Position numbers and translations under genes: made by a program | Shown: piece by piece, positions 1 to 64,000 of the stretch | Layout: every line of letters starts with the position of its first letter | How positions within the stretch are numbered: the first letter of the stretch is position 1 | IMG/VR virus record: IMGVR_UViG_3300023082_000009 | Span: 30,880 to 94,879 of that record | DNA: 64,000 nucleotides | Reading direction: 5' to 3' (one strand) | Source: a virus | The notes under the pieces: generated by a model | Databases searched by the model: none | What the model was told of the DNA's origin: nothing | Seen by the model: only the letters and a program-made list of their open reading frames with translations

Positions 1-272
1 CGATCCTGGGTGAGCAGATCCAGATCTTCGCAGGGGCGGCAGACATCTGCGCACCGGAGGAGCTGGCCCTGCTCGGGGTGAAGATTCCGAAGTGGTACGC
101 GGAGCGGTACCTGGACCCGCAGGAAGTGGCGCAGCTCTTTGACGTATCGGTAGTACGGGCGGGCGAGATTGCCCGGCCTACGCTGCATGCGGTAGCCACC
201 TCGGAAGGCGTTGTGATCAAGGCCGTAGGGGAGGAAGCACCACGCCGCATGCGGATGAGGAGGAACACCTGA
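1..272 (+). CDS. C-terminal part of an unknown protein (5' cut by window edge)
   Basis: An open frame runs from base 3 without a stop until TGA at 270-272, so the real start lies upstream of the window. No family recognised. The tail is basic and ends RRMRMRRNT, one of the terminal arginine-rich peptides that recur on many proteins here. Its stop overlaps the next start (TGATG), so the two genes are probably translationally coupled. Confidence 0.6.
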   Translation, partial: ILGEQIQIFAGAADICAPEELALLGVKIPKWYAERYLDPQEVAQLFDVSVVRAGEIARPTLHAVATSEGVVIKAVGEEAPRRMRMRRNT

Positions 273-1237
273 TGCCAGACGCACGAGTAGAGCTATGGCG
301 CGATCCTCGCATGATGCAGGACGTGCTTACCTACACCTTCACCTACACTCGCGAGCAGTTCCACGAGATGGAGCGTGATCTGGTCATGTCTGCGCGTAAC
401 ACGGTAGCCCAGGAGCTTTCCCAGCTGATCTACCAGCGCCTGGGAGAGCTAGGGCTGCGGGGAGCCACCATGGCCGCCTGGATGGAGGCTGGATCTGGGC
501 AGGCGCGGCAGTACGGCCTGGGCCTGGACATGGCTAACCCTCAACACATGGTAGGCCTGGGGCTACTTGTTGCTGCGGAGTACCACCGCCCCACTTTCGT
601 CAACCTGATGGATCTGGACCGTGGGGTAGAGGTGCGGCTGGAGTGTGGCTACAACAACCTGGAGTACACGGTAAACCTGTACGTGCATGTCAGGGTTCCA
701 GCGCACTTGGCGTACCGGGGTGGCCGCTCCCTGAGCATGGGAGAGGCGCCTATACGAGGGGACCGGTACCGTATGGGCGGCAGCGAAGTGAACTTGGTCC
801 AGGAGAGTATGACCCTCGACCTGGGCGGAGAGCTGCGCAGCATGCCACGAGGCCCGCGCCGGGCGGAGGTGTCATTAAACGGAGTCGACGTTGGCTCCTT
901 CACGGATCTCACCGTGGCCGCCAATATCACGGGAGGCGAGGCAGTAACACTGCGTGACCCTGCCATGGTAGTAGCGGCTCGCGAGAACCCGGAGCGGGAG
1001 AGCATACGCAACGAGGCCAGGGCACTCACCAATCAGCAACAACTACGCAACCAGGAGCGCATCCTGGAGCAGAACAACATGCGGCAGCAGCAGGTGGCCG
1101 CAGCAAGAGCAGCACTCGACAAACCCCAGGGTGAGTTGAAGCCGCGCAAAGCCAAGAGGGTCAGTGTCGGTACCGAGACACCGCCCCTTGAGGCAGAATC
1201 ACCACGTCGATTGAAACTTCGGCGAGACCGAAAATAA
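272..1237 (+). CDS. Unknown 321-aa protein with basic C-terminal tail
   Basis: ATG overlaps the preceding TGA by one base. The first ~240 residues look globular. Residues ~245-295 are rich in Q, N, R and E and look like a helical or coiled-coil stretch. The protein ends PRRLKLRRDRK, closely resembling the tail of the upstream gene and the N-terminal MKRINLR peptides at 62.6-63.6 kb. No domain recognised. A virion or packaging role is possible but unsupported. The palindromic repeat at 1243-1258 lies just after its stop. Confidence 0.75.
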   Translation: MPDARVELWRDPRMMQDVLTYTFTYTREQFHEMERDLVMSARNTVAQELSQLIYQRLGELGLRGATMAAWMEAGSGQARQYGLGLDMANPQHMVGLGLLVAAEYHRPTFVNLMDLDRGVEVRLECGYNNLEYTVNLYVHVRVPAHLAYRGGRSLSMGEAPIRGDRYRMGGSEVNLVQESMTLDLGGELRSMPRGPRRAEVSLNGVDVGSFTDLTVAANITGGEAVTLRDPAMVVAARENPERESIRNEARALTNQQQLRNQERILEQNNMRQQQVAAARAALDKPQGELKPRKAKRVSVGTETPPLEAESPRRLKLRRDRK

Positions 1238-1242
1238 CCAAC

Positions 1243-1258
1243 GTGCAATTGATTGCAC
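1243..1258. repeat. 16-bp palindromic repeat, copy 1 (exact, TG centre)
   Basis: GTGCAATTGATTGCAC: seven-base inverted arms around TG. It lies between a stop codon and the AGGAGG ribosome-binding site of the GTG-start gene at 1272, a placement several copies share. Confidence 0.9.
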
Positions 1259-1271
1259 AGGAGGCAACAAC

Positions 1272-1715
1272 GTGAGCCACACCAGCGCAGTAAAAAGCAT
1301 TGCCATCACCAGCGTTGAAGCGCTGCGTGAGGCCGTCAAGGAACTGAACGCCAACGGCGTGAAGTGCAGCTTGGTCGAGAACTCCACCCCTCGCGCCTAC
1401 TACAGCAACCAGACCGGCCTGGGCAAAGCCGACTTCGTACTCAAGCTGGACAACAGCCGTTACGACGTTGGCTTCTACAAGTCCGAGAACGGCGGCTACG
1501 AAGTGCGCACCGACTTCTGGGGCCAGGACGTGAAGAACCAGCTCGGCGCCACCGCGTCAGGCCCTGGCAAGACTGAGCAAGCCCAGCTGGGCAAACTCTT
1601 CCAGGCGTACGGCATCCACGCCGCCATGATGGAAGCCCGCCGCAAGGGCCTGATGGCTACCCGCCAGAAAGGCAAGGACGGCATCGAGCAAGTAGTCGTC
1701 TCGGGCTACCGTTAA
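1272..1715 (+). CDS. DUF1257 (Ycf35-like) protein
   Basis: 147 aa starting at GTG, preceded by a strong AGGAGG. The N-terminal MSHTSAVKS, the central DNSRYDVGFYKSENGGYEV and the C-terminal pattern of a Tyr-rich helix, ARRKG and a short strand match my recollection of the DUF1257/Ycf35 family, known from cyanobacteria, plastids and phages and without an assigned biochemical function. The next gene looks like DUF2997, its usual partner, which strengthens both calls. No AAA ATPase partner is visible in the window. Confidence 0.7.
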   Translation: MSHTSAVKSIAITSVEALREAVKELNANGVKCSLVENSTPRAYYSNQTGLGKADFVLKLDNSRYDVGFYKSENGGYEVRTDFWGQDVKNQLGATASGPGKTEQAQLGKLFQAYGIHAAMMEARRKGLMATRQKGKDGIEQVVVSGYR

Positions 1716-1750
1716 TCCACTCACCCGGCCATAGGCCAGAGGACCGCACC

Positions 1751-1954
1751 ATGCGTAAGCAAGTCGTTATCTCCATCCTCCCGGATGGCACCACCAGCAT
1801 CGACGCCCAGAACTTCAAAGGTAAGGGCTGCCAGGATGCTACCAACCAGATCGCGCTCGCCCTGGGCGGTGCCGGTCGCGACACGTCGGACGACAAGAAG
1901 AAGCCTGACTTCTTCGCGCCCGGCACCACCGGCACCCAGACCCACAACGTCTGA
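1751..1954 (+). CDS. DUF2997-like small protein
   Basis: 67 aa, ATG after AGAGGA. The pattern of a short beta strand with ISPDG-type turn (ISILPDGTTSIDA), FKGKGC, then a helix ending in ALGG fits DUF2997. That family is found next to DUF1257, as here, 35 bp downstream of it. The C-terminal ~25 residues are Lys/Asp/Pro/Thr-rich and probably disordered. Function unknown. Confidence 0.65.
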   Translation: MRKQVVISILPDGTTSIDAQNFKGKGCQDATNQIALALGGAGRDTSDDKKKPDFFAPGTTGTQTHNV

Positions 1955-1978
1955 TAGCGAGGCACCAGGAGAGAGATC

Positions 1979-2353
1979 ATGGGACTGTTAGCCAATAGCT
2001 TGGACAAGCCGCAGGACGCAGTGGTTATCACCTTCGGGGAGGACGGCTCTGCCGAGTCCCTGCACGTAGACCAGTTCGACCTGGGCTTCCTCGGCAAGAA
2101 GGAAATCACCCGCGCCACGGACATCCGCTTCGAGGGTGACACGCAGGACTGGACGATCTACCTCCTGGACGCCAAGGGCGAAAACCCTACGCTGGCCTGG
2201 AAGGGCTGCAAAGGCCTGCCCTCCTACGAAGTGGCGCGCACCGTCGAGGTGGCTTGGTTGAACCTTTGCCGTCTCAACGATGCCGACCCGCGTGACGGGG
2301 ACGGACACACCTACCTCAACCAAGCACGGAAGGCCAACGGTCTCGCCATCTGA
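1979..2353 (+). CDS. Unknown 124-aa protein, last gene of the DUF1257 unit
   Basis: ATG after AGGAGAGA, 24 bp behind the DUF2997-like gene and directly before a strong terminator, so it is probably the last gene of that transcript. Acidic, mixed alpha/beta, no membrane segment or recognisable motif. Its position suggests a role with the DUF1257/DUF2997 pair, which is inference only. Confidence 0.7.
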   Translation: MGLLANSLDKPQDAVVITFGEDGSAESLHVDQFDLGFLGKKEITRATDIRFEGDTQDWTIYLLDAKGENPTLAWKGCKGLPSYEVARTVEVAWLNLCRLNDADPRDGDGHTYLNQARKANGLAI

Positions 2354-2366
2354 CCTTCCACCCCTC

Positions 2367-2392
2367 GGGCGCTTCGGCGCCCTTCCTTGTTT
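2367..2392 (+). terminator. Rho-independent terminator
   Basis: Stem GGGCGC / GCGCCC with a TTCG tetraloop, followed by TTCCTTGTTT. It separates the DUF1257 unit from the replication block. Confidence 0.85.
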
Positions 2393-2403
2393 CGGAGAAC
2401 ACC

Positions 2404-2727
2404 ATGAGTCGATCAATCGCAGAAGAGCTGCTGGCGCGAGTGCGTGAGCAGATCCACGGCATCGGAGCCCGCCCAGGCCCGTCCGCTTTGGCCGTGTATT
2501 GCTGGGTGCTGGGCGTCATGTCTTACGAGGGCGTCCGCGTCCTGGAAGTGACCCCTTCCCAGATCCATCTGGGCGTAGTAGTCGGAGGCAACGCCCGCTA
2601 CACCGGGGTGGGCTTCTCCTTGAACACGATCAAATCGTCACTGGAGATCCTGGAGCATCACGGCTGGCTTATCATCAGCAGGAAGCCCGCGAAGAAGGGC
2701 GAGATCCTCCGTATCGAAACCCCATAG
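2404..2727 (+). CDS. Small winged-helix-like protein
   Basis: 107 aa, first gene after the terminator, ATG after CGGAG. A helix pattern (ALAVYCWVLGVMS, then TPSQIHLG, FSLNTIKSSLEILEHHGWLI) followed by ISRKPAKKGEILRI resembles a winged helix with a wing. A DNA-binding regulator or replication accessory is plausible because it heads the replication block. The family is not identified. Confidence 0.6.
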   Translation: MSRSIAEELLARVREQIHGIGARPGPSALAVYCWVLGVMSYEGVRVLEVTPSQIHLGVVVGGNARYTGVGFSLNTIKSSLEILEHHGWLIISRKPAKKGEILRIETP

Positions 2728-2737
2728 GGCCTCCGCC

Positions 2738-3274
2738 ATGACGCGCTTAGTTCAGCAACCGCTAGTAGATCGCAAAGAGTTTCACGAGCTGTACCGCAAG
2801 CTCCGTTTTTGGTGGGGCATGCGGCACATCGAAGAGTCCGCCTACCTGCTCGGCATGCACGTCCTCCAGAAGATGAGCAAGCAAGACAGCCTGGAAGTGT
2901 CCGGGACTTGGCGCGAGTTCGCCGGTCAGATCGTGATGCGCGGCGGCGAGATCCTCGCTGGCCCTGTCGACGATAACCAGTACATGTTCCTCGGCGCCCT
3001 GCACCAGCTGCAAGGTACCGTGGGCGTGCTGAGCCACATCAACCAGGAAGGCATCGAGCTGACCAAAGCAGACGCCTACCAGAACCTGGGCCGCAGCCCA
3101 CACTTCACCAAGGAGCCGGGCGTAGATCCTAACCTGATCGGGGCGGACACTCCGTTGCTCTTCGTGTACGTGCCGTGGGCCGGGTACGACATGGAAGCCA
3201 CCTGGGCGAAGTACCCAGAGTGCGGTCGGCTGGTCAACCTCCCGAACTGGCTCACGGTGAAGGGGAGGGGCTAG
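2738..3274 (+). CDS. Unknown 178-aa protein in the replication block
   Basis: ATG ten bases after the previous stop. Mostly helical, with aromatic-rich ends (KLRFWWGMRH near the N terminus; YVPWAGYDM and LPNWLTVKG near the C terminus). No motif recognised. It sits directly before the initiator gene (2-bp gap) and is probably co-expressed with it. Confidence 0.65.
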   Translation: MTRLVQQPLVDRKEFHELYRKLRFWWGMRHIEESAYLLGMHVLQKMSKQDSLEVSGTWREFAGQIVMRGGEILAGPVDDNQYMFLGALHQLQGTVGVLSHINQEGIELTKADAYQNLGRSPHFTKEPGVDPNLIGADTPLLFVYVPWAGYDMEATWAKYPECGRLVNLPNWLTVKGRG

Positions 3275-3276
3275 CC

Positions 3277-4632
3277 ATGAAGTACAACCACGGGCACCAC
3301 ACTTTGTCGACCCTGGCAAAGACGCTGACCACCAAAGACGACGCTCACTTCATCGCCTACATCGAAGTGATGTCCGTTCTGGGCAAGTTCTGGTCCGCCC
3401 GGTTCACCCCCAGCGAGTTCCTGGTCCTCAGTTTCCTGGCCAATCGCACGCTGATTTTCCGTAAACGGGCGGAGGCAATCACCCGTAGACACTTCGAGGA
3501 GGGCATCTCGTCGGAGAGAGGGGACACCTGCACAGGCTGCGGAGTGAGCGAACACGCCCGAGTCAGGGCTTTAAACTCTTTGTGTTCCCGCAATTTCATC
3601 AACGTACACTGCTTTTTGGAAGGCAAAACAGAGACCAAGCCCCGGATCTACGAGCTGAATTATGAGCTTTTAGTAGAGGGCCACGACCTCGGGGAGATCC
3701 GAAACATGCTAAAACGTAGCCGAACACTCGACCGAGATAAGCGTCCCGAGGACGATTTTTATGCCGAAAATACCCCCCGACAATTCGCGGGGGTACCCCC
3801 CGACAATCGTGGAGGCTTAACAGAGCTATTACATAGCTCTAAAAGAACTTCTATTAACATAGAAGAGTCGGCAGCTGCGCAGCCGAGCCAATCGAGGTTG
3901 AAGGTTGGTAAGAAGACAGTAGCGGGCGCAATCAATTGCACACCCAAACCTCCGCCTACTGGTAATGCCGCAGAGCGCATCGCGCAGATCCAAGCTGACA
4001 CTACGAAAGCTCGGACCACCCGCGTGGCTACTGCAAAGACCCTCCCCGCCCGGCGCTGGGAGATCAAGGATCTACAGGCCCTCCTTGACCAGGGGCGCGC
4101 CGACGCGGGCGTCACCGTGCCTCGCGTTATGGCGACTACCAAAGGGGCGGGTGTGTTGTTCAAGCGGATGAAGGAAGCCGAGATCACCGACGCGCTGGAG
4201 TTCTTCACCTGGACCTTCCAGAACTGGGGCACCGTGGCCTCGGCCAACCGCCGCGCCAAGGCCAAGCAGTTGAAGGACACCAAGGCGTCGAACAGCGAGA
4301 TGTCCCTGATCCCGAACTTCGCGGAGCTGGCCTACCGCTTCCCCTACATCCTCGCGTTCTTCAACGACCGCAAGTACACCAAGGTGCAGGAAGAGCAGAA
4401 GGTTGTCCGGCAGAAGCAGGAGACCCGCGCCCTCGCAGAGAAGCAGCAGGTGGCCATTGCTACCCGCCGCGACATCGTGCGCCAGCAGGACATCGAGCAA
4501 CGCGACAAAGACCGAGCTGCCCAGGAGCGTCGCGTAGCCCGCCCGGTCGTGCGCCGCAGCCGCCAGCTCGTCGACGACCTGGACGAACCGTTGCCAGCCT
4601 ACAAAGAAAGGGAGTGGAACCCAGATGAGTAA
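3277..4632 (+). CDS. Replication initiator, lambda O-like organisation
   Basis: 451 aa. The N-terminal ~190 residues carry a winged-helix-like region (LSFLANRTLIFRKR; VRALNSLCSRNFINVH) typical of phage replisome organisers. A low-complexity linker (~190-250) follows, then a helical C-terminal half with a charged coiled-coil stretch and the basic piece VVRRSRQ. The DNA encoding the linker is distinctly AT-richer and holds two 14-bp iterons and two inverted repeats, as the lambda origin lies within gene O. A possible loader and a DnaB-type helicase follow at once. Function is inferred from architecture and context, not from a conserved motif. Confidence 0.65.
   Translation: MKYNHGHHTLSTLAKTLTTKDDAHFIAYIEVMSVLGKFWSARFTPSEFLVLSFLANRTLIFRKRAEAITRRHFEEGISSERGDTCTGCGVSEHARVRALNSLCSRNFINVHCFLEGKTETKPRIYELNYELLVEGHDLGEIRNMLKRSRTLDRDKRPEDDFYAENTPRQFAGVPPDNRGGLTELLHSSKRTSINIEESAAAQPSQSRLKVGKKTVAGAINCTPKPPPTGNAAERIAQIQADTTKARTTRVATAKTLPARRWEIKDLQALLDQGRADAGVTVPRVMATTKGAGVLFKRMKEAEITDALEFFTWTFQNWGTVASANRRAKAKQLKDTKASNSEMSLIPNFAELAYRFPYILAFFNDRKYTKVQEEQKVVRQKQETRALAEKQQVAIATRRDIVRQQDIEQRDKDRAAQERRVARPVVRRSRQLVDDLDEPLPAYKEREWNPDE
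3771..3941 (+). other. Candidate replication origin inside the initiator gene
   Basis: Two identical 14-bp direct repeats TACCCCCCGACAAT (3771-3784 and 3794-3807; 23-bp period), with a GGGGGTACCCCC palindrome between them. Two AT-rich inverted repeats follow: AGAGCTAT-TAC-ATAGCTCT (3822-3840) and CTTCTAT-TAAC-ATAGAAG (3848-3865). A copy of the 14-bp palindromic repeat (3927-3940) ends the cluster. The cluster lies where the protein is a linker, as in lambdoid O genes. Confidence 0.55.
3927..3940. repeat. Palindromic repeat, copy 2 (one mismatch), in coding sequence
   Basis: CGCAATCAATTGCA differs from the core only in its first base. It lies inside the initiator gene at the 3' edge of the candidate origin. 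Confidence 0.75.
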
Positions 4633-5230
4633 GTCAACCGAACGTTTCATGGCTGCCGGGGTTCCTCGGTCCTGCTGGGAGCTGAGCTGCCGCGACCGTG
4701 GTCAGGTGAACATCACCGAGTGGGCCAAGGAGCAGGCCCGCCGCCGTAAAGAGCGGGAGGCCCTTGTCTCCGCCTACGTCCTGCACCCCGTGACCAAGCG
4801 AGGGGCCGAACGCCGGGCGGAGGATTTCACCTATTGCCAGGAGACGGTCGACCTGCTCGCGAGGCAGGCGGTGCTTGAAGGATTGCCTGTGAAAGTAGTT
4901 CCGTTCCACGGGCTGGTTCATGCTCTTCAACACCCCTCGGCCTATATCTCCCAGGACACGGACCCAGAAGCCCGCGCCAGGACCACGATATTTGACTTAC
5001 TTGGTCAAGGAGTTATTGTCGTACCTCTCCTGCCCAACCCGCTCGACGCTGAATGCGAGCCATATCAGTATCGGGTCGCGCTCGACTTCCTGCTCACCCA
5101 CCTCTACGAGGGCGGTGCCCTGGTCATCGGCGGTTCGGAGCAGCTAAGCAAGCGACTTCAAAGTGGCTACCCCGATTCCCTGGAACGTCTACTCCTGGGG
5201 AACTCGGAATACTTCGGGACAGGCTCATGA
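4625..5230 (+). CDS. Possible helicase loader
   Basis: 201 aa, ATG overlapping the end of the initiator gene by 8 bp; its stop overlaps the helicase start (ATGA). The second half (GQGVIVVPLLPNPLDAECE..., YRVALDFLLTHLYEGGALVIGGS) loosely resembles the Walker B and sensor region of DnaC-type loaders, but I see no Walker A. The loader role rests mainly on position between an O-like initiator and a DnaB helicase, where lambda P and DnaC analogues usually sit. Confidence 0.5.
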   Translation: MSKSTERFMAAGVPRSCWELSCRDRGQVNITEWAKEQARRRKEREALVSAYVLHPVTKRGAERRAEDFTYCQETVDLLARQAVLEGLPVKVVPFHGLVHALQHPSAYISQDTDPEARARTTIFDLLGQGVIVVPLLPNPLDAECEPYQYRVALDFLLTHLYEGGALVIGGSEQLSKRLQSGYPDSLERLLLGNSEYFGTGS

Positions 5231-6501
5231 GCACAGGATTGAAATTCATCGCTTCGGCGATCCAGCACCAGGCGGGGAACGCGATCATCCGCGTCGACCC
5301 CGACCTGCTGATCACGGAGCAAGAGGTAGCGGTCTACGAGTTCTGCCGTGACTACTACCGCAGCTACCGCGAAGTGCCCACGCCCGCGATGGTCCAGGAG
5401 AACCTGAACATCCGCATGCCTCGGGTAGAAGGGCCGGTGGGTTTCTACGAAGACGAACTCCAGGATCGCTTCAACTTCGAGGTGGTCCGGGAGGGCTTCA
5501 CCGATCTGCGCTCGATGGTCCAGGAAGGCAAGCCCGGTCCGATGATCGAGACCATGGAGCAGACCATCCGGCGCATCCGTCGGACCCGTCGCGGCCAGGG
5601 CGGGATGATCAACATCGGCGAAGCCATGACCTTGGCCATCGACCGCCTGCAAGCCCTCCAGGGGAGCGGCGGGATGTCAGGGGTACCTACCCCTTGGCCG
5701 ACCCTCAATCGCATCACCAGCGGCTACCAGAACGCCGACCTGATCACCTGGGTGGGCCGGACCTCCCTCGGTAAGACGATGATGCTCCTGGCCCAAGCCG
5801 AGTTCGCCTATGACAACGGCTACTCGGTTCTTTTCGTTACGACGGAGATGGCCTCGGAAGCAATCGCACGACGCTGGATGGCCATGAAGTGGGGCTTCGA
5901 TCCCGAGGCCCTCAAGTCGGCCCAGGTCTCCACTTACACCCTGCGCAAGATGCGTGCGCTGAACGTCGAACTCCTCGGGCGGGAGCGCTTCCGTTTGCTC
6001 AGCGCCGGGATGAAGGGTGACCTTGCCATGGTCGAGGCCGCCATCGAAGAGATGCAGCCCGACATCCTGTTCCTGGACGGTGTGTACCTGATGCGCCCGA
6101 GCGGCAAGCAAGTACCCCGCAGCAAGACCGAGCAGGTCTCTGCCGTGTTCGACGAACTCAAGCAACGCAACATCGACACCAATATCCCGTTTGTCGTCAA
6201 TACCCAGTTCAACCGGTCATCCGGGAAGGGCGGTAAAGAGGGCAGCCTGGAAAGCATCGGCCTCTCCGACACGATTGGCCAACACAGCTCCATCGTAATT
6301 GCGATCAAGCCTGGACCCACGGACAACTGGCACCACTCCCGAGAGCTGGACTTGCTCAAGGGGCGGGAAGGTGAACAGGGCAAGGTGAACATCAATTACC
6401 GCTTCAAACCTACGGATCTCAGCGAGATGTCGGATGAGCAACTGGAGGAATGCAGCAATGGGGCGCCCGCTATCGGAAGCGATGGCGAGATCTACACTTG
6501 A
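5227..6501 (+). CDS. DnaB-family replicative helicase
   Basis: 424 aa. The N-terminal ~130 residues form a shortened DnaB N-domain and linker; the linker includes a basic cluster RRIRRTRRGQGG. The RecA-like core has Walker A GRTSLGKT (177-184), FVTTEM after strand 2, Walker B DILFLDGV (~275) and the VNTQFNRSS motif. The start (ATG 5227) was chosen over upstream codons because it overlaps the preceding stop. It would unwind DNA at the fork and hand primer sites to the primase at 10456. Confidence 0.9.
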   Translation: MSTGLKFIASAIQHQAGNAIIRVDPDLLITEQEVAVYEFCRDYYRSYREVPTPAMVQENLNIRMPRVEGPVGFYEDELQDRFNFEVVREGFTDLRSMVQEGKPGPMIETMEQTIRRIRRTRRGQGGMINIGEAMTLAIDRLQALQGSGGMSGVPTPWPTLNRITSGYQNADLITWVGRTSLGKTMMLLAQAEFAYDNGYSVLFVTTEMASEAIARRWMAMKWGFDPEALKSAQVSTYTLRKMRALNVELLGRERFRLLSAGMKGDLAMVEAAIEEMQPDILFLDGVYLMRPSGKQVPRSKTEQVSAVFDELKQRNIDTNIPFVVNTQFNRSSGKGGKEGSLESIGLSDTIGQHSSIVIAIKPGPTDNWHHSRELDLLKGREGEQGKVNINYRFKPTDLSEMSDEQLEECSNGAPAIGSDGEIYT

Positions 6502-6511
6502 GGACTGAGCA

Positions 6512-9391
6512 ATGACATGCAACCGCGACCTTTGTGAGGGGTGCCCGATTGACGGGCTCCATGAGCCAGTCGAGCCGTTGGGCTACGAGGACGCTCCCTA
6601 CCTCATCGTGACAGACACACCGAGCAAGGCAGGTGCCAAAGCTGGCCGCCTCCTTGCACCTTCCCACAAGGCAATGCTGTTCAAGCACATGGGCAACGAG
6701 CAGTTCACCGAGGACCAGTTCCAGTACCACCCTCTCTGCCTCTGCCCGTTCGACCAGGACCAGTACAAGAACACCGAGAAGAAGAAGATCTTCAAACACT
6801 GCCGGGCGCACCTGGAGGACTTCATCGACGAGATCCGTCCCGAGGTGATCATCCCCCTGGGCAGCGAGGCCGCGTGCCAAGTCTTCAACAAGTCGGTGAA
6901 GATCACCCAGGTGAAAGGTCTGGGTGCTCAGTCCGATGAGTTCGGCGTGCCGATCTTCCCGCTCCAGAACCCAGGCCTCGCCACTTTCCGTCCTGAGAAC
7001 GAACCAGTCCTCGCGGCGGACATTGCGTCGTTCGGGCGGTTGGTGGATGCAGGCTTCGACATCGCCAAAGCTGACGACTTCATGACGGGCGATTACACCG
7101 AGGTGACTGACCTCCAGTTCCTCATCGACGGCAAGCACGAACTGCTCTCGTACGATACCGAGACCACCGGCCTGCGCTGGTACCAGAAGGGCGTCAACGT
7201 CCGCACCTACGACGAGGCCAAGCACAAAGGCAAGGACTGGTTCCGCCCACGGTTCCAGATCCTTACGATGCAGTTCACCGTGAAGACCGGCGAGGCGTTT
7301 ATCCTGGTCTGGGACCACCCAGAACGCCCGATCCCCGAGGAGCGCAAGCCTGTATTGCGTAACCAGCTTCGGCAGCTGTTGTGCGCACCAGAAACCACGG
7401 TAATCGGACAGCGCATCAAGTTCGATAACGTGGCTCTTTGGATGACCGAGGGTATCCGTTTCCCTATCGGCGGGTGCACCCAGATGCTGTGCGCGATCCA
7501 CGATGAAAACCTGCCCGAGAAGAACCTGGACATCCTCACCAAGATCCATGCGCCGGAGATGGCCGGGTACGCCGACCGCTTCAACGCCAGCGTGGACAAG
7601 TCGAGGATGTGGGAAGTCCCGATCAAGACCATGATCCCGTACGGCGGTGGCGATACCGATGCAGCGTTCCGCGTCTACAACGAGCTGGAGCGCCTCGTGC
7701 AGGAAGACGAAAAGAACTGGAACCACTACTGCCGCGTCTCGATCCCAGGCCTCAACGCCCTGGCCGCAATGGAGACCCGAGGCATGCTCGTGGATCTCGA
7801 AGTGGCCCTGCCAGAGTTCCAGGCCTACCTGGAGGAGGAGGTGCTGCGCCAGCGCAACAGCCTGCTGGCCCAGGTGCACCGCGACATCAAGCGCGACCAC
7901 ATCGAAGCCAAGAAGGGCGACGTGGAAGAGGCCCTCAAGTTCTCCCGTCAAGAGTTCCTCAAGGACATCCTGTTCAACCATCCGAAGGGCTTCAAACTCA
8001 AGCCGAAGGTGTGGACCAAGACGACAGAGAAACTGCCGGACCACATGAAGGAGCCGAGCACCAGCTCGAAGGACCACCTGCCGTTCTTCTTCGAGAGCTG
8101 CCCCTTCACGTTCGAGCTGGCCGAGTACGTCAAAGACTCCACCATGCTGCGCAACAACGTCCAGGGCTTCCAGGACAAGTTCGTGGTAGATGGATGGTGC
8201 CGACCGACCTACTTCCTGGACGTGGCGGTGACCCGTCGTACGGCCTCGCGTGACCCCAACGGCCAGAACTTTCCGAAGCGTGGCAAGAAGGCCAAGATGT
8301 ACCAGCGTTCGTTCATCGCGCCCAAGGGCAAAGTGATCATCGCGTGCGACTTATCGCAGGCCGAGCTGCGCATCGCGGGCGACATGGCCAACGACAAAGA
8401 GATCATCAGGATCTACAACGAAAACGGCGATATTCACATCACCACGGCTGCTCTCGCGATGGGCATCAGCGAAGAGAAGTTCGCCCTGCTCCCGGCCAAG
8501 GAACGTAAGGAGTGGCGGCAGAAGGCCAAGGCGATCAACTTCGGTTTCATCTACGGGATGTCGTGGAAGAAGTTCATGGCTTACGCCAAGACCCAGTACG
8601 GGGTGGAGTTCACCGAGACCGAAGCCAAGAACATCCGGTCGAACTACTTCAAGAAGTACAAGGGCATTGCAGCGTGGCACGAAGTGGTCAAGAACTTCGT
8701 CAAGCAACACGGCTTCGTCCGCTCCTACAGCGGCCTCGTGCGCCACCTGCCAAGCGTTTACTCCGAGGAGGAGTGGATTCAGGCGGAGGCCATGCGCCAA
8801 GGCATCAACAGCCCGGTGCAAGAGTTCGGCTCCACCCTGGGCGTGATCAGTCTCGGGCGGATGAACGAAGAGATGGACCCGGTGTACCTGGAAGTGTTTG
8901 GCTTCATCCACGACGCCATCTACGCCTACGTCGACGAGAAGTATGTCGACTGGGGCCTCAAGACACTCAAGGGCTACATGCAGTCCAACGACCTGGAAGA
9001 TCTGTTTGGCCGGAAGATGAAGGTGCCGATCATCGCCGACGCGGCGTTTGGCTGGAACCAGGGCGAGCTGTACGAGCTGGGCGACTACGGTGGCTTCGAC
9101 CTCGACACCCCGTACGACTTCACCCAGATCCAGGACAAGGACGGCAATCAGCTGGTCGATCTGCCACCGCAGGAGATCCCACCAAATGGCGGTTTCCTCA
9201 CCCGCTCCCCGTACACCGAGGTCACCGACCTGGAAGACGAAAGCGTTGTGGTCGCAGTGCGCCGTCGCCACCTGGGCGTAGCACCGCCACGCCAAGCACA
9301 GGTCAAGCCACGCCGGGTGGCCGTCCGGGAGGAGGAACCGGAGCAAGTCAAGGCGGTCAAGCGGACGTACCGCAGCCGCGAATCAGTGTAG
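6512..9391 (+). CDS. Family A DNA polymerase with N-terminal UDG-like domain
   Basis: 959 aa. Residues ~1-175 resemble family 4/5 uracil-DNA glycosylases (Cys-rich start, VIIPLGSEAAC), but the catalytic motifs look degenerate: the usual HPS loop reads NPG and GEAPG reads TDTPS. Residues ~205-420 form a 3'-5' exonuclease with DTETTGL (~215), QRIKFDN and YGGGDTDAAFR. The polymerase core has motif A CDLSQAELR (~613), motif B RQKAKAINFGFIYG (~669) and motif C FIHDAI (~797). No 5' nuclease domain. A basic C-terminal extension ends VKRTYRSRESV. UDG-polymerase fusions are known from phages with modified thymine such as SPO1. Confidence 0.92.
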   Translation: MTCNRDLCEGCPIDGLHEPVEPLGYEDAPYLIVTDTPSKAGAKAGRLLAPSHKAMLFKHMGNEQFTEDQFQYHPLCLCPFDQDQYKNTEKKKIFKHCRAHLEDFIDEIRPEVIIPLGSEAACQVFNKSVKITQVKGLGAQSDEFGVPIFPLQNPGLATFRPENEPVLAADIASFGRLVDAGFDIAKADDFMTGDYTEVTDLQFLIDGKHELLSYDTETTGLRWYQKGVNVRTYDEAKHKGKDWFRPRFQILTMQFTVKTGEAFILVWDHPERPIPEERKPVLRNQLRQLLCAPETTVIGQRIKFDNVALWMTEGIRFPIGGCTQMLCAIHDENLPEKNLDILTKIHAPEMAGYADRFNASVDKSRMWEVPIKTMIPYGGGDTDAAFRVYNELERLVQEDEKNWNHYCRVSIPGLNALAAMETRGMLVDLEVALPEFQAYLEEEVLRQRNSLLAQVHRDIKRDHIEAKKGDVEEALKFSRQEFLKDILFNHPKGFKLKPKVWTKTTEKLPDHMKEPSTSSKDHLPFFFESCPFTFELAEYVKDSTMLRNNVQGFQDKFVVDGWCRPTYFLDVAVTRRTASRDPNGQNFPKRGKKAKMYQRSFIAPKGKVIIACDLSQAELRIAGDMANDKEIIRIYNENGDIHITTAALAMGISEEKFALLPAKERKEWRQKAKAINFGFIYGMSWKKFMAYAKTQYGVEFTETEAKNIRSNYFKKYKGIAAWHEVVKNFVKQHGFVRSYSGLVRHLPSVYSEEEWIQAEAMRQGINSPVQEFGSTLGVISLGRMNEEMDPVYLEVFGFIHDAIYAYVDEKYVDWGLKTLKGYMQSNDLEDLFGRKMKVPIIADAAFGWNQGELYELGDYGGFDLDTPYDFTQIQDKDGNQLVDLPPQEIPPNGGFLTRSPYTEVTDLEDESVVVAVRRRHLGVAPPRQAQVKPRRVAVREEEPEQVKAVKRTYRSRESV

Positions 9392-9396
9392 CTACC

Positions 9397-9428
9397 CTGG
9401 GGCCGTGATTGGCCCCAGACTTCTTTTC
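9397..9428 (+). terminator. Rho-independent terminator after DNA polymerase
   Basis: Stem CTGGGGCC / GGCCCCAG with a six-base loop, then ACTTCTTTTC. Confidence 0.85.
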
Positions 9429-9446
9429 ACTACAGGAGATACCACC

Positions 9447-9902
9447 ATGTCCGAAGAACGCATCATCCGCCGCACACGCACCGTAGCCCGAGGGGTACTC
9501 CGCCAGGAGCCTACTCACCTGGGCGACATCAACCAACGCATGCAATTGATTGCAGAAGCCGAGGCCGAGATCCGCAAGACCCTGGAGGCCATCGAGACAG
9601 CCAAGGCCGAAGTGGAAGACCTCATGAAGGCCGCAAAGCTGACCACCCACGAGCACCTGGGGCTGATCGCGGAGTGGGTCGAGACCAAGACCAACTCGTC
9701 TACCGAAGTCAGCGTAGAAGCGGCTCGCAAGGCGATCAGGAACGACAAGGACTTCTTCTCCGTCCTCAAGGTCCAGATGGGTCCGCTGGGCAAGGTGCTG
9801 TCCGAGAACGAGATCAAGGCCATCGCCAAGGTCACGCCCGGTCAGGTCACCGGCAAGAAGTTCCAGATCATGCAACCGAAAAAGAAGGCAGGCAAAAAAT
9901 GA
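9447..9902 (+). CDS. Unknown 151-aa protein with basic termini
   Basis: ATG 9447 after AGGAG; an in-frame ATG at 9405 lies within the terminator stem-loop region and lacks a binding site. The N terminus reads MSEERIIRRTRTVARG, a clear example of the recurrent basic terminal peptide. A long helical segment (~30-75, coiled-coil-like) follows, and the tail is Lys-rich. An exact palindromic repeat lies inside the gene at 9541 and encodes MQLIAE. Location between polymerase and primase suggests a replication accessory. Confidence 0.7.
   Translation: MSEERIIRRTRTVARGVLRQEPTHLGDINQRMQLIAEAEAEIRKTLEAIETAKAEVEDLMKAAKLTTHEHLGLIAEWVETKTNSSTEVSVEAARKAIRNDKDFFSVLKVQMGPLGKVLSENEIKAIAKVTPGQVTGKKFQIMQPKKKAGKK
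9541..9554. repeat. Palindromic repeat, copy 3 (exact core, TG centre), in coding sequence
   Basis: TGCAATTGATTGCA inside the gene at 9447. Confidence 0.85.
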
Positions 9903-10456
9903 ACAAGACCCTGGAGCTGGCCGATCACCTCGAACGCACCCCTGCCGACTCCGGGGTGCTTGTTGTCCACGATGCCTTGCGTATGGCTGCCGCCGAGCTG
10001 CGCCGCCTGGACGCGCTGATCAACACACCCGAGACCGAGAACTTCGTCGAAGGCATCCGCCTGGAAGCCGCACACCAGGAGCAGCGCTGGGGCGCGTCGC
10101 ACGATGACGGTAAGGGTCCGCAGGACTGGTACTGGCTCGTCGGCCACCTCGCAGGCAAGGCCCTCATGTCCTTCGTTACGGGCGACATCGAGAAGGCCAA
10201 ACACCACGTCATCACAACAGCTGCGGCGCTGGCCAACTGGCACCGCAAACTCTGTGGGAGCGGCACCATGCGTCCAGGCATCGCACCACCAGAGCCGGAG
10301 AAGACCGAGGAGTACCAGCAGGGCTTCAAGGCTTACCAGGAAGGCCGCACCCCTTGCGCCAACCCCTACCTGTCCACCAACCAGTTCTGGGCCAGCGGCT
10401 CTTGGGCTCGCGGCTTCCGCGCCGCCGCTCTCAAAGACACAAAGGAGCATGGCTAA
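9899..10456 (+). CDS. Phage protein with RMF/CrpP-like C-terminal segment
   Basis: 185 aa, overlapping the previous stop (ATGA). The middle (WGASHDDGKGPQDWYW, LAGKAL, ALANWHRKL) resembles a conserved phage protein of unknown function. The last ~40 residues (YQQGFKAYQEG, CANPY, WASGSWARGF) match the spacing of ribosome modulation factor and CrpP-like proteins: a GxxAxxxG helix, a Pro-Tyr turn, then WxxGWxxG. Whether it acts on ribosomes is unknown. The next gene starts on its stop (TAATG). Confidence 0.6.
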   Translation: MNKTLELADHLERTPADSGVLVVHDALRMAAAELRRLDALINTPETENFVEGIRLEAAHQEQRWGASHDDGKGPQDWYWLVGHLAGKALMSFVTGDIEKAKHHVITTAAALANWHRKLCGSGTMRPGIAPPEPEKTEEYQQGFKAYQEGRTPCANPYLSTNQFWASGSWARGFRAAALKDTKEHG

Positions 10457-11454
10457 TGGAGCGGGCGCACATCAAGGAGGTTCTGCGTGACGTGTTCGGG
10501 CGGAACTTCGCGATGAAGGATCTCGGCGAGTGGGTGAGTATCAAGTGCCCGCTGGCCAAGTGGACCCACGAGAAGGGCTCCGACTCCACGGCGTCTGCCG
10601 GGGTCAAGGTCGCGCCCGACGGCACCAGTATCTACAACTGCTTCACCTGCAAGCACCCCAAGCCGTTCCACGCCATGCTCAAGGAGTACGCGGAGTATTC
10701 CGGGGACAACCTGGACGGCTTGATCGAGGAGCTGGAGGAGGGTGAGTTCCTCGGCCCGTCCAGGCCCCGCACGTACGACGAGATCCGGGCGGAGATGGCC
10801 CAGGAAACCGAGATGGCTATGCCCCTGGACGAAGGCCTGTACATGGACCTCTACCAGCCAGCAGGCAAGCACCGGTACCTGCGTGATCGCGGCATCGACC
10901 TCGCCACCTCCCAGAAGCTGGAGCTGCGGTTTGATCCGAAGGACAGCGAAGGCGAGGCCCGCATCATGTTCCCGGTGCGCGGCCCCGATGGCCTGCTCTA
11001 CGGGTTCAGCGGGCGGGCGATCAACCCAGGTGCCCGGCTCAAGGTCCGCGACTACCACGGCCTCAAGAAGTCCGAGATGGTCCTGGGCTCGCACCTCGTA
11101 GGGCCGACCGACAAGATCTGCATCGTCGAGGGGCTCTTCGACTACGCCAACGCGCATCAGTGTGGCTATACAGGGTGTGCCGTAATGCACTCAACTATGA
11201 CCGATCACCAAGCCGACATCTTCCGGGATCTCGGGCGGCCAGCCTACCTCTTCTACGATGACGACAAGGCCGGTGAAGATGGCAACGTGATTGCCGAACG
11301 GAAACTGAAAGGCCACATCCCTCTACTCGGAGTGACCTACCCAGACGTGAAGATTGAAGACGATTCACCGGAAGGATGGCACTGGCTCAAAGACCCCGGA
11401 GAGATGATTCCCGAGGACTTTGCCCAGATGATCCGGGACGCCTATCTTCTTTGA
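10456..11454 (+). CDS. DnaG-type primase (zinc finger plus TOPRIM)
   Basis: 332 aa. A zinc-binding region uses C31, H38, C62 and C65. The TOPRIM domain has IVEGLFDY (~224) and the acidic YDDDKAG (~266), the magnesium-binding signature of DnaG-type primases. It is shorter than bacterial DnaG (~580 aa) and lacks a C-terminal helicase-binding domain of usual size. It would prime synthesis together with the helicase at 5227. Its stop codon overlaps the -35 element of the next promoter. Confidence 0.85.
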   Translation: MERAHIKEVLRDVFGRNFAMKDLGEWVSIKCPLAKWTHEKGSDSTASAGVKVAPDGTSIYNCFTCKHPKPFHAMLKEYAEYSGDNLDGLIEELEEGEFLGPSRPRTYDEIRAEMAQETEMAMPLDEGLYMDLYQPAGKHRYLRDRGIDLATSQKLELRFDPKDSEGEARIMFPVRGPDGLLYGFSGRAINPGARLKVRDYHGLKKSEMVLGSHLVGPTDKICIVEGLFDYANAHQCGYTGCAVMHSTMTDHQADIFRDLGRPAYLFYDDDKAGEDGNVIAERKLKGHIPLLGVTYPDVKIEDDSPEGWHWLKDPGEMIPEDFAQMIRDAYLL

Positions 11455-11479
11455 CATACGAAAGGCCAATGCCTAGTAT
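11451..11479 (+). promoter_or_regulatory. Strong sigma70-type promoter
   Basis: TTGACA (11451-11456), 17-bp spacer, TAGTAT (11474-11479). The expected transcription start (~11486) is within two or three bases of the ATG at 11488, so that message may be leaderless. It also serves the ssDNA-binding protein gene. Confidence 0.75.
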
Positions 11480-11487
11480 GGTGCGAC

Positions 11488-11862
11488 ATGACTAATGGTC
11501 AGATAGAAGAACCCGATTACTTCCTGTTGCACCTCCAACCCCTCTTGAAGGGCAAGAGCGTAAAGCTCGTAGTTGAGCAGGAAAAGACGCACGGAAAGGT
11601 TAACCGTCTCGTGCAAAAAGGATTACTCATCGCGCCAGGGAAAGTCTACGGACTCGATACCCATGCGATGGTAGTGTCGCTCCTCGGGAGCGGGAGCTGC
11701 GTGATCTATCCAGACTCGCAGACAAGCAAAGGTGAATTGGTCAAGGCTGGGCTCTCCGCTCGGCTGGCCATAGCCTTAATTGATTCACTTAAAAAACTCT
11801 ACGGAGAGTCAACCCATGGCACCGCAAAGACCCGCAAGACCCGCTCGCGCCGCAGCAAGTAA
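11488..11862 (+). CDS. Unknown 124-aa protein, possibly leaderless
   Basis: ATG lies a few bases after the predicted transcription start and has no clear ribosome-binding site. Codon use is less GC-biased than in the neighbours (many GTA, AAA, GGA). The body looks like a small alpha/beta or winged-helix protein (VNRLVQKGLLIAPGKVYGLD); the tail TRKTRSRRSK is basic. The last 47 bp overlap the start of the ssDNA-binding protein gene in another frame. No family recognised. Confidence 0.6.
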   Translation: MTNGQIEEPDYFLLHLQPLLKGKSVKLVVEQEKTHGKVNRLVQKGLLIAPGKVYGLDTHAMVVSLLGSGSCVIYPDSQTSKGELVKAGLSARLAIALIDSLKKLYGESTHGTAKTRKTRSRRSK

Positions 11863-13096
11863 GGCGCCAGCAGCACGCACTTCCTACCGAGGCGACGCGG
11901 GCCGTCGTCAGATGGAGGAAGAGCAGATCCGCCAGGAAGCAGCCAAAGAAGCACGCAAGGCCAAAGGCTTTGAACCCTTCCGCTTCTGGACCCCGGTTGG
12001 CGAAACTCGCCAGATCGTGATCATCGACGACGCGCCGGACTTCTTCCGCTACGAGCACGCCCTGAAAAGTGCAGGCTCGAATCGCTACGACAACTTCTTG
12101 CCGTGCATCAACGAAGACGCCAACTGCCCGGCCTGCTCGGTATCCGAGAAGCCTGCGTACTTTGCCATGTACCTGTCGGTCATCGACCTGACTCCGTACA
12201 ACAACAAAGACGGCGACGAAGTTCCATGGTCCAAGAAAATGCTGGTCGTGAAACCGTCCCAGCAGAAGAAGATCTCCCGCCTGTTCGAGCGTGAAGGCTC
12301 CCTGCGCGGCATGATTCTGGACATGACCCGCGACGGCGACAAAGACGCGGCCATTGGCAACGACATCGAGTTCGTGGGCTGGATGGAAGAAGACGAACTG
12401 GCCACCTACTACGATGAATACACGGACAAAGACGGCAAGGTCCAAACCATCGACTGCCTGGAGCCGTTCGACTACGACAGCATCTACCCTGAAATGACCG
12501 AAGAGCAGTTGGCTACCATCGCAGGCGTAACCGACCACGGCGTGGGCAACCGTCGCCAGACTGATCGTGCGATTGGCCGTGGCGGTCGTGAAGCTCCAGC
12601 ACCAGCAGCTCGCGGTGGTCGTTCCGCAGGCCGTCGTGATGCCGAGGCGCCGACTCGTCCAGCGCGGGGCGGTCGTCAGGCTCCTGCCGATGATGGCAAC
12701 GATGACCAGCAGGACGCACCACAACGTGGTCGCCGCCCAGCGCCAGCAGCAGAAGCCCCGGCACGCGGTCGTCGCCAAGCAGCGGAAGAAGCCCCGGCGC
12801 CTACTCGTGGCCGCCGTGCGCCTCCACCGCCTGCCGACGATTACCCGGATGACCAGGGTGGCGAAGACTACGCCGATGACGCCCCAGCAGAAGCTCCACC
12901 GGCACGCGGCGGTCGTCGCCCGGCACCGGCAGCAGAAGCGCCTTCGCGTGGTCGCCGCCCATCGCCAGCAGCTGATGATGCCCCTCAGCGTCCAGCTCGC
13001 GGCGGTCGTGCGGCAGCAGCACACGAAGACCCGCCATTCGAGGAAGAGCCACCAGCAGCGCGGGGCCGTACTGCCCTTCGCGGTCGGCGTAACTAA
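11816..13096 (+). CDS. ssb: Single-stranded DNA-binding protein with RGG/RGR-rich tail
   Basis: 426 aa, ATG after GGAG. Residues ~45-235 form a gp32-type core: FRFWTPVGETRQIVIID, then a Cys cluster (CINEDANCPAC) and FAMYLSVIDLTPY, as in T4 gp32-like phage SSBs. Residues ~240-426 are low complexity, with about five RGG and four RGRR units alternating with Pro/Ala- and Asp/Glu-rich spacers, ending LRGRRN. Most SSBs have an acidic tail, so this Arg-Gly tail is unusual and might promote condensation. It would coat ssDNA at the fork and with the RecA-like protein. Confidence 0.8.
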   Translation: MAPQRPARPARAAASKAPAARTSYRGDAGRRQMEEEQIRQEAAKEARKAKGFEPFRFWTPVGETRQIVIIDDAPDFFRYEHALKSAGSNRYDNFLPCINEDANCPACSVSEKPAYFAMYLSVIDLTPYNNKDGDEVPWSKKMLVVKPSQQKKISRLFEREGSLRGMILDMTRDGDKDAAIGNDIEFVGWMEEDELATYYDEYTDKDGKVQTIDCLEPFDYDSIYPEMTEEQLATIAGVTDHGVGNRRQTDRAIGRGGREAPAPAARGGRSAGRRDAEAPTRPARGGRQAPADDGNDDQQDAPQRGRRPAPAAEAPARGRRQAAEEAPAPTRGRRAPPPPADDYPDDQGGEDYADDAPAEAPPARGGRRPAPAAEAPSRGRRPSPAADDAPQRPARGGRAAAAHEDPPFEEEPPAARGRTALRGRRN

Positions 13097-13099
13097 ACC

Positions 13100-14788
13100 A
13101 TGCGCCCGGCTATCCTTGCGGGCGCTATGAAGCTCCCTCTCGATAGTATCGACGCCCCTGCCGTAAAGAAGCTGACCACCTACAAGCATCGCCCCCTGGG
13201 CCTTGCCGACGGTGAGCCAGATCTGGAGGTCGAGGCTTGGTACTACGAGGGGGATTTTCTTTGCGTGCCCCGCCAGCTCGGGATCACGCTGTGCAATCAG
13301 TTGCACATCGAGATCGAAGATCAGACCAGTGATGGGTTCCCTGCCGTCTTCCCTTGCATCCCCGATCCCAGGGTGTACCAGGAGCCGCAGATCGACCAGA
13401 TCGTGGAAACCTTCGACAGCTTTTACGACTTCATCTTCCGTGCCCATACCGGGTGGGGTAAGACCGTGGGCTCCCTCATTGCCGCAGCGCGGATGGGGCG
13501 GACCACCATTGTCATCGTTGACCAGGACAACCTCCGGGAGCAGTGGGAGGAGTGCCTGATCAAGTTGTTCGGCTTCAAGCCCGAGGAGATCGGGATCATC
13601 CAGGGGCCGGAGAAGAAGTGGCGCTGGAAGGGACTGGCCGTAACCATCGCTATGGTGCAGACCCTCAGCCAGAAGGGCGTGTCGGAGGAGATGGCGGAAT
13701 ACTACGGTACTGCCATCGTCGACGAGGTACACACCGCTGGCGCCCCGACGTTCTCCGCCTCCCTGGTCATGTTCAGCGCCGGTCGACGCCTGGGCGTGTC
13801 TGCTACTCCTGGTCGCCGTGATGGCCTCCAGCGCGCCCTGGACCACAACCTGGGCAAGATCCGCGTGGCAGCCGACAAGGAGCACGACCGCTCCGCCGTC
13901 TACGTGATCCGTCACGAGACCGTCTACAGCTTCTACGGCAACGTGTCCAAGATGACCGGGCGGATCTTCTCCGAGGTCGAGGAGGATGGCCCGCGTAACA
14001 TGACGATCATGGAGGCAGCTCTCTGGCTGTACGAGTCGGGGCGGGACGTGCTGATCCTCTCGGACCGTATCGAGCAGCTGCGGGAGCTGATGAGCATCGG
14101 CTATTACCTGGGGGTGCCCGAGGAGGAGATGGGCCTGTATACTGGCCACGACCCCCAGTGGATCTTCGGCAAAGACCCGAAGCCTACCAAGAGACCTGAT
14201 GACCTGCACCGATGGAAAGACGACCGAGGCCGCTTCGTGTACGCGGAGTACAGCGCGGTCGGTTTGCAGCTCGTGAGGAAACGAATTCCTAAAGCCACAC
14301 TCAAACAGGTCAAAGAAAGATGCACGATGATGTTTGCTACATACGGGATGTGCTCAAAGGGCTTCGACAAACCCAGCCTCACGGGCGGCATCGACGCTAC
14401 ACCTAGAAGCACGGCAGAACAGATTCACGGTCGGATTCTCCGAGGGGAAGACGGCAGGCCAATACCGATCTGGGTAACCATCGCCGACGTGAACAGCTAC
14501 CGACTGATGTATTCGTTCGGTAGTCGGGTGAAGGAGTATCTCAAAAGCAATGGTGTCCTCTTTGAGTGGCACCCAGACGGGAGTGTTGAACCATGCGACG
14601 TGACAGACCTAAAGGCAGAGATCTACGACCGGGTAACCGAGCTGAAATCTATGCAGATCCAAACCAACAGCGACGGGCTAAATATTCTGCTGACGGCCAA
14701 GGACGCGCAGAGAAACAAGCGGACAGCCGAGCGCGCTATAATGCAAAAGTTCCAAAGACCGCCAGCCCGCCTGCCCCGCCATCAGTGA
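13100..14788 (+). CDS. SF2 helicase (UvsW/RAD25-like)
   Basis: 562 aa. RecA-like domain 1 has Walker A HTGWGKT (116-122), DEVH (208-211) and SATPGR (234-239). Domain 2 carries a QIHGRILRG motif VI. Layout fits the UvsW-type branch-migrating helicases used in phage recombination. The start is uncertain: ATG 13100 or ATG 13127, neither with a good binding site. A GCGCCCG/CGCGGGC-type hairpin (13102-13125) lies between them. The C terminus is basic and overlaps no gene if the next start is 14824. Confidence 0.85.
   Translation: MRPAILAGAMKLPLDSIDAPAVKKLTTYKHRPLGLADGEPDLEVEAWYYEGDFLCVPRQLGITLCNQLHIEIEDQTSDGFPAVFPCIPDPRVYQEPQIDQIVETFDSFYDFIFRAHTGWGKTVGSLIAAARMGRTTIVIVDQDNLREQWEECLIKLFGFKPEEIGIIQGPEKKWRWKGLAVTIAMVQTLSQKGVSEEMAEYYGTAIVDEVHTAGAPTFSASLVMFSAGRRLGVSATPGRRDGLQRALDHNLGKIRVAADKEHDRSAVYVIRHETVYSFYGNVSKMTGRIFSEVEEDGPRNMTIMEAALWLYESGRDVLILSDRIEQLRELMSIGYYLGVPEEEMGLYTGHDPQWIFGKDPKPTKRPDDLHRWKDDRGRFVYAEYSAVGLQLVRKRIPKATLKQVKERCTMMFATYGMCSKGFDKPSLTGGIDATPRSTAEQIHGRILRGEDGRPIPIWVTIADVNSYRLMYSFGSRVKEYLKSNGVLFEWHPDGSVEPCDVTDLKAEIYDRVTELKSMQIQTNSDGLNILLTAKDAQRNKRTAERAIMQKFQRPPARLPRHQ
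13291..13306. repeat. Palindromic repeat variant, copy 4 (one mismatch), in coding sequence
   Basis: GTGCAATCAGTTGCAC, within the SF2 helicase gene. The mismatch breaks arm symmetry at one position. Confidence 0.55.
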
Positions 14789-14823
14789 GGCGAGGACATC
14801 GGCGCGAGGTGAGTCAAGCTGAT

Positions 14824-15111
14824 ATGGACGGTACCGCAATCGTAGAGAGCTACACGGTGCCCGAGGCGGCGGAGGCAATGGGCAAAGCCCTGAACACCTT
14901 CCGACGCTGGATACACGATGAACTGATCCCTGGCCCGTACCTGCATGACACGCAGTCGGGGTATCTGGTCTACAGCAGAGGCGAGCTGGACATAATCGCC
15001 CAGGCACTGCAAGTGCACGCCGAGGAGTTCTCCTACTTCCGGGCGGACCACACGACAGTGATTCATGCAATCAACCAGCGCATCCAGGCATACCGCTCGA
15101 TGCACATCTGA
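14824..15111 (+). CDS. MerR/excisionase-type HTH protein
   Basis: 95 aa from ATG 14824 (GTG 14809 is an alternative). YTVPEAAEAMGKALNTFRRW followed by a wing (GPYLHDTQSGYLVYSRGEL) is the classic helix-turn-helix and wing of MerR or excisionase-like proteins, where the wing reads the site. It probably binds DNA as a small regulator or recombination accessory. Partners unknown. Confidence 0.7.
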   Translation: MDGTAIVESYTVPEAAEAMGKALNTFRRWIHDELIPGPYLHDTQSGYLVYSRGELDIIAQALQVHAEEFSYFRADHTTVIHAINQRIQAYRSMHI

Positions 15112-15118
15112 GGTCACC

Positions 15119-15508
15119 ATGGCAGACCAACCAAGAGTCATTCGCCCGAAGGCTGCTCAAACGCGGCAGGCGGCGAGTCAAGAGATCGCGGGGCGTGCGA
15201 CAGTCCAGACGGACTACCGCAGGAAGAAGACCACCGAGCAGGAAACGGCAAGGCAGGAATCACTCGATGCGGGGTACTTTCCCCCAGGAGTGGAGCCTGC
15301 CCTTGTCCGTGTAGGGGTGGGCAACACCATCAACCTGGGTAACTTTGAGTCCATGCGCATCGACATCAGCATCACGCTGCCGTGTCTCGTCGAGGACATC
15401 GAAGACACCTACCGTCGCGCCAGCGAATACGCGTCGGAGTTCATGGCCGAAGAAGAAGCCGTATGGCTCGGGCCAACCAACGCCAATCCAGCAAAACCTA
15501 AGCGCTAA
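15119..15508 (+). CDS. Unknown 129-aa protein ahead of the RecA-like gene
   Basis: ATG after GAGGTCACC. Basic N-terminal third (PRVIRPKAAQTRQ), then a predicted beta-rich core (VGNTINLGNFESMRIDISITLPC) and an acidic helix (YRRASEYASEFMAEEE). The pattern 'gene product with a single beta sheet plus helix next to a recombinase' is seen in some phages, but I do not recognise the family. Confidence 0.7.
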   Translation: MADQPRVIRPKAAQTRQAASQEIAGRATVQTDYRRKKTTEQETARQESLDAGYFPPGVEPALVRVGVGNTINLGNFESMRIDISITLPCLVEDIEDTYRRASEYASEFMAEEEAVWLGPTNANPAKPKR

Positions 15509-15519
15509 GGAGCCTCACC

Positions 15520-16659
15520 ATGGCCCGCACCATTATCCGTGGTAAACCAGTAGGAAAGCCCGCTGAGCATAAGATGGGCGCCGAGCTGATGCAGACGATC
15601 AAGGAAATCGACAAGGCGTACGGCGGTGGCCTGGTCCTCAAGGGGCGCGGTGTGCAGCAGCCCATGCGAATCCCTACCGGCATCTTTGCCGTGGACTTGG
15701 CAACCTGCGGCGGCATCCCGGTGCGGGGCATCTCGATGTTCCACGGGCGCCGGTCCTCCGGCAAGACCACCAGCGCCTTGAAGACCATCGCCCAGGCCCA
15801 GCGACTCTGGCCGGATCTCGATCACGTCTTCGTTGACGCCGAGCACAGCTTCGAGTCCGTGTGGGCCGCCAAGCTGGGTGTGGACCTGGACCGCTTGATC
15901 CTGGTTCAGCCAGAGACAGGGGAGCAGGGCGTGAACATCATGGACGCGCTCATGCAGACCCCAGGGGTGGGCCTCATGGTCCTGGACAGCATCGCCGCAC
16001 TGATCCCGATGAAGGAGCTGGACGCGGCAGCCGAGGACGCCCACGTAGGCATCCACGCCAAGTTGGTCACCACCCTCATGCGCCGGATCACCGCAGCCTT
16101 TTCCAAGGCCCGCCAGACTGGCCGCATGATGGCGTTCCTCTGCATCAACCAGGAGCGCGCCGGTATCGGCAAATGGGCACCACCAGGACAGGAAGCGATC
16201 AACCTGCCGGGCGGCAAGGCGCTCGATCACTACACCATGCTCCAGATCAAGTTCAAGAATAAGGAGAACATCTCGAAGGACCACCAGGGCATCGAAACCC
16301 TGGAGTACAACGAGCACGCTTTCCAGATCGACAAAAACAAAATGAATGCTGGCCTGCGCAAGGGCGAGTTCCAGCTGATGCGCCGGGCCAACGAAGAGAA
16401 GGGCTTGGTGGAGGGCGACCTCGACGACTGCGGCACCATGATCGCCTACGCCAAGAAGGTCGGCATCTACACGGGCGGCGGTCAGTCCTGGACCCTGGAC
16501 CTCAATGGCGTGCCGATCAAGTTCCGCTCAGCCGATGAAGCCTGCCAGCACTTCCAGAGCGACCACGATGACTTCTGGGCGCTGCGCAACCACTTGATCG
16601 CTCTGCATGCGCAGAAGATGGGTATGCCCGCTGACTTCATCCAACGCTTCTACGAGTGA
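15520..16659 (+). CDS. RecA/UvsX-like recombinase
   Basis: 379 aa. Walker A GRRSSGKTT (76-84), FVDAEHSFE (~107), Walker B LMVLDSIAAL (~151) and CINQERAGIG in the L1 position. The family is the RecA/UvsX/RadA group: strand exchange during recombination-dependent replication and repair. It sits within a run of the ssDNA-binding protein, UvsW-like helicase and nucleases, a full phage recombination set. Start ATG follows AAGGAG. Confidence 0.9.
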   Translation: MARTIIRGKPVGKPAEHKMGAELMQTIKEIDKAYGGGLVLKGRGVQQPMRIPTGIFAVDLATCGGIPVRGISMFHGRRSSGKTTSALKTIAQAQRLWPDLDHVFVDAEHSFESVWAAKLGVDLDRLILVQPETGEQGVNIMDALMQTPGVGLMVLDSIAALIPMKELDAAAEDAHVGIHAKLVTTLMRRITAAFSKARQTGRMMAFLCINQERAGIGKWAPPGQEAINLPGGKALDHYTMLQIKFKNKENISKDHQGIETLEYNEHAFQIDKNKMNAGLRKGEFQLMRRANEEKGLVEGDLDDCGTMIAYAKKVGIYTGGGQSWTLDLNGVPIKFRSADEACQHFQSDHDDFWALRNHLIALHAQKMGMPADFIQRFYE

Positions 16660-16666
16660 CCCTGCC

Positions 16667-17041
16667 ATGTCCGACACGCCACCTACCAACAGCGCCCTGG
16701 CACGCATGCAGCGAACCGGTAACCTGACTGCCTCGCACAAGCGTGCTCCTAAGCAAGAAGCATCCCTGGCCAAGCGGGTAGGTGGCCGGGTAACCCCAGG
16801 CTCCGGCAACGGTGCAACGAAGGGCGACATTCGTATCAAGGGCATCGCCCGGATCGAGTGCAAGTGCACCAAGAACAAGTCCTTCTCTGTCACGTTCGAC
16901 ATGATCGAGAAGATCGAAGCAGCCGGGGCCGAGGGTGCCGAGCTACCAATCATTGCAATTGAGTTCATCGACGACACCGGGCGGGTTTTGAAGTCTGTAG
17001 CCGTATGCCCGATGTACGTCCTCGACAGTCTCAGGGAGTAG
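16667..17041 (+). CDS. PD-(D/E)XK nuclease, Holliday-junction-resolvase type
   Basis: 124 aa. The signature TPGSGNGATKGDIRIKG with D54, followed by RIECKC with E64 and K66, is the PD-(D/E)XK core; the size and N-terminal basic region fit small phage junction resolvases or related nucleases. It sits 8 bp after the recombinase gene and 4 bp before a second nuclease. Substrate is inferred. Confidence 0.7.
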   Translation: MSDTPPTNSALARMQRTGNLTASHKRAPKQEASLAKRVGGRVTPGSGNGATKGDIRIKGIARIECKCTKNKSFSVTFDMIEKIEAAGAEGAELPIIAIEFIDDTGRVLKSVAVCPMYVLDSLRE

Positions 17042-17044
17042 TCC

Positions 17045-18046
17045 ATGCCGATCATCCGCAGAATCCGAACCAGAGTGCAGGAACAGCCGCCGCAGCCGCG
17101 TGCTGAGTCCCGCGCCAGCCTCGCACTGCGTCGCCGTCGTGGCGAGACCGTGGAGCCGACGCCTGCCCCTGGTCGCCGGGTGCGCAACGCCAACCCAGAT
17201 ACCCAGGTTGTGCCTGCACCTAACACGGACTACCCCCTGGGCGAAGTGATCGACCGTGCGAAGTGGTCCATGCAGGACACGCGCCCAGGCCACCACCTCC
17301 ACGTCAGCGACCTGCTTTATAAGTGCATCCGCAAGCGTGCCCTGGAGGAGCGGTACAGCGTCCTGCCGCCAGCGCGCCGGTTGACCATGAGCGACATGCT
17401 GACCTTCGCGATGGGCGATGCCGTCCACGACTGTCTCAAGGAGCGTGCCCGCATCGGCGCACCCGAGAAGGTCTGGGGCATCTGGTCCTGCAAGTGCAAG
17501 TACCTCACGCACGACGAGCCTTGCATCTATGCCGAGATCAACCAGGAGGAGACGTGCCCACACTGCAAGTCCCTGGTTAACCACTACAACGAAGTCTCCA
17601 TGTTCGACGAGGAGTACGGGGTGGTCGGCAACCCTGACCTGATCCTGTACATCGAACGCAGCGATGCCTTCCATGTGACCGAACTCAAGTCGATGGCGCA
17701 CAAGCAGTGGGAGGAGCTGACCCGGCCCGATCCTGACCACGTTCGCCAAGTCGTCTTCTACTGGCACCTGATGCACCGCAAGGGCTACCGCCTCACCGAC
17801 CGCGTGTCGATCTTCTACTGCACCAAGCAATGGCAGTTCGGGGACAAGACCGTCTACAAGGAATTCCTCATCGACCCGGTGGCCGAGCTGCACCGCCTGG
17901 ACCCGATGATCGAAGATGCCAAGGCCTACAAGGCGTGCGTGGAACTCGGGGAGGCTGCACCTTTGCCACTCCGTACCCACTGCGCCCACGAAGGCTCCAA
18001 GGATGCAAAGAAGTGCGGGGTTCTCGAACTCTGCTTTGGAGAGTGA
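17045..18046 (+). CDS. Cas4/RecB-like Fe-S nuclease
   Basis: 333 aa. A basic N-terminal tail (MPIIRRIRTRVQ) is followed by a PD-(D/E)XK core with GNPDLIL (D198) and VTELKSM (E213, K215). One cysteine lies before the core (C94) and three at the C terminus (C313, C324, C330), the Cas4/AddB pattern that binds an Fe-S cluster. Residues ~149-174 add a CxC...CPHC zinc-finger-like insert. It probably acts as an exonuclease in end resection. A role tied to CRISPR is unlikely: no array or cas1/cas2 is nearby. Confidence 0.8.
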   Translation: MPIIRRIRTRVQEQPPQPRAESRASLALRRRRGETVEPTPAPGRRVRNANPDTQVVPAPNTDYPLGEVIDRAKWSMQDTRPGHHLHVSDLLYKCIRKRALEERYSVLPPARRLTMSDMLTFAMGDAVHDCLKERARIGAPEKVWGIWSCKCKYLTHDEPCIYAEINQEETCPHCKSLVNHYNEVSMFDEEYGVVGNPDLILYIERSDAFHVTELKSMAHKQWEELTRPDPDHVRQVVFYWHLMHRKGYRLTDRVSIFYCTKQWQFGDKTVYKEFLIDPVAELHRLDPMIEDAKAYKACVELGEAAPLPLRTHCAHEGSKDAKKCGVLELCFGE

Positions 18047-18047
18047 C

Positions 18048-18560
18048 ATGCGCATTCAGAGATCGCGCCCTGGTGCGCAGCCACAAGCAAAGGCCGAACA
18101 CATCCTGGGCGTAGACCCAGGCAACTCCGGCGCCCTCGTCGTGCTGACTGAGCGAGGGGCATTCGTCGACGCGCTCAACGTACCTATCGTTCAGTCAGGC
18201 AAGAGTTACCGCGTCAACGGGGCGGCGGTCGCTGCCTTCCTTTGGAAGTACAACATCATCCATGCCTACATCGAGAAGGTAGGGTCCATGCCCGGCCAGG
18301 GCGTCGCCTCGATGTTCACGTTCGGCCATGCAGCCGGGCTGGTAGAAGGTGTAGTAGCCGGTCAGATGATTCCGATCAGCCACATCACCCCGCAGTCCTG
18401 GAAGAAGATGGCCGGACTGACAGGCAAGGAGAAGGATTGCGCCCGGTCCCGCTGCGTCCAGCTCTACCCACACGTCCGCGTCCTGGACACCAAGGTGCGG
18501 GGCGGTGCAATAGGCGATGCCATCCTGATCGCCAGGGCCGGACACGGACTGCCGCTATAA
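18048..18560 (+). CDS. RuvC-like Holliday junction resolvase
   Basis: 170 aa with N-terminal peptide MRIQRSRPG. RNase H-fold acidic residues appear in order: GVDPGNSGAL (D23), AYIEKV (E76) and GDAILIA (D157), as in RuvC and phage resolvases. It would cut four-way junctions during recombination or before packaging. It is the last gene of the nuclease run; a palindromic repeat and a promoter follow. Confidence 0.85.
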   Translation: MRIQRSRPGAQPQAKAEHILGVDPGNSGALVVLTERGAFVDALNVPIVQSGKSYRVNGAAVAAFLWKYNIIHAYIEKVGSMPGQGVASMFTFGHAAGLVEGVVAGQMIPISHITPQSWKKMAGLTGKEKDCARSRCVQLYPHVRVLDTKVRGGAIGDAILIARAGHGLPL

Positions 18561-18566
18561 GTTTCA

Positions 18567-18582
18567 ATGCAATTGATTGCAC
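18567..18582. repeat. Palindromic repeat, copy 5 (exact core, TG centre)
   Basis: ATGCAATTGATTGCAC, starting seven bases after the RuvC-like gene stop and just upstream of the promoter at 18600. Confidence 0.9.
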
Positions 18583-18599
18583 CAAAGGTCTGTGAAGAC

Positions 18600-18628
18600 T
18601 TGAATAAAGAATGAACCCGCCCTACTAT
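18600..18628 (+). promoter_or_regulatory. Sigma70-type promoter
   Basis: TTGAAT (18600-18605), 17-bp spacer, TACTAT (18623-18628). It precedes a monocistronic unit closed by the terminator at 20205; a palindromic repeat lies 18 bp upstream of the -35, an operator-like position. Confidence 0.7.
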
Positions 18629-18690
18629 CACTTCGCGAGTTCACCAACTTGACCCGGCATCCCGCCACCTACACACGAGAGTTACCCACC

Positions 18691-20184
18691 ATGGCAAACA
18701 CCAAAGCTAAATCCGCTCCGGTTGAGGAAGCGGCTGCCGACATCGAAGTCGGTTCCAATGTCACCTTCCTCGGCTACGATGCCGACACCCCCGAAGCCGA
18801 ACGCATCCTCGAAGCTGGCGAGCGTTACGAAGTAATCGAACTGCCCGGCACCACCGAGATCGACGGCGAAGTTGTCGAAACCGGTTACGTTCTGCGCCTG
18901 CCGAACCCTGACTTCAACAAGAAGAAAAAGGTTCACGCCGAAACCAACCCTGAATTCCTGGAAACCGAAGTCTTCGCCGAAGAGATCGAACTCTACGTTG
19001 AAGGCGACGATGCGGGTGCCGAAGGTGGCGAAGCTGCCGACGCGGGCGCTGATGCCCCAGGCGATGATGACCCTCTGACCTACGAAGAGCTGGCCGGTTA
19101 CGACAAAGCCCAGCTGCTCGAATTCGCAGAAGTCAACGAAGTCAAGCTGACCGCAGCTGACAAGAAAACCGACAAGGCGCTCCTGGCCAAGCTGGCTGCC
19201 GTCTACGAGCTGAGCCCTGCCGAGCCTGCCCCTACCAAGGCACCGGCCAAACCAGCAGCCAAAACTGCCGCAGCCAAGCCTGCCGCCGAAGCGCCTGCTG
19301 CCAAGCCTGAAACCGCCGCAGCCAAGAAAAAGCGTGAAGCTGCCGAAGCCGCGCAGAAGACCGCAGCCGCTGCCAAGAACAAAGGCGTGAACAAGTCGCC
19401 CGAAGGCGAAGTCGATCCTGACGAAGTGCCGGACCTGGACAACGAAGACGATGCCGTTCTGGCGTTGATCGACGGTGACGTGGATCTGGTCGAAGTAGCC
19501 CAGGAACTGGAATCGGCGGTGGCCGTGTCCGAGTACCAACTCGGCGGCGTGCTGTACCACATCAAAAAAGAAAAAGTGCATCTGGCCGTCGACAAGAAGG
19601 GCAAGCTGCTCAACCCTGAATACGGCGAAACGGGCGGCTTCAAGCTGTTCCTCCAGGAGAACTTCAACCTGGACTACCGCAAGGCCACCTACCTGATCGA
19701 CATCTACATCAACTTCACCCAGGCCGGTATCGAAAACCCGTCCGAAGTTGTTGGCCGTATCGGCTGGACCAAGGCAAGCAAGATCGCCAAGCCGCTGGGC
19801 CTGCCTGACGCTGACGTAGAAGGCCTGATCCAGGCTGCCGAGAACAACACCGTTCAAGACCTGTCTACCATCATCAAAGATGAATTCACGGTCGGCGGCG
19901 GTGAGGGCGCCAGCAAAGGCTCCGAAGGTACCAAGGTCAATCGCCTGACCCTGCGCTTCCGCTTCGTTGAAGAAGAAGCCAACGTGGTCGAGGACATCCT
20001 CAAGGAAGCCGCTGAGAAACTCGGCGTCAAAGAAGATGAAGCCTTGTTCCAGATCCTGACCGAGTATCACGCACAAGCCCTGACCGGCGACGCTGATGCC
20101 CAGGACGTGGAAGACACTGCCAAGGCAGCGGCCAACGCCAAGCCAGCTACACGCGGTAAGCCTCGTGGCGCAGCTCGTGCCTAA
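18691..20184 (+). CDS. Unknown 497-aa acidic protein with Ala/Lys/Pro-rich linker
   Basis: ATG 18691 under its own promoter and terminator, so probably made in quantity. Residues ~15-105 form an acidic domain that may be a small SH3- or OB-like barrel. A short helical repeat (YEELAGYDKAQLLEFAEVNE) follows, then an Ala/Pro/Lys linker (~175-235) and a conserved-looking domain (~265-380, GGVLYHIKKEKVHL and FLQENFNLDYRKATYLIDIY). The tail is TRGKPRGAARA. The C-terminal half resembles DUF3102-like phage proteins; function unknown. Confidence 0.75.
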   Translation: MANTKAKSAPVEEAAADIEVGSNVTFLGYDADTPEAERILEAGERYEVIELPGTTEIDGEVVETGYVLRLPNPDFNKKKKVHAETNPEFLETEVFAEEIELYVEGDDAGAEGGEAADAGADAPGDDDPLTYEELAGYDKAQLLEFAEVNEVKLTAADKKTDKALLAKLAAVYELSPAEPAPTKAPAKPAAKTAAAKPAAEAPAAKPETAAAKKKREAAEAAQKTAAAAKNKGVNKSPEGEVDPDEVPDLDNEDDAVLALIDGDVDLVEVAQELESAVAVSEYQLGGVLYHIKKEKVHLAVDKKGKLLNPEYGETGGFKLFLQENFNLDYRKATYLIDIYINFTQAGIENPSEVVGRIGWTKASKIAKPLGLPDADVEGLIQAAENNTVQDLSTIIKDEFTVGGGEGASKGSEGTKVNRLTLRFRFVEEEANVVEDILKEAAEKLGVKEDEALFQILTEYHAQALTGDADAQDVEDTAKAAANAKPATRGKPRGAARA

Positions 20185-20204
20185 CTGACCCGCAGCAACC
20201 AGAA

Positions 20205-20232
20205 AAGGCACCCACTACCGGGTGCCTTTTTT
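20205..20232 (+). terminator. Rho-independent terminator
   Basis: AAGGCACCC / GGGTGCCTT stem with a six-base loop running into TTTTTT; ends the 18691 unit. Confidence 0.95.
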
Positions 20233-20252
20233 ACTTGACCAGGAGATCTGCT

Positions 20253-21014
20253 ATGCCAACTCCAATTCGCCCAGGTCGTAAGTCGGTGAACGTGACCCGA
20301 CCAGAGAAGGGCAGTACCCCGGCACGCCCGTCGCGCCCTGCGCCACGGCCAAAGCCAACCGACATGTCCAAGGTCAAACTGCGCCTTGAGTACGTGGACA
20401 TCAATGACATCCAGCCCTACGAATGGAACGCACGCGACAACGCCAAGGCTGTGACTGCCGTGGCCAACTCGATCAGAGCGTTCGGCTTTGTCGTGCCCGT
20501 AGTGATCGACGCCAACGGCGTGCTGGGCGCTGGCCACACTCGTGTCGAAGCAGCCAAGACCCTGGGAATGCTGGAGGTTCCTGCGGTGCGGGCGGAGCAC
20601 TTGACCAAGGAACAGATGGACGCCTTCCGTATCGCCGATAACAAGGTGGCGGAGATGGCAACCTGGAATACCTCGATGCTGGCGGATGAGATGGACAAGC
20701 TGACCGGCCTGTTCGACTTCACCGACTTCGGTTTCGGCCAGGGCGAGATCGACTGCCTTGCGTCCCTGGTAGGCGACGACTGCCTGTCTACTGCCAACCT
20801 GGGCGCCCTCACCGGTACCGCAGCAGGCGAAGAGACTCCAGGCCGCAGCGTTCGCCGTGCGCCGCTCCAGGCCCGCATCGTGATCGGTGAGCTGACCTTC
20901 TTTGTCCCCGCCGAGCAGTACCGTAACTGGGTGCAGGGTCTGCGCGATCTGCACGACTTCAAAGACGAAGACATTGCGGCTGATCTGAAACGCCGCCTGG
21001 GGTTCCACGAATGA
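20253..21014 (+). CDS. ParB/sulfiredoxin-fold protein
   Basis: 253 aa, ATG after AGGAG. A Pro/Arg-rich N-terminal tail (~1-37) is followed by a ParB N-terminal-like domain: DINDIQPYEWNAR, then GAGHTR (92-97) and VPAV, the pattern of ParB and Srx-fold enzymes. Phage copies of this fold are often nucleases or partners of DNA methyltransferases. The C-terminal ~80 residues are unassigned. It overlaps the rhomboid gene by 4 bp and lies just before a ParB-methyltransferase fusion. Confidence 0.75.
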   Translation: MPTPIRPGRKSVNVTRPEKGSTPARPSRPAPRPKPTDMSKVKLRLEYVDINDIQPYEWNARDNAKAVTAVANSIRAFGFVVPVVIDANGVLGAGHTRVEAAKTLGMLEVPAVRAEHLTKEQMDAFRIADNKVAEMATWNTSMLADEMDKLTGLFDFTDFGFGQGEIDCLASLVGDDCLSTANLGALTGTAAGEETPGRSVRRAPLQARIVIGELTFFVPAEQYRNWVQGLRDLHDFKDEDIAADLKRRLGFHE

Positions 21015-21607
21015 AATACCTCCCTTGGATTGTTTGCTCCATCATCGCCCTGGCCTACCCCTTCGCCGGGTACCTGCCAGCCCTCGTACCTGGGACGGAC
21101 TGGGGCCTCGTAGGCGTCCTGGCTGCACCGCTCCGGCATGCGACCCTTCTACACCTCGCGGTGAATCTGTTACCCTTGGCCTACCTCCTCAGCCTGATGC
21201 GCAACGACCCGCCTGCCCGTGTGATCATGGGCCTGCTGACCATCGTTGTAGTGGGAGGTATGTGGGTGTGGTTCTGGGGTCGACTCGGTATCCACGAAGG
21301 GGCAAGCGGCCTCACCCTCGGCGTGCTGGCAATGCTGGCGATGCGCACTGACTACCGATCCGTACTATCCGTTGCAGCCCTGGTGGGCACCGGCATCGCC
21401 CTTGAGTATGTGAACATACCCGAGGCGTCCTGGGAGACCCACCTGGGTGGCTTCGTGGCTGGAGCCTACTACGGGATCATCACACTGAACTGGAAGAGCA
21501 AGCGGGAGATGGACCATGACGACGAATCGAGTAGTGCGCAGGCTACGCCATGCCCGGCCAAGTGCCGAAGTGACAGCCGACCACATTACCCTGGTCCCGG
21601 TCGATAA
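21011..21607 (+). CDS. Rhomboid-family intramembrane serine protease
   Basis: 198 aa, about six hydrophobic segments. The rhomboid signatures appear in order and spacing: H43-xxxx-H48-xxx-N52 (RHATLLHLAVN), the serine motif GASG with S99, and THLGGFVAGAYYG with H144, matching GlpG H145/H150/N154, S201 and H254. It is therefore predicted to cut membrane proteins with an S99-H144 dyad. The soluble C-terminal 30 residues overlap the next gene by 92 bp. Rhomboids are rare in phages. Possible targets are host membrane proteins or the phage's own small membrane proteins. Confidence 0.8.
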   Translation: MKYLPWIVCSIIALAYPFAGYLPALVPGTDWGLVGVLAAPLRHATLLHLAVNLLPLAYLLSLMRNDPPARVIMGLLTIVVVGGMWVWFWGRLGIHEGASGLTLGVLAMLAMRTDYRSVLSVAALVGTGIALEYVNIPEASWETHLGGFVAGAYYGIITLNWKSKREMDHDDESSSAQATPCPAKCRSDSRPHYPGPGR

Positions 21608-23072
21608 GCTGACCCCCGACAATAAGAACCCCCGCAAGGCGGACCAAGCCCGGTCCGCTCTGCTGCTCCTCTCGCTCAAGAAGTTGAGCTTCCTCATGCC
21701 GCTGTTCCGTCAAAGGTCCAGCGGCTTGTTGCTGTCTGGCCACCAGCGCCTCACCCAGTCGAAGATCCTGGGCCTGGATGCGGTGCCGGTGGTAGACGTG
21801 GATGTCGAGGACAGCGAGGTGATGAACATCAACCTCCTGTTCAACCGACTGACCAACGACTTCAACGCGTTCGACACGGGAGCCCAGGTCCAGGAGCGCC
21901 TGGACATGAAGCAGGTGCTTGCGCTGCTGGAGGCCCTACCGGACGCCGAGGGTCACTACGCCCTGGGCTGCACCGTGGAACCGATCCGGCAGTTCGCTCG
22001 GGCGGTGGGTGATCAGTACGACAAGAAGGCCGCAGTCACAGCCGGTGCCTTTACCCGTATGAATATCCGCATCCCTCTCGTCGTCAGCGAGTCCGGCAAG
22101 GTGGTCAATGGCGTCAACCGGATGTTCGCCGCGCTCGACCGTGGTATCGAAGAGTGGCCGGTAGTCCGGGTGCCCGACGACATCGCCGAGGTTGCAGCCG
22201 TGGTGCTGAACTACCTGTCCATGGACTTCTCCGTCGACGACGATTTCAAGAACCTGCTGCGCTCCTCTGCGTTCCGCCGCGTGTCGAACAACCGGGGCAC
22301 CGTAGGCAAGACCTACCGCTTCTGGGCCAACGGCTGCCGCTCGCTCCTGGATCGCGACAGCTACTCGCCGGAGTATTGGTCGAACTTCCGCCAGCTGCAC
22401 GGCAACTCGATCCTGGACTTCGGGGCGGGCCTCGGGAAGGTGGCGCCCTACCTCCTGACCAAGGGCTTCGACGCTCACGACTTCGAGCCGTACCGCGTAG
22501 ACCCAGACATGAATGCCGCCGAGCCCTCGCGCACCTACAGCAGGGAGCAGGCCAAGCGATTCCTCAAGGCCATCGAGAACCCCGAGCAGCGCTTCGACAG
22601 CATCTTCATGTCTGCCGTGATGAACTCGATCCCGTTCCCGGAAGACCGGCTCATGGTGCTGGCGATTGTCCATGCGCTGTGTGCCCGTGAAACCGTGGTC
22701 TACGGAACCTGCCGCGACATGTCCGACTTTGACTACGAGTACGGCGGCGTGCGCAACGGCAACTACTTCGTCTGGGATACCGAGCCGGGCGTTCGCCTGG
22801 GCGACGTGTCGAGCTGCCCCAAGCTCCAGAAGTTCATGACCCAGGAAGAGGCTCGCGGGTACTTCGAGCGCTTCTGGACCACTATCGAGTTCTGGAAGGG
22901 TGGCAACGTGTTCTACTTCAAGCTCTCCGATCCGAAGGGCGTGAACATCAAGGCCCTGGGCCAGTCGCTAGACTTCGAGTTCAACCTGCCGTTTCGGGAC
23001 GGCAAGGGCTTGGATCTGGTCAAGGAAGCCAAGGCTGCATTCAGCAAGCGTCTGCGGAGGCAAGTTCCATGA
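21516..23072 (+). CDS. ParB-like / SAM-methyltransferase fusion
   Basis: 518 aa. N-terminal basic peptide TNRVVRRLRHAR, then a ParB-like domain (~25-150) with LLLSGHQRLTQ (SGHQRL, 74-79). The C-terminal half is a class I SAM-dependent methyltransferase: ILDFGAGLG (299-307), an acidic strand-2 end (DFEPY) and FDSIFMSAVMN. I see no DPPY/NPPY motif, so amino-methylation of DNA is not directly indicated. ParB-methyltransferase fusions are typical of phage and mobile-element DNA-modification loci. ATG 21516 follows GGGAGATGG inside the rhomboid gene. Confidence 0.75.
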   Translation: MTTNRVVRRLRHARPSAEVTADHITLVPVDKLTPDNKNPRKADQARSALLLLSLKKLSFLMPLFRQRSSGLLLSGHQRLTQSKILGLDAVPVVDVDVEDSEVMNINLLFNRLTNDFNAFDTGAQVQERLDMKQVLALLEALPDAEGHYALGCTVEPIRQFARAVGDQYDKKAAVTAGAFTRMNIRIPLVVSESGKVVNGVNRMFAALDRGIEEWPVVRVPDDIAEVAAVVLNYLSMDFSVDDDFKNLLRSSAFRRVSNNRGTVGKTYRFWANGCRSLLDRDSYSPEYWSNFRQLHGNSILDFGAGLGKVAPYLLTKGFDAHDFEPYRVDPDMNAAEPSRTYSREQAKRFLKAIENPEQRFDSIFMSAVMNSIPFPEDRLMVLAIVHALCARETVVYGTCRDMSDFDYEYGGVRNGNYFVWDTEPGVRLGDVSSCPKLQKFMTQEEARGYFERFWTTIEFWKGGNVFYFKLSDPKGVNIKALGQSLDFEFNLPFRDGKGLDLVKEAKAAFSKRLRRQVP

Positions 23073-23341
23073 AACACATCACCGATGGGTATCAGCCAGT
23101 GAGTGCAGGGCGCGTGGGCGCTGCCCCTCCAAAGGAGCGCTTCGACCCACCTCCTACTACCGAGGAACGGCGCGTCACCAAGACCCAGTTACAGGCCGAG
23201 CTGCGTAACGAGATCCTCGAAGAGCTGGCTGTGCTGCGGCGCATCATCAAGGGCCGAACTCTGGGCGCCGATGTATGCCTGGACAAGCACGAGGCAGAGT
23301 CCCTGGCCGACCGTCTACAGAGTTGGGCCGGTCGCGTCTAA
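23069..23341 (+). CDS. Small unknown protein (90 aa)
   Basis: ATG overlaps the previous stop (ATGA). N-terminal half Pro/Gly-rich and probably disordered; C-terminal half a charged amphipathic helix (LQAELRNEILEELAVLRRI). Probably an accessory of the methyltransferase block; no family recognised. Confidence 0.7.
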   Translation: MKHITDGYQPVSAGRVGAAPPKERFDPPPTTEERRVTKTQLQAELRNEILEELAVLRRIIKGRTLGADVCLDKHEAESLADRLQSWAGRV

Positions 23342-23346
23342 TCGAA

Positions 23347-23360
23347 TGCAATCAATTGCA
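23347..23360. repeat. Palindromic repeat, copy 6 (exact core, CA centre)
   Basis: TGCAATCAATTGCA, five bases after a stop and directly before the CGGAG ribosome-binding site of the CmoA-like gene. Confidence 0.9.
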
Positions 23361-23371
23361 CGGAGTACACC

Positions 23372-24082
23372 ATGAACAGTCCCGCACACTTCCCGGCCAA
23401 CCCTTCCCGCTTCGTCTTCGACGCGTCGGTGGCAGCCATCTTCGATGACATGGCCGACCGCTCGATCCCACTCTTCCGGGAGGCGCACCGCAACAACGTC
23501 AAGCTGGCGGAGCCCTGGCTGGCGAGCGATCCCCAGGTGCTGGACGTGGGCGCGTCCCGTGGTGCGTTCCTGCTGGAGCTGGATCGCCTATACGGCATCG
23601 ACAACTTTGACGTGCGCGCCACCGACATCAGCCCGGAGATGGTGGCCTACATGCGGGAGGACTTCCCCTCGGTGCAGGTCGACCAGCTGGACATCACCAC
23701 CAGCGCGTTCCTCAACTGCTCCCACACGTACGACGTGATCAACTTCACCTACGTACTCCAGTTCATCCCGAAGGAGCTGCAACGCATTGTGCTGGCCAAG
23801 GTGTGCGCCATGGTCAAGCCGGGCGGTGTGCTCTTTATCGGCCAGAAGAACAAGGACGACAGCCCCGCAGGCCAGATGCTCCACAAGCAGTACATCAAAT
23901 GGCGCATGGACAATGGCTACACCCAGGAAGAGATCGACGCCAAGACGAAGGCACTTGCTGGTAGCATGTGGCCCACTGATGAGGCTATGCTCATCGGAGA
24001 TCTCAAAGGCGCCGGGATGGTCGAGGTGGTACGCACCTGCTCCTGGGGTCCATTCAGCAACCTGATGTGCATCAAGCGATAA
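23372..24082 (+). CDS. CmoA-like (carboxy-SAM synthase-type) methyltransferase-fold enzyme
   Basis: 236 aa. The fold is class I SAM-dependent: VLDVGASRG (56-64), ATDISPEM. It follows CmoA rather than a generic methyltransferase: FVFDASVAAIFDDMADRSIP near the N terminus mirrors CmoA's FDERVAEVFPDMIQRSVP. Later come VINFTYVLQF (CmoA LNFTLQFL), MVKPGGVLF, a KR/NGYTQEEID stretch (CmoA NGYSELEIS) and a C-terminal CSWGPFSNLMCIK. CmoA makes carboxy-SAM from SAM and prephenate for tRNA wobble-uridine modification. Whether this phage copy makes carboxy-SAM, and for DNA or tRNA, is unknown. Confidence 0.75.
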   Translation: MNSPAHFPANPSRFVFDASVAAIFDDMADRSIPLFREAHRNNVKLAEPWLASDPQVLDVGASRGAFLLELDRLYGIDNFDVRATDISPEMVAYMREDFPSVQVDQLDITTSAFLNCSHTYDVINFTYVLQFIPKELQRIVLAKVCAMVKPGGVLFIGQKNKDDSPAGQMLHKQYIKWRMDNGYTQEEIDAKTKALAGSMWPTDEAMLIGDLKGAGMVEVVRTCSWGPFSNLMCIKR

Positions 24083-24092
24083 GGAGACGGAC

Positions 24093-24881
24093 ATGCCCAC
24101 GAATAACGAACGCCCTGGCGAACGCCGCGTCATCATGCGCCGGAGTCGTGGGCAGATGCCTTTCAGCAGTGCAGGCCGGGTGGACGGTACCCCTCGGGAA
24201 GCCCCGGTGATCGACGACGATATTGACGACGCCATCGACCCTGACCAGATCGACGACCACGTACGCCAGCAGACCCGACGCCCTGCCCCAGGCCCGAGCC
24301 GTGGCGACGCGCCAGAGCGCAACCCTGCCCAGATGCTTATGGACGTGGATGAGTCCGGCAGCGCCGCCTACAGCAAGGAATACCGCATGGTGCTGCTGCA
24401 CAAGATGCTGGCGCGGAAGATGCCCCTGCACGAGATCGCCCGGCACCTGCGCGTATCCATCTCCACCATCGAGAAGGACCGGGTGCGGTTGAAGGCCTGG
24501 ATGCGCGAGCAGGCCAAGGAGATGAACATCGACGAGATGATCGGCAGCCAAGTCGCTCTCTACGATGAGCTGACCGCCATGTCGTTGCGCATCGCCTCGA
24601 AGACCTCCGGCGAGGGTGCCGTGCCCGTGGCCATGCAGCTGGCCGCCATGCGTACCACCCTGGCAGCCAACGCTGACAAGACCCGGTTCCTCGGCGCCGC
24701 TGGTGTACTCGATGTGCTGCGCTTCCGTAAGGGCGATACCGGTGAAGCACAATCTGACATCCAGATCGTCATGGAGCGGACTGCCCGCATGCTCGCTGCC
24801 CTGGCAGAGGACGGCGGCGGCATGGAGAACTTCGGCGACTTCTCCATCAACGATGTGGAACCTGAAAGCGAGGAACTGTGA
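24093..24881 (+). CDS. terS: Terminase small subunit (probable)
   Basis: 262 aa, ATG after AAGGAGACGG. The N terminus includes ERRVIMRRSRGQ, another copy of the basic terminal peptide. An HTH-like region (MPLHEIARHLRVSISTIEKD) lies about residues 110-130, followed by long helices. It overlaps the large terminase start by one base (TGATG), the usual order. It would recognise phage DNA and start packaging; the assignment depends mainly on HTH and context. Confidence 0.75.
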   Translation: MPTNNERPGERRVIMRRSRGQMPFSSAGRVDGTPREAPVIDDDIDDAIDPDQIDDHVRQQTRRPAPGPSRGDAPERNPAQMLMDVDESGSAAYSKEYRMVLLHKMLARKMPLHEIARHLRVSISTIEKDRVRLKAWMREQAKEMNIDEMIGSQVALYDELTAMSLRIASKTSGEGAVPVAMQLAAMRTTLAANADKTRFLGAAGVLDVLRFRKGDTGEAQSDIQIVMERTARMLAALAEDGGGMENFGDFSINDVEPESEEL

Positions 24882-26788
24882 TGGCCGTTCAACGTAGAAG
24901 CGCCATGCGCAAGCAGCTGGTTATCCAGGAGGTCGAGCTGATCGCCGACGGCTTGGCCAACAAGCAGTTCTCCGAGATGTACCGGCACGCAGTCCTCTGC
25001 GCCATGAACGGCGACACCCGGCTGTTCGACTTCATGTCGGTCCTGGACCGCGTGCCCGTGAGCATCGAAGACTTCATCGACAGCCCTGAGTTCCTGGGCA
25101 GCACTGACCTTGAGATGTGGCCAGAGGTTCGCCGGGCGGTCATCGAAGAGAACAAGGACTGGTGGAAGGGCCTAGAAGGCGGAGCACGGGATACCTGCTG
25201 CCTCATGGGGTGCACCCGTAGCGGCAAGTCGACCCAGGCAATCATCGGTACCCTGTACGACTTCTACATCCTCACCTGCATGCAGAACCCGCAGAAGTGG
25301 TACGGCCTGCCCTCGGCTACCTCCATCGTGTTCCCGATCATTGGCGCGAAGCCACACGTAACGAAGAAGGTTGTGTATGCCCCGATGCGGAAGTGGATCG
25401 AGCGCATGCCCTACTTCCAGGCCTGGGCACAGCCCGACAAGAACATCGACAGCGAGATGCTGTTCACCGAGAAGAACTTGCGGATCACGCCCGTCGGCGG
25501 TAGCGAGGATGCGATCCTGGGTGAGGCGACCATCGGTGGCATCATCGACGAGATCAACTTCATGAACGTGGTGCAGAAGTCGAAGAAGGCCGAGGTGTCC
25601 ACCGGGCGGTCCGGCGTCTACGATCAGGCAGCGCAGATCTTCGATACGTTCAGCCGCCGTCGCCGTGGTACGTTCGCCAAACGCTTCCCGCAGATCGGCA
25701 AGATCTTCGCGGTGTCGTCCACTCGGTACCGGGGCGACTTCACCGACAAGCTCAAGGCCGACGTGATCAAGCACGACATGAAGAACGTCTACATCTTCGA
25801 CAAGAAGCAGTACGAGGTTCAGCCTGCATCCAACTACTGCGGCCAGACCTTCCGCCTTCTGATCGGTAACGATGTGCAGCACGAGACCCGCGTGCTCCGG
25901 GACGACGAGGAAGTGATCGAAGGCGCCTGGGTGGAGAACGTGCCTATCGAATGCCTCCAGGACTTCCAGCGTAAGCCGTACGACGCGCTGCGGGACATCC
26001 TGGGCCTGTCGTCCAACGTGATCAGCCCGTTCATCAAATCGCGCCACAAGGTCTACGAGTGCGTGGAGGCTGGCCGGGAGGTTGGGCTGGAGTCCTTCCT
26101 CATCCGCGACCACGTTATCCTGGGCGAGCACGGGATGCCGCAGGTCAAGCATGCCCACTATTGCAAGAACCCATCGCGCCCTCGCTATGTTCACATCGAC
26201 TTGTCGCAAACGGGTGACCGGTGTGGGATCGCGATGATCCGATTCGATGGCATGATGCACCTACAGCGGAGTGGTGACTTGACCGAGCTGCTGCCCACCG
26301 GGGCGGTAGAGATGGCTTGCTCCATTCAGCCGGATGCAAACAACGAGATCGACATCGCCGAGGTACGGGCCTTCGTCAAGAACCTGAGCCGGTTGTATGG
26401 CTACCCCATCAAGGGCGTGTCCTATGACGGCTTCGATAGTCGCGAGTCTATCCAGGCGTGGCGCAAGGATCGGATGCCTACCAAGATCATCTCGATGGAC
26501 CGCACGAGCGCACCCTACAAGCAGTTCCGGGACGCGCTGTACGACCGTCGGATTGGTCTGCTCGATGACGCGGACGTGACCAGCGAGATCCTTGAACTGG
26601 AGTACGACGAGTCGAAGGACAAGGTAGACCACACCATCGTCGGCAAGAAGGACGTGGCGGATGCGATCTGCGGTGCGTACACCAACATGCTGGAGCGCCG
26701 GAGCACCTGGGAAGGCGTGGATGAATCCCTGGCCGAGTCTGGCCGATACGATGGCGAGCGGTTCGGGGACGAACCACGCCCACACTAG
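24881..26788 (+). CDS. terL: Terminase large subunit
   Basis: 635 aa. ATPase domain with Walker A GCTRSGKST (110-118) and Walker B GIIDEINF (220-227). C-terminal RNase H-like nuclease domain with YVHIDLSQTG, VSYDGFDS and KKDVADAI acidic motifs. It translocates DNA into the prohead and cuts concatemers. GTG 24878 is an alternative start. This is the only clear packaging/morphogenesis gene pair in the window; the head genes must lie elsewhere. Confidence 0.92.
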   Translation: MAVQRRSAMRKQLVIQEVELIADGLANKQFSEMYRHAVLCAMNGDTRLFDFMSVLDRVPVSIEDFIDSPEFLGSTDLEMWPEVRRAVIEENKDWWKGLEGGARDTCCLMGCTRSGKSTQAIIGTLYDFYILTCMQNPQKWYGLPSATSIVFPIIGAKPHVTKKVVYAPMRKWIERMPYFQAWAQPDKNIDSEMLFTEKNLRITPVGGSEDAILGEATIGGIIDEINFMNVVQKSKKAEVSTGRSGVYDQAAQIFDTFSRRRRGTFAKRFPQIGKIFAVSSTRYRGDFTDKLKADVIKHDMKNVYIFDKKQYEVQPASNYCGQTFRLLIGNDVQHETRVLRDDEEVIEGAWVENVPIECLQDFQRKPYDALRDILGLSSNVISPFIKSRHKVYECVEAGREVGLESFLIRDHVILGEHGMPQVKHAHYCKNPSRPRYVHIDLSQTGDRCGIAMIRFDGMMHLQRSGDLTELLPTGAVEMACSIQPDANNEIDIAEVRAFVKNLSRLYGYPIKGVSYDGFDSRESIQAWRKDRMPTKIISMDRTSAPYKQFRDALYDRRIGLLDDADVTSEILELEYDESKDKVDHTIVGKKDVADAICGAYTNMLERRSTWEGVDESLAESGRYDGERFGDEPRPH

Positions 26789-26798
26789 GAGCAGGACC

Positions 26799-27113
26799 AT
26801 GATGACTTTCTTTGCAGTAGCCGGGATGGTGTGGCTCACGCTGATGGCGATACGCGTGCCCGCCCTCTACCGTGAGTCCAAGATCTTCGTAATGTCGTTC
26901 GTCAAGGGCGGCGGGTACACGAAGCTCCAGGCCCGCTGGGTGACTTTCCGTTGGGTGATCCTGCCCAGCCTCGGGGCGGCGCCGTCGCTTGTGTTCCTTG
27001 AATGGAGCCTGTTCTACACCGCACCATCTGCCCCAGAGATCCACGAAGCAGCCAAAGCCATCGACAAGTTCCTCAAGGAACGTCAGGCCAACGCAATCAA
27101 CGAAGGGAAGTAA
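26799..27113 (+). CDS. Small membrane protein (104 aa)
   Basis: ATG after GGAG. Hydrophobic segments at ~2-20 and ~50-70 predict one or two transmembrane helices; the C terminus is a charged helix. It lies between terL and the thymidylate synthase gene. Function unknown. Confidence 0.7.
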   Translation: MMTFFAVAGMVWLTLMAIRVPALYRESKIFVMSFVKGGGYTKLQARWVTFRWVILPSLGAAPSLVFLEWSLFYTAPSAPEIHEAAKAIDKFLKERQANAINEGK

Positions 27114-27115
27114 CC

Positions 27116-27964
27116 ATGCAACAGTACCGCGAATTGATCAGCGACATCCTCCTGCGCGGCGAGGAGCGCAAATGGCGCAACGGCCACACCGGCATCAGTA
27201 TCTTCGATGCCCGGATGGAGTTCGACTTGCGTGAAGGCTTCCCGCTCGAAGGGCTCAAGAAGGTGCCGTTCAAGACCGGGGTGGTAGGTGAGCTGATCGG
27301 CTTCATTCGCGGGTACACCAACGCTGCGGACTTCCGTGCCCTGGGCTGCAACGTCTGGAACCAGAACGCCAACGAAGAGCCGAGCTGGCTGAACAACCCG
27401 GCACGTAAAGGGCACGACGACCTGGGCCGCATCTACGGTGCGCAATGGCGGGACATCCGCGTCCAGGACGGCGGTAGCTACGCGGTGGTCGACCAGCTCT
27501 GGCAACTCCTGGCTGGCCTGCGCAGCGACCCGCACGGGCGGCGTCACGTAGTGTCCGCCTGGAACCCGGCTGAGCTGCACCTCATGGCCCTGCCTCCTTG
27601 CCACATGTTCTTCCAGTGCTACGTGAGCAACGACGGGCACCTGGACCTCAAGATGTACCAGCGCAGTGCGGACGCCTTCCTGGGCATCCCGTTCAACATC
27701 GCCAGCTACGCGACGCTGATGCACATCCTGGCCCACTTCTGCAACCTCGTGCCGCGTCGTCTGATCATGGACCTGGGCGATGCCCACCTGTACACGAACC
27801 AGATTGATCTGGCCCACGAGATGCTCAAGCGTTCGTGCCCGGAACTGCCCGACCTGGAGTTGAACACCGACGGGTGGGAAAGCCTGATGCACATCAAGCC
27901 CGAAGACTTCGCACTCAACGGGTACCGTCCACACGCTGCAATGAACTGCGAGATGGCCGTATGA
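27116..27964 (+). CDS. thyA: Thymidylate synthase family protein
   Basis: 282 aa. Family signatures: VSAWNPAEL, ALPPCH with catalytic C162, QRSADAFLGIPFNIASYA and HLYTNQ. The Asn of FNIASY that favours dUMP over dCMP is kept. It would methylate dUMP using methylene-tetrahydrofolate. Some phage homologues hydroxymethylate dUMP for modified DNA; sequence alone does not separate these. It overlaps the ligase gene by 4 bp. Confidence 0.88.
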   Translation: MQQYRELISDILLRGEERKWRNGHTGISIFDARMEFDLREGFPLEGLKKVPFKTGVVGELIGFIRGYTNAADFRALGCNVWNQNANEEPSWLNNPARKGHDDLGRIYGAQWRDIRVQDGGSYAVVDQLWQLLAGLRSDPHGRRHVVSAWNPAELHLMALPPCHMFFQCYVSNDGHLDLKMYQRSADAFLGIPFNIASYATLMHILAHFCNLVPRRLIMDLGDAHLYTNQIDLAHEMLKRSCPELPDLELNTDGWESLMHIKPEDFALNGYRPHAAMNCEMAV

Positions 27965-29364
27965 GAATCGTACGTACCCGACCGGCAGTCCTGGCCCAGG
28001 CTGTCCGTGACACCACCGCCGACCAGCGCGGCAGCTCCGACCTCGTGGCCCGCGTGATCGAAGAGATCAAGGCCGAGTCCGGGCGCACTGCCAAGAAGGA
28101 GATGCTCAAGGCACTACGCGACAGCAGCGACATCGCGCTCAAGGTGATGCTAGCCGTCTTCGACGTGAACCGTACCTACGGCATCAAGAAGGTACCGAGT
28201 GCCCGCGTGAAGGGTAACCCACACTCCGGCAGCCGCGAGTTCAGCGACAACACCTGGGGCATCCTGGATGACTTGGCCAGCCGTAAGCTGACCGGCAATC
28301 GTGCCCAGGATGTCCTGGCCGTGGAGCTGGGCTTCCTGACGCAGCCATCGCGTGACCTGTTCACCGCCATCCTCCAGCAGAACCTGCGGGCGGGGTTCAG
28401 CGGCGACGTGGTAAACGAGGTCTGGGGCCCGGTCCTGCGCATCGTCAAGATCCAGCTGGCCAACACCTTCTTCATGAAGCAGAAGGCTGGCGAGAAGGGT
28501 CCGCGTAAGGTGAACCCGAAGGCCCGCTTCCCTGCCTACGACGACATCAAGTACGACGGCGTGCGCGGCTTCCGCCTGAGCGACGAGGACACCGGGTTCT
28601 TCTCGCGGGCCGGTCTCCCCCTGGAATGCCCGCCTGCCTTGCATACCCTGATCGGCGAGTTCCTGGAGGATGCCCGTGCGTTCTACGAGTGCGGTGCCGA
28701 GGAGGCGTTGTTGCTCGATTGCGAGATCGTGCCGCTTGCCGGTGGCTTCGCCGACATCATGAGTCAGGTGCGTGCCTCGAAGCGTGGCGCGAGCGACGGA
28801 ACCACCGGTATTCGCATCATCGACATCATCACCAAGCAGGAGTACCTGGAGGGTAAGTCCTACGATAACCAGCGTGCCCGCCGTGAAGACCTGGAGCTGA
28901 TGATCCAGCAGCCTTGGTTCAAGAAGTACGAGGGCTACATCAAGCTGACCGAAGGCCGCGAAGTGAAGAACGCCGAGGAGGCCCTGGCCTTCTACGCGGA
29001 GGTCGTGGCCAACGGCGGCGAAGGCACGATGCACAAGCACTACGACGATTACTGGGAAGCCAAGCGCACCGACGGCTGGTTGAAGCTCAAGCCTGCCGAG
29101 GAGATCGAAGGCAAGATCGTCGGGTACAAGGACGGTGCCAAGCACAGCAAGTGGGAAGGCTGGCTCGGGGCGGTCCTGGTCAAGCTACCCAACGGGGTGG
29201 TGGTATCCGTCGACGGTATGACCGACAAGGTGCGCGAGTACATCCACCTGCACCGCGAAGAACTCCTGGGCGAGACAGTCGAACTGCTCTACCACGAGAT
29301 GACCCCAGACGGCAGCCTGCGTCATCCACGGTTCAAGCCCGGCTTTGTACGGGACGATAAATAG
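27961..29364 (+). CDS. ATP-dependent DNA ligase
   Basis: 467 aa. N terminus MRIVRTRPAV. The nucleotidyltransferase core holds the adenylated-lysine motif DIKYDGVRG (K197). Further on are EGTMHKH and DGWLKLKP (motifs IIIa-V), and the C terminus forms an OB-fold region. T4/T7-type ligases join Okazaki fragments with ATP. The ATG start overlaps the thymidylate synthase stop. Confidence 0.9.
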   Translation: MRIVRTRPAVLAQAVRDTTADQRGSSDLVARVIEEIKAESGRTAKKEMLKALRDSSDIALKVMLAVFDVNRTYGIKKVPSARVKGNPHSGSREFSDNTWGILDDLASRKLTGNRAQDVLAVELGFLTQPSRDLFTAILQQNLRAGFSGDVVNEVWGPVLRIVKIQLANTFFMKQKAGEKGPRKVNPKARFPAYDDIKYDGVRGFRLSDEDTGFFSRAGLPLECPPALHTLIGEFLEDARAFYECGAEEALLLDCEIVPLAGGFADIMSQVRASKRGASDGTTGIRIIDIITKQEYLEGKSYDNQRARREDLELMIQQPWFKKYEGYIKLTEGREVKNAEEALAFYAEVVANGGEGTMHKHYDDYWEAKRTDGWLKLKPAEEIEGKIVGYKDGAKHSKWEGWLGAVLVKLPNGVVVSVDGMTDKVREYIHLHREELLGETVELLYHEMTPDGSLRHPRFKPGFVRDDK

Positions 29365-29373
29365 GAGCACACC

Positions 29374-29598
29374 ATGCAAACCAACAACCTGGACCCACGG
29401 GTGTCTGAGGTACTCAAGGCCCGCGTAGAGATGAACGCAGCCATAGCGAAGGCGGCCTCGGACGCTATCTCGGCATTCGAGAGCAGCACTGGGCTGGCCG
29501 TAACCTCGGTCGCTATCACTACCGTACAGCACAGGAGCTTCGGCCAGCCGGACGGGTGCATGGTGACGGGCGTTACCACGACAATCGCTGGCCTTTAA
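29374..29598 (+). CDS. Small unknown protein (74 aa)
   Basis: ATG after AGGAG. Helical N-terminal half, Thr/Val/Gly-rich C-terminal half; no motif recognised. It precedes a palindromic repeat. Confidence 0.6.
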   Translation: MQTNNLDPRVSEVLKARVEMNAAIAKAASDAISAFESSTGLAVTSVAITTVQHRSFGQPDGCMVTGVTTTIAGL

Positions 29599-29604
29599 CC
29601 TGAC

Positions 29605-29620
29605 GTGCAATCAACTGCAC
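29605..29620. repeat. Palindromic repeat variant, copy 7 (one mismatch)
   Basis: GTGCAATCAACTGCAC, immediately before the CGGAG binding site of the dCTP-deaminase-like gene. Confidence 0.75.
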
Positions 29621-29631
29621 CGGAGAAACCT

Positions 29632-30189
29632 ATGTCCCTCCTTTCGTACACCGAGCTTGTAGAGCTGGTAGAACAAGGCGTCCTCAAGGGGGTCCAGCCG
29701 GGCGCCATCCAGCCAGCAAGCATCGACGTGCGCCTGGGGGACGTGTTCCTCCGGGAGAATCGCCTGCCCTGGTACAAGCGCCTCCTCGGGTGGCCCAGGC
29801 CCGTGGTCGACCTTGCCCGCCGTGAGTCCGTAGGGTTCACCGAGGAGCTGGGCTACGTGATCCTGCGGCCCCAGGACTTCTGCCTCGCCCACACCATCGA
29901 GATCTTCAACCTGCCGGATGACATCTCGTGCGCGTTCTGCCTCAAGTCCTCCATGGCCCGTAATGGTTTGGAACATTTGAATGCGTGCTGGGCGGACGCC
30001 GGGTTCAACAGCTCGGTGCTTACGCTGGAGGTCAAGAATATGCTGCGCTTCCATGATCTCGTATTGACATCAGGCATGTTTATTGGTCAATTGAAGTTCT
30101 GGCGGCACACAGCGGTGCCCGCCGAAAAGAGCTACAGAGCAGTAGGTCGGTACAACGGGGACAGCTCCGTGAGTGCCATCAAGAAGTAA
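29632..30189 (+). CDS. dCTP deaminase / dUTPase-fold protein
   Basis: 185 aa. Signatures of the trimeric dCTP deaminase family: QPASIDVRLGD, CLKSSMARNGL, WADAGFNSSVLTLEVKN and GMFIGQLKFW. These enzymes deaminate dCTP to dUTP (or hydrolyse it on), feeding dUMP to the thymidylate synthase at 27116. The C-terminal lid (VGRYNGDSS) is present. Exact activity is not settled by sequence. Confidence 0.82.
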   Translation: MSLLSYTELVELVEQGVLKGVQPGAIQPASIDVRLGDVFLRENRLPWYKRLLGWPRPVVDLARRESVGFTEELGYVILRPQDFCLAHTIEIFNLPDDISCAFCLKSSMARNGLEHLNACWADAGFNSSVLTLEVKNMLRFHDLVLTSGMFIGQLKFWRHTAVPAEKSYRAVGRYNGDSSVSAIKK

Positions 30190-30213
30190 CCAACCGCAGC
30201 AAGGAGTGTCGCC

Positions 30214-31047
30214 ATGGGTAGCAGCTACCAGTCGGAACGCCGCAAGGGCCGCAACACTAAGGGCAAAGGCAACCGCGAGCAGGACGGCAGCAATAATATT
30301 CTCGACCTCAACGACGCTCTGGCCCGTAAGGAAGGCCCGACCAAGAAGCAATGGCACGAACACGACCTCCGCCACATCAAGGCCAAGACCGATGGCCAGG
30401 AGACCGCCATCCAGGCATGGTTCGCTGACCCCGAGGGTCACCTCTCCCTGATCGGTTCCGCAGGTACCGGCAAATCCCTCCTCGCTGTCTACTGCGCCTC
30501 CGTTGACTACACTCGCGGTCAGGTAGAAGGCATCACCATCATTCGAGCCTCCGTGCCCAAGCGTGACCCTGGCGCACTGCCCGGCACCCTGGAGCAGAAG
30601 CAGGCCCCGTACGAGGCTCCCTACGCCTCGCTCCTGCAAACTCTGTTCGGTCGCAAGTCCACCTACGACGACATGAAGGCCGCAGGCGTCATCGAGTACA
30701 AGTCGACCAGCTACATCCGTGGCACCACCATCGACAACCGCATCATCATCGTCGAGGAAGCCCAGAACCTGGACTTCGACGAGATCGACTCCGTGCTCAC
30801 TCGGGCGGGTGAAGGCTCTCGGGTGATCCTGACCGGCGACACGCTGCGTCAATGCGACCTCAAGCACTTCGAGACCTCCGGCATTCAGATCCTCAAGGAA
30901 GTCCAGGACAAGCTGGAAGGTATGACCGTCGTGGAGTTCGGCCCGCATGACTGCGTGCGCTCTGGCTTTGCTCGGTCCTGGCTCCTGGCCACGGAAGACT
31001 TCTTCACCGAGCAGCGTGCCCGCGAGCGCAACGAACGCAACGCTTGA
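30214..31047 (+). CDS. phoH: PhoH-like ATPase
   Basis: 277 aa. Charged N-terminal tail, then Walker A GSAGTGKS (81-88) and RIIIVEEAQN with LTGDTLRQCD, as in PhoH proteins. PhoH is common in large phages; bacterial PhoH-type proteins have been linked to RNA/nucleic-acid handling, and the phage role is unsettled. Arginine-rich stretches at both ends. Confidence 0.88.
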   Translation: MGSSYQSERRKGRNTKGKGNREQDGSNNILDLNDALARKEGPTKKQWHEHDLRHIKAKTDGQETAIQAWFADPEGHLSLIGSAGTGKSLLAVYCASVDYTRGQVEGITIIRASVPKRDPGALPGTLEQKQAPYEAPYASLLQTLFGRKSTYDDMKAAGVIEYKSTSYIRGTTIDNRIIIVEEAQNLDFDEIDSVLTRAGEGSRVILTGDTLRQCDLKHFETSGIQILKEVQDKLEGMTVVEFGPHDCVRSGFARSWLLATEDFFTEQRARERNERNA

Positions 31048-31107
31048 TCGCCAGTGTCGGTTGCCCGGTAACACGGGCGCCGATACATTGAACCCAAGGA
31101 GAACGAC

Positions 31108-31419
31108 ATGAGCGACAAGACACCACCAGACAATGTTCGTAGCATCTCCCTAGTCGCGAGTAACTCGCAGATCAAAGGCCCAGTTGCGGAACCCGGCGCA
31201 GCCGTCAAGCACCTGAAAAGCATGATCGAGGCGATTGAGAGCGGCGCCATGCCCGAGCCAGAGTTCGGCGTAACGATGATGGGTTTCACCGACCCTAACG
31301 AAGCGCCGATCCAGATGGAGTTCGGGACCAAGGAAGTACACCCGTACATGATTGTCGGGCTGATCGCGGAGGCCAAGATCCTTACCTTGAGCCCTGCCTT
31401 CGATGCCGACGAAGGTTAA
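31108..31419 (+). CDS. Unknown 103-aa protein
   Basis: ATG after AAGGAG. Soluble, acidic; a repeat of VKHLKSMIEAIESGAMPEPEFG-type helix-turn is seen, followed by short strands ending in VHPYMIVGLIAE. No family recognised. Confidence 0.65.
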   Translation: MSDKTPPDNVRSISLVASNSQIKGPVAEPGAAVKHLKSMIEAIESGAMPEPEFGVTMMGFTDPNEAPIQMEFGTKEVHPYMIVGLIAEAKILTLSPAFDADEG

Positions 31420-31441
31420 CCCACCGAGAAAGGTAATACCC

Positions 31442-31657
31442 ATGGCAGTAGTAGCGCACTTTGTAGGCGGCCCGCGTAACGGTCGCAAGAACAACCTCCA
31501 GGGCAACGACGAAGCGCCAGACCGCATCGCCGTCACCGCCAAGGAAGCCAAGGCGGTCAACATGAAGCCAGGGCGTTACGAGATCTCCTCCAAGGAAGCG
31601 GACGGCAGCAAAGGTGTCTACCGCTGGGTAACCCTTCAACAGGCCGAGATGGCCTAA
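31442..31657 (+). CDS. Unknown small basic protein (71 aa)
   Basis: ATG 31442, closely following the previous gene. Starts MAVVAHFVGGPRNGRKNNLQ and ends with YRWVTLQQAEM, a small beta-rich pattern seen in phage proteins of unknown function (a GGPRNG turn followed by strands). Terminator follows. Confidence 0.65.
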   Translation: MAVVAHFVGGPRNGRKNNLQGNDEAPDRIAVTAKEAKAVNMKPGRYEISSKEADGSKGVYRWVTLQQAEMA

Positions 31658-31680
31658 CCAGAGCAGCAAAGGCATTTAGG

Positions 31681-31703
31681 CCCGCTTCGGCGGGTCATTT
31701 TTT
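31681..31703 (+). terminator. Rho-independent terminator
   Basis: CCCGC-TTCG-GCGGG, then TCATTTTTT; a palindromic repeat begins three bases later. Confidence 0.9.
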
Positions 31704-31705
31704 AA

Positions 31706-31721
31706 GTGCAACTAATTGCAC
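31706..31721. repeat. Palindromic repeat variant, copy 8
   Basis: GTGCAACTAATTGCAC, three bases after the terminator T-run and directly before GGGAGG of the gene at 31733. Confidence 0.75.
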
Positions 31722-31732
31722 GGGAGGTAGGT

Positions 31733-32002
31733 ATGCGCCGCTATGATGTTCAAAAGGTCATCATGTCCACCGGCCTGACCGTAGGCCACTTCCTCCTGCT
31801 GCCTCCTGAGATGGAGGACGTGCTTCGCAGCTTCACGCCCGACGCCTACGACAGCGACATGATCCTGGACGGCCTGTCCGGCGTGTACTTCTACCTGGAC
31901 CCGCAGGGCAAGCGCTGCACCATCCCACCGGACGACGTGCGCTCCCAGCTGATGCTGTCCATGAACCTGCCGGGCCACGGCCCGATCTTCGGCGACGCGT
32001 GA
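31733..32002 (+). CDS. Unknown 89-aa protein
   Basis: ATG after GGGAGG. Acidic, soluble, mixed alpha/beta; no family recognised. Its TGA overlaps the next ATG. Confidence 0.65.
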   Translation: MRRYDVQKVIMSTGLTVGHFLLLPPEMEDVLRSFTPDAYDSDMILDGLSGVYFYLDPQGKRCTIPPDDVRSQLMLSMNLPGHGPIFGDA

Positions 32003-32388
32003 TGTCTATCCTCATACTGGCAACCCAGTTGCTCGTAGAGGCGGGGATACGTCGCGCCATGAACCCACCGAGACAGACCATGAAATACACTCAACGCCAA
32101 GTAGACTTCCACGAGGACAACCGGGGCTTGCAGGGTCACCGTTGCAGTGCAGCCGTGGAGGCCGAGGTAATGGCCATGCCCGCCTACTCCTGCGATTCCC
32201 CTGTCCTCTATGACCAGCGCAGCCGGATGTTCTACTTCCTCAACACGGACGGTCGACCTGAGTACCTGGAGCGCGAGAGCGTACACACCATGCCGCTACG
32301 CGACGCCAGCGTCGACCGTGACTACATCGACGAACTGCCTGCGGGTGTGGTTCAGCGCGTCGGCCAATGGTCGGGGCCGTCAGCATGA
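32002..32388 (+). CDS. Unknown 128-aa protein
   Basis: ATG 32002 (TGATG overlap) gives 128 aa; ATG 32059 and 32080 are possible later starts and would remove a hydrophobic N-terminal stretch. The body (residues ~27 on) is acidic and soluble. Overlaps the RNase H gene by 4 bp. No family recognised. Confidence 0.6.
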   Translation: MSILILATQLLVEAGIRRAMNPPRQTMKYTQRQVDFHEDNRGLQGHRCSAAVEAEVMAMPAYSCDSPVLYDQRSRMFYFLNTDGRPEYLERESVHTMPLRDASVDRDYIDELPAGVVQRVGQWSGPSA

Positions 32389-32825
32389 GCCGCCTGGAGC
32401 TGTACACCGACGGTGCCCGCAAAGGTGACAAGGTAGGCGGGTGGGGTTGCCTGATACGCTGGGGCAATGTGGAGAAGGAACTCTTCGGCGGCGAGCGTGA
32501 CACCACCAACAACCGCATGGAGATGATGGGCGTGATCGAGGGGCTGCATGCCCTGACCAGGACCGACCTGGACATCCTGATCACCACCGACAGCCAGTAC
32601 GTGATGAAGGGTGCCACCGAGTGGCGGCGCGGGTGGATAGGCCGAGGCTGGCGGACAGGCGAAGGCGAGCCCGTCAAGAACAAGGACTTGTGGATCGAGA
32701 TGTACTCCCTACTAGACCAGCACAACGTGGAGTGGAAGTGGGTCAAGGGCCACAAGGGTCACCCGGAGAACGAGCGCGCAGACGCCTTGGCCAACAAGGG
32801 TGTGGACTGGGCAAGGCAACAGTAG
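32385..32825 (+). CDS. RNase HI
   Basis: 146 aa. All catalytic landmarks: LYTDGARKG (D9), NNRMEMMG (E46), TTDSQYV (D69) and VKGHKGHPENERADALA at the C terminus. It removes RNA from RNA-DNA hybrids such as Okazaki primers. GC- and size-typical for RNase HI (~150 aa). Confidence 0.93.
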   Translation: MSRLELYTDGARKGDKVGGWGCLIRWGNVEKELFGGERDTTNNRMEMMGVIEGLHALTRTDLDILITTDSQYVMKGATEWRRGWIGRGWRTGEGEPVKNKDLWIEMYSLLDQHNVEWKWVKGHKGHPENERADALANKGVDWARQQ

Positions 32826-32854
32826 TTGCCCCAGGCCCGGTCAGTGGCTATCAT
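32826..32854 (+). promoter_or_regulatory. Possible sigma70-type promoter
   Basis: TTGCCC (32826-32831), 17 bp, TATCAT (32849-32854). The next hairpin is a terminator, so any transcript would be attenuated early. Weak evidence. Confidence 0.35.
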
Positions 32855-32871
32855 CAGCAGGACGAATAATC

Positions 32872-32901
32872 AAGCCTCGGCATTCGCCGGGGCTTTCTTT
32901 T
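32872..32901 (+). terminator. Rho-independent terminator
   Basis: AAGCCTCGGC-ATTC-GCCGGGGCTT, one T-G pair, then TCTTTT. It ends the nucleotide-metabolism and RNase H unit. Confidence 0.85.
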
Positions 32902-32911
32902 GGAGAACGCC

Positions 32912-33229
32912 ATGTCTTGCGGACCTACAGTAAGCGTCAAGCGCGGCGCCAGCCTGACGCTCCAGCATCGAGTAAAGATCGACGGCAAGGTCACCGACCT
33001 GACCGGGTGGCAGTTCGCCTCGACCGTCAAGCAGGGTGACCGCGTGCTGGGTGAGTTTATCTTCACGCCCACCGACATTGCCCATGGTCAGGTGCAGATG
33101 GATCTGCAAACCGACGAGACGTGGCCGCTCGATACCCTGGTGTTCGATGTCAAGTACACGACGCCCGATGGGTACGTCCACTACTCGCCCACCCTCAACC
33201 TGTCGGTCAGCGAAAGGATCACGCCATGA
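32912..33229 (+). CDS. Unknown 105-aa protein of the tail-fibre cassette
   Basis: ATG after TGGAGAACGCC. Beta-rich pattern (KIDGKVTDLTGWQFASTVKQ; SPTLNLSVSERI) typical of small virion immunoglobulin-like or BppU-like domains. It opens a four-gene cassette with tail-fibre-like products. Role inferred from context. Confidence 0.55.
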   Translation: MSCGPTVSVKRGASLTLQHRVKIDGKVTDLTGWQFASTVKQGDRVLGEFIFTPTDIAHGQVQMDLQTDETWPLDTLVFDVKYTTPDGYVHYSPTLNLSVSERITP

Positions 33230-33456
33230 GTATGCAGCTGACGTTCGAGGTCATCTCCACGGAGATCACCCAGCAGAAACCCATCGTCGTCATGTCGGAG
33301 TTCTCTGTAGGCCCGCCTGCTTCCTTCGACAACCTTGTCGCCGCGATCAGTAATGACCCGAGCAACTCCCTGCAACTGGGCGAGGACAACAAGCTGTTCG
33401 TGCCCGACCCAACTGAACCCGATCCACTTCCTTACTACATTCTCGCAAAGGGGTAA
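33226..33456 (+). CDS. Unknown 76-aa protein of the tail-fibre cassette
   Basis: ATG overlaps the preceding stop (ATGA). Beta-strand-rich N-terminal half, then a Pro/Asp-rich end (VPDPTEPDPLPYY). No family recognised; virion association inferred from its neighbours. Confidence 0.55.
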   Translation: MSMQLTFEVISTEITQQKPIVVMSEFSVGPPASFDNLVAAISNDPSNSLQLGEDNKLFVPDPTEPDPLPYYILAKG

Positions 33457-33462
33457 CACGTC

Positions 33463-33957
33463 ATGTCTCAAGCAGCCCGCATCATCGCCCTGGCCCAGGC
33501 CATCGGCACCGACATCAAAGGCCTGAATGTCAAGGTAGGCGACCTCACCGCGCTGTCGACCACGGCCAAGGGCAACCTCGTAGCTGCACTCAACGAGATC
33601 TACTCTCTCGTGGGTACCGGTGGCGCGGTAATCGACGACGCAGCAGGCGACGGTGACACCGATGTGGTGTGGTCCGCCAACAAGGTGTTCGACACCATCG
33701 AGCTGGCCAAGCAGGCAGTGAAGGACGATCTCCTGGACGGCGCCGGTACCGCACTGGACACCCTCAAGGAACTGGCCGATGCGTTGAACAACGATCCGAA
33801 CTTCGCGGCCACCATCGCCACGGCGCTCGGCTTCCGTCTGCGCTTCGACGAAGCCCAGGTACTGACCACGGCGCAGAAGCTCCAGGGCTGCACTAACCTG
33901 GGCATCGGTGATCCTGAGACCGATCTGGCAGCTGCGTACACCGCAGCCAAGGCGTAA
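33463..33957 (+). CDS. Tail-fibre-like protein (164 aa)
   Basis: N-terminal helix ARIIALAQAIGTDIK, then DLTALSTTAKGNLVAALNE, a pattern frequent near the attachment end of phage tail fibres and minor virion proteins. Its N-terminal helix repeats in the next gene (ALAQAIGADIK), suggesting both fit the same docking site. Ends in a low-complexity helix. Confidence 0.6.
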   Translation: MSQAARIIALAQAIGTDIKGLNVKVGDLTALSTTAKGNLVAALNEIYSLVGTGGAVIDDAAGDGDTDVVWSANKVFDTIELAKQAVKDDLLDGAGTALDTLKELADALNNDPNFAATIATALGFRLRFDEAQVLTTAQKLQGCTNLGIGDPETDLAAAYTAAKA

Positions 33958-33960
33958 GTC

Positions 33961-35103
33961 ATGAGCCTGACTAGCCGCATCACCGCGCTGGCCCAGGCTA
34001 TCGGCGCGGACATCAAGGCGATCATCGCCGGGAAGAACCGCTTCACTAAGGTGACGGACAAGACCGACTACGTGCCGGTGATCGAGCTGCTCGACTACGG
34101 GGTGCGTCGTGACTACACGATCAGGCCCGTCGGCGACACTCAGGCGGTTTCTCCTGCGGTGCTGAGCGTCTTCACCGTGGACACCATCGACGGCAACTTG
34201 GTCACCGAGGGCCACGGCATTGGCCACCTGGACGTGTACTCGGTCGAGGGCGGTGGTAGCTGCAACCTGATCTTTGGTAAGGAGACCAGGATCGGGTTGA
34301 AGGACGGCAGCCACCTGGAGGAGTTCCTCCTGCACAAGTGGGTCTTCGAGCCGAACGCCACCAACCACGGGACCATCAACATCGTGACCCTGGACGGCCT
34401 GGATGATCAGACCACCAGCGCTCCCTATGTGACGATGTTCCGCAGGCTGTTCGCAGACCCTCGAATGGTCGACTACCTCAACGGCGGTGTGATCCAGACG
34501 CCACGCATCATCGACGGTAACGTCACCCTGCACGACCGGGACAGCGGCAAGGTGATCTTCCTCAACAGCTTCGGCGACGTGACCGTGACCGTCGGTGCCG
34601 ACGTGTCTGACGGGTTCAAAGTGAAGGTCATTCAGGGCACCCTGGGCGGCAAGGTAACGCTGGCATCGGAGAGCAGGTTTGTCCTGGCCAACACGGCCCG
34701 TCGGCAGACCCAGTTCACCTTCGATACGCTGGAAGTGGTGGCCGTGGCTGGCGCCTACCTCGCACTGTCCTGGCTGATGACTCCACCGAGTGTCGTCACG
34801 CCCGACACCGGGGCAGCACGTACCCTGAGCTTGCAGGACGTAGGCAACTACATCCGCATGGGCAGCGGCACTGCGCAAACCGTCACCGTGCCCGCTCAAG
34901 CGACCGTGCCCTGGGAGGGTAACGAGGAGTTCACCATCGAGCAGGCCGGTCCGGGAGCCGTGACCGTCGTGCCCGCCTCGGGCGTAACGATCAACAAATC
35001 AGCAGCTCGCACCACCACCCTGGGCGGCCAATGGTCTGTCGCTACGCTGCGCCGGGTGGCCGAGAATGAGTGGACCTTGTACGGCGGGCTGGCATCCGTC
35101 TGA
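33961..35103 (+). CDS. Tail-fibre or virion surface protein (380 aa)
   Basis: Shares the N-terminal ITALAQAIGADIK helix with the preceding gene. The remainder is beta-rich with many Gly/Thr/Val stretches, typical of fibre or baseplate-wedge domains (for example SGKVIFLNSFGDVTVTVG and repeated TVTVP strands near the C terminus). No enzymatic motif found. Followed by a terminator, so it probably ends this transcript. Confidence 0.65.
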   Translation: MSLTSRITALAQAIGADIKAIIAGKNRFTKVTDKTDYVPVIELLDYGVRRDYTIRPVGDTQAVSPAVLSVFTVDTIDGNLVTEGHGIGHLDVYSVEGGGSCNLIFGKETRIGLKDGSHLEEFLLHKWVFEPNATNHGTINIVTLDGLDDQTTSAPYVTMFRRLFADPRMVDYLNGGVIQTPRIIDGNVTLHDRDSGKVIFLNSFGDVTVTVGADVSDGFKVKVIQGTLGGKVTLASESRFVLANTARRQTQFTFDTLEVVAVAGAYLALSWLMTPPSVVTPDTGAARTLSLQDVGNYIRMGSGTAQTVTVPAQATVPWEGNEEFTIEQAGPGAVTVVPASGVTINKSAARTTTLGGQWSVATLRRVAENEWTLYGGLASV

Positions 35104-35160
35104 TGGCCTGTGATATGGTGGGATCACCTATCTAGCGGTGGGTGACATGGTGAGTATTTG

Positions 35161-35185
35161 AGGAGTCCTTCGGGGCTCCTTTTTT
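35161..35185 (+). terminator. Rho-independent terminator
   Basis: AGGAGTCC-TTCG-GGGCTCCT, then TTTTT. Perfect stem apart from one T-G pair. Confidence 0.95.
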
Positions 35186-35515
35186 ATTGCCTGTGTATAT
35201 TGCAACCCGGCCCTCTTCCCCAGATACTGGACTCACCAAGCGCGGGAGCGACTCGGGTGGTAGAGCTGACGTTTTGTTGCAGTAGAGCATAGTTGACAGT
35301 CGTGGGCAGGGCCTGCGTACCCGTCAGTTTAGACTGACCGGCAACCTCTCCACCTGGAGCTTGCGCAAACAAGCCCGAGGGCTGGGAACAGAAGGGGAGG
35401 ACTCTTTACGTGGGGCAGCCGGGACCGTTGGAGAACCAACAAGCGTTTGGTGATCTAGAATCCCGAGGCGCTGGCGACAGACCTACCGGTTGCCCCACAC
35501 TTACAAGGAGCTAGC
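35186..35515 (+). ncRNA. Candidate structured non-coding RNA region (~330 nt)
   Basis: No open frame, but a dense series of inverted repeats: GTCAGT-TTAG-ACTGAC (35323-35338), CTCC-ACCT-GGAG in a GCAA/TTGC frame (35341-35364), AGCCC-GA-GGGCT (35372-35383). The strongest is an outer 13-bp stem (35410-35422 with 35486-35498, one G-T pair) enclosing GTTGG-AGAA-CCAAC (35427-35440) and an AGCG/CGCT arm, a three-way-junction shape. A T-rich run and TATATT (35196-35201) lie at its 5' edge. Not a tRNA: no T-loop or matching acceptor. Identity unknown. Confidence 0.5.
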
Positions 35516-36007
35516 ATGATCCTCGCAGCCACCGGCCACCGGCCTGACAAACTGGGCGGCTACAGTGTACCCCTCGCCACTCTCCGTACTGACCTAGCAA
35601 TGGGTTGGATGGACATCAGGCAAATCGACAAAGGTATCACCGGCATGGCCCTGGGCTGGGACCAGGACTTCGCTCTCGCGTGCTACGAACTCGGAATCCC
35701 CTACATCGCAGCCATACCCTTCGAGGGCCAGGAGAAAGCGTGGCCTGCTGCATCGCAGCGCGTATATCGCTGGCTGATGAACCGTGCCGATGAGGTCGTC
35801 ATCGTCTCGCCCGGCGTGTACTCCCCGGCCAAGATGCTCAAGCGAAACATCTGGATGGTCGACGAGTGCAATCAATTGCTCGCGCTGTACGACGGCAGCC
35901 AGGGCGGGACGGCCCACTGCCTGCGGTATGCCCGCGAATGGCAGAAGGAAGTGACCAACCTATGGCACGTCTATCAAGCCGAGCTGCAAGATGACATTCC
36001 GTTTTGA
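35516..36007 (+). CDS. SLOG-fold (DUF1273/TIGR00725-like) protein
   Basis: 163 aa, ATG after AAGGAGCTAGC. LAATGHRPDKLGGY at the start is the hallmark of a SLOG-related phage family; ALGWDQDFALACYE and ADEVVIVSPG follow. SLOG proteins bind nucleotides or NAD-type ligands; the phage role is unknown. A palindromic repeat lies inside the gene. Downstream begins the 34-bp repeat array. Confidence 0.7.
   Translation: MILAATGHRPDKLGGYSVPLATLRTDLAMGWMDIRQIDKGITGMALGWDQDFALACYELGIPYIAAIPFEGQEKAWPAASQRVYRWLMNRADEVVIVSPGVYSPAKMLKRNIWMVDECNQLLALYDGSQGGTAHCLRYAREWQKEVTNLWHVYQAELQDDIPF
35867..35880. repeat. Palindromic repeat, copy 9 (one mismatch), in coding sequence
   Basis: TGCAATCAATTGCT, in the SLOG-type gene; one mismatch in the last base of the arm. 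Confidence 0.7.
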
Positions 36008-36009
36008 TT

Positions 36010-36111
36010 TGTGTGGGCATGTGGTCTCCCCTACTAACCATTCTGTGTGGGCATGTGGTTTGCTTAACTAATGGTTCTGTGTGGGCATGTGGTTTCCCCA
36101 ACTAGTGGATC
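36010..36111 (+). repeat. Three 34-bp tandem repeats
   Basis: Units start at 36010, 36044 and 36078, each opening with TGTGTGGGCATGTGGT and then varying. They begin 3 bp after the SLOG-type stop and run straight into CTGGTG-rich sequence. Iteron-like; no spacers, so not a CRISPR array. Confidence 0.85.
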
Positions 36112-36281
36112 ACTGGTGAACCAGTGTCCGGCCCGTGTCGTCGGTGGTCTCTGGTGTCGGGCCGGTGGCGCGTCTCTGGTCAGTGGACCGCTGGTCGGTG
36201 GCCGTCAGTGTTGGCGCGGTCTGTGCTAGCCGCCTCGGTGGCGTCCTGGCCTCTGTCCGGCCCGCCCTGGCCCTGTGTTGC

Positions 36282-36297
36282 GTGCAATTGATTGCAC
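36282..36297. repeat. Palindromic repeat, copy 10 (exact, TG centre)
   Basis: GTGCAATTGATTGCAC, about 30 bp before the CTCTACAGAG leader of the gene at 36348. Confidence 0.9.
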
Positions 36298-36326
36298 CAG
36301 GGTGCAGGGTTCGCACACCACACACG

Positions 36327-36339
36327 CACTCTACAGAGG
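36327..36339 (+). promoter_or_regulatory. Palindromic RBS leader, variant CTCTACAGAG
   Basis: CACTCTACAGAGG just before the ATG at 36348. Differs from the common CACCCTAAAGGGG in paired positions, so the palindrome is preserved. Confidence 0.65.
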
Positions 36340-36347
36340 CACACACC

Positions 36348-36665
36348 ATGCAAACCAATACCCGCCGCCGCGCTCCCCTGGATAACGTCGCCCAGGCCAC
36401 CGCGCCCGCTACCCGTACCGTCTGCCACCTCAACGGCGCCGCCCTGGGCGTTCGCGTACATTCCAACGGCTGGGCGGCCACCTATGACGGCAAAGACTGC
36501 GCCCTGGCTGACATCCCTAGCCAATACCACGGCATGATTAAAGCCACCGTCAAAGGCTTGGCCTACGACCTGGGGTACTTCACCTACGCCCCGCCTAGCG
36601 TGCCGTGCGCCGGTTGGGACCGGGTAGAGTGGATAGACCACGTAACCTTTAACTTTCCCATCTGA
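36348..36665 (+). CDS. Small early-type protein (105 aa)
   Basis: ATG after the palindromic leader. Basic N-terminal third (MQTNTRRRAPLDN), then a beta-rich, aromatic domain (YDLGYFTYAPPSV, WDRVEWIDHVTFNF). No family recognised. First of the eight genes with the co-varying leader. Confidence 0.65.
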   Translation: MQTNTRRRAPLDNVAQATAPATRTVCHLNGAALGVRVHSNGWAATYDGKDCALADIPSQYHGMIKATVKGLAYDLGYFTYAPPSVPCAGWDRVEWIDHVTFNFPI

Positions 36666-36675
36666 CCTGTGGTAT

Positions 36676-36703
36676 TTGCATAACTCCAGGCAGCGTCTAT
36701 AGT
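36676..36703 (+). promoter_or_regulatory. Sigma70-type promoter, 16-bp spacer
   Basis: TTGCAT (36676-36681), 16 bp, TATAGT (36698-36703). Drives the gene at 36742, whose leader carries CACCCTAAAGGGGAT. Confidence 0.7.
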
Positions 36704-36720
36704 TCACGTACACACCACGT

Positions 36721-36735
36721 CACCCTAAAGGGGAT
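36721..36735 (+). promoter_or_regulatory. Palindromic RBS leader CCCTAAAGGG
   Basis: CACCCTAAAGGGGAT, ending seven bases before ATG 36742 and containing the ribosome-binding site. Confidence 0.8.
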
Positions 36736-36741
36736 ACAGCA

Positions 36742-37845
36742 ATGAACAGCCACCAAATCCAAATCGGCGCCCAGGTTTTCAACTTCTCCGTAGTCATTGA
36801 AAAAGACGACGACCACGGCGCGCCCTGGGTAGAGGAAGACGGCCACGGCCCGGTAAGCGAGTGGACCACCCGCGCCAAGCAAGCCGGGGAACTTGTCTTG
36901 AACGACGACAAGCGCGGTCACCGTCGCTACTATGACTTTGCCGAGGCGTGCAAAAAGGCCCTGGCCGAAGGTTGGGACGACACCCCCAGCAAGATCGAAG
37001 GCGAGCCAGAGACCAAGCGTCAGCAGGCAGCACGGGCGGCCCGCGCAGACTTTGAACACTTGCAAGCATGGTGCAATGAGGAATGGTATTACACCTTTAT
37101 CACCGTGACCCTGCTCGACCGCGACGGCAACCCCACCACCCACACCGACAGCATCGGCGGCACCGACAACGACTACGCCGAAGAGCAAGCGCGCCTTATG
37201 TGCGATGAGCTGGCGAGTCAGGTAGACGCCAGCGGCCCAACGTCGGAAGAGTTGAACCTCCTCCCCTTGTCCCGCCTGGATGAGCTGCATAACGAGCTTC
37301 GCGACGTGCACCAGGGCGAGAGCGACGACGACACGGACTTCGACGTATGGGTCCAAGACATGGCCGATAACAACCGAGGCACCTACCAAGCCGCCGCCCT
37401 GGAATACTTGCGCCTTAGCAACGATGAGCAGCACGCGGAATCCGTAGCCATTGCCGCCCAGGTAAACGGGGATGAACACTTGGCCGAAGATTGCACCCTC
37501 ATGGCTAAGTTGTTGGAAGCCAGCCAGGACGACAACGCCAAGTTAAAGGCCGCCCTGGCCGTAGCCCTGGGCTCCCTGGAATCCCTCCTTACCCTGGCCG
37601 ACAAGCCGGACGTTAAAGCCTACGGCGCCGCCCGCGTGCATGCCCTGGCTGTCGTCAAAGGTTGCCGCCTGGACAACCCGCCGCCACTCCGTTGGGACGG
37701 TTGCCACGGGTTCAGCATTGCCACCACCGGCCAACGCTTCGCGACTATCGCTAACGCCTTCAAGGGCAGCGGCGAACAGGCCGACGACGGTACCGCCCTT
37801 GTACACGCACTGGCCCGCCTGGGCGCGGTTGCCCTGACCTATTGA
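36742..37845 (+). CDS. Unknown 367-aa acidic protein
   Basis: Strong promoter and palindromic leader. Acidic, Ala- and Asp-rich, mostly helical; the region ~100-190 has repeated charged helices, and the N terminus has beta strands (FSVVIEKDDDHG). No domain recognised. Likely a highly expressed early protein. Confidence 0.7.
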   Translation: MNSHQIQIGAQVFNFSVVIEKDDDHGAPWVEEDGHGPVSEWTTRAKQAGELVLNDDKRGHRRYYDFAEACKKALAEGWDDTPSKIEGEPETKRQQAARAARADFEHLQAWCNEEWYYTFITVTLLDRDGNPTTHTDSIGGTDNDYAEEQARLMCDELASQVDASGPTSEELNLLPLSRLDELHNELRDVHQGESDDDTDFDVWVQDMADNNRGTYQAAALEYLRLSNDEQHAESVAIAAQVNGDEHLAEDCTLMAKLLEASQDDNAKLKAALAVALGSLESLLTLADKPDVKAYGAARVHALAVVKGCRLDNPPPLRWDGCHGFSIATTGQRFATIANAFKGSGEQADDGTALVHALARLGAVALTY

Positions 37846-37854
37846 GGTGCTGAC

Positions 37855-38082
37855 ATGGCCGCTATGTACATCATTGAAGCGCGTACACCAGATGGGGCGA
37901 TTAACCCCGCCCCAGCGGCACAGCCACCGTTTAACGTGATGAGCGAGCGCCAGTTGTTCGAGTATCGAAACGACAACGTGACCGGGGCGGGTTGGCTCTA
38001 TGAGGATCAACCCGGCCACCTGGAAGCGGTCAAAGAATGGTTTGCAAGTAACGGCTGGCATGTCCGGCCTAAGACGTGGTAG
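37855..38082 (+). CDS. Unknown 75-aa protein
   Basis: ATG after GAGGTGCTGAC. Soluble, Pro- and Ala-rich at the N terminus, ending in VKEWFASNGWHVRPKTW. No family recognised. Confidence 0.6.
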   Translation: MAAMYIIEARTPDGAINPAPAAQPPFNVMSERQLFEYRNDNVTGAGWLYEDQPGHLEAVKEWFASNGWHVRPKTW

Positions 38083-38094
38083 GGAGTAGACGTT

Positions 38095-38346
38095 ATGTCA
38101 GTTACAGACGTTGTGCATGTTGTGCGCGGTAAGTGCAAAGTTACCGGGCGGCAATACAAGTTGGTCCGCAAACAAATCTTACCCGCTCATGAGGTACGCG
38201 GAGAGGATAAGTTTGAAAGCAAGTTTGACGCTATTTTTGTTTGCATCCAGGCGGCGCGAGCTTGGCGGTTCTGTTCGCCTACCGTGATTTTCAATGTCGA
38301 CACTATCGCTACACCTTTGCCGGGTCCGCCCCAGGTGATAACGTGA
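38095..38346 (+). CDS. Unknown 83-aa protein
   Basis: ATG after GGGAG. Basic N-terminal half with lysine and valine strands (VRGKCKVTGRQYKLVRKQIL); C-terminal part contains Cys and hydrophobic residues. Overlaps the next GTG by 4 bp (GTGA). Confidence 0.55.
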   Translation: MSVTDVVHVVRGKCKVTGRQYKLVRKQILPAHEVRGEDKFESKFDAIFVCIQAARAWRFCSPTVIFNVDTIATPLPGPPQVIT

Positions 38347-38555
38347 CGGCCTTAGAAGCGGCGGCGAAGTTCTGGTATGCGTTTAAGTTGTTGGGCCTTA
38401 TCATACTTGCCGCGTTCGTTTACCACCTGGACAACAACACAAGGGCCAAGTATGAAAACCCTACTCGACAAGCCGCGCTTCCAACTAAAGCCGGACGTAT
38501 CAGCCCGGCAATATGCGAACTGCTCGAACTTACTAGAGGTTGTGATAAACAATAG
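38343..38555 (+). CDS. Small membrane protein (70 aa), GTG start
   Basis: GTG 38343 overlaps the previous stop and follows AGGTGAT. One transmembrane helix (~15-35), then a polar tail. Its last ~100 bp overlap the gene at 38452 in another frame, so at least one may be wrong or both are short-lived; both have plausible signals. Confidence 0.45.
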   Translation: MTALEAAAKFWYAFKLLGLIILAAFVYHLDNNTRAKYENPTRQAALPTKAGRISPAICELLELTRGCDKQ

Positions 38556-38757
38556 AGCGCGTACCGTCGCGGTCCAAGTCCCGGCGGTCCTGTTCCATCT
38601 AATGCAGTTCCTCAAGGTGCCGGTAGGGGCGGACGTATCCCTCTACCTTGACCAGGAAGGCGCCGTAATGGTTTTCGGGTTGTGCGTAAACGGCACGGAA
38701 ATACACGACCTTTGGACCTATACAAAAGCCAGCTTGCCGCCGTTCCTGGCGAGCTGA
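38452..38757 (+). CDS. Unknown 101-aa protein
   Basis: ATG after AAGGGCCAAG. Mixed alpha/beta (VAVQVPAVLFHLMQFLKVPVGADVSLYLD). It overlaps the small membrane gene by 104 bp but has the better amino-acid profile for a soluble protein. Confidence 0.6.
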   Translation: MKTLLDKPRFQLKPDVSARQYANCSNLLEVVINNRARTVAVQVPAVLFHLMQFLKVPVGADVSLYLDQEGAVMVFGLCVNGTEIHDLWTYTKASLPPFLAS

Positions 38758-38783
38758 TAACCCGTCAATCGAGGGGCAAAACC

Positions 38784-39143
38784 ATGGATAACATCCAGCC
38801 GAAGCCGGTTAAAGAGTTCACCAGGGCGGACCCCTGCACTAAGGTGCATCTGTCTAATTGCTTCACCCAGGGCGGCAAATACGTACCCCGTGCCGTGGTC
38901 GAGGCACGCGGGGAAATTGGCGTTAACGCTATCAAGTACCTGCTAAAGAACGGTTACGCCCTGGCTTATGAAAGTGTTGGAATTGATTGGTGGAGGCTTA
39001 CGCCCCAGGGCGAAAAGTGGTTAGCTGATGGCCTTGCGCGGCACCTGGAGTTACACCCAGCAGACGCCCGCAAAGTGACCAGCACACGCACCGAGGCACG
39101 CGCTACACCGAGAATCATCCGCCGCCCCCGCAAAGGGCAATAA
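38784..39143 (+). CDS. Unknown 119-aa protein with basic tail
   Basis: ATG after GAGGGGC. The fold looks winged-helix-like (GEIGVNAIKYLLKNGYALAY). It ends PRIIRRPRKGQ, another case of the terminal arginine-rich peptide, possibly a DNA-binding or targeting tail. Confidence 0.65.
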   Translation: MDNIQPKPVKEFTRADPCTKVHLSNCFTQGGKYVPRAVVEARGEIGVNAIKYLLKNGYALAYESVGIDWWRLTPQGEKWLADGLARHLELHPADARKVTSTRTEARATPRIIRRPRKGQ

Positions 39144-39208
39144 TCATTAATGTATGAAAGGCCGTTTTTGCTGCAAAACCTTGCAAGAAATTGGCCTTTT
39201 GCAAAGCG

Positions 39209-39224
39209 GTGCAATCAATTGCAC
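39209..39224. repeat. Palindromic repeat, copy 11 (exact, CA centre)
   Basis: GTGCAATCAATTGCAC, immediately before GGGAG of the gene at 39238. The preceding ~60 bp also hold an AAAGGCC/GGCCTTT inverted repeat. Confidence 0.9.
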
Positions 39225-39237
39225 GGGAGTGGTAACC

Positions 39238-39495
39238 ATGGAACGTACAGAGAATGGCCGCGCTATCCTCAAGACTGAGACCGGGCGCAAAGTGGTAGCC
39301 CTGGATATTGTCGCGAAACTGTCAGGTACTGGCGCGAGTCGCGTTATTGCAATCTTCAAAGCACTAGCCCAGGTTGCGGAACATTCCGGCCTCACAGTTG
39401 AGGAACTTGTCCGCCTGGAGAACATGCCGACCGCCGCGCCGGACGAAGAACGCGCCCAGGGCACGAACGACTATTACGACGAACTGCACCAGTGA
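39238..39495 (+). CDS. Small unknown protein (85 aa)
   Basis: ATG after GGGAGTGGTAACC, right behind a palindromic repeat. N-terminal half basic (ERTENGRAILKTETGRKVV), then two helices with a HTH-like rhythm (SRVIAIFKALAQVAEHSGLT). A small DNA-binding protein is possible but not proven. Confidence 0.6.
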   Translation: MERTENGRAILKTETGRKVVALDIVAKLSGTGASRVIAIFKALAQVAEHSGLTVEELVRLENMPTAAPDEERAQGTNDYYDELHQ

Positions 39496-39499
39496 TGGC

Positions 39500-39527
39500 T
39501 TGCACTATTCGCCCAGGCGACTAGTAT
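39500..39527 (+). promoter_or_regulatory. Sigma70-type promoter, 16-bp spacer
   Basis: TTGCAC (39500-39505), 16 bp, TAGTAT (39522-39527), ahead of the gene at 39578 with its CCCTAAAGGG leader. Confidence 0.7.
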
Positions 39528-39558
39528 TCACCCCATGCAAGACACACCAGTCACTAGC

Positions 39559-39572
39559 CACCCTAAAGGGGG
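39559..39572 (+). promoter_or_regulatory. Palindromic RBS leader CCCTAAAGGG
   Basis: CACCCTAAAGGGGG, just before ATG 39578. Confidence 0.75.
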
Positions 39573-39577
39573 TTGTC

Positions 39578-40249
39578 ATGATCGTTAAGAAGTTCACCGC
39601 AGCCATGCACCAGGACCACGGCACTTTGGGTTGGGTCATGGATACCATGCCCCATTTTGACCCCACCACCGGCATGGGCGTAGCCCATGATTGCATGGAA
39701 CATCTGACCCGCCGCGCCGGTTTCGAGGGCGAGATGGAAGCCTTCGGCGTAGCGCTGTACATCCGTCACCAGGGCGGGTACTGGCAGCAGCAGTTGACCC
39801 GCAACGCATCCAAGGGCGCCGGGACTTGGGCCTACAACACGTCGTACGAAATTGCGGAGTTCCTGGCGCGTGATACTGCCTTGAACGTGGAGAAGGCGCC
39901 GCGCACTGCGCTACTTGACGATGAGGACGCCGAAGAACAAATAGCCATGATGCAACTGCGCGCCCTGAATGACTTCTATAGCGATGTTGCGGAGTGCTAT
40001 GGCCTGGAAGATACACCCCGCGAAGTTATTGTTGAGTGCCTGGAGCGCGCCGCCGTTTGGGTCCGTCGCGGATGGCTCAACGCCGAGCGCAAGTATGGCG
40101 CATTCCCTTATGACCTTTGCTACATGTTCAAACAAATTGAAGAGGAGGTAGACGCACTTAACATTATCGAAGGCGACACACTTACTGTAATGTTTAACCG
40201 CGATAACACGGACTATTCCGTAACTCACAAATCCCTGTACAACTACTAA
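39578..40249 (+). CDS. Unknown 223-aa protein
   Basis: Promoter plus palindromic leader. Acidic, with several aromatic residues and His/Cys. The pattern of helices in ~20-130 (DHGTLGWVMDTM, HDCMEHLTRRAG) suggests a globular enzyme or binding protein, but no motif was identified. Confidence 0.65.
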   Translation: MIVKKFTAAMHQDHGTLGWVMDTMPHFDPTTGMGVAHDCMEHLTRRAGFEGEMEAFGVALYIRHQGGYWQQQLTRNASKGAGTWAYNTSYEIAEFLARDTALNVEKAPRTALLDDEDAEEQIAMMQLRALNDFYSDVAECYGLEDTPREVIVECLERAAVWVRRGWLNAERKYGAFPYDLCYMFKQIEEEVDALNIIEGDTLTVMFNRDNTDYSVTHKSLYNY

Positions 40250-40261
40250 GGTAATTCAATC

Positions 40262-40561
40262 ATGAAAGGTTCCCTCATTCGTTCCGCCCTGGGCTTGGCT
40301 GCTTTGTTGTCGGTTGGCATTAACAACCGTTTCACCGCTGACCCGTTCGGCAAGAAGTTGGCCCCGGCTGTTAAAACTCGGTCCTGGACCACTACCAAGG
40401 GCGGCAAAGTAAAAACCGTGTTCCCTGGCCAAACCCCGGCGCAGAAAAAGGCCGCCCTGGCCCAGGCCGAAGAGAAGCGCGCCCGCCGCTCCCTGACAGC
40501 CGCCCGCAATGCCCGCAACAGCGCCGAAGGCTACGCACGCACAGCCGGGCGCACCTTCTAA
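40262..40561 (+). CDS. Small basic protein with N-terminal hydrophobic segment
   Basis: 99 aa. N-terminal ~20 residues (KGSLIRSALGLAALLSVG) could be a membrane anchor or signal; the rest is Lys/Arg/Ala-rich, ending in an alanine-rich helix. Function unknown. Confidence 0.6.
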   Translation: MKGSLIRSALGLAALLSVGINNRFTADPFGKKLAPAVKTRSWTTTKGGKVKTVFPGQTPAQKKAALAQAEEKRARRSLTAARNARNSAEGYARTAGRTF

Positions 40562-40580
40562 CCCTTCACCAGGACGAACG

Positions 40581-40606
40581 ACTAGCCCGCCATGCGCGGG
40601 CTTAGT
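40581..40606 (+). terminator. Hairpin between genes (terminator-like, no U-tail)
   Basis: AGCCCGC-CATGC-GCGGGCT with flanking ACT/AGT; no T-run follows, so termination is uncertain. It lies ahead of the leader at 40621. Confidence 0.45.
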
Positions 40607-40620
40607 CAGTACCAGAACAC

Positions 40621-40634
40621 TACCCTAAAGGGAG
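40621..40634 (+). promoter_or_regulatory. Palindromic RBS leader CCCTAAAGGG
   Basis: TACCCTAAAGGGAG, ahead of ATG 40643. Confidence 0.7.
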
Positions 40635-40642
40635 TTGCCGCC

Positions 40643-41038
40643 ATGACATGCGCAAGCGTCACCAATCTGCAAAACATCAAAGACGTAACCGAGGCAGACG
40701 CCCGGTTAATCCGTAAGGTCTGGTCGCTCATGGGCGCCACCCAGACACGCGCCTACCTGCTGCGCCCGGCTATCAACTTGAACGGGCGGTTTAGCTCCCT
40801 GGCTGATACCGCTAGAGGGTCCGCCAACCTCAAACAGGGCGCTATTGACATCATCCTGGGGACGCACGGGGTTGAATACCTGGGGCAGCGCAAGGGCAAC
40901 CGGGAACACGTCTACTACTGCAATGCAGGCGACACCTACGCCACCACGGTACTTTTTGACGGCCTGCATTTGCGGGTAGGTGACATCGGCGGCCTGATAG
41001 AGCGCAATCTGATCAGCGAGCGCCACTCTGATTTTTGA
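40643..41038 (+). CDS. Unknown 131-aa protein
   Basis: Leader-bearing gene. Soluble; N-terminal Cys, a helical middle, then strands (YCNAGDTYATTVLFDGL). No family recognised. Confidence 0.65.
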   Translation: MTCASVTNLQNIKDVTEADARLIRKVWSLMGATQTRAYLLRPAINLNGRFSSLADTARGSANLKQGAIDIILGTHGVEYLGQRKGNREHVYYCNAGDTYATTVLFDGLHLRVGDIGGLIERNLISERHSDF

Positions 41039-41055
41039 CCATTCGTCGGTGGTAA

Positions 41056-41083
41056 TGGCGTCTTTTCAGAAGGCGCCTATACT
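41056..41083 (+). promoter_or_regulatory. Possible promoter (good -10, weak -35)
   Basis: TATACT (41078-41083) with a weak TGGCGT (41056-41061) at 16 bp, ahead of the gene at 41124 and its CCCTAAAGGG leader. Confidence 0.5.
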
Positions 41084-41102
41084 TCGTTTACACCTTCCAA
41101 AT

Positions 41103-41117
41103 CACCCTAAAGGGGAT
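41103..41117 (+). promoter_or_regulatory. Palindromic RBS leader CCCTAAAGGG
   Basis: CACCCTAAAGGGGAT, six bases before ATG 41124. Confidence 0.8.
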
Positions 41118-41123
41118 TGCATC

Positions 41124-41813
41124 ATGGCACTTTCAAAAGAACAGTATTTCAACATGGGCCACCGCGACGCCCAGACCACCCCGCCTAACCGTAACGGCGC
41201 CCTCATTGCTTCCATGTCCTGGCAGGGCCGCGCCTACGCCGAAGGCTACAGCGCTGGGGAACTTCACCAGGAAGCAAACGCCATTCGCGCCCAGGCTTGC
41301 CCGGCATGCGCGGCGGGTATCCCCTTTCAACAGTCTGTCGATTGCGTGCAATCAATTGCACCGGGTGCAGCACGCCGGGCGGACCGCATCCAGGCACTGA
41401 CACGCGGCTACATCTCCGCCATGCTCTGGACCACTACCGACGACGACGGCAACGAATGCCAGGACATGGAAGTAACGCCAGAGGGCCGCGCCGAAGTCCT
41501 GGCAATCGTGACCGCGTTCTATGACGCCAACCATGTCGACCTGGGCGCGTACGTTGATTTGCGAATGGCGGACGTGGGCAGCACCTACCGAGTTCACGCC
41601 AGCCAGCAAACAGAGGCGTACGGGTTTGCAGGCCACGACCTTTGGCTGACTAGCCAGGGCCACGGGGTTGGGTTTTGGGACCGTGGGCACGGGCGGGTAG
41701 GCGAACGCCTCACAAAGGCCGCCAAGGCGTTTCAGGGTTGCGACGCGTATACAACAGACGACGGCTATGTCGACTTGTCTATCCCCTATCACGCTTCCTG
41801 GAAAAAGGTCTAA
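41124..41813 (+). CDS. Unknown 229-aa protein
   Basis: Leader-bearing gene. The N terminus (YFNMGHRDA, then WQGRAYAEGY) loosely recalls the RMF/CrpP-type pattern, much weaker than in the gene at 9899. The C-terminal ~80 residues are beta-rich (WDRGHGRVGERL). An exact palindromic repeat lies inside the gene. Confidence 0.6.
   Translation: MALSKEQYFNMGHRDAQTTPPNRNGALIASMSWQGRAYAEGYSAGELHQEANAIRAQACPACAAGIPFQQSVDCVQSIAPGAARRADRIQALTRGYISAMLWTTTDDDGNECQDMEVTPEGRAEVLAIVTAFYDANHVDLGAYVDLRMADVGSTYRVHASQQTEAYGFAGHDLWLTSQGHGVGFWDRGHGRVGERLTKAAKAFQGCDAYTTDDGYVDLSIPYHASWKKV
41346..41361. repeat. Palindromic repeat, copy 12 (exact, CA centre), in coding sequence
   Basis: GTGCAATCAATTGCAC within the gene at 41124. 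Confidence 0.9.
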
Positions 41814-41817
41814 CGCC

Positions 41818-42141
41818 ATGAGCATCAACAACACAATCCAAGTAACCGCAATCGAACGCGCCATTGAAGACCTGGAGCGTTTGACCCATGACGCAATCGC
41901 CAGCCTTCGCGGGAACGAGAAACTCAACAAAAAGGTAATTGAGCGGGCGGTTCTGGTAGGCAACGCCCAGGCAGCCGGGGAACTGGTATACGCGGCGCTG
42001 ATCGCTTGCAAGACGCCTGTACGCCCTGACTCGGTTGAGCTGGTAGTCGACACCAAGGGCTTTAACCACGACCGCGTAACCGAGAAGGCCAGCGCCGCCG
42101 CTACGCGTACCTTTGTGCGCCGCATCAAAGACAACTATTAA
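41818..42141 (+). CDS. Unknown 107-aa protein
   Basis: ATG 41818, 4 bp after the previous stop. Helical, charged at both ends, with basic C terminus (RTFVRRIKDNY). No family recognised. Confidence 0.65.
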   Translation: MSINNTIQVTAIERAIEDLERLTHDAIASLRGNEKLNKKVIERAVLVGNAQAAGELVYAALIACKTPVRPDSVELVVDTKGFNHDRVTEKASAAATRTFVRRIKDNY

Positions 42142-42146
42142 TCGCG

Positions 42147-42162
42147 GTGCAATCAATTGCAC
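42147..42162. repeat. Palindromic repeat, copy 13 (exact, CA centre)
   Basis: GTGCAATCAATTGCAC, between the previous stop and the AGGGAG of the 38-aa gene at 42178. Confidence 0.9.
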
Positions 42163-42177
42163 CAGGGAGCAGCAGAC

Positions 42178-42294
42178 ATGATTGGTAAAGTGAAGATCAG
42201 CAGAAAGGCATTCTACGCGGCGGGCGGTTTCAGCAACCCCGCACTATCCAGGAAACAACGTGGTAGCGGTTGGGCGTATTACCAATCCGTTTAA
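42178..42294 (+). CDS. Micro-gene encoding a 38-aa protein
   Basis: ATG after AGGGAGCAGCAGAC, 39 codons. MIGKVKISRKAFY-type basic N terminus, then FSNPALSRKQRG and WAYYQ, a pattern I have seen in short phage early proteins. Below the usual length threshold of automatic calling but with clean signals. Function unknown. Confidence 0.6.
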   Translation: MIGKVKISRKAFYAAGGFSNPALSRKQRGSGWAYYQSV

Positions 42295-42308
42295 CCAGGG
42301 GCGATACC

Positions 42309-42578
42309 ATGAAACGCACAACGGCCTATCGCACTTCCTACGCTGTCGAGTTGACAGTTAAGCAGTTCACCAAAGTAGAAGAGCGAGACGACAAAGCAAA
42401 AGACTTTGGTTTGCTTTCGATCCTCTCTAACCTGGGCGCCCACTCTATCGAGTACAACGGCCACTTTGGCGCGAGCATCTTCTACACGCTCGACACTGAG
42501 ACCGACTCGCCAGAACTTCGGGCGGAGATAGAGACCGCGATAGTAGATTATGCAAATGGCAAACGCCGAACGTTCTAA
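42309..42578 (+). CDS. Unknown 89-aa protein
   Basis: ATG after CAGGGGCGATACC. Mixed alpha/beta (YAVELTVKQFTKVEE; IFYTLDTETD); soluble. Terminator follows. No family recognised. Confidence 0.65.
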   Translation: MKRTTAYRTSYAVELTVKQFTKVEERDDKAKDFGLLSILSNLGAHSIEYNGHFGASIFYTLDTETDSPELRAEIETAIVDYANGKRRTF

Positions 42579-42593
42579 CAGCAACACACACAT

Positions 42594-42630
42594 AAACGCC
42601 CTGGGCTAATCACCTGGGGCGTTTGTTTTC
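42594..42630 (+). terminator. Rho-independent terminator
   Basis: AAACGCCC / GGGCGTTT stem with a 15-base loop, then GTTTTC. Confidence 0.75.
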
Positions 42631-43104
42631 GGGCGGAACAATGCACTACAACCATAGGGACACTACCAGGAACAGCAAATAGGCAAAGTGCAGTTTGGGC
42701 CAATGATTCCGGGCGGGTGGAAGCAATCAATCCTATATAGACCAATAGAGAATCCCCTAGACCATCCCATAGAGAAGTATCCGTGTTGCAGCATGATCAA
42801 TCATCTCTGTTACTTCCTGAAAATGTTATCTGTGTTTAGCCAGTGAAATAGTTCCCGCAAAAATTCTCTGGTGGAGTCAAGTCGAATTCATCACTGAACT
42901 TGTGTCGATCACTGCTGGTGTATACCTGTGTCTTGTTCACTGGTGCTGCTGGTGGCTACTGGTGAGTTAACTGGAGCTGTCATGAGCTAATCACTGCTGC
43001 TGGTGAACAATGCCACTGCTGGTGATCACTGGTGTCCGCCCGTTCAGTGAATCCAGGATCGGTGGACCGCTGGTCGCCAGGATCTGTGTTTACGCAAAAT
43101 CGGT

Positions 43105-43132
43105 TTGCAAGGTTTGTGTATTCGTCTACTCT
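43105..43132 (+). promoter_or_regulatory. Sigma70-type promoter, 16-bp spacer
   Basis: TTGCAA (43105-43110), 16 bp, TACTCT (43127-43132), ahead of the gene at 43181. Confidence 0.65.
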
Positions 43133-43159
43133 CTCAATACACAACGCATCACCCACCCG

Positions 43160-43174
43160 GCACTCTAAAGAGGT
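43160..43174 (+). promoter_or_regulatory. Palindromic RBS leader, variant CTCTAAAGAG
   Basis: GCACTCTAAAGAGGT, ahead of ATG 43181. Paired change relative to CCCTAAAGGG. Confidence 0.7.
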
Positions 43175-43180
43175 CACACC

Positions 43181-43609
43181 ATGAAAACCGTAGCCACCTA
43201 CCCAGCCTTCGACGTAGTAGACCTGGAAACCGAAGTTATCCATTTGTCCGCCGAGGTCTGCAATGATCGCCTGGGCTCAGGTATCAAGTTCTGCACCGCG
43301 TACGAAAGCCGCCGTCACGGTACCCTCTACCGCGAAGTGTCGCCCAACTGCATCGACTACTATTGCGCTGACATCTACACCACCCCGGAAGAGATGGCCG
43401 CCCAGATTGCCAAGTCAGCAGAACGCAAAGACCCTCGGTTCTGGTTTAACAATTGCGGCGCCTGCATCACCGCCCAGGCAATGCCGCATTACACGATGTT
43501 TCTCATCCAGGAAGGGCAGTTGGTCACTATGGCCGGTCACACACTGCGCGTACGTATCGTGGGCGACTATATCCGCCTGGACGTGGTAGAGCAGGCAGCC
43601 GCCGCGTAA
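43181..43609 (+). CDS. Unknown 142-aa protein
   Basis: Strong promoter and leader. Beta-rich with several cysteines (NDRLGSGIKFCTAY; WFNNCGACITAQAM). No metal motif of a known family is clear. Palindromic repeat and terminator follow. Confidence 0.65.
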   Translation: MKTVATYPAFDVVDLETEVIHLSAEVCNDRLGSGIKFCTAYESRRHGTLYREVSPNCIDYYCADIYTTPEEMAAQIAKSAERKDPRFWFNNCGACITAQAMPHYTMFLIQEGQLVTMAGHTLRVRIVGDYIRLDVVEQAAAA

Positions 43610-43623
43610 TGCAATCAATTGCA
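43610..43623. repeat. Palindromic repeat, copy 14 (exact core, CA centre)
   Basis: TGCAATCAATTGCA, beginning right after the TAA of the gene at 43181 and seven bases before the terminator. Confidence 0.9.
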
Positions 43624-43630
43624 CCGCCTA

Positions 43631-43658
43631 GGGCGCCCAGGTTGGCGCCCTTTCTTTT
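43631..43658 (+). terminator. Rho-independent terminator
   Basis: GGGCGCC / GGCGCCC with a six-base loop, then TTTCTTTT. Confidence 0.9.
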
Positions 43659-43701
43659 GCCTACCGTTTGTCGGGCGCTGTCAAAATAGTGCATTTAGAG
43701 G

Positions 43702-43729
43702 TGGCAAGGATCGGTGGTAGTGCTAATCT
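43702..43729 (+). promoter_or_regulatory. Sigma70-type promoter, 16-bp spacer
   Basis: TGGCAA (43702-43707), 16 bp, TAATCT (43724-43729), ahead of the gene at 43784. Confidence 0.55.
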
Positions 43730-43763
43730 ACAGATACAGGGAATGCACAACGCAAACCCAAGT

Positions 43764-43777
43764 CACCCTAAAGGGGA
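43764..43777 (+). promoter_or_regulatory. Palindromic RBS leader CCCTAAAGGG
   Basis: CACCCTAAAGGGGA, just before ATG 43784. Confidence 0.8.
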
Positions 43778-43783
43778 CACACC

Positions 43784-44263
43784 ATGAACGCACAAGTCAT
43801 CCACGCCGAAGCAACCAAGCCAGCCAAGAAAGCCGCCGCTAAGCCTGTAGCCAAAGCAGCCACTACCAAGAAGCCAGCCGCCAAGGCTAAGACCGCCCCT
43901 AAAGCCAAGGCGCCTAAAGGTATCAAATGCATGGTTGCCAACCGCCCAGGTAGCGGCGTGCTGCTCTTCGCATACACCGAGGCTGCATTGCAGTTGTTGG
44001 GTATGTACGAAGGCGCCGAAGTAGAGAAGGCCGTCCTGGCTAAGGTCATGGGCCTGACTGCCATCAGCTACCACACCGCTAAGGCTACCCTGGTACGCCT
44101 CGACAACGGGCGGTACGCACTGACCAAAGCAGGTAAAGCGTTCTTCGCCGAACGTGCTACTAAGGCCATTGCCGCCGATCTCAAAGGCTGGACTAAGGTT
44201 CTGTCGACCGGCAAGGCAGACGGGGTTGTCGTCAAGAACCCTGATATGTTGACCGCGATCTAA
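43784..44263 (+). CDS. Histone H1-like tail plus winged-helix-like domain (159 aa)
   Basis: Residues ~8-48 are a Lys/Ala/Pro repeat (AKKAAAKPVAKAATTKK), like H1 tails and the AlgP-type proteins of pseudomonads. The remainder has a helix-turn-helix rhythm (VEKAVLAKVMGLTAISYHTAKATLVRL-type) followed by a Tyr/Lys-rich wing. Probably a DNA-binding protein; role unknown. Confidence 0.6.
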   Translation: MNAQVIHAEATKPAKKAAAKPVAKAATTKKPAAKAKTAPKAKAPKGIKCMVANRPGSGVLLFAYTEAALQLLGMYEGAEVEKAVLAKVMGLTAISYHTAKATLVRLDNGRYALTKAGKAFFAERATKAIAADLKGWTKVLSTGKADGVVVKNPDMLTAI

Positions 44264-44281
44264 CCCACCTCACACACGCAC

Positions 44282-44306
44282 GGGGCGGCGATATACAGAC
44301 CGCCCC
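44282..44306 (+). terminator. Hairpin GGGGCGG/CCGCCCC (terminator-like, no U-tail)
   Basis: Seven-base GC stem with an 11-base loop between two leader-bearing genes; no T-run, so it may instead be a regulatory hairpin. Confidence 0.4.
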
Positions 44307-44309
44307 ACA

Positions 44310-44324
44310 CTACCCTAAAGGGAG
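44310..44324 (+). promoter_or_regulatory. Palindromic RBS leader CCCTAAAGGG
   Basis: CTACCCTAAAGGGAG, ahead of ATG 44333. Confidence 0.75.
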
Positions 44325-44332
44325 TAACAGAC

Positions 44333-44614
44333 ATGAACGCACTTCACACCACCACCATTCTCGCCCAGGCTCAGGCCGTACCATTTACCCAGGCCGAAGC
44401 CTATGCAGCCGAACGCGGTATCATGGGCCGCTACAACCGTCAGTATCTGCGCAGCCTGTTGCGTGCCCGTCGCGTGATGCGCCGCAACCTGACCCAGGCA
44501 ATCGCGGGCGGTCACCTACTCCAGGCAGTAGAGCAAGCCACCCTTATGCATAGCTTCGGAGTACAGGCCGTTGTATGCATCCGCCGCAATGCACGTCACA
44601 CCCTGGTAGCCTGA
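44333..44614 (+). CDS. Small basic helical protein (93 aa)
   Basis: Last gene with the palindromic leader. Helical, rich in arginine (YLRSLLRARRVMRRNL), ending with a hydrophobic helix. Possibly nucleic-acid-binding; no family recognised. Confidence 0.65.
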   Translation: MNALHTTTILAQAQAVPFTQAEAYAAERGIMGRYNRQYLRSLLRARRVMRRNLTQAIAGGHLLQAVEQATLMHSFGVQAVVCIRRNARHTLVA

Positions 44615-44628
44615 TGCAATTGATTGCA
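44615..44628. repeat. Palindromic repeat, copy 15 (exact core, TG centre)
   Basis: TGCAATTGATTGCA, directly after the previous stop; opens the non-coding gap. Confidence 0.9.
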
Positions 44629-45094
44629 CGAGATTGGTTCGCTCTTTTCTCAGTGAAGAATCGGGCGGACCAATCCATTACCCCTCTATGCATATGCCAT
44701 ACCACCCTATAGAAAAATCCACCATAGCTTTTCCGGTGTCGCTAAATGGACCCGCGCCGCAGAGTTTCTCTACGTACTGATTTCAAAGTGACCCTACCTA
44801 CTTTCTTCGTTTTCCATCTGGCCTACGACACGTCATGTTCAATCAAGCTCTTTGCATGTCTCTCTCATGACTCTCACATATCAAAACGCTTTTCAGATCG
44901 GATTTTTTGCTGATGCAATCAATTGCACTGACATGTATGGGAAATTTTTGAATTCAATCAGTGTCCAGGTTTGCGAGGGCAGGATCGGTCATGATCACAT
45001 CAGTGTTCAGCATGCCTTCGTCATGAACAGGTATGATCGGCACAACGGGGCAAACCATTCAATGCCCGAAAAATCGACGTTGAGGATCAAGATC
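44629..45094 (+). other. Non-coding gap with a second palindromic repeat
   Basis: About 465 bp, visibly AT-richer than the genes. Runs of T and A, and CCCTATAGAAAAATCC similar to a stretch near 42770. An exact repeat lies at 44914. No supported gene or clear promoter; the downstream genes use different leaders (GGAGAGTCAAAGTC-type). Confidence 0.6.
44914..44927. repeat. Palindromic repeat, copy 16 (exact core, CA centre)
   Basis: TGCAATCAATTGCA, inside the non-coding gap. Confidence 0.9.
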
Positions 45095-45307
45095 ATGTCT
45101 ACTCAAGAAGTCACCCTGTCGCTCGCGGCGCGGATCGCCATCGAACACAACGTGCGCCAGCAGATCGCAGATAACGTCATGCTGCTACAGAGTGCTGGCA
45201 AGTTCGACGCCGGTTGCGTGATTACCCATGCTGGCTTGCAGGCCGCAGCTACGGAGTTCATCAGCGACACCGTTGCCCAGGTCTACCAGGAAATCCTCCA
45301 GGCCTGA
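45095..45307 (+). CDS. Small protein (70 aa), start of the late small-gene run
   Basis: ATG 45095 chosen: the leader GTTGAGGATCAAGATC parallels that of the next gene (GTTGGAGAGTCAAAGTC). An in-frame ATG upstream at 44852 runs through the repeat and lacks signals. Helical; no family recognised. Confidence 0.65.
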   Translation: MSTQEVTLSLAARIAIEHNVRQQIADNVMLLQSAGKFDAGCVITHAGLQAAATEFISDTVAQVYQEILQA

Positions 45308-45345
45308 ATCCGTCATCAAAAAATTCGCGTTGGAGAGTCAAAGTC

Positions 45346-45687
45346 ATGAGAACGAAGTCACGGGTAGTCACCCTTGCGCAGCTCGCCCTACTCCCTCGGG
45401 GTACCCTGGTCGCGTGCGTAAAGTTCGACGACACCTACGGTCAGGTGCAGCACGACTGCCAGGGCATTGTCCAGGTAGGCCCGATACACGCCGTGCACTC
45501 CGTAGATGCGGACTACGTGGTCCTTCGCCCTGTCGTGCCCGACATCCGTTGGCATGAAGGCCGAGTCGAGGAATCCTACGAGCCCACGCACATCGGGAGG
45601 GTCAACTTCTGCGATCACCGCTTCATCGTCTACCCGACGCTCGAAGCCATGCTGCGCAACAGCACCCGTACCACCTGGAGACCGTGA
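45346..45687 (+). CDS. Unknown 113-aa protein
   Basis: ATG after GGAGAG. Beta-rich core (VVTLAQLALLPRGTLVACV, YVVLRPVVPDIRW) with a basic N terminus. No family recognised; next gene overlaps (TGATG). Confidence 0.65.
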   Translation: MRTKSRVVTLAQLALLPRGTLVACVKFDDTYGQVQHDCQGIVQVGPIHAVHSVDADYVVLRPVVPDIRWHEGRVEESYEPTHIGRVNFCDHRFIVYPTLEAMLRNSTRTTWRP

Positions 45688-45995
45688 TGGATCACAACAG
45701 CCCAGTCGTGCGCTACCTGCACTTCGTGCTCCTCGGTCGCCGGGTGGGTCTCGATGGTCACTGGCCGTCGTCATTCCTCTACGACCACGACTATGATGAG
45801 CGTACCGAGCGAGCCCGCGCCGTGTTCGAGGAGCTGTCGAACCTCGGGTACCTGAACCGCACGCCGTTGAAGGTAGGGCCGAACGCTCTCCCAGGTGTGC
45901 GCTACGAGGTCACCCAGCACGCCAAGGAATACTTCATCGGCCTCGACGACCCCAAACACCACCAGCCCAGTCCGTATACCACCTGGGCCAAGTAG
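45687..45995 (+). CDS. Unknown 102-aa protein
   Basis: ATG overlapping the prior TGA. A small alpha/beta protein; RARAVFEELSNLGYLN then VRYEVTQHAKEYF resembles a winged helix that ends in a beta hairpin. No certain family. Confidence 0.6.
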   Translation: MDHNSPVVRYLHFVLLGRRVGLDGHWPSSFLYDHDYDERTERARAVFEELSNLGYLNRTPLKVGPNALPGVRYEVTQHAKEYFIGLDDPKHHQPSPYTTWAK

Positions 45996-46005
45996 GAGAA
46001 ACACC

Positions 46006-46230
46006 ATGACTGTACTCACCGAAGCCGAGAAGGCCCGCATCGAAAGCATGGTCCGTGCGCGCATCGTCGAGATGATCTCCACGTCGGACCTGGAAGGCGG
46101 CATGGGCGAGCAAACTGTAACCCCGGAGGTTACCCACCTCGCCCGCTTCTTCTCCCACAAAGTGTGCATGGAAATCCTTGGCGACATGCCTGTCGAGGAC
46201 TACCTGCACTTCAACATGATCGGGAGCTGA
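46006..46230 (+). CDS. Unknown 74-aa helical protein
   Basis: ATG after AGGAGAAACACC. Two or three charged helices; no family recognised. Confidence 0.6.
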   Translation: MTVLTEAEKARIESMVRARIVEMISTSDLEGGMGEQTVTPEVTHLARFFSHKVCMEILGDMPVEDYLHFNMIGS

Positions 46231-46232
46231 CC

Positions 46233-46466
46233 ATGATCGACGGAATCCTTTTCTGGCTCTCGCTGCCGGTAGCGCTCGCCCTCCTGGCGCTGTTCTTCCT
46301 GGCCCTGGGCGCGCTGCTAACATTCCCCAGCTGGCTGACCAAGAAGCGCTGCAAGCACCTGGAGTATTACGAGACTCGCTCGTGCGACGCCATCTGCGTG
46401 AAGTGCGACAAGAACCTGGGGTTTATAGCACCTGTTCGTGCCGACAAGTCGAAACGGGAGGTGTGA
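46233..46466 (+). CDS. Membrane protein with Cys-rich cytoplasmic tail (77 aa)
   Basis: One or two N-terminal hydrophobic segments (residues ~5-32), then CKH...C and CVKC, a possible zinc ribbon. First of several tiny membrane proteins in this run. Confidence 0.65.
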   Translation: MIDGILFWLSLPVALALLALFFLALGALLTFPSWLTKKRCKHLEYYETRSCDAICVKCDKNLGFIAPVRADKSKREV

Positions 46467-46467
46467 C

Positions 46468-46665
46468 ATGAGCTGGGGAGCCTACGGCGACATGAAGCTC
46501 AAGGAAAAGGAGCAGCGGGAGGCTTTCCTGATCAATGCCAAGGAAGGCGACAAGGACTGGGACACGGAGTGCGAGGTCTGCGAAGGTAAGCCCACCGTGC
46601 ACCCCACCGGCCTCTGCGGACCCTGCTGCTTCGGTGAGGCTGCAACTATCAACGGCAATTGGTAG
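46468..46665 (+). CDS. Small zinc-ribbon-like protein (65 aa)
   Basis: ATG after GGGAGGTGTGAC. CEVC...C-GPCC suggests a metal-binding knuckle; the rest is charged. Function unknown. Confidence 0.6.
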   Translation: MSWGAYGDMKLKEKEQREAFLINAKEGDKDWDTECEVCEGKPTVHPTGLCGPCCFGEAATINGNW

Positions 46666-46674
46666 GAGAACACC

Positions 46675-46833
46675 ATGGCACACAGTAAAGAAGAACTCGA
46701 AGAGCTTAAAAGTCTGGCGGCCAAGGCCAGGGACGCGCACGACCCCGACTCCCTTGCCTGGACCATGCACAACGCCATCTACGAGAAGGTCTCCCGCCTC
46801 CTCGATAACCTCGCACCTACAACCCTGCACTGA
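46675..46833 (+). CDS. Micro-gene, 52-aa helical protein
   Basis: ATG after AGGAGAACACC, 53 codons, then TGAGGAGG serving the next gene. Strongly helical and charged (KEELEELKSLAAKARDA). Good coding signals despite its small size. Confidence 0.6.
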   Translation: MAHSKEELEELKSLAAKARDAHDPDSLAWTMHNAIYEKVSRLLDNLAPTTLH

Positions 46834-46843
46834 GGAGGTAGAC

Positions 46844-47092
46844 ATGCTCTACCGATTCCTGCGCAAGAAGATCAAGAAGCTGATCGCCCCGGCCTACCCG
46901 CACATCCGCATCCTCAAGTATGCAAAGGAGAAGGGCGGCAAGGGCACCGGTCGCTATCAGGCAGTCGGTCGTAAGCCTTTCTCCAAAAACCTGCGGTATG
47001 CGTACGGCGAGACGCTGCGCGATGCCTACCTCAACTACATGAACGAGTATTACCGGCTCACGCCGAAGGATCAGATCCATGCGCGTAAATAA
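46844..47092 (+). CDS. Unknown 82-aa basic protein
   Basis: ATG after AGGAGGTAGAC. Lys/Arg-rich with GRYQAVG and aromatic C-terminal helix; probably nucleic-acid-binding. Family unknown. Confidence 0.65.
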   Translation: MLYRFLRKKIKKLIAPAYPHIRILKYAKEKGGKGTGRYQAVGRKPFSKNLRYAYGETLRDAYLNYMNEYYRLTPKDQIHARK

Positions 47093-47207
47093 ACTGACCT
47101 GGGCGATCCGGGACATCATCAGCCGTCACTACCAGGGCGGGTCGGAGTTCTGCTCGGCCTACTGGAGCTGCTGCGGCCAACACAACCTGGAGTGGAGAAA
47201 GCCATGA
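47079..47207 (+). CDS. Micro-gene, 42-aa Cys-rich protein
   Basis: ATG overlaps the preceding gene by 14 bp; SD GAAGGA. Contains a C...WSCC pattern near the C terminus. Plausible but short. Confidence 0.4.
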   Translation: MRVNKLTWAIRDIISRHYQGGSEFCSAYWSCCGQHNLEWRKP

Positions 47208-47569
47208 GCCAAGTAAGCGATTTGCAGGAAGAGGTTGCAGCCCTGGAGCAATGGCGGGCGCTGGCCTTGCAGTTTGATCACCACCGTATGCGGGCGCTCT
47301 CGATGCTCAAGACCCTGGTAGCAGATCCCAGCGTCGAGAACGCGGTGCGGGCGCAAGCCTTCCTGGCAGAGCCACCGGTACCGCACCACGAGATCGTGGC
47401 CAAGCTGGAGGAGTGCCAGAACGTGCTGCGCCTGATCCCTCGCCGCGCCACCACCCTGGACCGGGAGATCGACGCGGCGCTGCAACCAGGAACACCAGGG
47501 GTGTGGCGTACACCGATGTACATCAACATCCCGGCCTGCACCAACAAGATCGACATGGACCAGAACTAG
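47204..47569 (+). CDS. Unknown 121-aa protein, coiled-coil N terminus
   Basis: ATG overlaps the stop of the 42-aa frame. N-terminal heptad-like helix (SDLQEEVAALEQWRALAL), then a second helix and a Pro/Thr tail. No family recognised. Confidence 0.6.
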   Translation: MSQVSDLQEEVAALEQWRALALQFDHHRMRALSMLKTLVADPSVENAVRAQAFLAEPPVPHHEIVAKLEECQNVLRLIPRRATTLDREIDAALQPGTPGVWRTPMYINIPACTNKIDMDQN

Positions 47570-47578
47570 GAGAAAGTC

Positions 47579-47755
47579 ATGACCCAACAAGAAGCCTTCA
47601 CCTGGATCAGCATCGGCGTGGCTGCGGTTGCCTTGCTTATGTCCGTTTGGCTGGTCCTGTTTGTGCGTCGCCTGATCGTCGAGCGCAAGCAATTGACTGC
47701 ACGGCACCGCATGTGCGATTGCAACCAGGGCCGGGAGCCGTGCCGCTGCAAGTAG
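47579..47755 (+). CDS. Micro-gene, 58-aa membrane protein with Cys tail
   Basis: ATG after AGGAGAAAGTC. One transmembrane helix (~10-30), then a basic region and a C-terminal CDC...CRCK cluster that might bind metal or form disulfides. A degenerate palindromic repeat lies inside. Confidence 0.55.
   Translation: MTQQEAFTWISIGVAAVALLMSVWLVLFVRRLIVERKQLTARHRMCDCNQGREPCRCK
47689..47702. repeat. Palindromic repeat variant, copy 17 (two mismatches), in coding sequence
   Basis: AGCAATTGACTGCA within the 58-aa membrane-protein gene. Confidence 0.4.
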
Positions 47756-47832
47756 TCAGTGTTCGACACAACGGAAAACGGGCGCGGTATCATGAAGCCC
47801 TCATACCGATAAACCCTTTGGAGTACCGATCA

Positions 47833-48159
47833 ATGAAACTCACCAAGAAAGCCAAGCGTGCCGTGCGCCAGCAGGTATACCGCCTGATCGCGGAAGCGCT
47901 GCGAGGCGAGCACGGGCAGGCAATCGCCAAAGCCGTGTACGACAAACTGCCGGACACCACCGAAGCCATCGTGGCGGTCAACGTGCGCGAGTACGCCGTG
48001 AGCATCGTGCAGAACGCAGCCAACGGGTATGACTCCCTGATCGGTAGCCTGGACATCGCCAATGCGATCCTGCCGGACAAAAACGGGCCGGACGGTACTA
48101 CCTACGATCACCCGGATACCCCACCAGCGCACCACCCAGATACAGGAGCAGACGCATGA
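47833..48159 (+). CDS. Unknown 108-aa protein
   Basis: ATG 47833. N-terminal basic helix (LTKKAKRAVRQQVYRLI), then a globular part and an acidic/Pro/His-rich tail. A GACACA-17bp-TATCAT motif upstream is a weak promoter candidate. Overlaps the next gene by 4 bp. Confidence 0.6.
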   Translation: MKLTKKAKRAVRQQVYRLIAEALRGEHGQAIAKAVYDKLPDTTEAIVAVNVREYAVSIVQNAANGYDSLIGSLDIANAILPDKNGPDGTTYDHPDTPPAHHPDTGADA

Positions 48160-48365
48160 AACGACTGACCATGCAGGACGTGCGCCGGGCGTACGAGAAG
48201 ATCGACCGTGGCGTGTATATCAGCGGCTCCTCGAACTGGTGCGCAGTCATGGCCGATGCACTGAACGTCGAGCTGGCCAAGGAAGAACCGCCACGTACGC
48301 AAGGCAAGCTGGTCACGGAAAAGATCACCGGTTACACAGGCGACCCCGAGCCTACGTCTGTCTAG
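48156..48365 (+). CDS. Unknown 69-aa protein
   Basis: ATG overlaps the previous stop. Short HTH-like helix pair (TMQDVRRAYEKIDRG), then a charged tail. No family recognised. Confidence 0.6.
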   Translation: MKRLTMQDVRRAYEKIDRGVYISGSSNWCAVMADALNVELAKEEPPRTQGKLVTEKITGYTGDPEPTSV

Positions 48366-48424
48366 CCAATCAGGTACCCCAAAAATCGTGTCGCCTTCCT
48401 TGGCGTAAGAGCAGGAGCATCACC

Positions 48425-48607
48425 ATGCAAAACCCATACATGCTGTTCGTAGGTATCGCCGTATTAATGTTCTTCTGGGCGGCCTACATCAACGTGCGTC
48501 AGCTGCGCTCCTGGGGCCGTAAGCCGACGCTGTTCACCATGATCCTGCTGATCCTCGGCTCAGGCTGTCTCCTCGCAGTGCTGCATGACGCGCAGGTGAT
48601 CTCGTGA
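48425..48607 (+). CDS. Small membrane protein (60 aa)
   Basis: Two transmembrane helices (~5-22 and ~38-55) separated by a basic loop (RQLRSWGRKP). ATG after AGGAGCATCACC. Next gene overlaps (GTGA). Confidence 0.6.
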   Translation: MQNPYMLFVGIAVLMFFWAAYINVRQLRSWGRKPTLFTMILLILGSGCLLAVLHDAQVIS

Positions 48608-48813
48608 TCGAGTTCATCCTCGGCCATCCTTGGCAGTTCGGGGTGGCCCTCCTCCTGGTCGTGCTGGGCAACGTATGCTGGCGCTGCTCGGACCTGAGCA
48701 ACCGGCATTGGCAGAAGGTGCTCCTGGTTGGCCTGCTCTGCATCTGGTCGGCAGCGATCATCGTCCTGGTGACCGTCCTGCCTGAAATCCACCCCTGCTG
48801 CCACCCGGTATAG
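48604..48813 (+). CDS. Small membrane protein (69 aa), GTG start
   Basis: GTG overlaps the prior TGA. Two hydrophobic helices (~10-25, ~38-58) with CC near the C terminus. Likely paired with the preceding membrane protein. Confidence 0.55.
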   Translation: MIEFILGHPWQFGVALLLVVLGNVCWRCSDLSNRHWQKVLLVGLLCIWSAAIIVLVTVLPEIHPCCHPV

Positions 48814-48820
48814 GTGACCC

Positions 48821-49099
48821 ATGAACCTCTTCGCCTTCCCGATCCTGGGCTGCGCCCTGATCTTCACCCTCACAGGCGTGCGCTACTTCATGCGCAGCCG
48901 CCGCGAGCCGTCCAAGCCCTTGCGCCAAGCGTCCGGCATGATCGGCGCCCTGGCCTTCCTGGCTGCGGCCCAGCTGTACGCCCTCTCGGTACCGGAGATC
49001 TACCGGGCGGTCAGGAGCATCGAGTTCAGTGTTCCTTTCCAGAAGCCCGCCCAAAAGGCACCATCCAACTATCGCTACCAGATAGAGAACGTCGCATGA
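48821..49099 (+). CDS. Small membrane protein (92 aa)
   Basis: ATG after TAGGTGACCC. Two transmembrane helices (~5-22, ~40-58) with a basic loop between them, and a polar C terminus. Confidence 0.6.
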   Translation: MNLFAFPILGCALIFTLTGVRYFMRSRREPSKPLRQASGMIGALAFLAAAQLYALSVPEIYRAVRSIEFSVPFQKPAQKAPSNYRYQIENVA

Positions 49100-49830
49100 A
49101 CAACGATGACCGTAACGAGAAACTAGGCCAGCTGGCTGACCTCATGGTTGGCGCCTTGGATGACCGGCCTGTTTGGCCACCCTCGCGCACTGGGCGCCAG
49201 CCTTCTCAGCCAAACCAACAGGCACTGCCCGGCACCCCGGCTCATGCTATTGAGATGTCGGAGTGCAAGGGCGTGAGCCGTCATCGCGATGCGGGCGCTG
49301 GCCCTGAACCTCGGCAATTTCCGAAGGTCTTCTGCCCGCTGTGTGACCAGACGGATGGCCACGCCGAAGGGTGCGGGATCGAAGGCCTGAACACGATGAT
49401 CGACGAGCAGTTCCTGTACGGTAACGTGCGTGACAATCCTGCGGTATCTCCTGCCTCGGTCGAGGACATCAAGGCCATGGCCAAGGAGTGCCGCGTGGTT
49501 TTGGTCACCGGCGACCAACCCCTGCCAGCTGGGCTCCTGGCTGCGCTAGGCGGCCTGGAGGGCGTGCGGGTGGTCACCGGCTTGCAGATGATCAAAGAGC
49601 GCGAGGCCGTAGAGGGCTCCCTAAACTTTGACCACACCATGATGCTGGATCTGGTGCGGGAGCACGACGTGACGATAGTGGGGCACAACCGGCTGCGCGC
49701 TGCGGAGTTCTTCGGCGACATCCGCCCGAGCTGGCGTACTGCACCTGCGCTGCCCACCAACCGTAGCGAGACCGGGCGGCACGGCCCGTACGACTCATTC
49801 CACCGCAAGAAAAAGAAAGGGAGACGCTGA
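49096..49830 (+). CDS. Unknown 244-aa protein with Cys-His knuckle
   Basis: ATG overlaps the preceding stop. Disordered N-terminal third (Pro/Gln-rich), then CPLCDQTDGHAEGC as a possible zinc knuckle (~84-97). An alpha/beta region follows (VVLVTGDQPLPAGLL; VTIVGHNR). Ends in a Lys/Arg tail. Family unknown. Confidence 0.6.
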   Translation: MNNDDRNEKLGQLADLMVGALDDRPVWPPSRTGRQPSQPNQQALPGTPAHAIEMSECKGVSRHRDAGAGPEPRQFPKVFCPLCDQTDGHAEGCGIEGLNTMIDEQFLYGNVRDNPAVSPASVEDIKAMAKECRVVLVTGDQPLPAGLLAALGGLEGVRVVTGLQMIKEREAVEGSLNFDHTMMLDLVREHDVTIVGHNRLRAAEFFGDIRPSWRTAPALPTNRSETGRHGPYDSFHRKKKKGRR

Positions 49831-50030
49831 TGGACATTCTTCGCTTCACCGATACCGAGGGATTCTTCCTGGTCTCCCTCGGCACCCTGGTCGTGGCGTA
49901 CTGCCTGATCAGCGCCACGCTGTTTTACTGGGATCTGTACAAGACCTACCGACTGCCGGTAGACATCGTGTGCGCACTGATCCCTCTCATCTGCCTGGGT
50001 GGCTACACGTTCATCCTTTGGCCTCGATAG
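49830..50030 (+). CDS. Small membrane protein (66 aa)
   Basis: ATG overlaps TGA. Two transmembrane helices (~12-30, ~45-62). Unknown role. Confidence 0.6.
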   Translation: MDILRFTDTEGFFLVSLGTLVVAYCLISATLFYWDLYKTYRLPVDIVCALIPLICLGGYTFILWPR

Positions 50031-50040
50031 GAGCAACACC

Positions 50041-50484
50041 ATGGAGTTACTCACCCAGAAGCGACGCCTCGGCCTGTTCAACGTGCGCATCGTCAGCAAC
50101 GCGACCATGGTAGACGACGATCCGTCGTACACCTGGGAGCACAAGCACGATCAAACCGCCACGTACGGCTCGAACTACAACACCCAGAAAGCCGCAGTAC
50201 GCGCCGCCTGGAACTACTTGGCTGACCATAACGTGTCGCTGTCCTTCCAGGTAGATGCTCTGGTACCTGACCGCATGATCACGAAGGCTCAGCGCCTACT
50301 CTGGCTGGGCGTGGTGCTCTGCTACCAGAAGGACGAAGACGGCGACGTGTATTGGTTTGCCCAGAATCACAGCAATGCGGACGCCATCACAGTCCTGGCC
50401 CGCCGCACCACCCTCAAGGACTGCATCCGCAACGCCTGGGCCAGCTTGGTGGCCGAGATGGAGGACAACCGTGAGCAAGCGTAA
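50041..50484 (+). CDS. Unknown 147-aa protein
   Basis: ATG after AGGAGCAACACC. Mixed alpha/beta, with LGVVLCYQKDEDGDVYWF strands and a C-terminal helix. No family recognised. The next gene begins inside its end (14-bp overlap). Confidence 0.65.
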   Translation: MELLTQKRRLGLFNVRIVSNATMVDDDPSYTWEHKHDQTATYGSNYNTQKAAVRAAWNYLADHNVSLSFQVDALVPDRMITKAQRLLWLGVVLCYQKDEDGDVYWFAQNHSNADAITVLARRTTLKDCIRNAWASLVAEMEDNREQA

Positions 50485-50962
50485 ACCCAAAGATCCCGTA
50501 GCGTGGCTGTACCCGCAGGCCATGCGGCACCAGGACGTGCTACAGCACAACCGCACGGACCACACATGGCTCCAGCCGGACGCCGAGCACGAGCACGACT
50601 ACATCAAGGGCCAAGCGCTGGTCCTGCAAAGTGAGTGGGAGCCCCGCGTCCTGCTGGCCAGCGAGCGCCAAGCGCGGGTGTACATCGCCGGGCCTATGAC
50701 AGGCCTCGATTACTACAACTTCCCGGCGTTCAACGCCAAGGAAGCGGAGCTGCGCGCCATTGGCTTCGAGGTAGAGAACCCCACCGCTCACGGCATCGTG
50801 GAGGGCGCTACCTGGGCGGACTACATGGCCTACGACCTGGGCCGTCTGGCGCTGTGCAACACCATCTTCATGCTGCCGGGCTGGAGCAAGTCGAAAGGCG
50901 CCACCATTGAACGCAATCTGGCTGCCGCCCTGGGCATGACAATCCTGGGCGCCGAGGAGTAA
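50471..50962 (+). CDS. DUF4406 (deoxyribosyltransferase-like) protein
   Basis: 163 aa, GTG start. RVYIAGPMTGLDYYNFPAF followed by GFEVENPT is the DUF4406 signature, related to nucleoside 2-deoxyribosyltransferases. Phage members are common beside nucleotide-pool enzymes, as the MazG-like gene 4 bp downstream. Exact substrate unknown. Confidence 0.78.
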   Translation: MSKRKPKDPVAWLYPQAMRHQDVLQHNRTDHTWLQPDAEHEHDYIKGQALVLQSEWEPRVLLASERQARVYIAGPMTGLDYYNFPAFNAKEAELRAIGFEVENPTAHGIVEGATWADYMAYDLGRLALCNTIFMLPGWSKSKGATIERNLAAALGMTILGAEE

Positions 50963-50965
50963 GAC

Positions 50966-51352
50966 ATGAAAGCGATAGGCGCACTGTTTCAATCCAAGGT
51001 GGCCGAGTGGCTCCACATGTGCTTCGGCGACGTAATCGCGCTGGACAAGAAGGAGCGTTGCTACCGCTTCCTGGAGGAGGCCAACGAGCTTTGCCAGTCA
51101 ATGGGCCTCACCCGCGAAGAAGCCCATGCTCTGGTCGACTACACCTGGGACCGCCCGATAGGCGAACCACACCAGGAACTGGGCGGCGTGATGGTCACCC
51201 TGGCTGCGCTGTGTCATGCGTCGGACATGGACATGGAGGCGGGCGGGTTCGTAGAGCTGGCCAGGATCATGCAGCCAGACGTGATCGAGCGCATCCGCCA
51301 GAAGCAGAAGACCAAGCCACACCAGTCCCCGTTGCCGGGTAATGCACCGTGA
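50966..51352 (+). CDS. MazG-like nucleotide pyrophosphohydrolase
   Basis: 128 aa. EEANELCQSMG is the MazG-type ExxE helix with a later ELGGVMVTLAALCHA helix carrying further acidic residues. MazG proteins hydrolyse NTPs or lower alarmone; phage versions often modulate host ppGpp or nucleotide pools. Follows DUF4406. Confidence 0.72.
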   Translation: MKAIGALFQSKVAEWLHMCFGDVIALDKKERCYRFLEEANELCQSMGLTREEAHALVDYTWDRPIGEPHQELGGVMVTLAALCHASDMDMEAGGFVELARIMQPDVIERIRQKQKTKPHQSPLPGNAP

Positions 51353-51585
51353 GCAGGCTTGTCCTGATAGACCGCCCGGAGCGCGACTGGCAGATGCAGC
51401 CAGGGGACGTGGCGGTCCTTAACAGCGGCGGTCCACCGATGGTAGTGGAGATGGTGAAGCCTGACGGACAGCGCTTCTGCACCTGGGACGGTGGCGAAGG
51501 CCTGTTCCATTCCGTGACTATCCGTCCTCCGTTTGAGATGCGCATACTTATGGAACCGGTGGAGCAGGCGCCATACCAGGGCTGA
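51349..51585 (+). CDS. DUF2158/YodC-like small protein
   Basis: 78 aa, GTG overlapping the prior TGA. QPGDVAVLNSGGPPMVVEMV and FCTWDGGEG fit the DUF2158 (YodC) family of small beta-rich proteins with unknown function. Confidence 0.7.
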   Translation: MSRLVLIDRPERDWQMQPGDVAVLNSGGPPMVVEMVKPDGQRFCTWDGGEGLFHSVTIRPPFEMRILMEPVEQAPYQG

Positions 51586-51611
51586 TGCTAGGATCTGCCT
51601 AAACCAACACG

Positions 51612-51627
51612 GTGCAATTGATTGCAC
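51612..51627. repeat. Palindromic repeat, copy 18 (exact, TG centre)
   Basis: GTGCAATTGATTGCAC, immediately before GGGAG of the gene at 51640. Confidence 0.9.
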
Positions 51628-51639
51628 GGGAGATCTGAT

Positions 51640-51915
51640 ATGAAGGACACAGCGCAAACCGCCCTGCTCGTAGGCCTGCGGGCCATCTGGACGGGCGACC
51701 CGGCCAACATGCCAGAAGGGGTGGCCATAGTGGACACCTCCCTCGGCCCTCGCATCGTGTTCAGCCACGCGGCAGACGACCGCCAGCTGGCCCAGGAGCT
51801 GCGCGAGAAGTTCTCGGCGCTCCGCCAGACCAACAAGATGCTGCGCCACGTCGAAAACTACGGCACCGGCAAGCTGCCCACCGGCATCACTCGTATCAAG
51901 AAGGACGACAAGTGA
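51640..51915 (+). CDS. Unknown 91-aa protein
   Basis: ATG after GGGAGATCTGAT, downstream of a palindromic repeat. Mixed alpha/beta; ends in basic RIKKDDK. No family recognised. Confidence 0.6.
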   Translation: MKDTAQTALLVGLRAIWTGDPANMPEGVAIVDTSLGPRIVFSHAADDRQLAQELREKFSALRQTNKMLRHVENYGTGKLPTGITRIKKDDK

Positions 51916-52190
51916 TGAACTACGTCATGGCCCTGGTGCTCACGTTCGTGACCGTCTTCCTGAAAGGGTTGCAGCACAAGAACGTGATCCACAACCTGTA
52001 CTTGAACACCTTCTTCACATCGTACCTCATGGCCTTCATGGACGTGCTGGTCATTGGTTTGATCGCTCGCTCGGGGTGGGACATCGCGTTCGCCTCCGGG
52101 ACGGGCGGAGCCCTCGGGATGGTCGCAGCCATGTACCTGCACAACCGCATGATGGATCGCAAGCCCGTGGGCGTGGCGGTGAAATCGTGA
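51915..52190 (+). CDS. Small membrane protein (91 aa)
   Basis: ATG overlapping TGA (GTG 51912 alternative). Three hydrophobic helices; the second loop contains HKNVIHN. Unknown role. Confidence 0.6.
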   Translation: MNYVMALVLTFVTVFLKGLQHKNVIHNLYLNTFFTSYLMAFMDVLVIGLIARSGWDIAFASGTGGALGMVAAMYLHNRMMDRKPVGVAVKS

Positions 52191-52444
52191 GCCGGTCGCA
52201 ATGGCAGGTCTCCGTCCTGGAGCATATCCGCCACATCGGCCCTTTCACCTGCGCCGTGTTCGACCAGCGCACCCTGGAGCAGGCCCAGGCACGCAACTAC
52301 ACCAGCATGGGCGCCGACCGCGCCGAGATGTTCCAGGAGCTGGATGAGCTGGTAGACGAAGGCATCCTCTGCCGCGCTCGGGCGGCCACCGGAGTCGTCT
52401 ACCACCGCGTTGACCAGTGTCCGCTCCCCTACCCAGCCACTTAG
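52187..52444 (+). CDS. Winged-helix-like small protein (85 aa), GTG start
   Basis: GTG overlaps TGA. Helical with ELDELVDEGILCRARAATGVVYHRV, a typical recognition helix and wing. A small transcription or recombination regulator is possible. Confidence 0.55.
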   Translation: MSRSQWQVSVLEHIRHIGPFTCAVFDQRTLEQAQARNYTSMGADRAEMFQELDELVDEGILCRARAATGVVYHRVDQCPLPYPAT

Positions 52445-52480
52445 GGTAAGATCGCGTCAAACCACAAAGGAGCACCCGAT

Positions 52481-52690
52481 ATGGGGTTCATGCCAGCACT
52501 ATCCGCCATCATGCTTTCGTTGCTCATCGGCGCCCTGCCGACCATCGGCCTTGGCCTTGTCATGCAGTTCAAAGGATGGATGCAGGCCATCCCCGGCGAG
52601 CACCGTATGACCGCCATGTACTGCGCCTGGGCGCTGTTCGCCATCATCATCTTCACCGCGATGAACCACCAGAACACGTTCTGGGGCTAG
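52481..52690 (+). CDS. Small membrane protein (69 aa)
   Basis: ATG after AAGGAGCACCCGAT. Two transmembrane helices (~5-25, ~42-60) separated by a polar loop. Unknown role. Confidence 0.6.
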   Translation: MGFMPALSAIMLSLLIGALPTIGLGLVMQFKGWMQAIPGEHRMTAMYCAWALFAIIIFTAMNHQNTFWG

Positions 52691-52699
52691 GAGGCTGTT

Positions 52700-53077
52700 A
52701 TGGATAACGTCATCAATGTCGACTTCACCGCCAAGAAGCCGAAAGTCACCTTCACCGAACCGCTGCGTGGCAAGAAGTGGTCCATTGCCGAGGCCGAGGA
52801 GATGCTCCAGGGCATCCACGAGGAAACCCGCGTGATCCTGATCGGCGACCAAGCTATCGGCCTGCTCAGGCTGGTCAAAGAGCACAAGCGCGCCCTGGAC
52901 TGGATCGACGCCGCTATTCCACGCCTGCGGGAGGCCAAGGATCTCCTGGGGCAAATAATCGGCAACCTCCCGCAGGTCCAGAGCCTTGAACCTGCGCAGC
53001 TGCAACGCACCGAGGCGAGCCTCCTGGCACGCCGCATGGCCATCGAGAGCCTTATCGAAGCAGCGGGGACACTGTGA
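52700..53077 (+). CDS. Unknown 125-aa helical protein
   Basis: ATG after AGGAGGCTGTT. Lys-rich N terminus (AKKPKVTFTEPLRGKKW), then three long helices. No family recognised; ends overlapping the next start. Confidence 0.65.
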   Translation: MDNVINVDFTAKKPKVTFTEPLRGKKWSIAEAEEMLQGIHEETRVILIGDQAIGLLRLVKEHKRALDWIDAAIPRLREAKDLLGQIIGNLPQVQSLEPAQLQRTEASLLARRMAIESLIEAAGTL

Positions 53078-53373
53078 TGGCCAAGCTCGGGAAGAAACAC
53101 TTCACCAAAGGGAAGGTCATGATCAGCGTGGTCGCGGAGGGCCTTTGCCGCCCGCTGCAACCGTTCAATCCAAAGGTCGACAAGGTTGACTTCATGGAGC
53201 TGGTCCGCAAGTGCGAAGGCGTCAGCACGAAAGCCGCTGAGTCGTTGTTCGCCGAATTGCAAAAACACTTCCTCAACAAACCGGCGCAGGCCTGGGTGGA
53301 GCTGCCTTGCTTCGTCGACCTCGCGCCTACCAAGAAACTCAAGTTCCTCAAGGAGTTAGAATCATGCAATTGA
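53077..53373 (+). CDS. Unknown 98-aa protein
   Basis: ATG 53077 (GTG 53074 alternative) overlapping TGA. Basic; begins AKLGKKHFTKGKVM, ends in a helix. No family recognised; overlaps the next gene by 10 bp. Confidence 0.6.
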   Translation: MAKLGKKHFTKGKVMISVVAEGLCRPLQPFNPKVDKVDFMELVRKCEGVSTKAAESLFAELQKHFLNKPAQAWVELPCFVDLAPTKKLKFLKELESCN

Positions 53374-53738
53374 AGGTACCCGCAGGCATCGACGTGAGCC
53401 TGGGCGAGCTGGTCAACAGCATTCGCTTCACCAGCACGGATGAAGATTTGCTCTGCCTCTTCGCCAAGGACTTCGCCCAGCGCCACGGGTTGCAGAAAGT
53501 GGGCGCCATCCGCCTGACCTACTGCCCCATCACGCCGATGCCTGGAAACTTCGAGCCAGACCTCGGTGTACCTAGTGCCCACCTGATGATCCTGGTATCA
53601 CATCACGACTTGGCGTTTGCGGGAGACCGCGAGCCGCTGACCACCACGGTCTACAAGACCTTGACCTTCGTGGACGATAACCCGGAGCGTGAAGCACTGC
53701 CCCGGTACACCTACCACTTCACCGCAGCACTCGCATAA
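53364..53738 (+). CDS. Unknown 124-aa protein
   Basis: ATG 53364 after AGGAGTTAGAATC. Soluble alpha/beta (VGAIRLTYCPITPMPG; YKTLTFVDDNPE). No family recognised. Confidence 0.62.
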   Translation: MQLKVPAGIDVSLGELVNSIRFTSTDEDLLCLFAKDFAQRHGLQKVGAIRLTYCPITPMPGNFEPDLGVPSAHLMILVSHHDLAFAGDREPLTTTVYKTLTFVDDNPEREALPRYTYHFTAALA

Positions 53739-53748
53739 GGAGACCAAG

Positions 53749-54051
53749 ATGACTTGGTATATCTGGAAATGGTGGCGGCTGGCCCGCTCCCGCAACACGG
53801 GCGTGATCACCGACGGCGACGGGCGCTGGGTGAACATCCTCCCAGGTCTGTACCTGCTGACCGTTCGCCGGGCGGCCTGCCCTTTGGGCGAACCGACCAT
53901 GTACAAGCAGGTCTACCAAACAATGATGGCCGCGAACCACGATCACGCGATCTGCGTGGAGACGGCTATCGAGGCGGTTGAGCAGTACGGTGGTCACCGT
54001 TCGCTCAGCCAAAAGCATCTCAACGAAGTTGTAGAAGAGTGCAAACCATGA
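53749..54051 (+). CDS. Unknown 100-aa protein
   Basis: ATG after AAGGAGACCAAG. N-terminal Trp/Arg-rich stretch (TWYIWKWWRLARSRN), then WVNILPGLYLL and a C-terminal helix. No family recognised; stop overlaps the next ATG region (ATGA). Confidence 0.6.
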   Translation: MTWYIWKWWRLARSRNTGVITDGDGRWVNILPGLYLLTVRRAACPLGEPTMYKQVYQTMMAANHDHAICVETAIEAVEQYGGHRSLSQKHLNEVVEECKP

Positions 54052-55490
54052 TCAACCCCGAAAACCTGAACTGCGCGTACATGGAGGAGCAAGGCTTCTC
54101 CCTCGGCGTGATCCCGGCGCCGCGACCGGACCTAAAGATCCTGCGCGAGGACGAAACCTGGGTGGCCTATGACGAGGCAGGCCTGGAGATGGCCCGCAAC
54201 GACAACTACTGGCTGCTGCGCCGTCTGTACATCGAGTACGGCCAATGCCTGAACATGGACCGCCTGCCAGCATCGGGCGATGTCTGGCGCCACCATAAAG
54301 GCAACGAGTACACCATCGACAAGCTGACCAACCAGTTCAGCGACTACCTGGAGTTCCAGACCCAGGTTGTGTACTTCGGCGCCAACGGTAAGGTCTGGAG
54401 CAAAGGCCTGGGCGATTTCATCGAGAAGATGACTTTCGTGCGCCCAGCAGAGAGCGCAGCCTGCGAGCCTATCCAGGATCTGCACATCCACTCCCTGGGC
54501 ATCAAGGGTATGGTTGCGGGCGAGGTGTACCCCGGCAAGGATCTGGAAGACGCCGCCCAGGCCGACATCACCATGCACATGCACGCCAACCACGGCGGTG
54601 GCAGCGACCACTTCTGGCACGCGATGATCCACGTCAATGCCCCTACGCCTGAGAAGGCTGCCGAGCTGCGTGACATCGTGATGAAGGGCCTGCACATGGC
54701 AAGCAACCCCTTCACGGACCTGTCTTTGGCGAGCATCTCGCCGGAGGACGCAGAAGCACTCGCCAAGGCGTTCGACAGCTCGCTGCCGGGGACCATCATG
54801 GCGATGGAGCCAATCTTGCGCGACAGCCTGGAGTTCGAGGGCCTACTCTGCCAGTACCACTCCGAAGTCTGGGAAGCTGCCGAAAACGAGGACAGCCTGC
54901 TGTCCTACGACGAAGCGGGCCTCAAGACGGCCAAGAAGCTGATCGCTATGTTCCGTGGCGAAGCCGAGTACACGCACCACCTGGACCGCCCGGCTCCGCG
55001 TGATCGCAACGGCGAGCCGTTCGCCATGGACCAATGGTGGCTCCAGGAACTCGCCAAGGTGTCCCTGGGTCAGACGATCTCTGCGGACCTCGTTCGTGCC
55101 TGCGCCGTGGCCCGCAACCTCGCACGGGCGGTGCTGCCGGAGAAGGAAGGCGACCGCCTGTACTACCCGGTAACTGCGCCGATCTCTGCCGAGGGCACCA
55201 CGCTCCTGGAGAAAGGTGAGGTGGTCCTGCCTGCGTGTGACCCACGCTTCGCGGACTTCGACAAGGCACGCGAGCTGCCGCCCCTGATCGTCAAGCTGCA
55301 CGAGGGCGGCCAGCAGATCGCCCAGCAAGCGTTCGACACCCAGGAAGCGACCCACGCGGCCCTAGCGACCCGGCCAAAGCCACCCTGCACCGAGTGCAAA
55401 GGTAGCGGTGGTAGCTGGCTGGCGGGCGCACCGGCACACCCGGACAATTGGACCGAGTGTGATGTCTGCAAGGGCAAGGGGACGTTGTAA
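54048..55490 (+). CDS. Large unknown protein with DUF1653-like domain and DnaJ-type zinc finger
   Basis: 480 aa. Residues ~77-120 (DVWRHHKGNEYTIDKL... VVYFGANGKVW) resemble DUF1653, a small beta domain. A helical middle follows. The C terminus has two CxxCxGxG-type modules (CTECKGSGG and CDVCKGKGTL), as in the DnaJ cysteine-rich region. It may bind a protein or nucleic-acid partner; no enzymatic motif found. Its stop overlaps the next start (TAATG). Confidence 0.65.
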   Translation: MINPENLNCAYMEEQGFSLGVIPAPRPDLKILREDETWVAYDEAGLEMARNDNYWLLRRLYIEYGQCLNMDRLPASGDVWRHHKGNEYTIDKLTNQFSDYLEFQTQVVYFGANGKVWSKGLGDFIEKMTFVRPAESAACEPIQDLHIHSLGIKGMVAGEVYPGKDLEDAAQADITMHMHANHGGGSDHFWHAMIHVNAPTPEKAAELRDIVMKGLHMASNPFTDLSLASISPEDAEALAKAFDSSLPGTIMAMEPILRDSLEFEGLLCQYHSEVWEAAENEDSLLSYDEAGLKTAKKLIAMFRGEAEYTHHLDRPAPRDRNGEPFAMDQWWLQELAKVSLGQTISADLVRACAVARNLARAVLPEKEGDRLYYPVTAPISAEGTTLLEKGEVVLPACDPRFADFDKARELPPLIVKLHEGGQQIAQQAFDTQEATHAALATRPKPPCTECKGSGGSWLAGAPAHPDNWTECDVCKGKGTL

Positions 55491-55744
55491 TGGATAACGC
55501 AGGGTGGGTGTACCGGATCAAGAGTAACTACGACCAGCGGTATTGCACCGTCCGGGTCAGTCGTGGCTACACCAGCCACCTCATGGACCTCATGACCGGG
55601 CTCACACTCTGCGGCCACAAGCACGGCAAGCGAGGCAAGTGGATCTTCCTCGCTGAACCGCCCAAGGGCTACCGCACCTGCGACGAATGCTTCCCCAAGC
55701 CAACCATCAAGCGCATCAAAAGGACAAGGCCATGTCAGCAGTGA
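55490..55744 (+). CDS. Small Cys/His protein with basic tail (84 aa)
   Basis: ATG overlaps TAA. A CGHKHG...C..C pattern may bind zinc. The C terminus PTIKRIKRTRPCQQ carries the recurrent [IV]-x-R-x-[ST]-R peptide. The next gene starts inside it, 13 bp before its end. Confidence 0.6.
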   Translation: MDNAGWVYRIKSNYDQRYCTVRVSRGYTSHLMDLMTGLTLCGHKHGKRGKWIFLAEPPKGYRTCDECFPKPTIKRIKRTRPCQQ

Positions 55745-56229
55745 TAAGCCCATGCGGTCTGTACCGTTGGATACTCGGGCGCGACAACCTAGTCAGGCTG
55801 GTAAGCGCCGGGCGTAAGAAGGGCACCATCCTTTGGGTGATGCTCAACCCGTCCACCGCCGACGCCATCAAGCCAGACCCGACCTTGAACCGGGTGGTCG
55901 ACTTTAGCCGCCGCTTCGGGTACCGGGAGCTGCATATCGTAAACCTGTACGCGTACCGCACAGCCTTCCCGCACGAGCTTTGGCTGGCCGAAGATCCTGT
56001 AGGCGTGGAGAACGACCGTTGGATACACGAGGCCGCCCGTAGAGCCTCAGTCGTTGTCGTCGCTTGGGGCGGAAACGCCAAACCCGACCGTGTTGCGCGA
56101 GTGCTCGAACTCCTCCAGGTGGACAACCCTGTCGTCTACTGCCTGGGTACCAATGCAGACGGATCGCCCCGGCACCCGCTGTATCTCTCCAAAAAGACTG
56201 TTCTCGAACCTTGGGCTCTGCCAGAATGA
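55732..56229 (+). CDS. DUF1643 protein
   Basis: 165 aa. YRWILGRDN, LWVMLNPSTADAIKPDPTL and ELHIVNLYAYR match DUF1643, a widespread phage/bacterial family of unknown biochemical role. It overlaps both neighbours by 4-13 bp. Confidence 0.8.
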   Translation: MSAVISPCGLYRWILGRDNLVRLVSAGRKKGTILWVMLNPSTADAIKPDPTLNRVVDFSRRFGYRELHIVNLYAYRTAFPHELWLAEDPVGVENDRWIHEAARRASVVVVAWGGNAKPDRVARVLELLQVDNPVVYCLGTNADGSPRHPLYLSKKTVLEPWALPE

Positions 56230-56555
56230 CCACCTACTCCGACGGCGAACATGCCAAGCAAGTCCTCCAGGAGATAAGGAGGCTGCGCCCGGCGCTGTAC
56301 AACCGGATCAAGATCTGCAAAGGCACTCGCGCTGGCTTCACCAAGCAGCAGCGGGTGCTCCAGGTCACGCTCACCGACGGTCAGTATTACCAAGTCTGCT
56401 TCGCCCGCAAGGGTACCCACTTCGGCCAAGTCGTAGGGGAGTTGGTGGACTACCTGATGAAGTGGAAGGTGCGCGATGATCATGGACACCCTGTTTGCCC
56501 TGACGAAATTGGGGTACTTGTTTGCGATGTGGCAGATCTTAGCCATAAGCACTAA
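56226..56555 (+). CDS. Unknown 109-aa protein
   Basis: ATG overlaps TGA. Basic N-terminal half (LQEIRRLRPALYNRIKICKG), then a beta-rich half. Its last 80 bp overlap a small membrane frame in another phase. Confidence 0.55.
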   Translation: MTTYSDGEHAKQVLQEIRRLRPALYNRIKICKGTRAGFTKQQRVLQVTLTDGQYYQVCFARKGTHFGQVVGELVDYLMKWKVRDDHGHPVCPDEIGVLVCDVADLSHKH

Positions 56556-56634
56556 TGCCCTCGCGGCGGGCCACCGGACCCTACCCCTGGCCTCCCTCTC
56601 GATCCTCATAGGTCTCTCCCACTTCTCGGTGTGA
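56476..56634 (+). CDS. Micro-gene, 52-aa membrane protein
   Basis: ATG after GGAAGGTGCGCG, 53 codons, two hydrophobic helices. Overlaps the preceding gene by 80 bp, so it is uncertain. Its stop falls one base before a palindromic repeat. Confidence 0.4.
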   Translation: MIMDTLFALTKLGYLFAMWQILAISTNALAAGHRTLPLASLSILIGLSHFSV

Positions 56635-56648
56635 TGCAATCAATTGCA
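56635..56648. repeat. Palindromic repeat, copy 19 (exact core, CA centre)
   Basis: TGCAATCAATTGCA, directly after a stop codon and upstream of a TATACT box (56687-56692). Confidence 0.9.
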
Positions 56649-56686
56649 CCGAGGTCAGTGTCGTACAAATCTTCTTCCCTTCTCGA

Positions 56687-56692
56687 TATACT
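56687..56692 (+). promoter_or_regulatory. Possible -10 element
   Basis: TATACT ahead of the gene at 56724; no convincing -35 (closest TACAAA at ~17 bp). The palindromic repeat lies upstream. Confidence 0.35.
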
Positions 56693-56723
56693 CCTGCCTA
56701 ACCGCAGACAGGAGTACCTCGCC

Positions 56724-57221
56724 ATGCCAGTTCCAGCAGGCTTTACCCAGATCCGTTCCGGCTTCATTGAGGTCGGGGACTTCATCTACCAACCCACCCT
56801 TGCCGTCTACCTGGAGGTCTACGCGGACTCGTCCTACGTAGGCTCGCCGGTCCGCAACCATAAGCAGGTTTGGCGGAACCCTGCCAAGGCTCACGCGCAG
56901 CTCATGGCCTCCACCGTGATCAAGTCACACACCGACCTCTGCGACGAGTTGCAGGAGTTCGACTCGGTACGTCTGCGCGAGAAGAACGGGTGGGGCGACA
57001 ACTACCGCATGGTCGTGTACAAAGACGACCAATTCATCTACCTGCGCAGACTGCGCAACGAAGGCGCTGACACCAGCAGCCGCACCTCCGACCGCGTGTG
57101 CCGCCGCACCGGCAAGGTCTGGTCCTGGACGGCGGGCGGATGGGAGCCCTACGAGGCCACCCTGGAAGAGAGCCCTATGGTCAGCAAGAACCTGGACATC
57201 GCCGCAGGCCTCGGAGCGTAA
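56724..57221 (+). CDS. Unknown 165-aa protein
   Basis: ATG after AGGAGTACCTCGCC. Beta-rich N-terminal half (AGFTQIRSGFIEVGDFIYQ), charged C-terminal half. No family recognised. Confidence 0.62.
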   Translation: MPVPAGFTQIRSGFIEVGDFIYQPTLAVYLEVYADSSYVGSPVRNHKQVWRNPAKAHAQLMASTVIKSHTDLCDELQEFDSVRLREKNGWGDNYRMVVYKDDQFIYLRRLRNEGADTSSRTSDRVCRRTGKVWSWTAGGWEPYEATLEESPMVSKNLDIAAGLGA

Positions 57222-57222
57222 T

Positions 57223-57987
57223 ATGACCCGCGACCAAGAGTACCGCCTCTACCGCTATAAGCTGGCTATGGACCTGCTCGACGGCGAGTTGGAGAACCCC
57301 AACGGCTTCGTGGAAGTCAGCGTCGAGGAGAGCCCAGGCATATACACCGCCGAGGAAGTCTTCAAGCCGGAGTACCGGGACGCTCGGGTGCGGTTCGCCA
57401 TAGACACGTTGAAGGATCTAGGCCTGACCCCGCGCCGCGCCCGCGACATCTACGGCATGCAGGATGCTCGTCTGTTGCGGGAAATTGGCGGAGTAGACGC
57501 CAGGATTGTAGCGGGGTCTCCTCGCAGCGGTAGGCGTGGCCGTCCGCACCCTGGACGCCCCGCCCGCAGCGCTGATCAGGTTGCCGCAGACATGCGTGCG
57601 CTGGTAGAGATGGACGACCCGGCCCCGGTGGCCCGCAGCACCCCTAGCCAGTCCCTGCGGAGCCTGCTAGAGGCCGTGTGCAGCACACCCATGGCGCCAT
57701 CCGTGCCAGAAGTGCCGGAGTGGGGCGACACCGTGCTGCCCGCCACCCGGCGCCTGTTAGAGGGCGCACCCGAGCCAACCTATAACCCGGACGGCGACAT
57801 CGCGGACGACCTGCCCACCATGGCGGTAGACCGGTTCGGGGTGGAGTACGAAGTGCCACGCAAGGGCAAGAAGAGCAAGGACGGCAAATACTCGCTTACC
57901 GGCAAGAAGAAAGCACCACCTCCGCCCAAGCCGCAGCGCCGCTTGGTCGTGAAACGCAACAGGCCGCCAGTGGCGCCGGACGATTAA
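57223..57987 (+). CDS. Unknown 254-aa protein with basic C-terminal tail
   Basis: ATG two bases after the previous stop. Helical N-terminal third with FAIDTLKDLGLTPRRARDIYG, then a Pro-rich region and a Lys/Pro-rich end finishing QRRLVVKRNRPPVAPDD, one of the terminal arginine-rich peptides. Function unknown. Confidence 0.65.
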   Translation: MTRDQEYRLYRYKLAMDLLDGELENPNGFVEVSVEESPGIYTAEEVFKPEYRDARVRFAIDTLKDLGLTPRRARDIYGMQDARLLREIGGVDARIVAGSPRSGRRGRPHPGRPARSADQVAADMRALVEMDDPAPVARSTPSQSLRSLLEAVCSTPMAPSVPEVPEWGDTVLPATRRLLEGAPEPTYNPDGDIADDLPTMAVDRFGVEYEVPRKGKKSKDGKYSLTGKKKAPPPPKPQRRLVVKRNRPPVAPDD

Positions 57988-58034
57988 CCCGACCTCGGGT
58001 AGACTGCAACCATCAACAACCAGGAGTACCACCA

Positions 58035-58403
58035 ATGCCTACATTCCATAACACCACCGACGTGCTTGCGTACCAGGAGGGCGACGTTCGCTTCCTCCCG
58101 ATTGCCCTGCCGTATGGCTTCAACCATTGGTCCGAGGCTGCACGTCAACTCCGCGAGGACAACCCTGACTTCTTCGCCGAGCGCGAGATCTGCTCTAAGA
58201 ACGACACCATCGGCGTGATCGCGTGCCAGGACGCCAACGGCAACGAAGTCGTGCGCGGCTTCATGGCCATGTGCACCGGCTCCCGCTACGTCTGCACCGA
58301 CTGGAAGCAGCGCCAGGGCACCCCGACCACCGTGCCGCAGGCCGACATCCTGGGCATCGCGGTGCGCAAAGGCCTCGTGACCCTGTTGAAGGTGAAGGTA
58401 TGA
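58035..58403 (+). CDS. Unknown 122-aa protein
   Basis: ATG after AGGAGTACCACCA. Beta-rich, Gly-containing; ends in a hydrophobic-basic strand (VTLLKVKV). Overlaps the next gene by 4 bp (ATGA). Confidence 0.62.
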   Translation: MPTFHNTTDVLAYQEGDVRFLPIALPYGFNHWSEAARQLREDNPDFFAEREICSKNDTIGVIACQDANGNEVVRGFMAMCTGSRYVCTDWKQRQGTPTTVPQADILGIAVRKGLVTLLKVKV

Positions 58404-58936
58404 ATAAGCCAGCAGCAGTAGTCGCCACGCTGGGTGAGGTAATCGGCTTGGCCACCGATTACTACTTGGCCTTCGACTTGGCCAACAATACCCACGCAGG
58501 CATCACGATCAAGCAAGAAACGCCGATCCAGTTCAATGTTTTCGTAACGCACGCGGACCACCAACACCAGCTTTTGGCCGTAGCGGTGAGGGACGGCTTG
58601 GGCGAGTGGGGAGTCACGTTCATGGATCTGACCAACCCGCAATGGCTGGTCATCCAGGAGCGTAACCAGGGCTTCGGTGTAGCTCGGTACAGCTACCAGA
58701 CCGCCGAGCAACTTTTCCGCGAATACGCCAAAGCGCACCACGCGGACGAGACGGTGACTTTCGTGAAGTCCTCCCCAGGCCGCACCGTCGTGCGCCGGGC
58801 GGTAGTGGTCGACGACCGCACCCTGAGCGCGGTGCCCTTCGGCGTGATCCTGGACGCACGCGTGATTCGTGGCGAGCGCATCTTTGCCCAGGACACCGAG
58901 CAAAACCCACGCTACGGCATCGACATCTACGGGTGA
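58400..58936 (+). CDS. Unknown 178-aa protein
   Basis: ATG overlapping TGA. Soluble, beta-rich in the C-terminal half (VRRAVVVDDRTLSAVPFGVIL). No family recognised. Confidence 0.62.
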   Translation: MNKPAAVVATLGEVIGLATDYYLAFDLANNTHAGITIKQETPIQFNVFVTHADHQHQLLAVAVRDGLGEWGVTFMDLTNPQWLVIQERNQGFGVARYSYQTAEQLFREYAKAHHADETVTFVKSSPGRTVVRRAVVVDDRTLSAVPFGVILDARVIRGERIFAQDTEQNPRYGIDIYG

Positions 58937-58939
58937 CCC

Positions 58940-59275
58940 ATGAACAAGCTCTCTCTCCTCGCAGCCCTGGTAAAAGACGCCTGGGCGAAGCGCAAGCAAC
59001 GCAAGAAGGTAGGCAAGCTGGGGCTCTGGGTGGCCGGGGAGATCCTGGACTCGGGCGATGAGTACGTGGCCTACATCACGGTCAACGGCAAGGCCAACGC
59101 CGTCCTGGTGCGCAGCGCCTCGAAGGCCACGGCCATCTCCCGCCGCAAGCTGATCATCGACACCATGATGTCGGCATCGCGGGAGGAGGCCCAGGAGCAG
59201 ATCCTCCGCAACCCCGTGCAATTGATTGCACGAACCCAGGGCGACGTTACCATCGTCAACCCCAAGGACCACTGA
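58940..59275 (+). CDS. Unknown 111-aa protein
   Basis: ATG after GGGTGACCC. Basic N-terminal helix (WAKRKQRKKVGKLG), then a beta-rich core and a helix. A palindromic repeat lies inside the gene at 59216. Confidence 0.6.
   Translation: MNKLSLLAALVKDAWAKRKQRKKVGKLGLWVAGEILDSGDEYVAYITVNGKANAVLVRSASKATAISRRKLIIDTMMSASREEAQEQILRNPVQLIARTQGDVTIVNPKDH
59216..59231. repeat. Palindromic repeat, copy 20 (exact, TG centre), in coding sequence
   Basis: GTGCAATTGATTGCAC encoding VQLIAR in frame near the end of the gene at 58940. Confidence 0.9.
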
Positions 59276-59290
59276 TGCACGGAGCTGGAC

Positions 59291-60010
59291 ATGACCGCCA
59301 ATCAATCACTGAACCTGGAGGAGGAGATCGCCAAGTTCCTGGCCAAGGGCGGTCAGGTCCAGGAGATCGAATCCAACCCATACCAGCCTCCCAGAATCCG
59401 CCAGGACGCCAGGGAGACGCGCAAGCCGCCACCGCGAAGACCCCGTAAGGTAGCCAAGGAAAACGGTCTATACGTCCTTACAGAGGACGCCAGAGCGTTG
59501 GCCAATAAATTCAAGCCAGTCATCAAAAAGTTGCTTGACGCCGGAATGAAGCTCACGGATATTCGCCGCGAAGTGGGCATAGACTGGAAGCCCGTAAGGG
59601 TGGCTGCGCACGAAGTAGGGTACCGACCCTTCAACCAACAAGAGCAGTACAAACGCGCCATGGCGCTATGGGCGCCGGTTGTTGAAGAGGTCGTGCAAGG
59701 CATCCTGGAGGGTGTGACACTTCGAGCCACCTGCCTGCGCCTGCGCGTCAGCGAGCCCAACGTACTCATCTACTGGGGCCGTTATATCGAGAACAACCCG
59801 CTCACCCCGGAACTCAGGAAAGGTCGCGGCTGTTACGCCCGTTGCTCGGACGAGGATATGCGCCTTGCGCTACAGCTCTACATAGAGCTGCATGGCTGCG
59901 GCATGCAACGAGCAGCCAAGGCCCTCGGGGTGGGGTGGCACAGAGCCGACCGCCTGTTGGCCGACCGCAAACCATACAAACCCCAGTGTAGGCCCACCCG
60001 GCAGTTGTAG
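59291..60010 (+). CDS. HTH DNA-binding protein (probable), 239 aa
   Basis: N-terminal disordered, basic region (PRIRQDARETRKPPPRR). Three helix-turn-helix-like units follow: KLTDIRREVGIDWKPVRVAAH, LRATCLRLRVSEPNV and GMQRAAKALGVGWHRADRLL. Looks like a homeodomain-like or recombinase-type DNA-binding protein; possible regulator of the last third of the window. Confidence 0.6.
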   Translation: MTANQSLNLEEEIAKFLAKGGQVQEIESNPYQPPRIRQDARETRKPPPRRPRKVAKENGLYVLTEDARALANKFKPVIKKLLDAGMKLTDIRREVGIDWKPVRVAAHEVGYRPFNQQEQYKRAMALWAPVVEEVVQGILEGVTLRATCLRLRVSEPNVLIYWGRYIENNPLTPELRKGRGCYARCSDEDMRLALQLYIELHGCGMQRAAKALGVGWHRADRLLADRKPYKPQCRPTRQL

Positions 60011-60046
60011 TTGATAAGATCGGGACATCAACAACGAGGAACCACC

Positions 60047-60811
60047 ATGTCCAACATAGACCGCTCATTCGTCCTATCCATCCTGGGCCGCCTTGACCGC
60101 TCGTATTTCCCATCGGTACTGCTCAACGTGGAGACCGCAGGCGTCGAGGGCGAAGACCGCGACTGGCACCTGTACGAGATCGGGGTAACCAACGGGGCGG
60201 AGATGTCCCTGGAGTACCTCAGCCCGCGCCTGAACGGCGGTATCGAGTGCCTCGCCAAGGCGTACCAGGAGATCTCCGTAGCCCTGGAGATGACCGCAGA
60301 CAGCTTGGAGCTGGAAGCCCTGGAGCCGCTCCTGGCTGCCCGCAACACCATCGCCAAGCACCTCAAGAGCGAGTGGGACAACTTCCACACAGCCATCCTC
60401 GGGTGGACCTGCGGCATCCTCGGCATCCGGCCCTCGTACCTAGAAGGGAAGGGCGACGACTTTGACGCAGGCGCTCTGGCCGCAACTCTGCTCCTGTTGC
60501 TCACTCGCGGCAGGCCACACCCGTTCTGGGCCTGGGCGGTAGACACCTACCCTCGTAAGCGCAATGTAGGGCTGGGCGAGATCCGTGGGCTGTACCGCGA
60601 GTTCTGCCGCGAGATCCCGGCAGCGGAGCTGACCCAGCTCCAGGGCATGGGCGAGCTGGCCAGCATCGCTAAGCAGTACATCACCTGGGCGCGTGTCGAG
60701 TACGAGGACATGAAGCGCCGTATCGAGGTGAAGACCGCAGGCATGCCAATCCCCACCGAAGAGCTGGCGCTCTGGGTGGCCCACGATGTGCTCAAGGACT
60801 TTGGTGACTGA
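60047..60811 (+). CDS. Unknown 254-aa protein
   Basis: ATG after GAGGAACCACC. Predominantly helical, with SFVLSILGRLDRSYF and long helices to the C terminus. No family recognised; the next gene starts 2 bp later. Confidence 0.65.
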   Translation: MSNIDRSFVLSILGRLDRSYFPSVLLNVETAGVEGEDRDWHLYEIGVTNGAEMSLEYLSPRLNGGIECLAKAYQEISVALEMTADSLELEALEPLLAARNTIAKHLKSEWDNFHTAILGWTCGILGIRPSYLEGKGDDFDAGALAATLLLLLTRGRPHPFWAWAVDTYPRKRNVGLGEIRGLYREFCREIPAAELTQLQGMGELASIAKQYITWARVEYEDMKRRIEVKTAGMPIPTEELALWVAHDVLKDFGD

Positions 60812-60812
60812 C

Positions 60813-61103
60813 ATGGCCAGGGATATTCGAGAAGGTCCGCACAACCGCATCGAGCGAGCCGAGGAAGAGATCCCGGAGTTCCTGGCCATCGCTCGCGAAG
60901 CGATCAACGAATGGGGAGCGGGCGGTAAGTACCTCCCGCAAGCCGTCGCGGAGGCCCTGGAGCGTGTGTACCAGCTGGGCCTCAGCCGCTCGCCTATCCC
61001 GGCACCCAAGACCCCAGAACCAACGGTGCTCCGCCGCACCCGCACGCAACCTGCTGCCGCTCCTGCATCACAGCGCGTGCGCAGAACCCGACCAGCCAAC
61101 TGA
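60813..61103 (+). CDS. Small protein with two copies of the terminal basic peptide (96 aa)
   Basis: Begins MARDIREGPHNRIERAEEE and ends with VLRRTRTQPAAA and RVRRTRPAN, both matching the recurrent [IV]-x-R-x-[ST]-R peptide. The middle is a helix. The clearest double instance of this motif; unknown function. Confidence 0.65.
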   Translation: MARDIREGPHNRIERAEEEIPEFLAIAREAINEWGAGGKYLPQAVAEALERVYQLGLSRSPIPAPKTPEPTVLRRTRTQPAAAPASQRVRRTRPAN

Positions 61104-61122
61104 CGCAACACCTGGAGCAAAC

Positions 61123-61545
61123 ATGACCCCTCAAGAAGAGCTGTACCAGCAGGTGCAGGAAGCGTTCAAGGATTGCGTAGACGTTGGCTCGGGCGAGCTG
61201 CTGCGCTTCGCTACGGAGTACGCCATGGGCGGATCTGTAGACATCACCGTAGCCATCATCGGCCACTCCGCAGACCTGCACACCAATGAAGACCCGTTCA
61301 ACTTTGAAGAGCGCACCTGGACTGAGCTTTTCGTGGAAGCCTGCCGCCGCACGTTCTACGACGAGCAGGGCTCCGCCAAGTACGGCACCCAGCACATCTA
61401 CAGCAACCCTGGGATGCTCAAGCTGGTCACCGTCGAACTGATCAAGTACGCCAACACCATCAAGTTCGACGACACCCCGTTCGATCCGGTCGACCTGCCA
61501 GCCAACGTGTTGCAGTTCCCGGCACCCACCAAGACCAGACAGTGA
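61123..61545 (+). CDS. Unknown 140-aa acidic protein
   Basis: ATG after CTGGAGCAAAC. Acidic helical protein with VDITVAIIGHSADLH strands. No family recognised. Confidence 0.62.
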   Translation: MTPQEELYQQVQEAFKDCVDVGSGELLRFATEYAMGGSVDITVAIIGHSADLHTNEDPFNFEERTWTELFVEACRRTFYDEQGSAKYGTQHIYSNPGMLKLVTVELIKYANTIKFDDTPFDPVDLPANVLQFPAPTKTRQ

Positions 61546-61553
61546 GCTGACCT

Positions 61554-62600
61554 ATGGGACTCTTGAACCCCACCCTCGTGCGCCTTAGCCCGCACTTCCT
61601 GCTCTCGGACTTCATGGGCAGCGATACGGTCTACAGCACCGGCTTCGCCAACGTCTTCAACAAGGTTGCAGGCCACGACGAGCGACTGGCCAACGGTAGA
61701 GCACTGTGCGAGCACGCCCTGGAGCCGATCCTTGCTCTGGTCGGGCCGATCTCGATCTCCTATGGGTTTATCAGCCTTGATCTGTCCAAAGAGATCGTCA
61801 CCTACCAAGATCCGCGCAAGCCCTCCCACCACATGTGGAACCTCGGGGCGGCAGCGGACATCTGCCCGCATGCCTGGGTGCAGAACCTGTCTGGCCAAGT
61901 CAATGAGACCTGCTCGCCGATAGAGTTTGCGCTGCGGCACCTGCAAGACCTACCCCTGAGCCGCCTGATCACCTACAGCGAGTCGCCGTATATCTGCGTT
62001 GCGGTCAGCGCTGAGGAGGTCGCCAACGGCACCCCGCGCATGGCTTGGTACGAGAACCGCTACCAGGGCAAGAAGGGCGCGAAGCCCGACTATCGCAAGT
62101 ACCCCAGCGCCACCACCCGAGCCAACGCCCTCAAGCGCCTGGACCAGGACGGCATGGACCATGCCTGGGAGGGCAAGGGCTTCCCTACGTACCACGGCGG
62201 CGGGCGGCGGCAGCTGCACCACATCCGCGTGTCCAAGTACACGATGCTCACCGACTGGCTGTACGACGAAGAGTTCGTGGCCGATGGGGTGAAGAACCTC
62301 CCGCCGATCTCCAACCCTGCGGTCTGGGATGCCTTCGTGCGGGTGGGCGAGGTGTACGACACCCTCATCGAGCTGACCGGCCTGCCGCGCTTCTCCATCG
62401 TCTCCGGGTACACCTCCCCGCGCAGCGCCGGGTGGCTGCCGAACCACGATTGGCGCGGCGACACCATCGAGTTCGAGCTGGTCCCTCCGGGCTACAAGAC
62501 ACCGGAGGACATCGTGATCTCCGTACTGTTCGGCGGCTGGCCGAAGGACACCTACATCAAGGCGAACGACGGACGCCTCCTGATCACTATCGAGCGATAG
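61554..62600 (+). CDS. Tandem M15-type peptidase-fold protein, probably inactive
   Basis: 348 aa. RLSPHFLLSDFMGSDT and ISISYGF follow the M15A pattern (LSxHFTLSEF, itSgyR). Histidine motifs are displaced or missing: SHHMWNLGAAAD in the first half and NHDWRGDTIEF near the C terminus. The second half (~230-320) repeats the fold (SKYTMLTDWLYDE, RFSIVSGYTSPRS). Two tandem domains with altered zinc ligands suggest a binding rather than cutting role, for example toward peptidoglycan. Confidence 0.5.
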   Translation: MGLLNPTLVRLSPHFLLSDFMGSDTVYSTGFANVFNKVAGHDERLANGRALCEHALEPILALVGPISISYGFISLDLSKEIVTYQDPRKPSHHMWNLGAAADICPHAWVQNLSGQVNETCSPIEFALRHLQDLPLSRLITYSESPYICVAVSAEEVANGTPRMAWYENRYQGKKGAKPDYRKYPSATTRANALKRLDQDGMDHAWEGKGFPTYHGGGRRQLHHIRVSKYTMLTDWLYDEEFVADGVKNLPPISNPAVWDAFVRVGEVYDTLIELTGLPRFSIVSGYTSPRSAGWLPNHDWRGDTIEFELVPPGYKTPEDIVISVLFGGWPKDTYIKANDGRLLITIER

Positions 62601-62602
62601 CC

Positions 62603-63571
62603 ATGAAGCGGATCAACCTACGCAAAAGCCGTGAGCCGGAGGAAGGCCTGGAGAAGCCTGTCGAAGCAGACGCGAGCGGTCTGGTCTGGGAAGAGACAGA
62701 CGCCAAGGTACCTACCGAAGATGTGCCCCACATCCCGGTGACCGTGGGTGCACAGAGGCCAGGGCAGCGCACCCTCCGCGACGCGATCATGGGCCGACAG
62801 TTCTACTCTGGCGGCTTTGTTAACGACCCAGCTATCCGCAACGTAAGTAACGCGGCGGAGGCCCTGCGTGAGGCGTTCGGCGGGATGGGCGCCGCGATCA
62901 GCAGGAGAGCCCCGTCGATCAACTCACCAATCCAGGCCAGGAACGGCGCACTCAGCCAGGATATGATCAATCAGATGATTGACAACCTGCGGGCGCCCAG
63001 CATGTTCGAGACCCTAAACGAGATGGCCTTCGCCGTGGACCTGGGCAGCGAGCGCGACCGCACGGTGATGACCGGGCTGCGTGTGCGCGAGGACAGCAAC
63101 CTGCCACCCGACGTGATCATGGCGAGCACCGTGGAGCCTGGGGAAGGCGTGATCGCAAGGGCCGTGTACCGGGCACCTGTAAGCGTCCGGGCGGAGTCAA
63201 TGCTTAGCCAGTACCGTGAACTGAGCACCCGTGCGTTGCAGCGAGAAGGCTTCCGCGACCACATCCTGGGGACACGCCGAGCTGAGGACTACATAGGCCG
63301 AACTGCCGACCTCACTACGTTTTTTGAACGCACGGCCTCACGGATTGATTACTTCCGCCTCTCCGAGCTGGTCTTCTGGGGACGCAACGTCAACCGCATA
63401 GCCATCTTCCTGCTCAGTGGAGAAGGCGAGGAGTGCATGGTCGGGTTTAAGATAGACAACCCACTAAGAAACGTGGCCCACGAACTCGACATGTCGCAAG
63501 ACCAGAACCGCCGCCGCGCATGGGCTGTAGGTGAGCTGGTCGGCTGGGGCATGGCAGGAGCACGAGCATGA
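62603..63571 (+). CDS. Unknown 322-aa protein, MKRINLR N terminus
   Basis: ATG two bases after the previous stop. N-terminal MKRINLRKSREPEEG is nearly repeated in the next gene. Residues ~60-320 look globular and helical, with FGGMGAAISRRAPSINSPI. The Arg-rich N terminus resembles the C-terminal tails at 0-1.2 kb. Overlaps the next gene by 4 bp (ATGA). No family recognised. Confidence 0.65.
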   Translation: MKRINLRKSREPEEGLEKPVEADASGLVWEETDAKVPTEDVPHIPVTVGAQRPGQRTLRDAIMGRQFYSGGFVNDPAIRNVSNAAEALREAFGGMGAAISRRAPSINSPIQARNGALSQDMINQMIDNLRAPSMFETLNEMAFAVDLGSERDRTVMTGLRVREDSNLPPDVIMASTVEPGEGVIARAVYRAPVSVRAESMLSQYRELSTRALQREGFRDHILGTRRAEDYIGRTADLTTFFERTASRIDYFRLSELVFWGRNVNRIAIFLLSGEGEECMVGFKIDNPLRNVAHELDMSQDQNRRRAWAVGELVGWGMAGARA

Positions 63572-64000
63572 AGCGAATCAACTTGCGGCAAGCGCGCCGG
63601 GCGGAGTCCGATAAGCCAGCAGAGACGGTGTACTCCAACCACCTGGGCGAGACCATCACGCGCCGTCAGTACCAAGAGACCTACACCGGTCAGGTCATCA
63701 ACGTGACGATCAACCCAGACCCTGCAATGGTGGAGGAGGGCGATTTTACCCGCCGCATCATGGAGACCATGCAAAGCAACAGGTCGCGTATCCGCGAGAC
63801 TGTTGGCACGGGCGAGCCAGCTATGCGTGACGCGGTGAGCCCTTCCGAGTTCCGCTACAACACCCGCGACGAGGCTATCAACGCCGCGCTGCTATGGTTC
63901 CACCGCGACCGCCCTAACTACCACGGTGCGGCCCGCACCCCGAGCAACTGGAACCGCCCGTGCACCGGCAGGCTGCGCGGGGAGCTGACCACCGTGAACT
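63568..64000 (+). CDS. Unknown protein, MKRINLR N terminus (3' cut by window edge)
   Basis: ATG overlaps the previous stop; the frame stays open to the last base, at least 144 codons. Begins MKRINLRQARRAESD, a near copy of the previous gene's start, while the rest differs. This again shows the basic terminal peptide on unrelated protein bodies. Confidence 0.6.
   Translation, partial: MKRINLRQARRAESDKPAETVYSNHLGETITRRQYQETYTGQVINVTINPDPAMVEEGDFTRRIMETMQSNRSRIRETVGTGEPAMRDAVSPSEFRYNTRDEAINAALLWFHRDRPNYHGAARTPSNWNRPCTGRLRGELTTVN

What the first reader, a model, noticed from the sequence alone, without database searches (positions are those of the whole stretch)
1243..59231. A dispersed 14-16 bp palindrome repeated 20 times across the window
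GTGCAAT-(TG or CA)-ATTGCAC. Fourteen copies have an exact 14-bp core (1244, 9541, 18568, 23347, 36283, 39210, 41347, 42148, 43610, 44615, 44914, 51613, 56635, 59217) and six have one or two changes. Chance predicts far fewer than one 14-mer match in 64 kb (about 128,000 divided by 4^14). Many copies lie directly before a ribosome-binding site or right after a stop codon, and a few are kept inside genes with the codons adapted to them. Both centres occur about equally, as expected of a dimeric protein's DNA site, or of an RNA hairpin GUGCAA-(4 nt)-UUGCAC.
Basis: seen in the sequence. Interest (0 to 1): 0.85.

Follow-up and report, generated by a model that had tools for sequence, protein, structure and literature searches.

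The report
Dispersed phage palindrome with likely binder
A short mirror-image DNA word is planted about every 3,000 bases along this bacterial virus and, with matching changes at its centre, along dozens of distant relatives, probably as the landing site of a virus-made DNA-binding protein that regulates or organises the whole viral genome.

Summary
The window is two thirds of a 94.9-kb phage related to Pseudomonas phage SM1; the whole record holds ~28 copies of GTGCAA-N4-TTGCAC. The core TGCAA-N4-TTGCA is the commonest palindrome, 9-47 copies against ~0.05 expected, in siphophages of Pseudomonas, Stenotrophomonas, Rhizobium, Agrobacterium, Rhodobacter, Aeromonas and Vibrio, and is absent from six controls. 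The centre bases are clade-specific and change in concert while site positions stay: 12 of 20 mapped sites are shared with SM1 (0.45 expected). Copies are more evenly spaced than chance (combined p ~1e-15). In several phages the site ends 8-9 bp before a sigma70-type -35 box. That points to a DNA site read by a co-evolving phage protein, not an RNA hairpin. Best candidate: an unannotated family (PHROG 17202; window 18649-20184), encoded by nearly every carrier, often with a site before its own promoter, with a predicted Noc-like DNA-binding domain and no CTPase domain. Best reading: a KorB-like or Noc-like genome-wide operator network; one carrier, DLP5, persists as a plasmid prophage. Binding, sign of regulation and identity of the binder are inferred, not shown. 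No description was found in the open papers searched.

The parts
1243..1258 (.). site GTGCAATTGATTGCAC, directly before a Shine-Dalgarno (aggagg) and GTG start
   Evidence: position shared with relative G001
3926..3941 (.). site GCGCAATCAATTGCAC, inside a gene; same codons carry a site in SM1 and G001
9540..9555 (.). site ATGCAATTGATTGCAG (two outer mismatches), shared with G001
13291..13306 (.). site GTGCAATCAGTTGCAC, inside a helicase gene, shared with G001
18567..18582 (.). site ATGCAATTGATTGCAC upstream of the gp50-family gene; site at the homologous place in SM1, G001, DLP5, RcZahn, RcDurkin, L338C and others
18600..18628 (+). possible promoter of the gp50-family gene (TTGAAT-17-TACTAT), read by eye 18 bp downstream of the site
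   Evidence: sequence; not above the threshold of the scan
18649..20184 (+). gp50-family gene (PHROG 17202), best candidate for the protein that binds the sites; likely true start ATG at 18691
19528..19890 (+). predicted helix-turn-helix DNA-binding domain of that protein (model residues 34-154), best structural match the Noc DNA-binding domain on its site
20235..21014 (+). ParB_N-domain protein, considered and rejected as the binder (not one orthologous family, no HTH seen, absent from G008)
23346..23361 (.). site ATGCAATCAATTGCAC between a stop codon and a Shine-Dalgarno; shared with SM1 and G001
29605..29620 (.). site GTGCAATCAACTGCAC, between genes; shared with SM1 and G001
31706..31721 (.). 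site GTGCAACTAATTGCAC directly before a Shine-Dalgarno
35866..35881 (.). site GTGCAATCAATTGCTC
36282..36297 (.). site GTGCAATTGATTGCAC
39209..39224 (.). site GTGCAATCAATTGCAC directly before a Shine-Dalgarno; shared with SM1 and G001
41346..41361 (.). site GTGCAATCAATTGCAC
42147..42162 (.). site GTGCAATCAATTGCAC before a Shine-Dalgarno
43609..43624 (.). site ATGCAATCAATTGCAC, first base is the last A of a stop codon
44614..44629 (.). site ATGCAATTGATTGCAC, first base is the last A of a stop codon
44913..44928 (.). site ATGCAATCAATTGCAC
51612..51627 (.). site GTGCAATTGATTGCAC directly before a Shine-Dalgarno
56634..56649 (.). site ATGCAATCAATTGCAC, shared with G001
59216..59231 (.). site GTGCAATTGATTGCAC inside a gene, same codons in G001

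Best explanation
The palindrome is the DNA operator of a phage-encoded dimeric DNA-binding protein, most likely the gp50-family protein (PHROG 17202; window 18649-20184). Each monomer would place one helix-turn-helix in a TGCAA half-site, as ParB/Noc/KorB DNA-binding domains do. Sites lie along the whole genome, on average every 2.3-8 kb. Some sit 8-9 bp upstream of a -35 box, including before the binder's own gene, and there the protein would set transcription (most simply as a repressor, as KorB does from its 16-bp operator 4-10 bp upstream of promoters). The many evenly spaced others would hold the protein across the genome, to quieten or organise it as one unit, for example in the plasmid-like prophage state known for one carrier. 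Shown: the motif, its breadth, even spacing, positional conservation with concerted centre changes, promoter geometry in a subset, association with gp50-family genes. Inferred: that gp50 binds it (about 0.65), that the effect is repression rather than activation or organisation (about 0.45), that plasmid-prophage maintenance is the setting (about 0.35).
For: Breadth: TGCAA....TTGCA is the top palindrome in 13 of 13 clade members first tested (10-47 copies, expected 0.03-0.10), occurs 3-25 times in each of ten more contigs, 31 times in DLP5 and DLP3, 9 in RcZahn, 15 in RHph_Y1_11, and as one- or two-mismatch variants in Vibrio phages VHS1, Ares1, SIO-2, VP-RY-9, KarBoss (25-50 sites against 1-5 expected). 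Six phages sharing only the terminase have 0. Co-evolution: centre bases are clade-specific (T..A, C..G, A..T, mixed A/G) and are switched at the same places between this phage and SM1. Position: 12/20 sites shared with SM1 (0.45 expected), 20/25 with G001 (0.6 expected). Even spacing: Stouffer p 7e-16, 43 intervals under 1 kb against 97.5 expected; SM1 p 0.0004 against a gene-end null. Promoters: -35 offsets peak at 8 and 9 bp (11 and 11 hits; neighbours 0-4), e.g. L338C 14 hits against 0.3 expected, PG28 5 against 0.13, G021 4 against 0.18; Vibrio phages and DLP5 add to it. Candidate: gp50 family present in every genome that has the clade's replication module; 57 named phage records carry it; site near its start in 10 of 18 genomes, P=3e-5, plus DLP5, DLP3, RcZahn; AlphaFold core pLDDT ~90, Foldseek hit to the Noc DNA-binding domain on its site 6y93_B, probability 0.89, target TM 0.70. 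Other universal non-structural families have enzymatic roles or no DNA-binding look. KorB operators: 16 bp, 4-10 bp upstream of promoters (PMC11790492). DLP5 replicates as a phagemid prophage (PMC5834331); VHS1 lysogens hold an extra-chromosomal genome (PMC3148565); no integrase in this phage, G001, DLP5, L338C, RcDurkin or VHS1.
Against: G004 has 26 copies but no detectable gp50, nor the rest of the replication module; it may be incomplete or use another binder. A second AlphaFold model of the family did not return Noc among the 50 rows shown, and no ParB, KorB or PDB sequence profile matches. In this phage itself no site has a strong -35/-10 pair at 8-9 bp, and many sites sit inside operons between stop codon and Shine-Dalgarno, where an initiation-level role is not obvious. 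The prohead protease gene is as strongly site-associated as gp50 (10/17). Genomes are related, so counts are not fully independent. No ParA-type ATPase. Whether this phage is temperate is unknown.
Confidence: 0.55

Rival explanations
1. Same operator network, but the binder is another phage protein, for example the AAA+ ATPase, the ParB_N-domain protein or an unrecognised small protein.
For: AAA+ is also nearly universal and present in G004 where gp50 is not; sites precede it in 5 of 17 genomes. ParB_N proteins occur in many members.
Against: AAA+ is missing from G009, has weak site association (P 0.11) and no DNA-binding domain was seen. The ParB_N proteins are two unlike groups without a visible HTH, none near a site (0 of 15), and absent from the 119.7-kb G008 with 20 copies. 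No further universal plus-strand family was found from six seed genomes.
Confidence: 0.2
2. Chromosome-organising or partition sites: the protein coats, condenses or segregates the phage genome, with transcription control secondary (Noc-like).
For: Spacing far more even than chance, including inside genes; Noc DNA-binding fold; Lys/Ala/Pro-rich tails in about half of the gp50 proteins; plasmid-prophage relatives.
Against: Fixed 8-9 bp distance to -35 boxes in several phages points to transcription; no ParA-type partner; basic tails are not universal.
Confidence: 0.3
3. Activator site: the protein recruits RNA polymerase at middle or late promoters from about -52.
For: Sharp 8-9 bp spacing to sigma70-like boxes.
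Against: Those -35/-10 boxes are near consensus, so there is little need for an activator; most sites have no promoter; the KorB precedent is repression.
Confidence: 0.2
4. Replication, recombination or packaging signal, or a mark that protects phage DNA from a nuclease.
For: Genome-wide, evenly spaced, candidate gene in the replication module; DLP5 DNA is reported as heavily modified.
Against: No strand bias of a directional signal (centres equal); intergenic and promoter preference is not expected of it.
Confidence: 0.1
5. RNA hairpin in messenger RNA (processing or translation control).
For: Many copies just before Shine-Dalgarno sequences.
Against: Arm sequence invariant instead of compensating; copies upstream of promoters would not be transcribed from them; copies inside genes.
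Confidence: 0.04
6. Mobile repeat (MITE-like) or recombination hot spot that spreads by copying.
For: Dispersed near-identical copies.
Against: No conserved flanks beyond about 1-3 bases, positions conserved while centres change in concert, even spacing.
Confidence: 0.02

Closest known systems
KorB and its O_B operators on plasmid RK2 (PMC11790492)
   Same: 16-bp palindromic sites dispersed on one replicon; part of them a few bp (4-10) upstream of promoters, here 7-8 bp counted from the 16-mer; autoregulation likely; plasmid-like replicon in DLP5
   Different: Different site sequence; gp50 has no CTPase/ParB_N domain and no KorB or ParB sequence match; no KorA/ParA partner identified; sites more numerous and evenly spaced
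Noc and its NBS sites, and ParB/parS (PMC7383237)
   Same: 16-bp palindromes scattered over a chromosome; DNA-binding domain fold of gp50 best matches Noc on NBS; specificity differences lie at few base positions while the rest of the site is kept
   Different: Phage, not chromosome; no membrane-targeting or CTPase domain found; the fold match rests on one of two models
Cluster O mycobacteriophage repeat TGTTCGG-NNN-CCGAACA (PMC4351075)
   Same: More than 30 dispersed palindromes per phage, about a third in genes, centre without orientation, function unknown
   Different: Different sequence and unrelated phages; described for one cluster; no cognate protein proposed
Cluster A mycobacteriophage stoperators and cluster K start-associated sequences (as described in PMC4351075)
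   Same: Many dispersed short sites in intergenic gaps of phage genomes
   Different: Those are asymmetric and oriented, or tied to translation starts; ours are symmetric, partly promoter-linked, partly in genes

Membership tests
ParB/Noc/KorB family (candidate binder) | ParB_N CTPase domain | tested here: not met
   No Pfam match in the N-terminal 260 residues of the window protein; family scan finds none
ParB/Noc/KorB family (candidate binder) | HTH_ParB or KorB Pfam domain | tested here: not met
   PF17762 and PF08535 give no match in six genomes at E up to 10
ParB/Noc/KorB family (candidate binder) | Noc/ParB-type DNA-binding fold | tested here: inconclusive
   First model matches 6y93_B with probability 0.89, TM 0.70; second model does not in the rows shown
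ParB/Noc/KorB family (candidate binder) | binds a ~16-bp palindrome | not testable with these tools
   Association only
KorB-type operator network (works like) | dispersed 16-bp palindromes with a promoter-proximal class 4-10 bp upstream of the -35 box | tested here: met
   Peak at 8-9 bp from the 14-mer, 7-8 from the 16-mer, in L338C, PG28, HJ05, G021, KarBoss and others; not seen in the window's own phage
Stoperator system | asymmetric sites oriented with transcription | tested here: not met
   Palindromic, both centres equal
Start-associated sequences | tight link of most sites to translation starts | tested here: not met
   Half of the SM1 sites are inside genes, several far from starts
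Partition system of a plasmid prophage | ParA-type ATPase gene | tested here: not met
   PF13614 absent from seven genomes
PHROG 17202 | profile match of the candidate protein | tested here: met
   10 of 10 members match, best E 4e-101

The most novel reading that the evidence does not exclude
A large clade of siphophages shares a private, conserved genome-wide sequence code: a CTPase-less, Noc-like DNA-binding protein and about 20-45 evenly spaced palindromes that change together across the clade, acting as a phage chromatin-like regulator that silences the phage and keeps it as a plasmid.
Probability: 0.3. Interest if true: 0.8.

Novelty: new variant of a known kind. Interest (0 to 1): 0.66.

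Why it matters
Dispersed phage palindromes have been noted in single phage groups with function unknown. Here one site family is traced across phages of seven host genera and linked to a concrete candidate protein, so the question becomes testable by one binding assay. If confirmed, it gives a natural series of operator/regulator pairs with shifted specificity, a possible handle on how integrase-less temperate phages such as DLP5 stay silent, and a functional name for an unannotated core protein (PHROG 17202).

Tried and rejected
ParB_N protein as binder: rejected. AAA+ as binder: weaker than gp50. Search for other universal families: only antisense frames and fragments of known genes. gp50 in G004 by profile search and hhalign: not found. 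Sequence links of gp50 to ParB, KorB or PDB chains: none; weak DUF3102 and LmbU-like hints only. Lys/Ala/Pro-rich tail as a general histone-like feature: true for about half of the members only. Strong promoter geometry in the window's own phage: not seen. Conserved flanking elements beyond a short extension of the palindrome: none general. Searches for more gp50 loci in viral contigs gave nothing useful. Papers with the motif or describing it in Samunavirus, RcF-cluster or Rhizobium phages: none found. Host-chromosome density could not be counted (a plasmid accession tried was not in the collection).
Full report
WHAT WAS CHECKED. The window is bases 30,880-94,879 of a 94,879-base virus record. 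Over the whole record there are 11 exact GTGCAATNNATTGCAC and 14 with one mismatch, and TGCAA....TTGCA occurs 25 times where base composition predicts 0.045. Shuffles of the window give 3 hits where 21 are seen.

WHAT THE PHAGE IS. DNA polymerase and terminase are 64-68% identical to Pseudomonas phage SM1/PaMx31 (genus Samunavirus) and roughly 30-39% identical to phages of Aeromonas, Rhizobium, Agrobacterium, Rhodobacter and Vibrio. A near-identity search of the named phages with the first 25 kb of the window found nothing.

THE MOTIF IS CLADE-WIDE. In SM1 (30 copies), G001 (32), G004 (26), G005 (26), G009 (19), G011 (22), HJ05 (16), PG28 (10), JP1 (33), L338C (47), TM16 (17) and RcDurkin (29) the same core is the most frequent palindrome of its kind, each with an expectation of at most 0.1. 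Gordonia, Tsukamurella, Streptomyces, Maribacter and Rhodococcus phages and Rhizobium RHph_Y65, which were reached only through a distant terminase, have none. The four centre bases are clade-specific: TCAA/TTGA here, (A/G)CG(C/T) in SM1, CYRG in HJ05, ACGT in JP1, CNNG in L338C, TTAA in PG28. Vibrio phages VHS1, Ares1, SIO-2, VP-RY-9 and KarBoss have few or no exact copies but carry 25-50 one- or two-mismatch variants where 1-5 are expected.

POSITIONS ARE KEPT, CENTRES CHANGE TOGETHER. Mapping through homologous proteins, 12 of 20 mappable sites of this phage have a site within 30 bp of the homologous place in SM1 (0.45 expected), and 20 of 25 in G001. At the shared places the centre is T..A here and A/G..C/T in SM1, also inside genes; for example the start of the gene after the major tail protein reads ATGCAATCAATTGCAC here and ATGCAAACGCTTGCAC in SM1. 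Concerted change at many loci is what a shift in the specificity of one protein produces; a host factor or an RNA structure would not be expected to give it.

SPACING AND LOCATION. Copies are more even than random (combined p 7e-16; 43 intervals under 1 kb against 97.5 expected), and in SM1 also more even than random gene ends (p 0.0004). Half of the SM1 copies are fully intergenic and nine of thirty abut a stop codon.

PROMOTER GEOMETRY. With a strict sigma70-type score, -35 boxes peak sharply at 8 and 9 bp from the end of the 14-mer (11 and 11 hits, neighbours 0-4). L338C has 14 hits in the 6-12 bp bin against 0.3 expected, PG28 5 against 0.13, G021 4 against 0.18, HJ05 3 against 0.08. Vibrio phages add hits at 8-9. 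In this phage and SM1 no such hits pass the threshold, so this geometry is shown for part of the clade only.

THE CANDIDATE BINDER. Of the families found in nearly all carriers, most are recognisable replication or structural proteins. The gp50 family (SM1 gp50; window 18649-20184; PHROG 17202, unknown function) is in every genome that holds the replication module and in 57 named phage records, of which every one examined carries the motif or a variant. A site lies near its start in 10 of 18 genomes (P 3e-5) and also in DLP5, DLP3 and RcZahn. By eye, the site lies 8-9 bp before the -35 of the gp50 gene in L338C, RcDurkin, DLP5, RcZahn, PG28 (one mismatch) and KarBoss (variant), and 17-31 bp before it in this phage, SM1, G001 and HJ05 (sequences). 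The prohead protease gene shows an equally strong link, so linkage alone does not prove autoregulation. The conserved domain was modelled with core confidence near 90; the only good PDB match is the Noc DNA-binding domain on its site (probability 0.89, TM 0.70). A second model from a relative did not reproduce the match in the rows shown, and sequence profiles of ParB or KorB do not match. I therefore say 'Noc-like predicted fold', not 'member of the ParB family'.

MECHANISM. KorB of plasmid RK2 uses a 16-bp operator either 4-10 bp upstream of promoters or far away, and silences from both (PMC11790492); Noc and ParB bind related 16-bp palindromes that differ at two positions of the half-site (PMC7383237). 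The phage system has the same anatomy: dispersed 16-bp palindromes, a promoter-proximal class at the same distance, and an HTH candidate. Relatives DLP5 and VHS1 persist as extra-chromosomal prophages (PMC5834331; PMC3148565), and no integrase is found in this phage, G001, DLP5, L338C, RcDurkin or VHS1, though G005 has one. I infer a genome-wide operator network, most simply repressive, that may also organise the genome. There is no ParA-type partner and no recognisable CTPase domain, so sliding-clamp behaviour is not expected.

LIMITS. No binding data exist. Genomes are related and some contigs incomplete. G004 carries the motif without a detectable gp50, which is the main inconsistency. Promoter calls are consensus matches. 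The literature search covers open-access full texts only.

Noticed in passing
G004 contig 66999-69050 (-), held in locus L145: The AAA+ ATPase gene of the distant carrier G004 holds an intein-like insert at the nucleotide-binding loop.
   Followed up: no
L338C and PG28 promoters (W04, W02; loci L180-L185, L170-L174): Promoters next to the palindrome share a conserved spacer (TTGACAAAGGATCGGTTCC..TTAGATT in L338C; TTGACAAAACC.GTCAAATGCCGGATA in PG28), which looks like a second regulatory element.
   Followed up: partly
G004 whole contig (loci L142-L147): A second dispersed palindrome GAAAAT..ATTTTC occurs 7 times.
   Followed up: no
prohead protease genes of 10 of 17 genomes: A site lies within about 100 bp of the start of the prohead protease gene as often as for the gp50 gene.
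   Followed up: partly
window 20235-23072: A ParB_N-domain protein, a rhomboid-like protein and a ParB_N-methyltransferase fusion in a row; ParB_N proteins were taken elsewhere as a sign of phagemid partition but are not universal in the clade.
   Followed up: partly
locus L106 1125-2699: One frame joins DUF5131, a region weakly like the gp50 HTH, and a possible methylase end.
   Followed up: no
W03 (Agrobacterium phage JP1; loci L175-L179): 33 copies of TTGCAAACRTTTGCAA about every 2.9 kb, the most uniform and longest form of the palindrome.
   Followed up: partly

Follow-up and report, generated by a model that had tools for sequence, protein, structure and literature searches.

The window, the whole stretch of 64,000 nucleotides analyzed here (positions 30,880 to 94,879 of the 94.9-kb phage record IMGVR_UViG_3300023082_000009 in IMG/VR), includes a single 8-kb cluster in which eight genes, all on the + strand, each follow a short leader that can fold into a hairpin. 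The leaders are written below with the lower-stem arms in lower case and the bulged A, upper-stem arms and loop in upper case. The first, at 36325..36341 (cgc.A.CUC.UACA.GAG.gca; outermost C-A unpaired; 18.7 bits, model R1), precedes a gene of no family at 36348..36665 (105 aa), and the second, at 36719..36735 (guc.A.CCC.UAAA.GGG.gau), precedes 36742..37845 (367 aa), whose N-terminus matches phrog_11104, of unknown function. A phrog_7111 gene at 39578..40249 (223 aa) lies behind 39557..39573 (gcc.A.CCC.UAAA.GGG.ggu), where pairing reaches 39555-39575; 40643..41038 (131 aa) lies behind 40619..40635 (acu.A.CCC.UAAA.GGG.agu); and 41124..41813 (229 aa; phrog_1915, unknown) lies behind 41101..41117 (auc.A.CCC.UAAA.GGG.gau), which has an A-U fourth pair at 41100-41118. 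The remaining leaders are at 43159..43175 (ggc.A.CUC.UAAA.GAG.guc), before a gene of no family at 43181..43609 (142 aa); at 43762..43778 (guc.A.CCC.UAAA.GGG.gac; 26.8 bits), before 43784..44263, encoding 159 aa with a Lys/Ala-rich N-terminus and a predicted helical, winged-helix-like domain; and at 44309..44325 (acu.A.CCC.UAAA.GGG.agu), before 44333..44614 (93 aa).

All eight leaders were confirmed on the + strand at the positions given in the initial annotation. A search for CACYCTAMAGRGG with at most one mismatch returned six matches, compared with 0.44 expected from shuffled sequences, and six were reached in 0 of 100 shuffles; exact matches in the full 94,879-base record numbered six forward, none in reverse and none for the control. 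Six leaders had been quoted as CACCCTAAAGGGG, but those before 40643 and 44333, whose ends were misquoted, read TACCCTAAAGGGA, and the quoted sequence is therefore present at four sites rather than six. The leaders had also been described as a palindrome enclosing the Shine-Dalgarno (SD) sequence. The SD is indeed inside, but the 10-bp palindrome is just the upper half of the structure: when A2 is treated as a bulge, three more pairs, missed earlier, form below the palindrome at each window site (two at 36327). Each leader is thus a 16-18-nt RNA hairpin in which a bulged A lies between two 3-bp stems and the upper stem is capped by a 3-5-nt loop whose last letter is A. The SD lies in the 3′ arm, 6-10 nt 5′ of the start codon, and all eight window leaders adopt this one common fold.

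Among 33 distinct sites from this phage and its relatives, lower pairs 1-3 are formed in 98 of 99 cells, while the next pair outward is formed at just 4 of the 33 and sliding the register by one leaves only 10-38% of cells paired. Site selection did not require lower-stem pairing, which was significant under permutation within lineages (P = 5e-5). The site search did require a bulged A, an A as the last loop letter and one of a set of upper stems, so the invariance of these elements, including a 5′-side bulged A at 33/33 sites, is partly by construction; the pairs below the A were not a search condition. The distance from bulge to loop is 3 bp at all sites. Four raw sites were excluded from the statistics (two lay outside the clusters or within coding frames, one was truncated at the end of its record, and the register of one was ambiguous), and arms were aligned loop-free because MAFFT left the variable loops unaligned.

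Pair counting over 26 distinct arms gave 99.4% pairing and 25 double changes, at five of the six pairs, a result obtained in 0 of 500 shuffles. The SD arm occurs as GGG, GAG or GGA and is matched by CCC, CUC or UCC in the opposite arm; paired letter changes, UCC/GGA and CGC/GCG among them, are found in both stems across three lineages. Where pairs are imperfect, almost all are G-U wobbles (seven of eight distinct kinds, P about 2e-5). Within the window, the paired change from CCC/GGG to CTC/GAG that had been reported is correct, whereas the reported change from TAAA to TACA affects the loop and is unpaired. A hairpin with the SD in one arm, backed by compensatory change, is therefore well supported.

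The same hairpin occurs in Samunavirus, a genus that infects Pseudomonas, at 9-10 sites per genome in the cultured phages SM1, PA_L9 and UF_RH6. A third phage contig (G001) has 12 such sites. Each of the three related lineages has 8 to 12 small hairpin-led genes, always in one early-type cluster, with hairpins strictly oriented on the strand towards their gene. A covariance model trained on sites with 4-nt loops matched just the eight known sites in the record and 12 in G001, all in one cluster, and still recovered the 3-nt-loop sites of SM1, on which it had not been trained, again in one cluster. Three orthologous genes are hairpin-led in all three lineages with changed letters: 39578 (SM1 gp082), 40643 (SM1 gp087), where the SM1 and G001 hairpins have different letters at most pairs, and 43784. 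The hairpin is absent at some orthologues, namely SM1 gp088, corresponding to 41124, and the G001 orthologue of 44333 (61% identical).

Outside these lineages, Nankokuvirus Ab03 has a homologue of the 36742 gene without the leader and two weak model matches elsewhere; the hairpin cluster was not found in Litunavirus LIT1 and five other contigs having the 39578 family, nor in three contigs having the 40643 family, and a cellular-genome scan found no relative of the 39578 family. When viral contigs were scanned with the bare core pattern, chance matches dominated among the matches listed. A single match inside a coding frame (L141) was attributed to chance, as were the leader of a HicB-like antitoxin, seen in several prophages of Pseudomonas type with variants in which the third pair is lost, and other single matches that formed no clusters. 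None of 4227 Rfam covariance models matched 36000-45400, up to E = 1, and no paper describing the hairpin was found in the literature.

Hairpins are restricted to the first genes of transcription units within the cluster. A gap of at least 60 nt lies upstream of 8/8 hairpin genes versus 2/9 other genes in the record (P = 0.002), and of 9/9 versus 3/14 in SM1 (P = 0.0003). Hairpins are near the predicted mRNA 5′ end, and many have hexamers resembling −10 elements, read by eye, about 10-26 nt on their 5′ side. Four of the genes had been assigned promoters with 16-bp spacers; a consensus scan returned one sigma-70-like match in the cluster (+ strand, 36675, spacer 17) and therefore did not bear this out. 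The phage polymerase is of family A, and its gene is not hairpin-led. The phage also has genome-wide DNA palindromes of another kind.

Retention of the shape while the letters changed points to a shared switch on translation of the hairpin-led genes. We favor, at a probability of about 0.55, a common translational operator placed at the first gene of each transcription unit and read by a putative RNA-binding factor. At about −3 to −7 kcal/mol the core has only marginal stability, so ribosomes could open the hairpin when it is alone; a factor encoded by phage or host, recognizing the stem together with its bulged A and loop, would lock it, and locked hairpins would shut down translation of the 8-12 genes together at some stage of infection. 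That the factor acts in trans, that it represses rather than activates, and its timing are inferred. The exact 3+3 bp, together with the invariant bulged A and final loop A, suggests recognition rather than mere masking. The initial proposal of a regulon switched at translation appears plausible, and its RNA-hairpin half is strongly supported. In predicted leader context mean pair probability ranges from 0.15 to 0.99, so that the hairpin is not dominant everywhere, and a crude estimate of SD accessibility did not separate hairpin genes from others in SM1 (P = 0.21), with a 5-nt window that overlaps the loop of 3-nt-loop sites.

The searches for a regulator identified none. Homologues of CsrA and Hfq were absent from the three phages, in searches whose controls gave matches; profiles of RegA and levivirus coat protein gave no match in these phages, but their controls gave none either. 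The 43784 product is predicted, with moderate confidence, to form a helical domain for which the PDB library gave no significant match, and its proposed role is therefore just that of a candidate. A more specific and tentative version of the operator model, to which we give slightly less than even odds, is an RNA-level regulon in which every early unit has the bulged-A hairpin at its first gene, and one RNA-binding protein recognizes it there and silences 8-12 genes together; this protein could possibly be the Lys/Ala-rich, winged-helix-like 43784 product, acting also on its own hairpin.

The hairpin might instead act by itself, as a ligand-free attenuator, a thermosensor or a 5′-proximal mRNA stabilizer that tunes unit-first genes with no dedicated factor. 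Its modest stability, similar among sites, its position near the predicted mRNA 5′ end, about 10-26 nt past the −10-like hexamers read by eye, and the failure to find an RNA-binding protein in the phages searched (with the silent RegA and coat controls) are consistent with this. However, a fixed bulged A and exactly 3+3 bp, with a fourth pair at only 4/33 sites, are needless for a pure stabilizer or attenuator, and a pure stabilizer has no need of an SD inside; we consider such self-action doubtful. Recognition or cleavage by an endoribonuclease that processes or inactivates early messages seems improbable: an RNase could act on small bulged hairpins that cover the SD, and T4 RegB regulates early messages at the RNA level (PMC3014915), but the loop has no conserved GGAG. 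It is still less probable that the leaders are ordinary ribosome-binding sites copied along with duplicated early genes, reflecting ancestry without structural selection. Many sites do have letters in common (GTCACCC...GGGGAT), and phages often contain repeated units made up of a promoter, a leader and a small gene; against this, the hairpin-led genes are not recognizable paralogues, both stems carry paired changes in three lineages, and permutation within lineages does not reproduce the pairing. A DNA operator for a dimeric phage or host repressor, with incidental SD overlap, is very improbable, since, although the core CCCT-NN-AGGG is a dyad at most sites of this phage, which bears other genome-wide palindromes, the unpaired A is one-sided, loops of 3, 4 or 5 nt do not give symmetric half-sites at fixed spacing, G-U wobbles are nearly the sole imperfection, and the sites are strictly oriented towards a gene at a fixed 6-10 nt from its start codon; of the hairpin or bound dimer initially suggested, the compensatory changes, the 98/99 cells and the three-lineage orthologues favor the RNA hairpin.

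A common translational operator has partial precedents. T4 RegA represses translation of about 30 mRNAs at initiation regions, through A+U-rich sites without RNA structure (PMC3014915). RegA is similar in that translation of many early genes is switched in one phage, but its sites are unstructured and A+U-rich around the start codon, whereas the hairpin here is uniform, covarying and G+C-rich. The operator of T4-type gp43 (DNA polymerase) is a 16-18-base hairpin by the ribosome-binding site, and in RB49 its loop has UAAA (PMC3014915), as at most sites of the present phage. The sizes are alike; however, the gp43 operator is one autogenous site per genome, about 40 bases 5′ of the start codon, in contrast to 8-12 sites with the SD within the stem, a bulged A and no hairpin at the polymerase gene. 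The coat protein operators of MS2 and PP7 resemble these leaders as small hairpins at a gene start, with a 5′-side bulged A and a small A-containing loop, that mask the translation start. Their bulge-to-loop distance is 2 bp in MS2 and 4 bp in PP7, in contrast to 3 bp here, where loops of 3-5 nt are found at many genes of a dsDNA phage. CsrA/RsmA, a Pseudomonas host protein, also represses by binding SD hairpins, but its sites have GGA in the loop, which is found at just 2/33 sites here (as an AGGA loop), and the phages have no CsrA gene.

To our knowledge, most structured translational operators described in dsDNA phages are single sites with an autogenous role, while the multi-gene repression by RegA uses unstructured sites. 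With 8-12 matching operators per genome, covarying in three lineages, the hairpin-led genes would be a tractable RNA-based regulon, and the hairpin family is carried by the cultured Pseudomonas phages SM1, PA_L9 and UF_RH6. If the reading is correct, a new RNA-protein pair would await discovery, and the hairpin would provide a way of annotating early genes that are regulated together, including some that may act on the host.

All eight palindromic ribosome-binding leaders reported in the initial annotation were located, on the + strand. The sequence CACYCTAMAGRGG, with at most one mismatch allowed, gave 6 matches against 0.44 expected, and its exact matches in the whole record all lie inside the cluster, in the forward orientation only. 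The leader sequence quoted before the genes at 40643 and 44333 was wrong, both actually being TACCCTAAAGGGA, and the change from TAAA to TACA, described as paired, is located in the loop and not in a pair. The palindrome itself is present, but on folding it forms just the upper half of a hairpin; below it, three further pairs form if the A preceding the upper stem is taken as a bulge.

The window covers bases 30,880-94,879 of a virus record 94,879 bases long. Its family-A DNA polymerase is 64% identical to its counterparts in Samunavirus (SM1, PaMx31, PA_L9, UF_RH6, and others), whose hosts are Pseudomonas aeruginosa. About 45 predicted reading frames match SM1, with their order largely kept, and a DNA-level search of phage records with the cluster gave no match; together, these comparisons make our phage a distant relative of Samunavirus. 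In SM1, the same structure stands ahead of nine genes in an early-type region, with loops (AGA, AUGA, AGGA) that differ from those of our phage and with different lower stems, including guu/aac and acu/ggu. UF_RH6 has an additional site with a CUC/GAG upper stem and a five-base loop, AGAUA. A pattern scan also found a third phage contig, G001 (IMGVR_UViG_3300046474_000239; 104,448 bases), which carries twelve sites within 11 kb, two of them with a UCC/GGA upper stem. A covariance model trained on sites with 4-nt loops identified 8 sites in our record and 12 in G001, forming one cluster in each, and also recovered the untrained 3-nt-loop sites in SM1, PA_L9, and UF_RH6. The same model showed the hairpin to be absent in a leader role from Nankokuvirus and Litunavirus, each of which shares single cluster genes, and it was absent in that role from eight other contigs sharing one cluster gene. 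Orthologues of 39578, 40643, and 43784 are hairpin-led in all three lineages. The stems of the 40643 orthologues are acu/agu with CCC/GGG, guc/gac with UCC/GGA, and acu/ggu with CCC/GGG; the hairpin has the same shape in each, with different letters. The hairpin is missing at the SM1 orthologue of 41124 and at the G001 orthologue of 44333, and has therefore been gained and lost.

Sites were collected by their upper stem, bulged A, loop ending in A, and start codon in range. The bulged base, the last base of the loop, and the range of upper stems are therefore partly fixed by construction; lower-stem pairing was not demanded and is free of this constraint. Among 33 distinct sites, lower pairs 1 and 2 form in all 33 and pair 3 in 32, while pair 4, the next outward, forms in just 4. 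With the register slid by one, 10-38% of cells were still paired, and when 3′ arms were permuted among sites within a lineage, the observed pairing was reached in none of 20,000 trials, all lineages pooled. Across 26 distinct arm sequences, two-sided changes occur at five of the six pairs, in 25 cells vs. 3.1 in shuffles, where cell counts are not event counts and sites within a genome may be kin; the three lineages and 11 further pair types are a partial guard against such shared ancestry. The Shine-Dalgarno (SD) core forms the 3′ side of the upper stem. It occurs as GGG, GAG, or GGA, each of which can serve as an SD, and is matched on the 5′ side by CCC, CUC, or UCC. When the bulged A was dropped from the search conditions, other upper stems at a suitable distance from a start codon were few, and none followed the pattern of clustered leaders.

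A bound dimer had also been suggested as a possible mask; on DNA, a dimer would need symmetry and fixed spacing, and the leaders instead have a one-sided extra A and a loop of 3, 4, or 5 bases. Moreover, seven of the eight distinct imperfect lower stems are imperfect by G-U wobble alone (P ~2e-5 if mismatches were random), which speaks for RNA and against a DNA dimer. Because of the one-sided A, the variable loop, and the wobbles, the sequences argue for a leader element that acts as RNA, not DNA.

In our cluster, an intergenic gap of at least 60 bases precedes 8 of 8 hairpin genes vs. 2 of 9 other genes, and in SM1, 9 of 9 vs. 3 of 14; given these gaps, the hairpin genes are likely the first genes of transcription units. 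Hexamers resembling -10 elements were seen by eye upstream of most hairpin genes, and a consensus promoter scan of the + strand of our cluster gave one promoter-like match. In G001 (2000-9000), the -10 hexamers of hairpin-led units (TATGCT, TATTCT, TATAGT) immediately follow a G+C-rich inverted repeat, as if the terminator and promoter of successive units overlapped. Just before the cluster in the window (36010-36090), TGTGTGGGCATGTGGT occurs three times as direct copies with short spacers, followed by CACTGGT-rich DNA; a similar CTGGTG-rich stretch lies at 42890-43070.

Other sequences were observed in these genomes. A 14-bp palindrome, TGCAATCAATTGCA or TGCAATTGATTGCA, has 22 copies over the 94.9-kb record (about 1 per 4.3 kb), many of them intergenic, vs. 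0 in composition shuffles; those in the window are at 1244, 9541, 18568, 23347, 36283, 39210, 41347, 42148, 43610, 44615, 44914, 51613, 56635, and 59217. A 14-kb part of G001 holds 9 copies of the same words, and in SM1 there are 30, whose core has diverged (to TGCAAACGCTTGCA and the like). The palindrome resembles a binding site used across the genome, akin to parS or a repressor site, and may have co-diverged with a phage protein. A candidate reader is the ParB-like protein at 21516-23072, which has phrog_5475 and ParB matches and is 54-73% identical to SM1 gp052. The C-terminus of a 260-aa reading frame (9674-10453) resembles ribosome modulation factor (YQQGFKAYQEGRTPCANPYLSTNQFWASGSWARGFRAA), and this frame is the probable source of the Pfam RMF match in the set; for a 239-aa protein (59291-60007), the SutA RNA-polymerase-binding domain gave a weak match that fell just short of the cut-off. 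In several isolate-genome viral contigs (L175, L179, L183, L184, L188, L190), a HicB-like antitoxin gene, recognized by eye, has before its ATG a leader, GTCACCCAGAGGGGAC, that folds like the hairpin. Copies in L177, L181, and L182 lose the third pair, and the resemblance is therefore probably due to chance.

The hairpin core is weak, at about -3 to -7 kcal/mol, which is near the limit where ribosomes can still open a hairpin. Such a weak cover over the SD, constant in its bulge and exactly 3+3 in size, would suit a protein-binding site that is locked when needed, and from these features we infer, as the favored reading, a trans-acting RNA-binding factor that would repress the whole gene group together. 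Two observations count against a simple story: in leader context, the hairpin competes with alternative folds at some sites, and SD accessibility in SM1, by a crude measure, did not differ between hairpin genes and the rest (P = 0.21). As to the factor itself, a profile search found neither CsrA nor Hfq encoded in the three phages; RegA and levivirus coat profiles had no match in the phages, nor in control genomes. The 43784 gene is itself hairpin-led in all three lineages, and its product, with a Lys/Ala-rich tail and a predicted winged-helix-like fold lacking significant structural matches, is a candidate autogenous regulator, no more.

The cluster has no match in Rfam, and a search limited to open papers, four of which mention Samunavirus, found no title or abstract on such leaders. 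The operators bound by RNA-phage coat proteins have an anatomy comparable to that of the leader hairpin. The gp43 operator is also similar in anatomy, and T4 RegA follows the same logic as the hairpin group (PMC3014915); however, the leader hairpins fail defining features of each of these three systems. On the favored reading, the leaders are dispersed, covarying SD-masking operators for a gene group in dsDNA phages.
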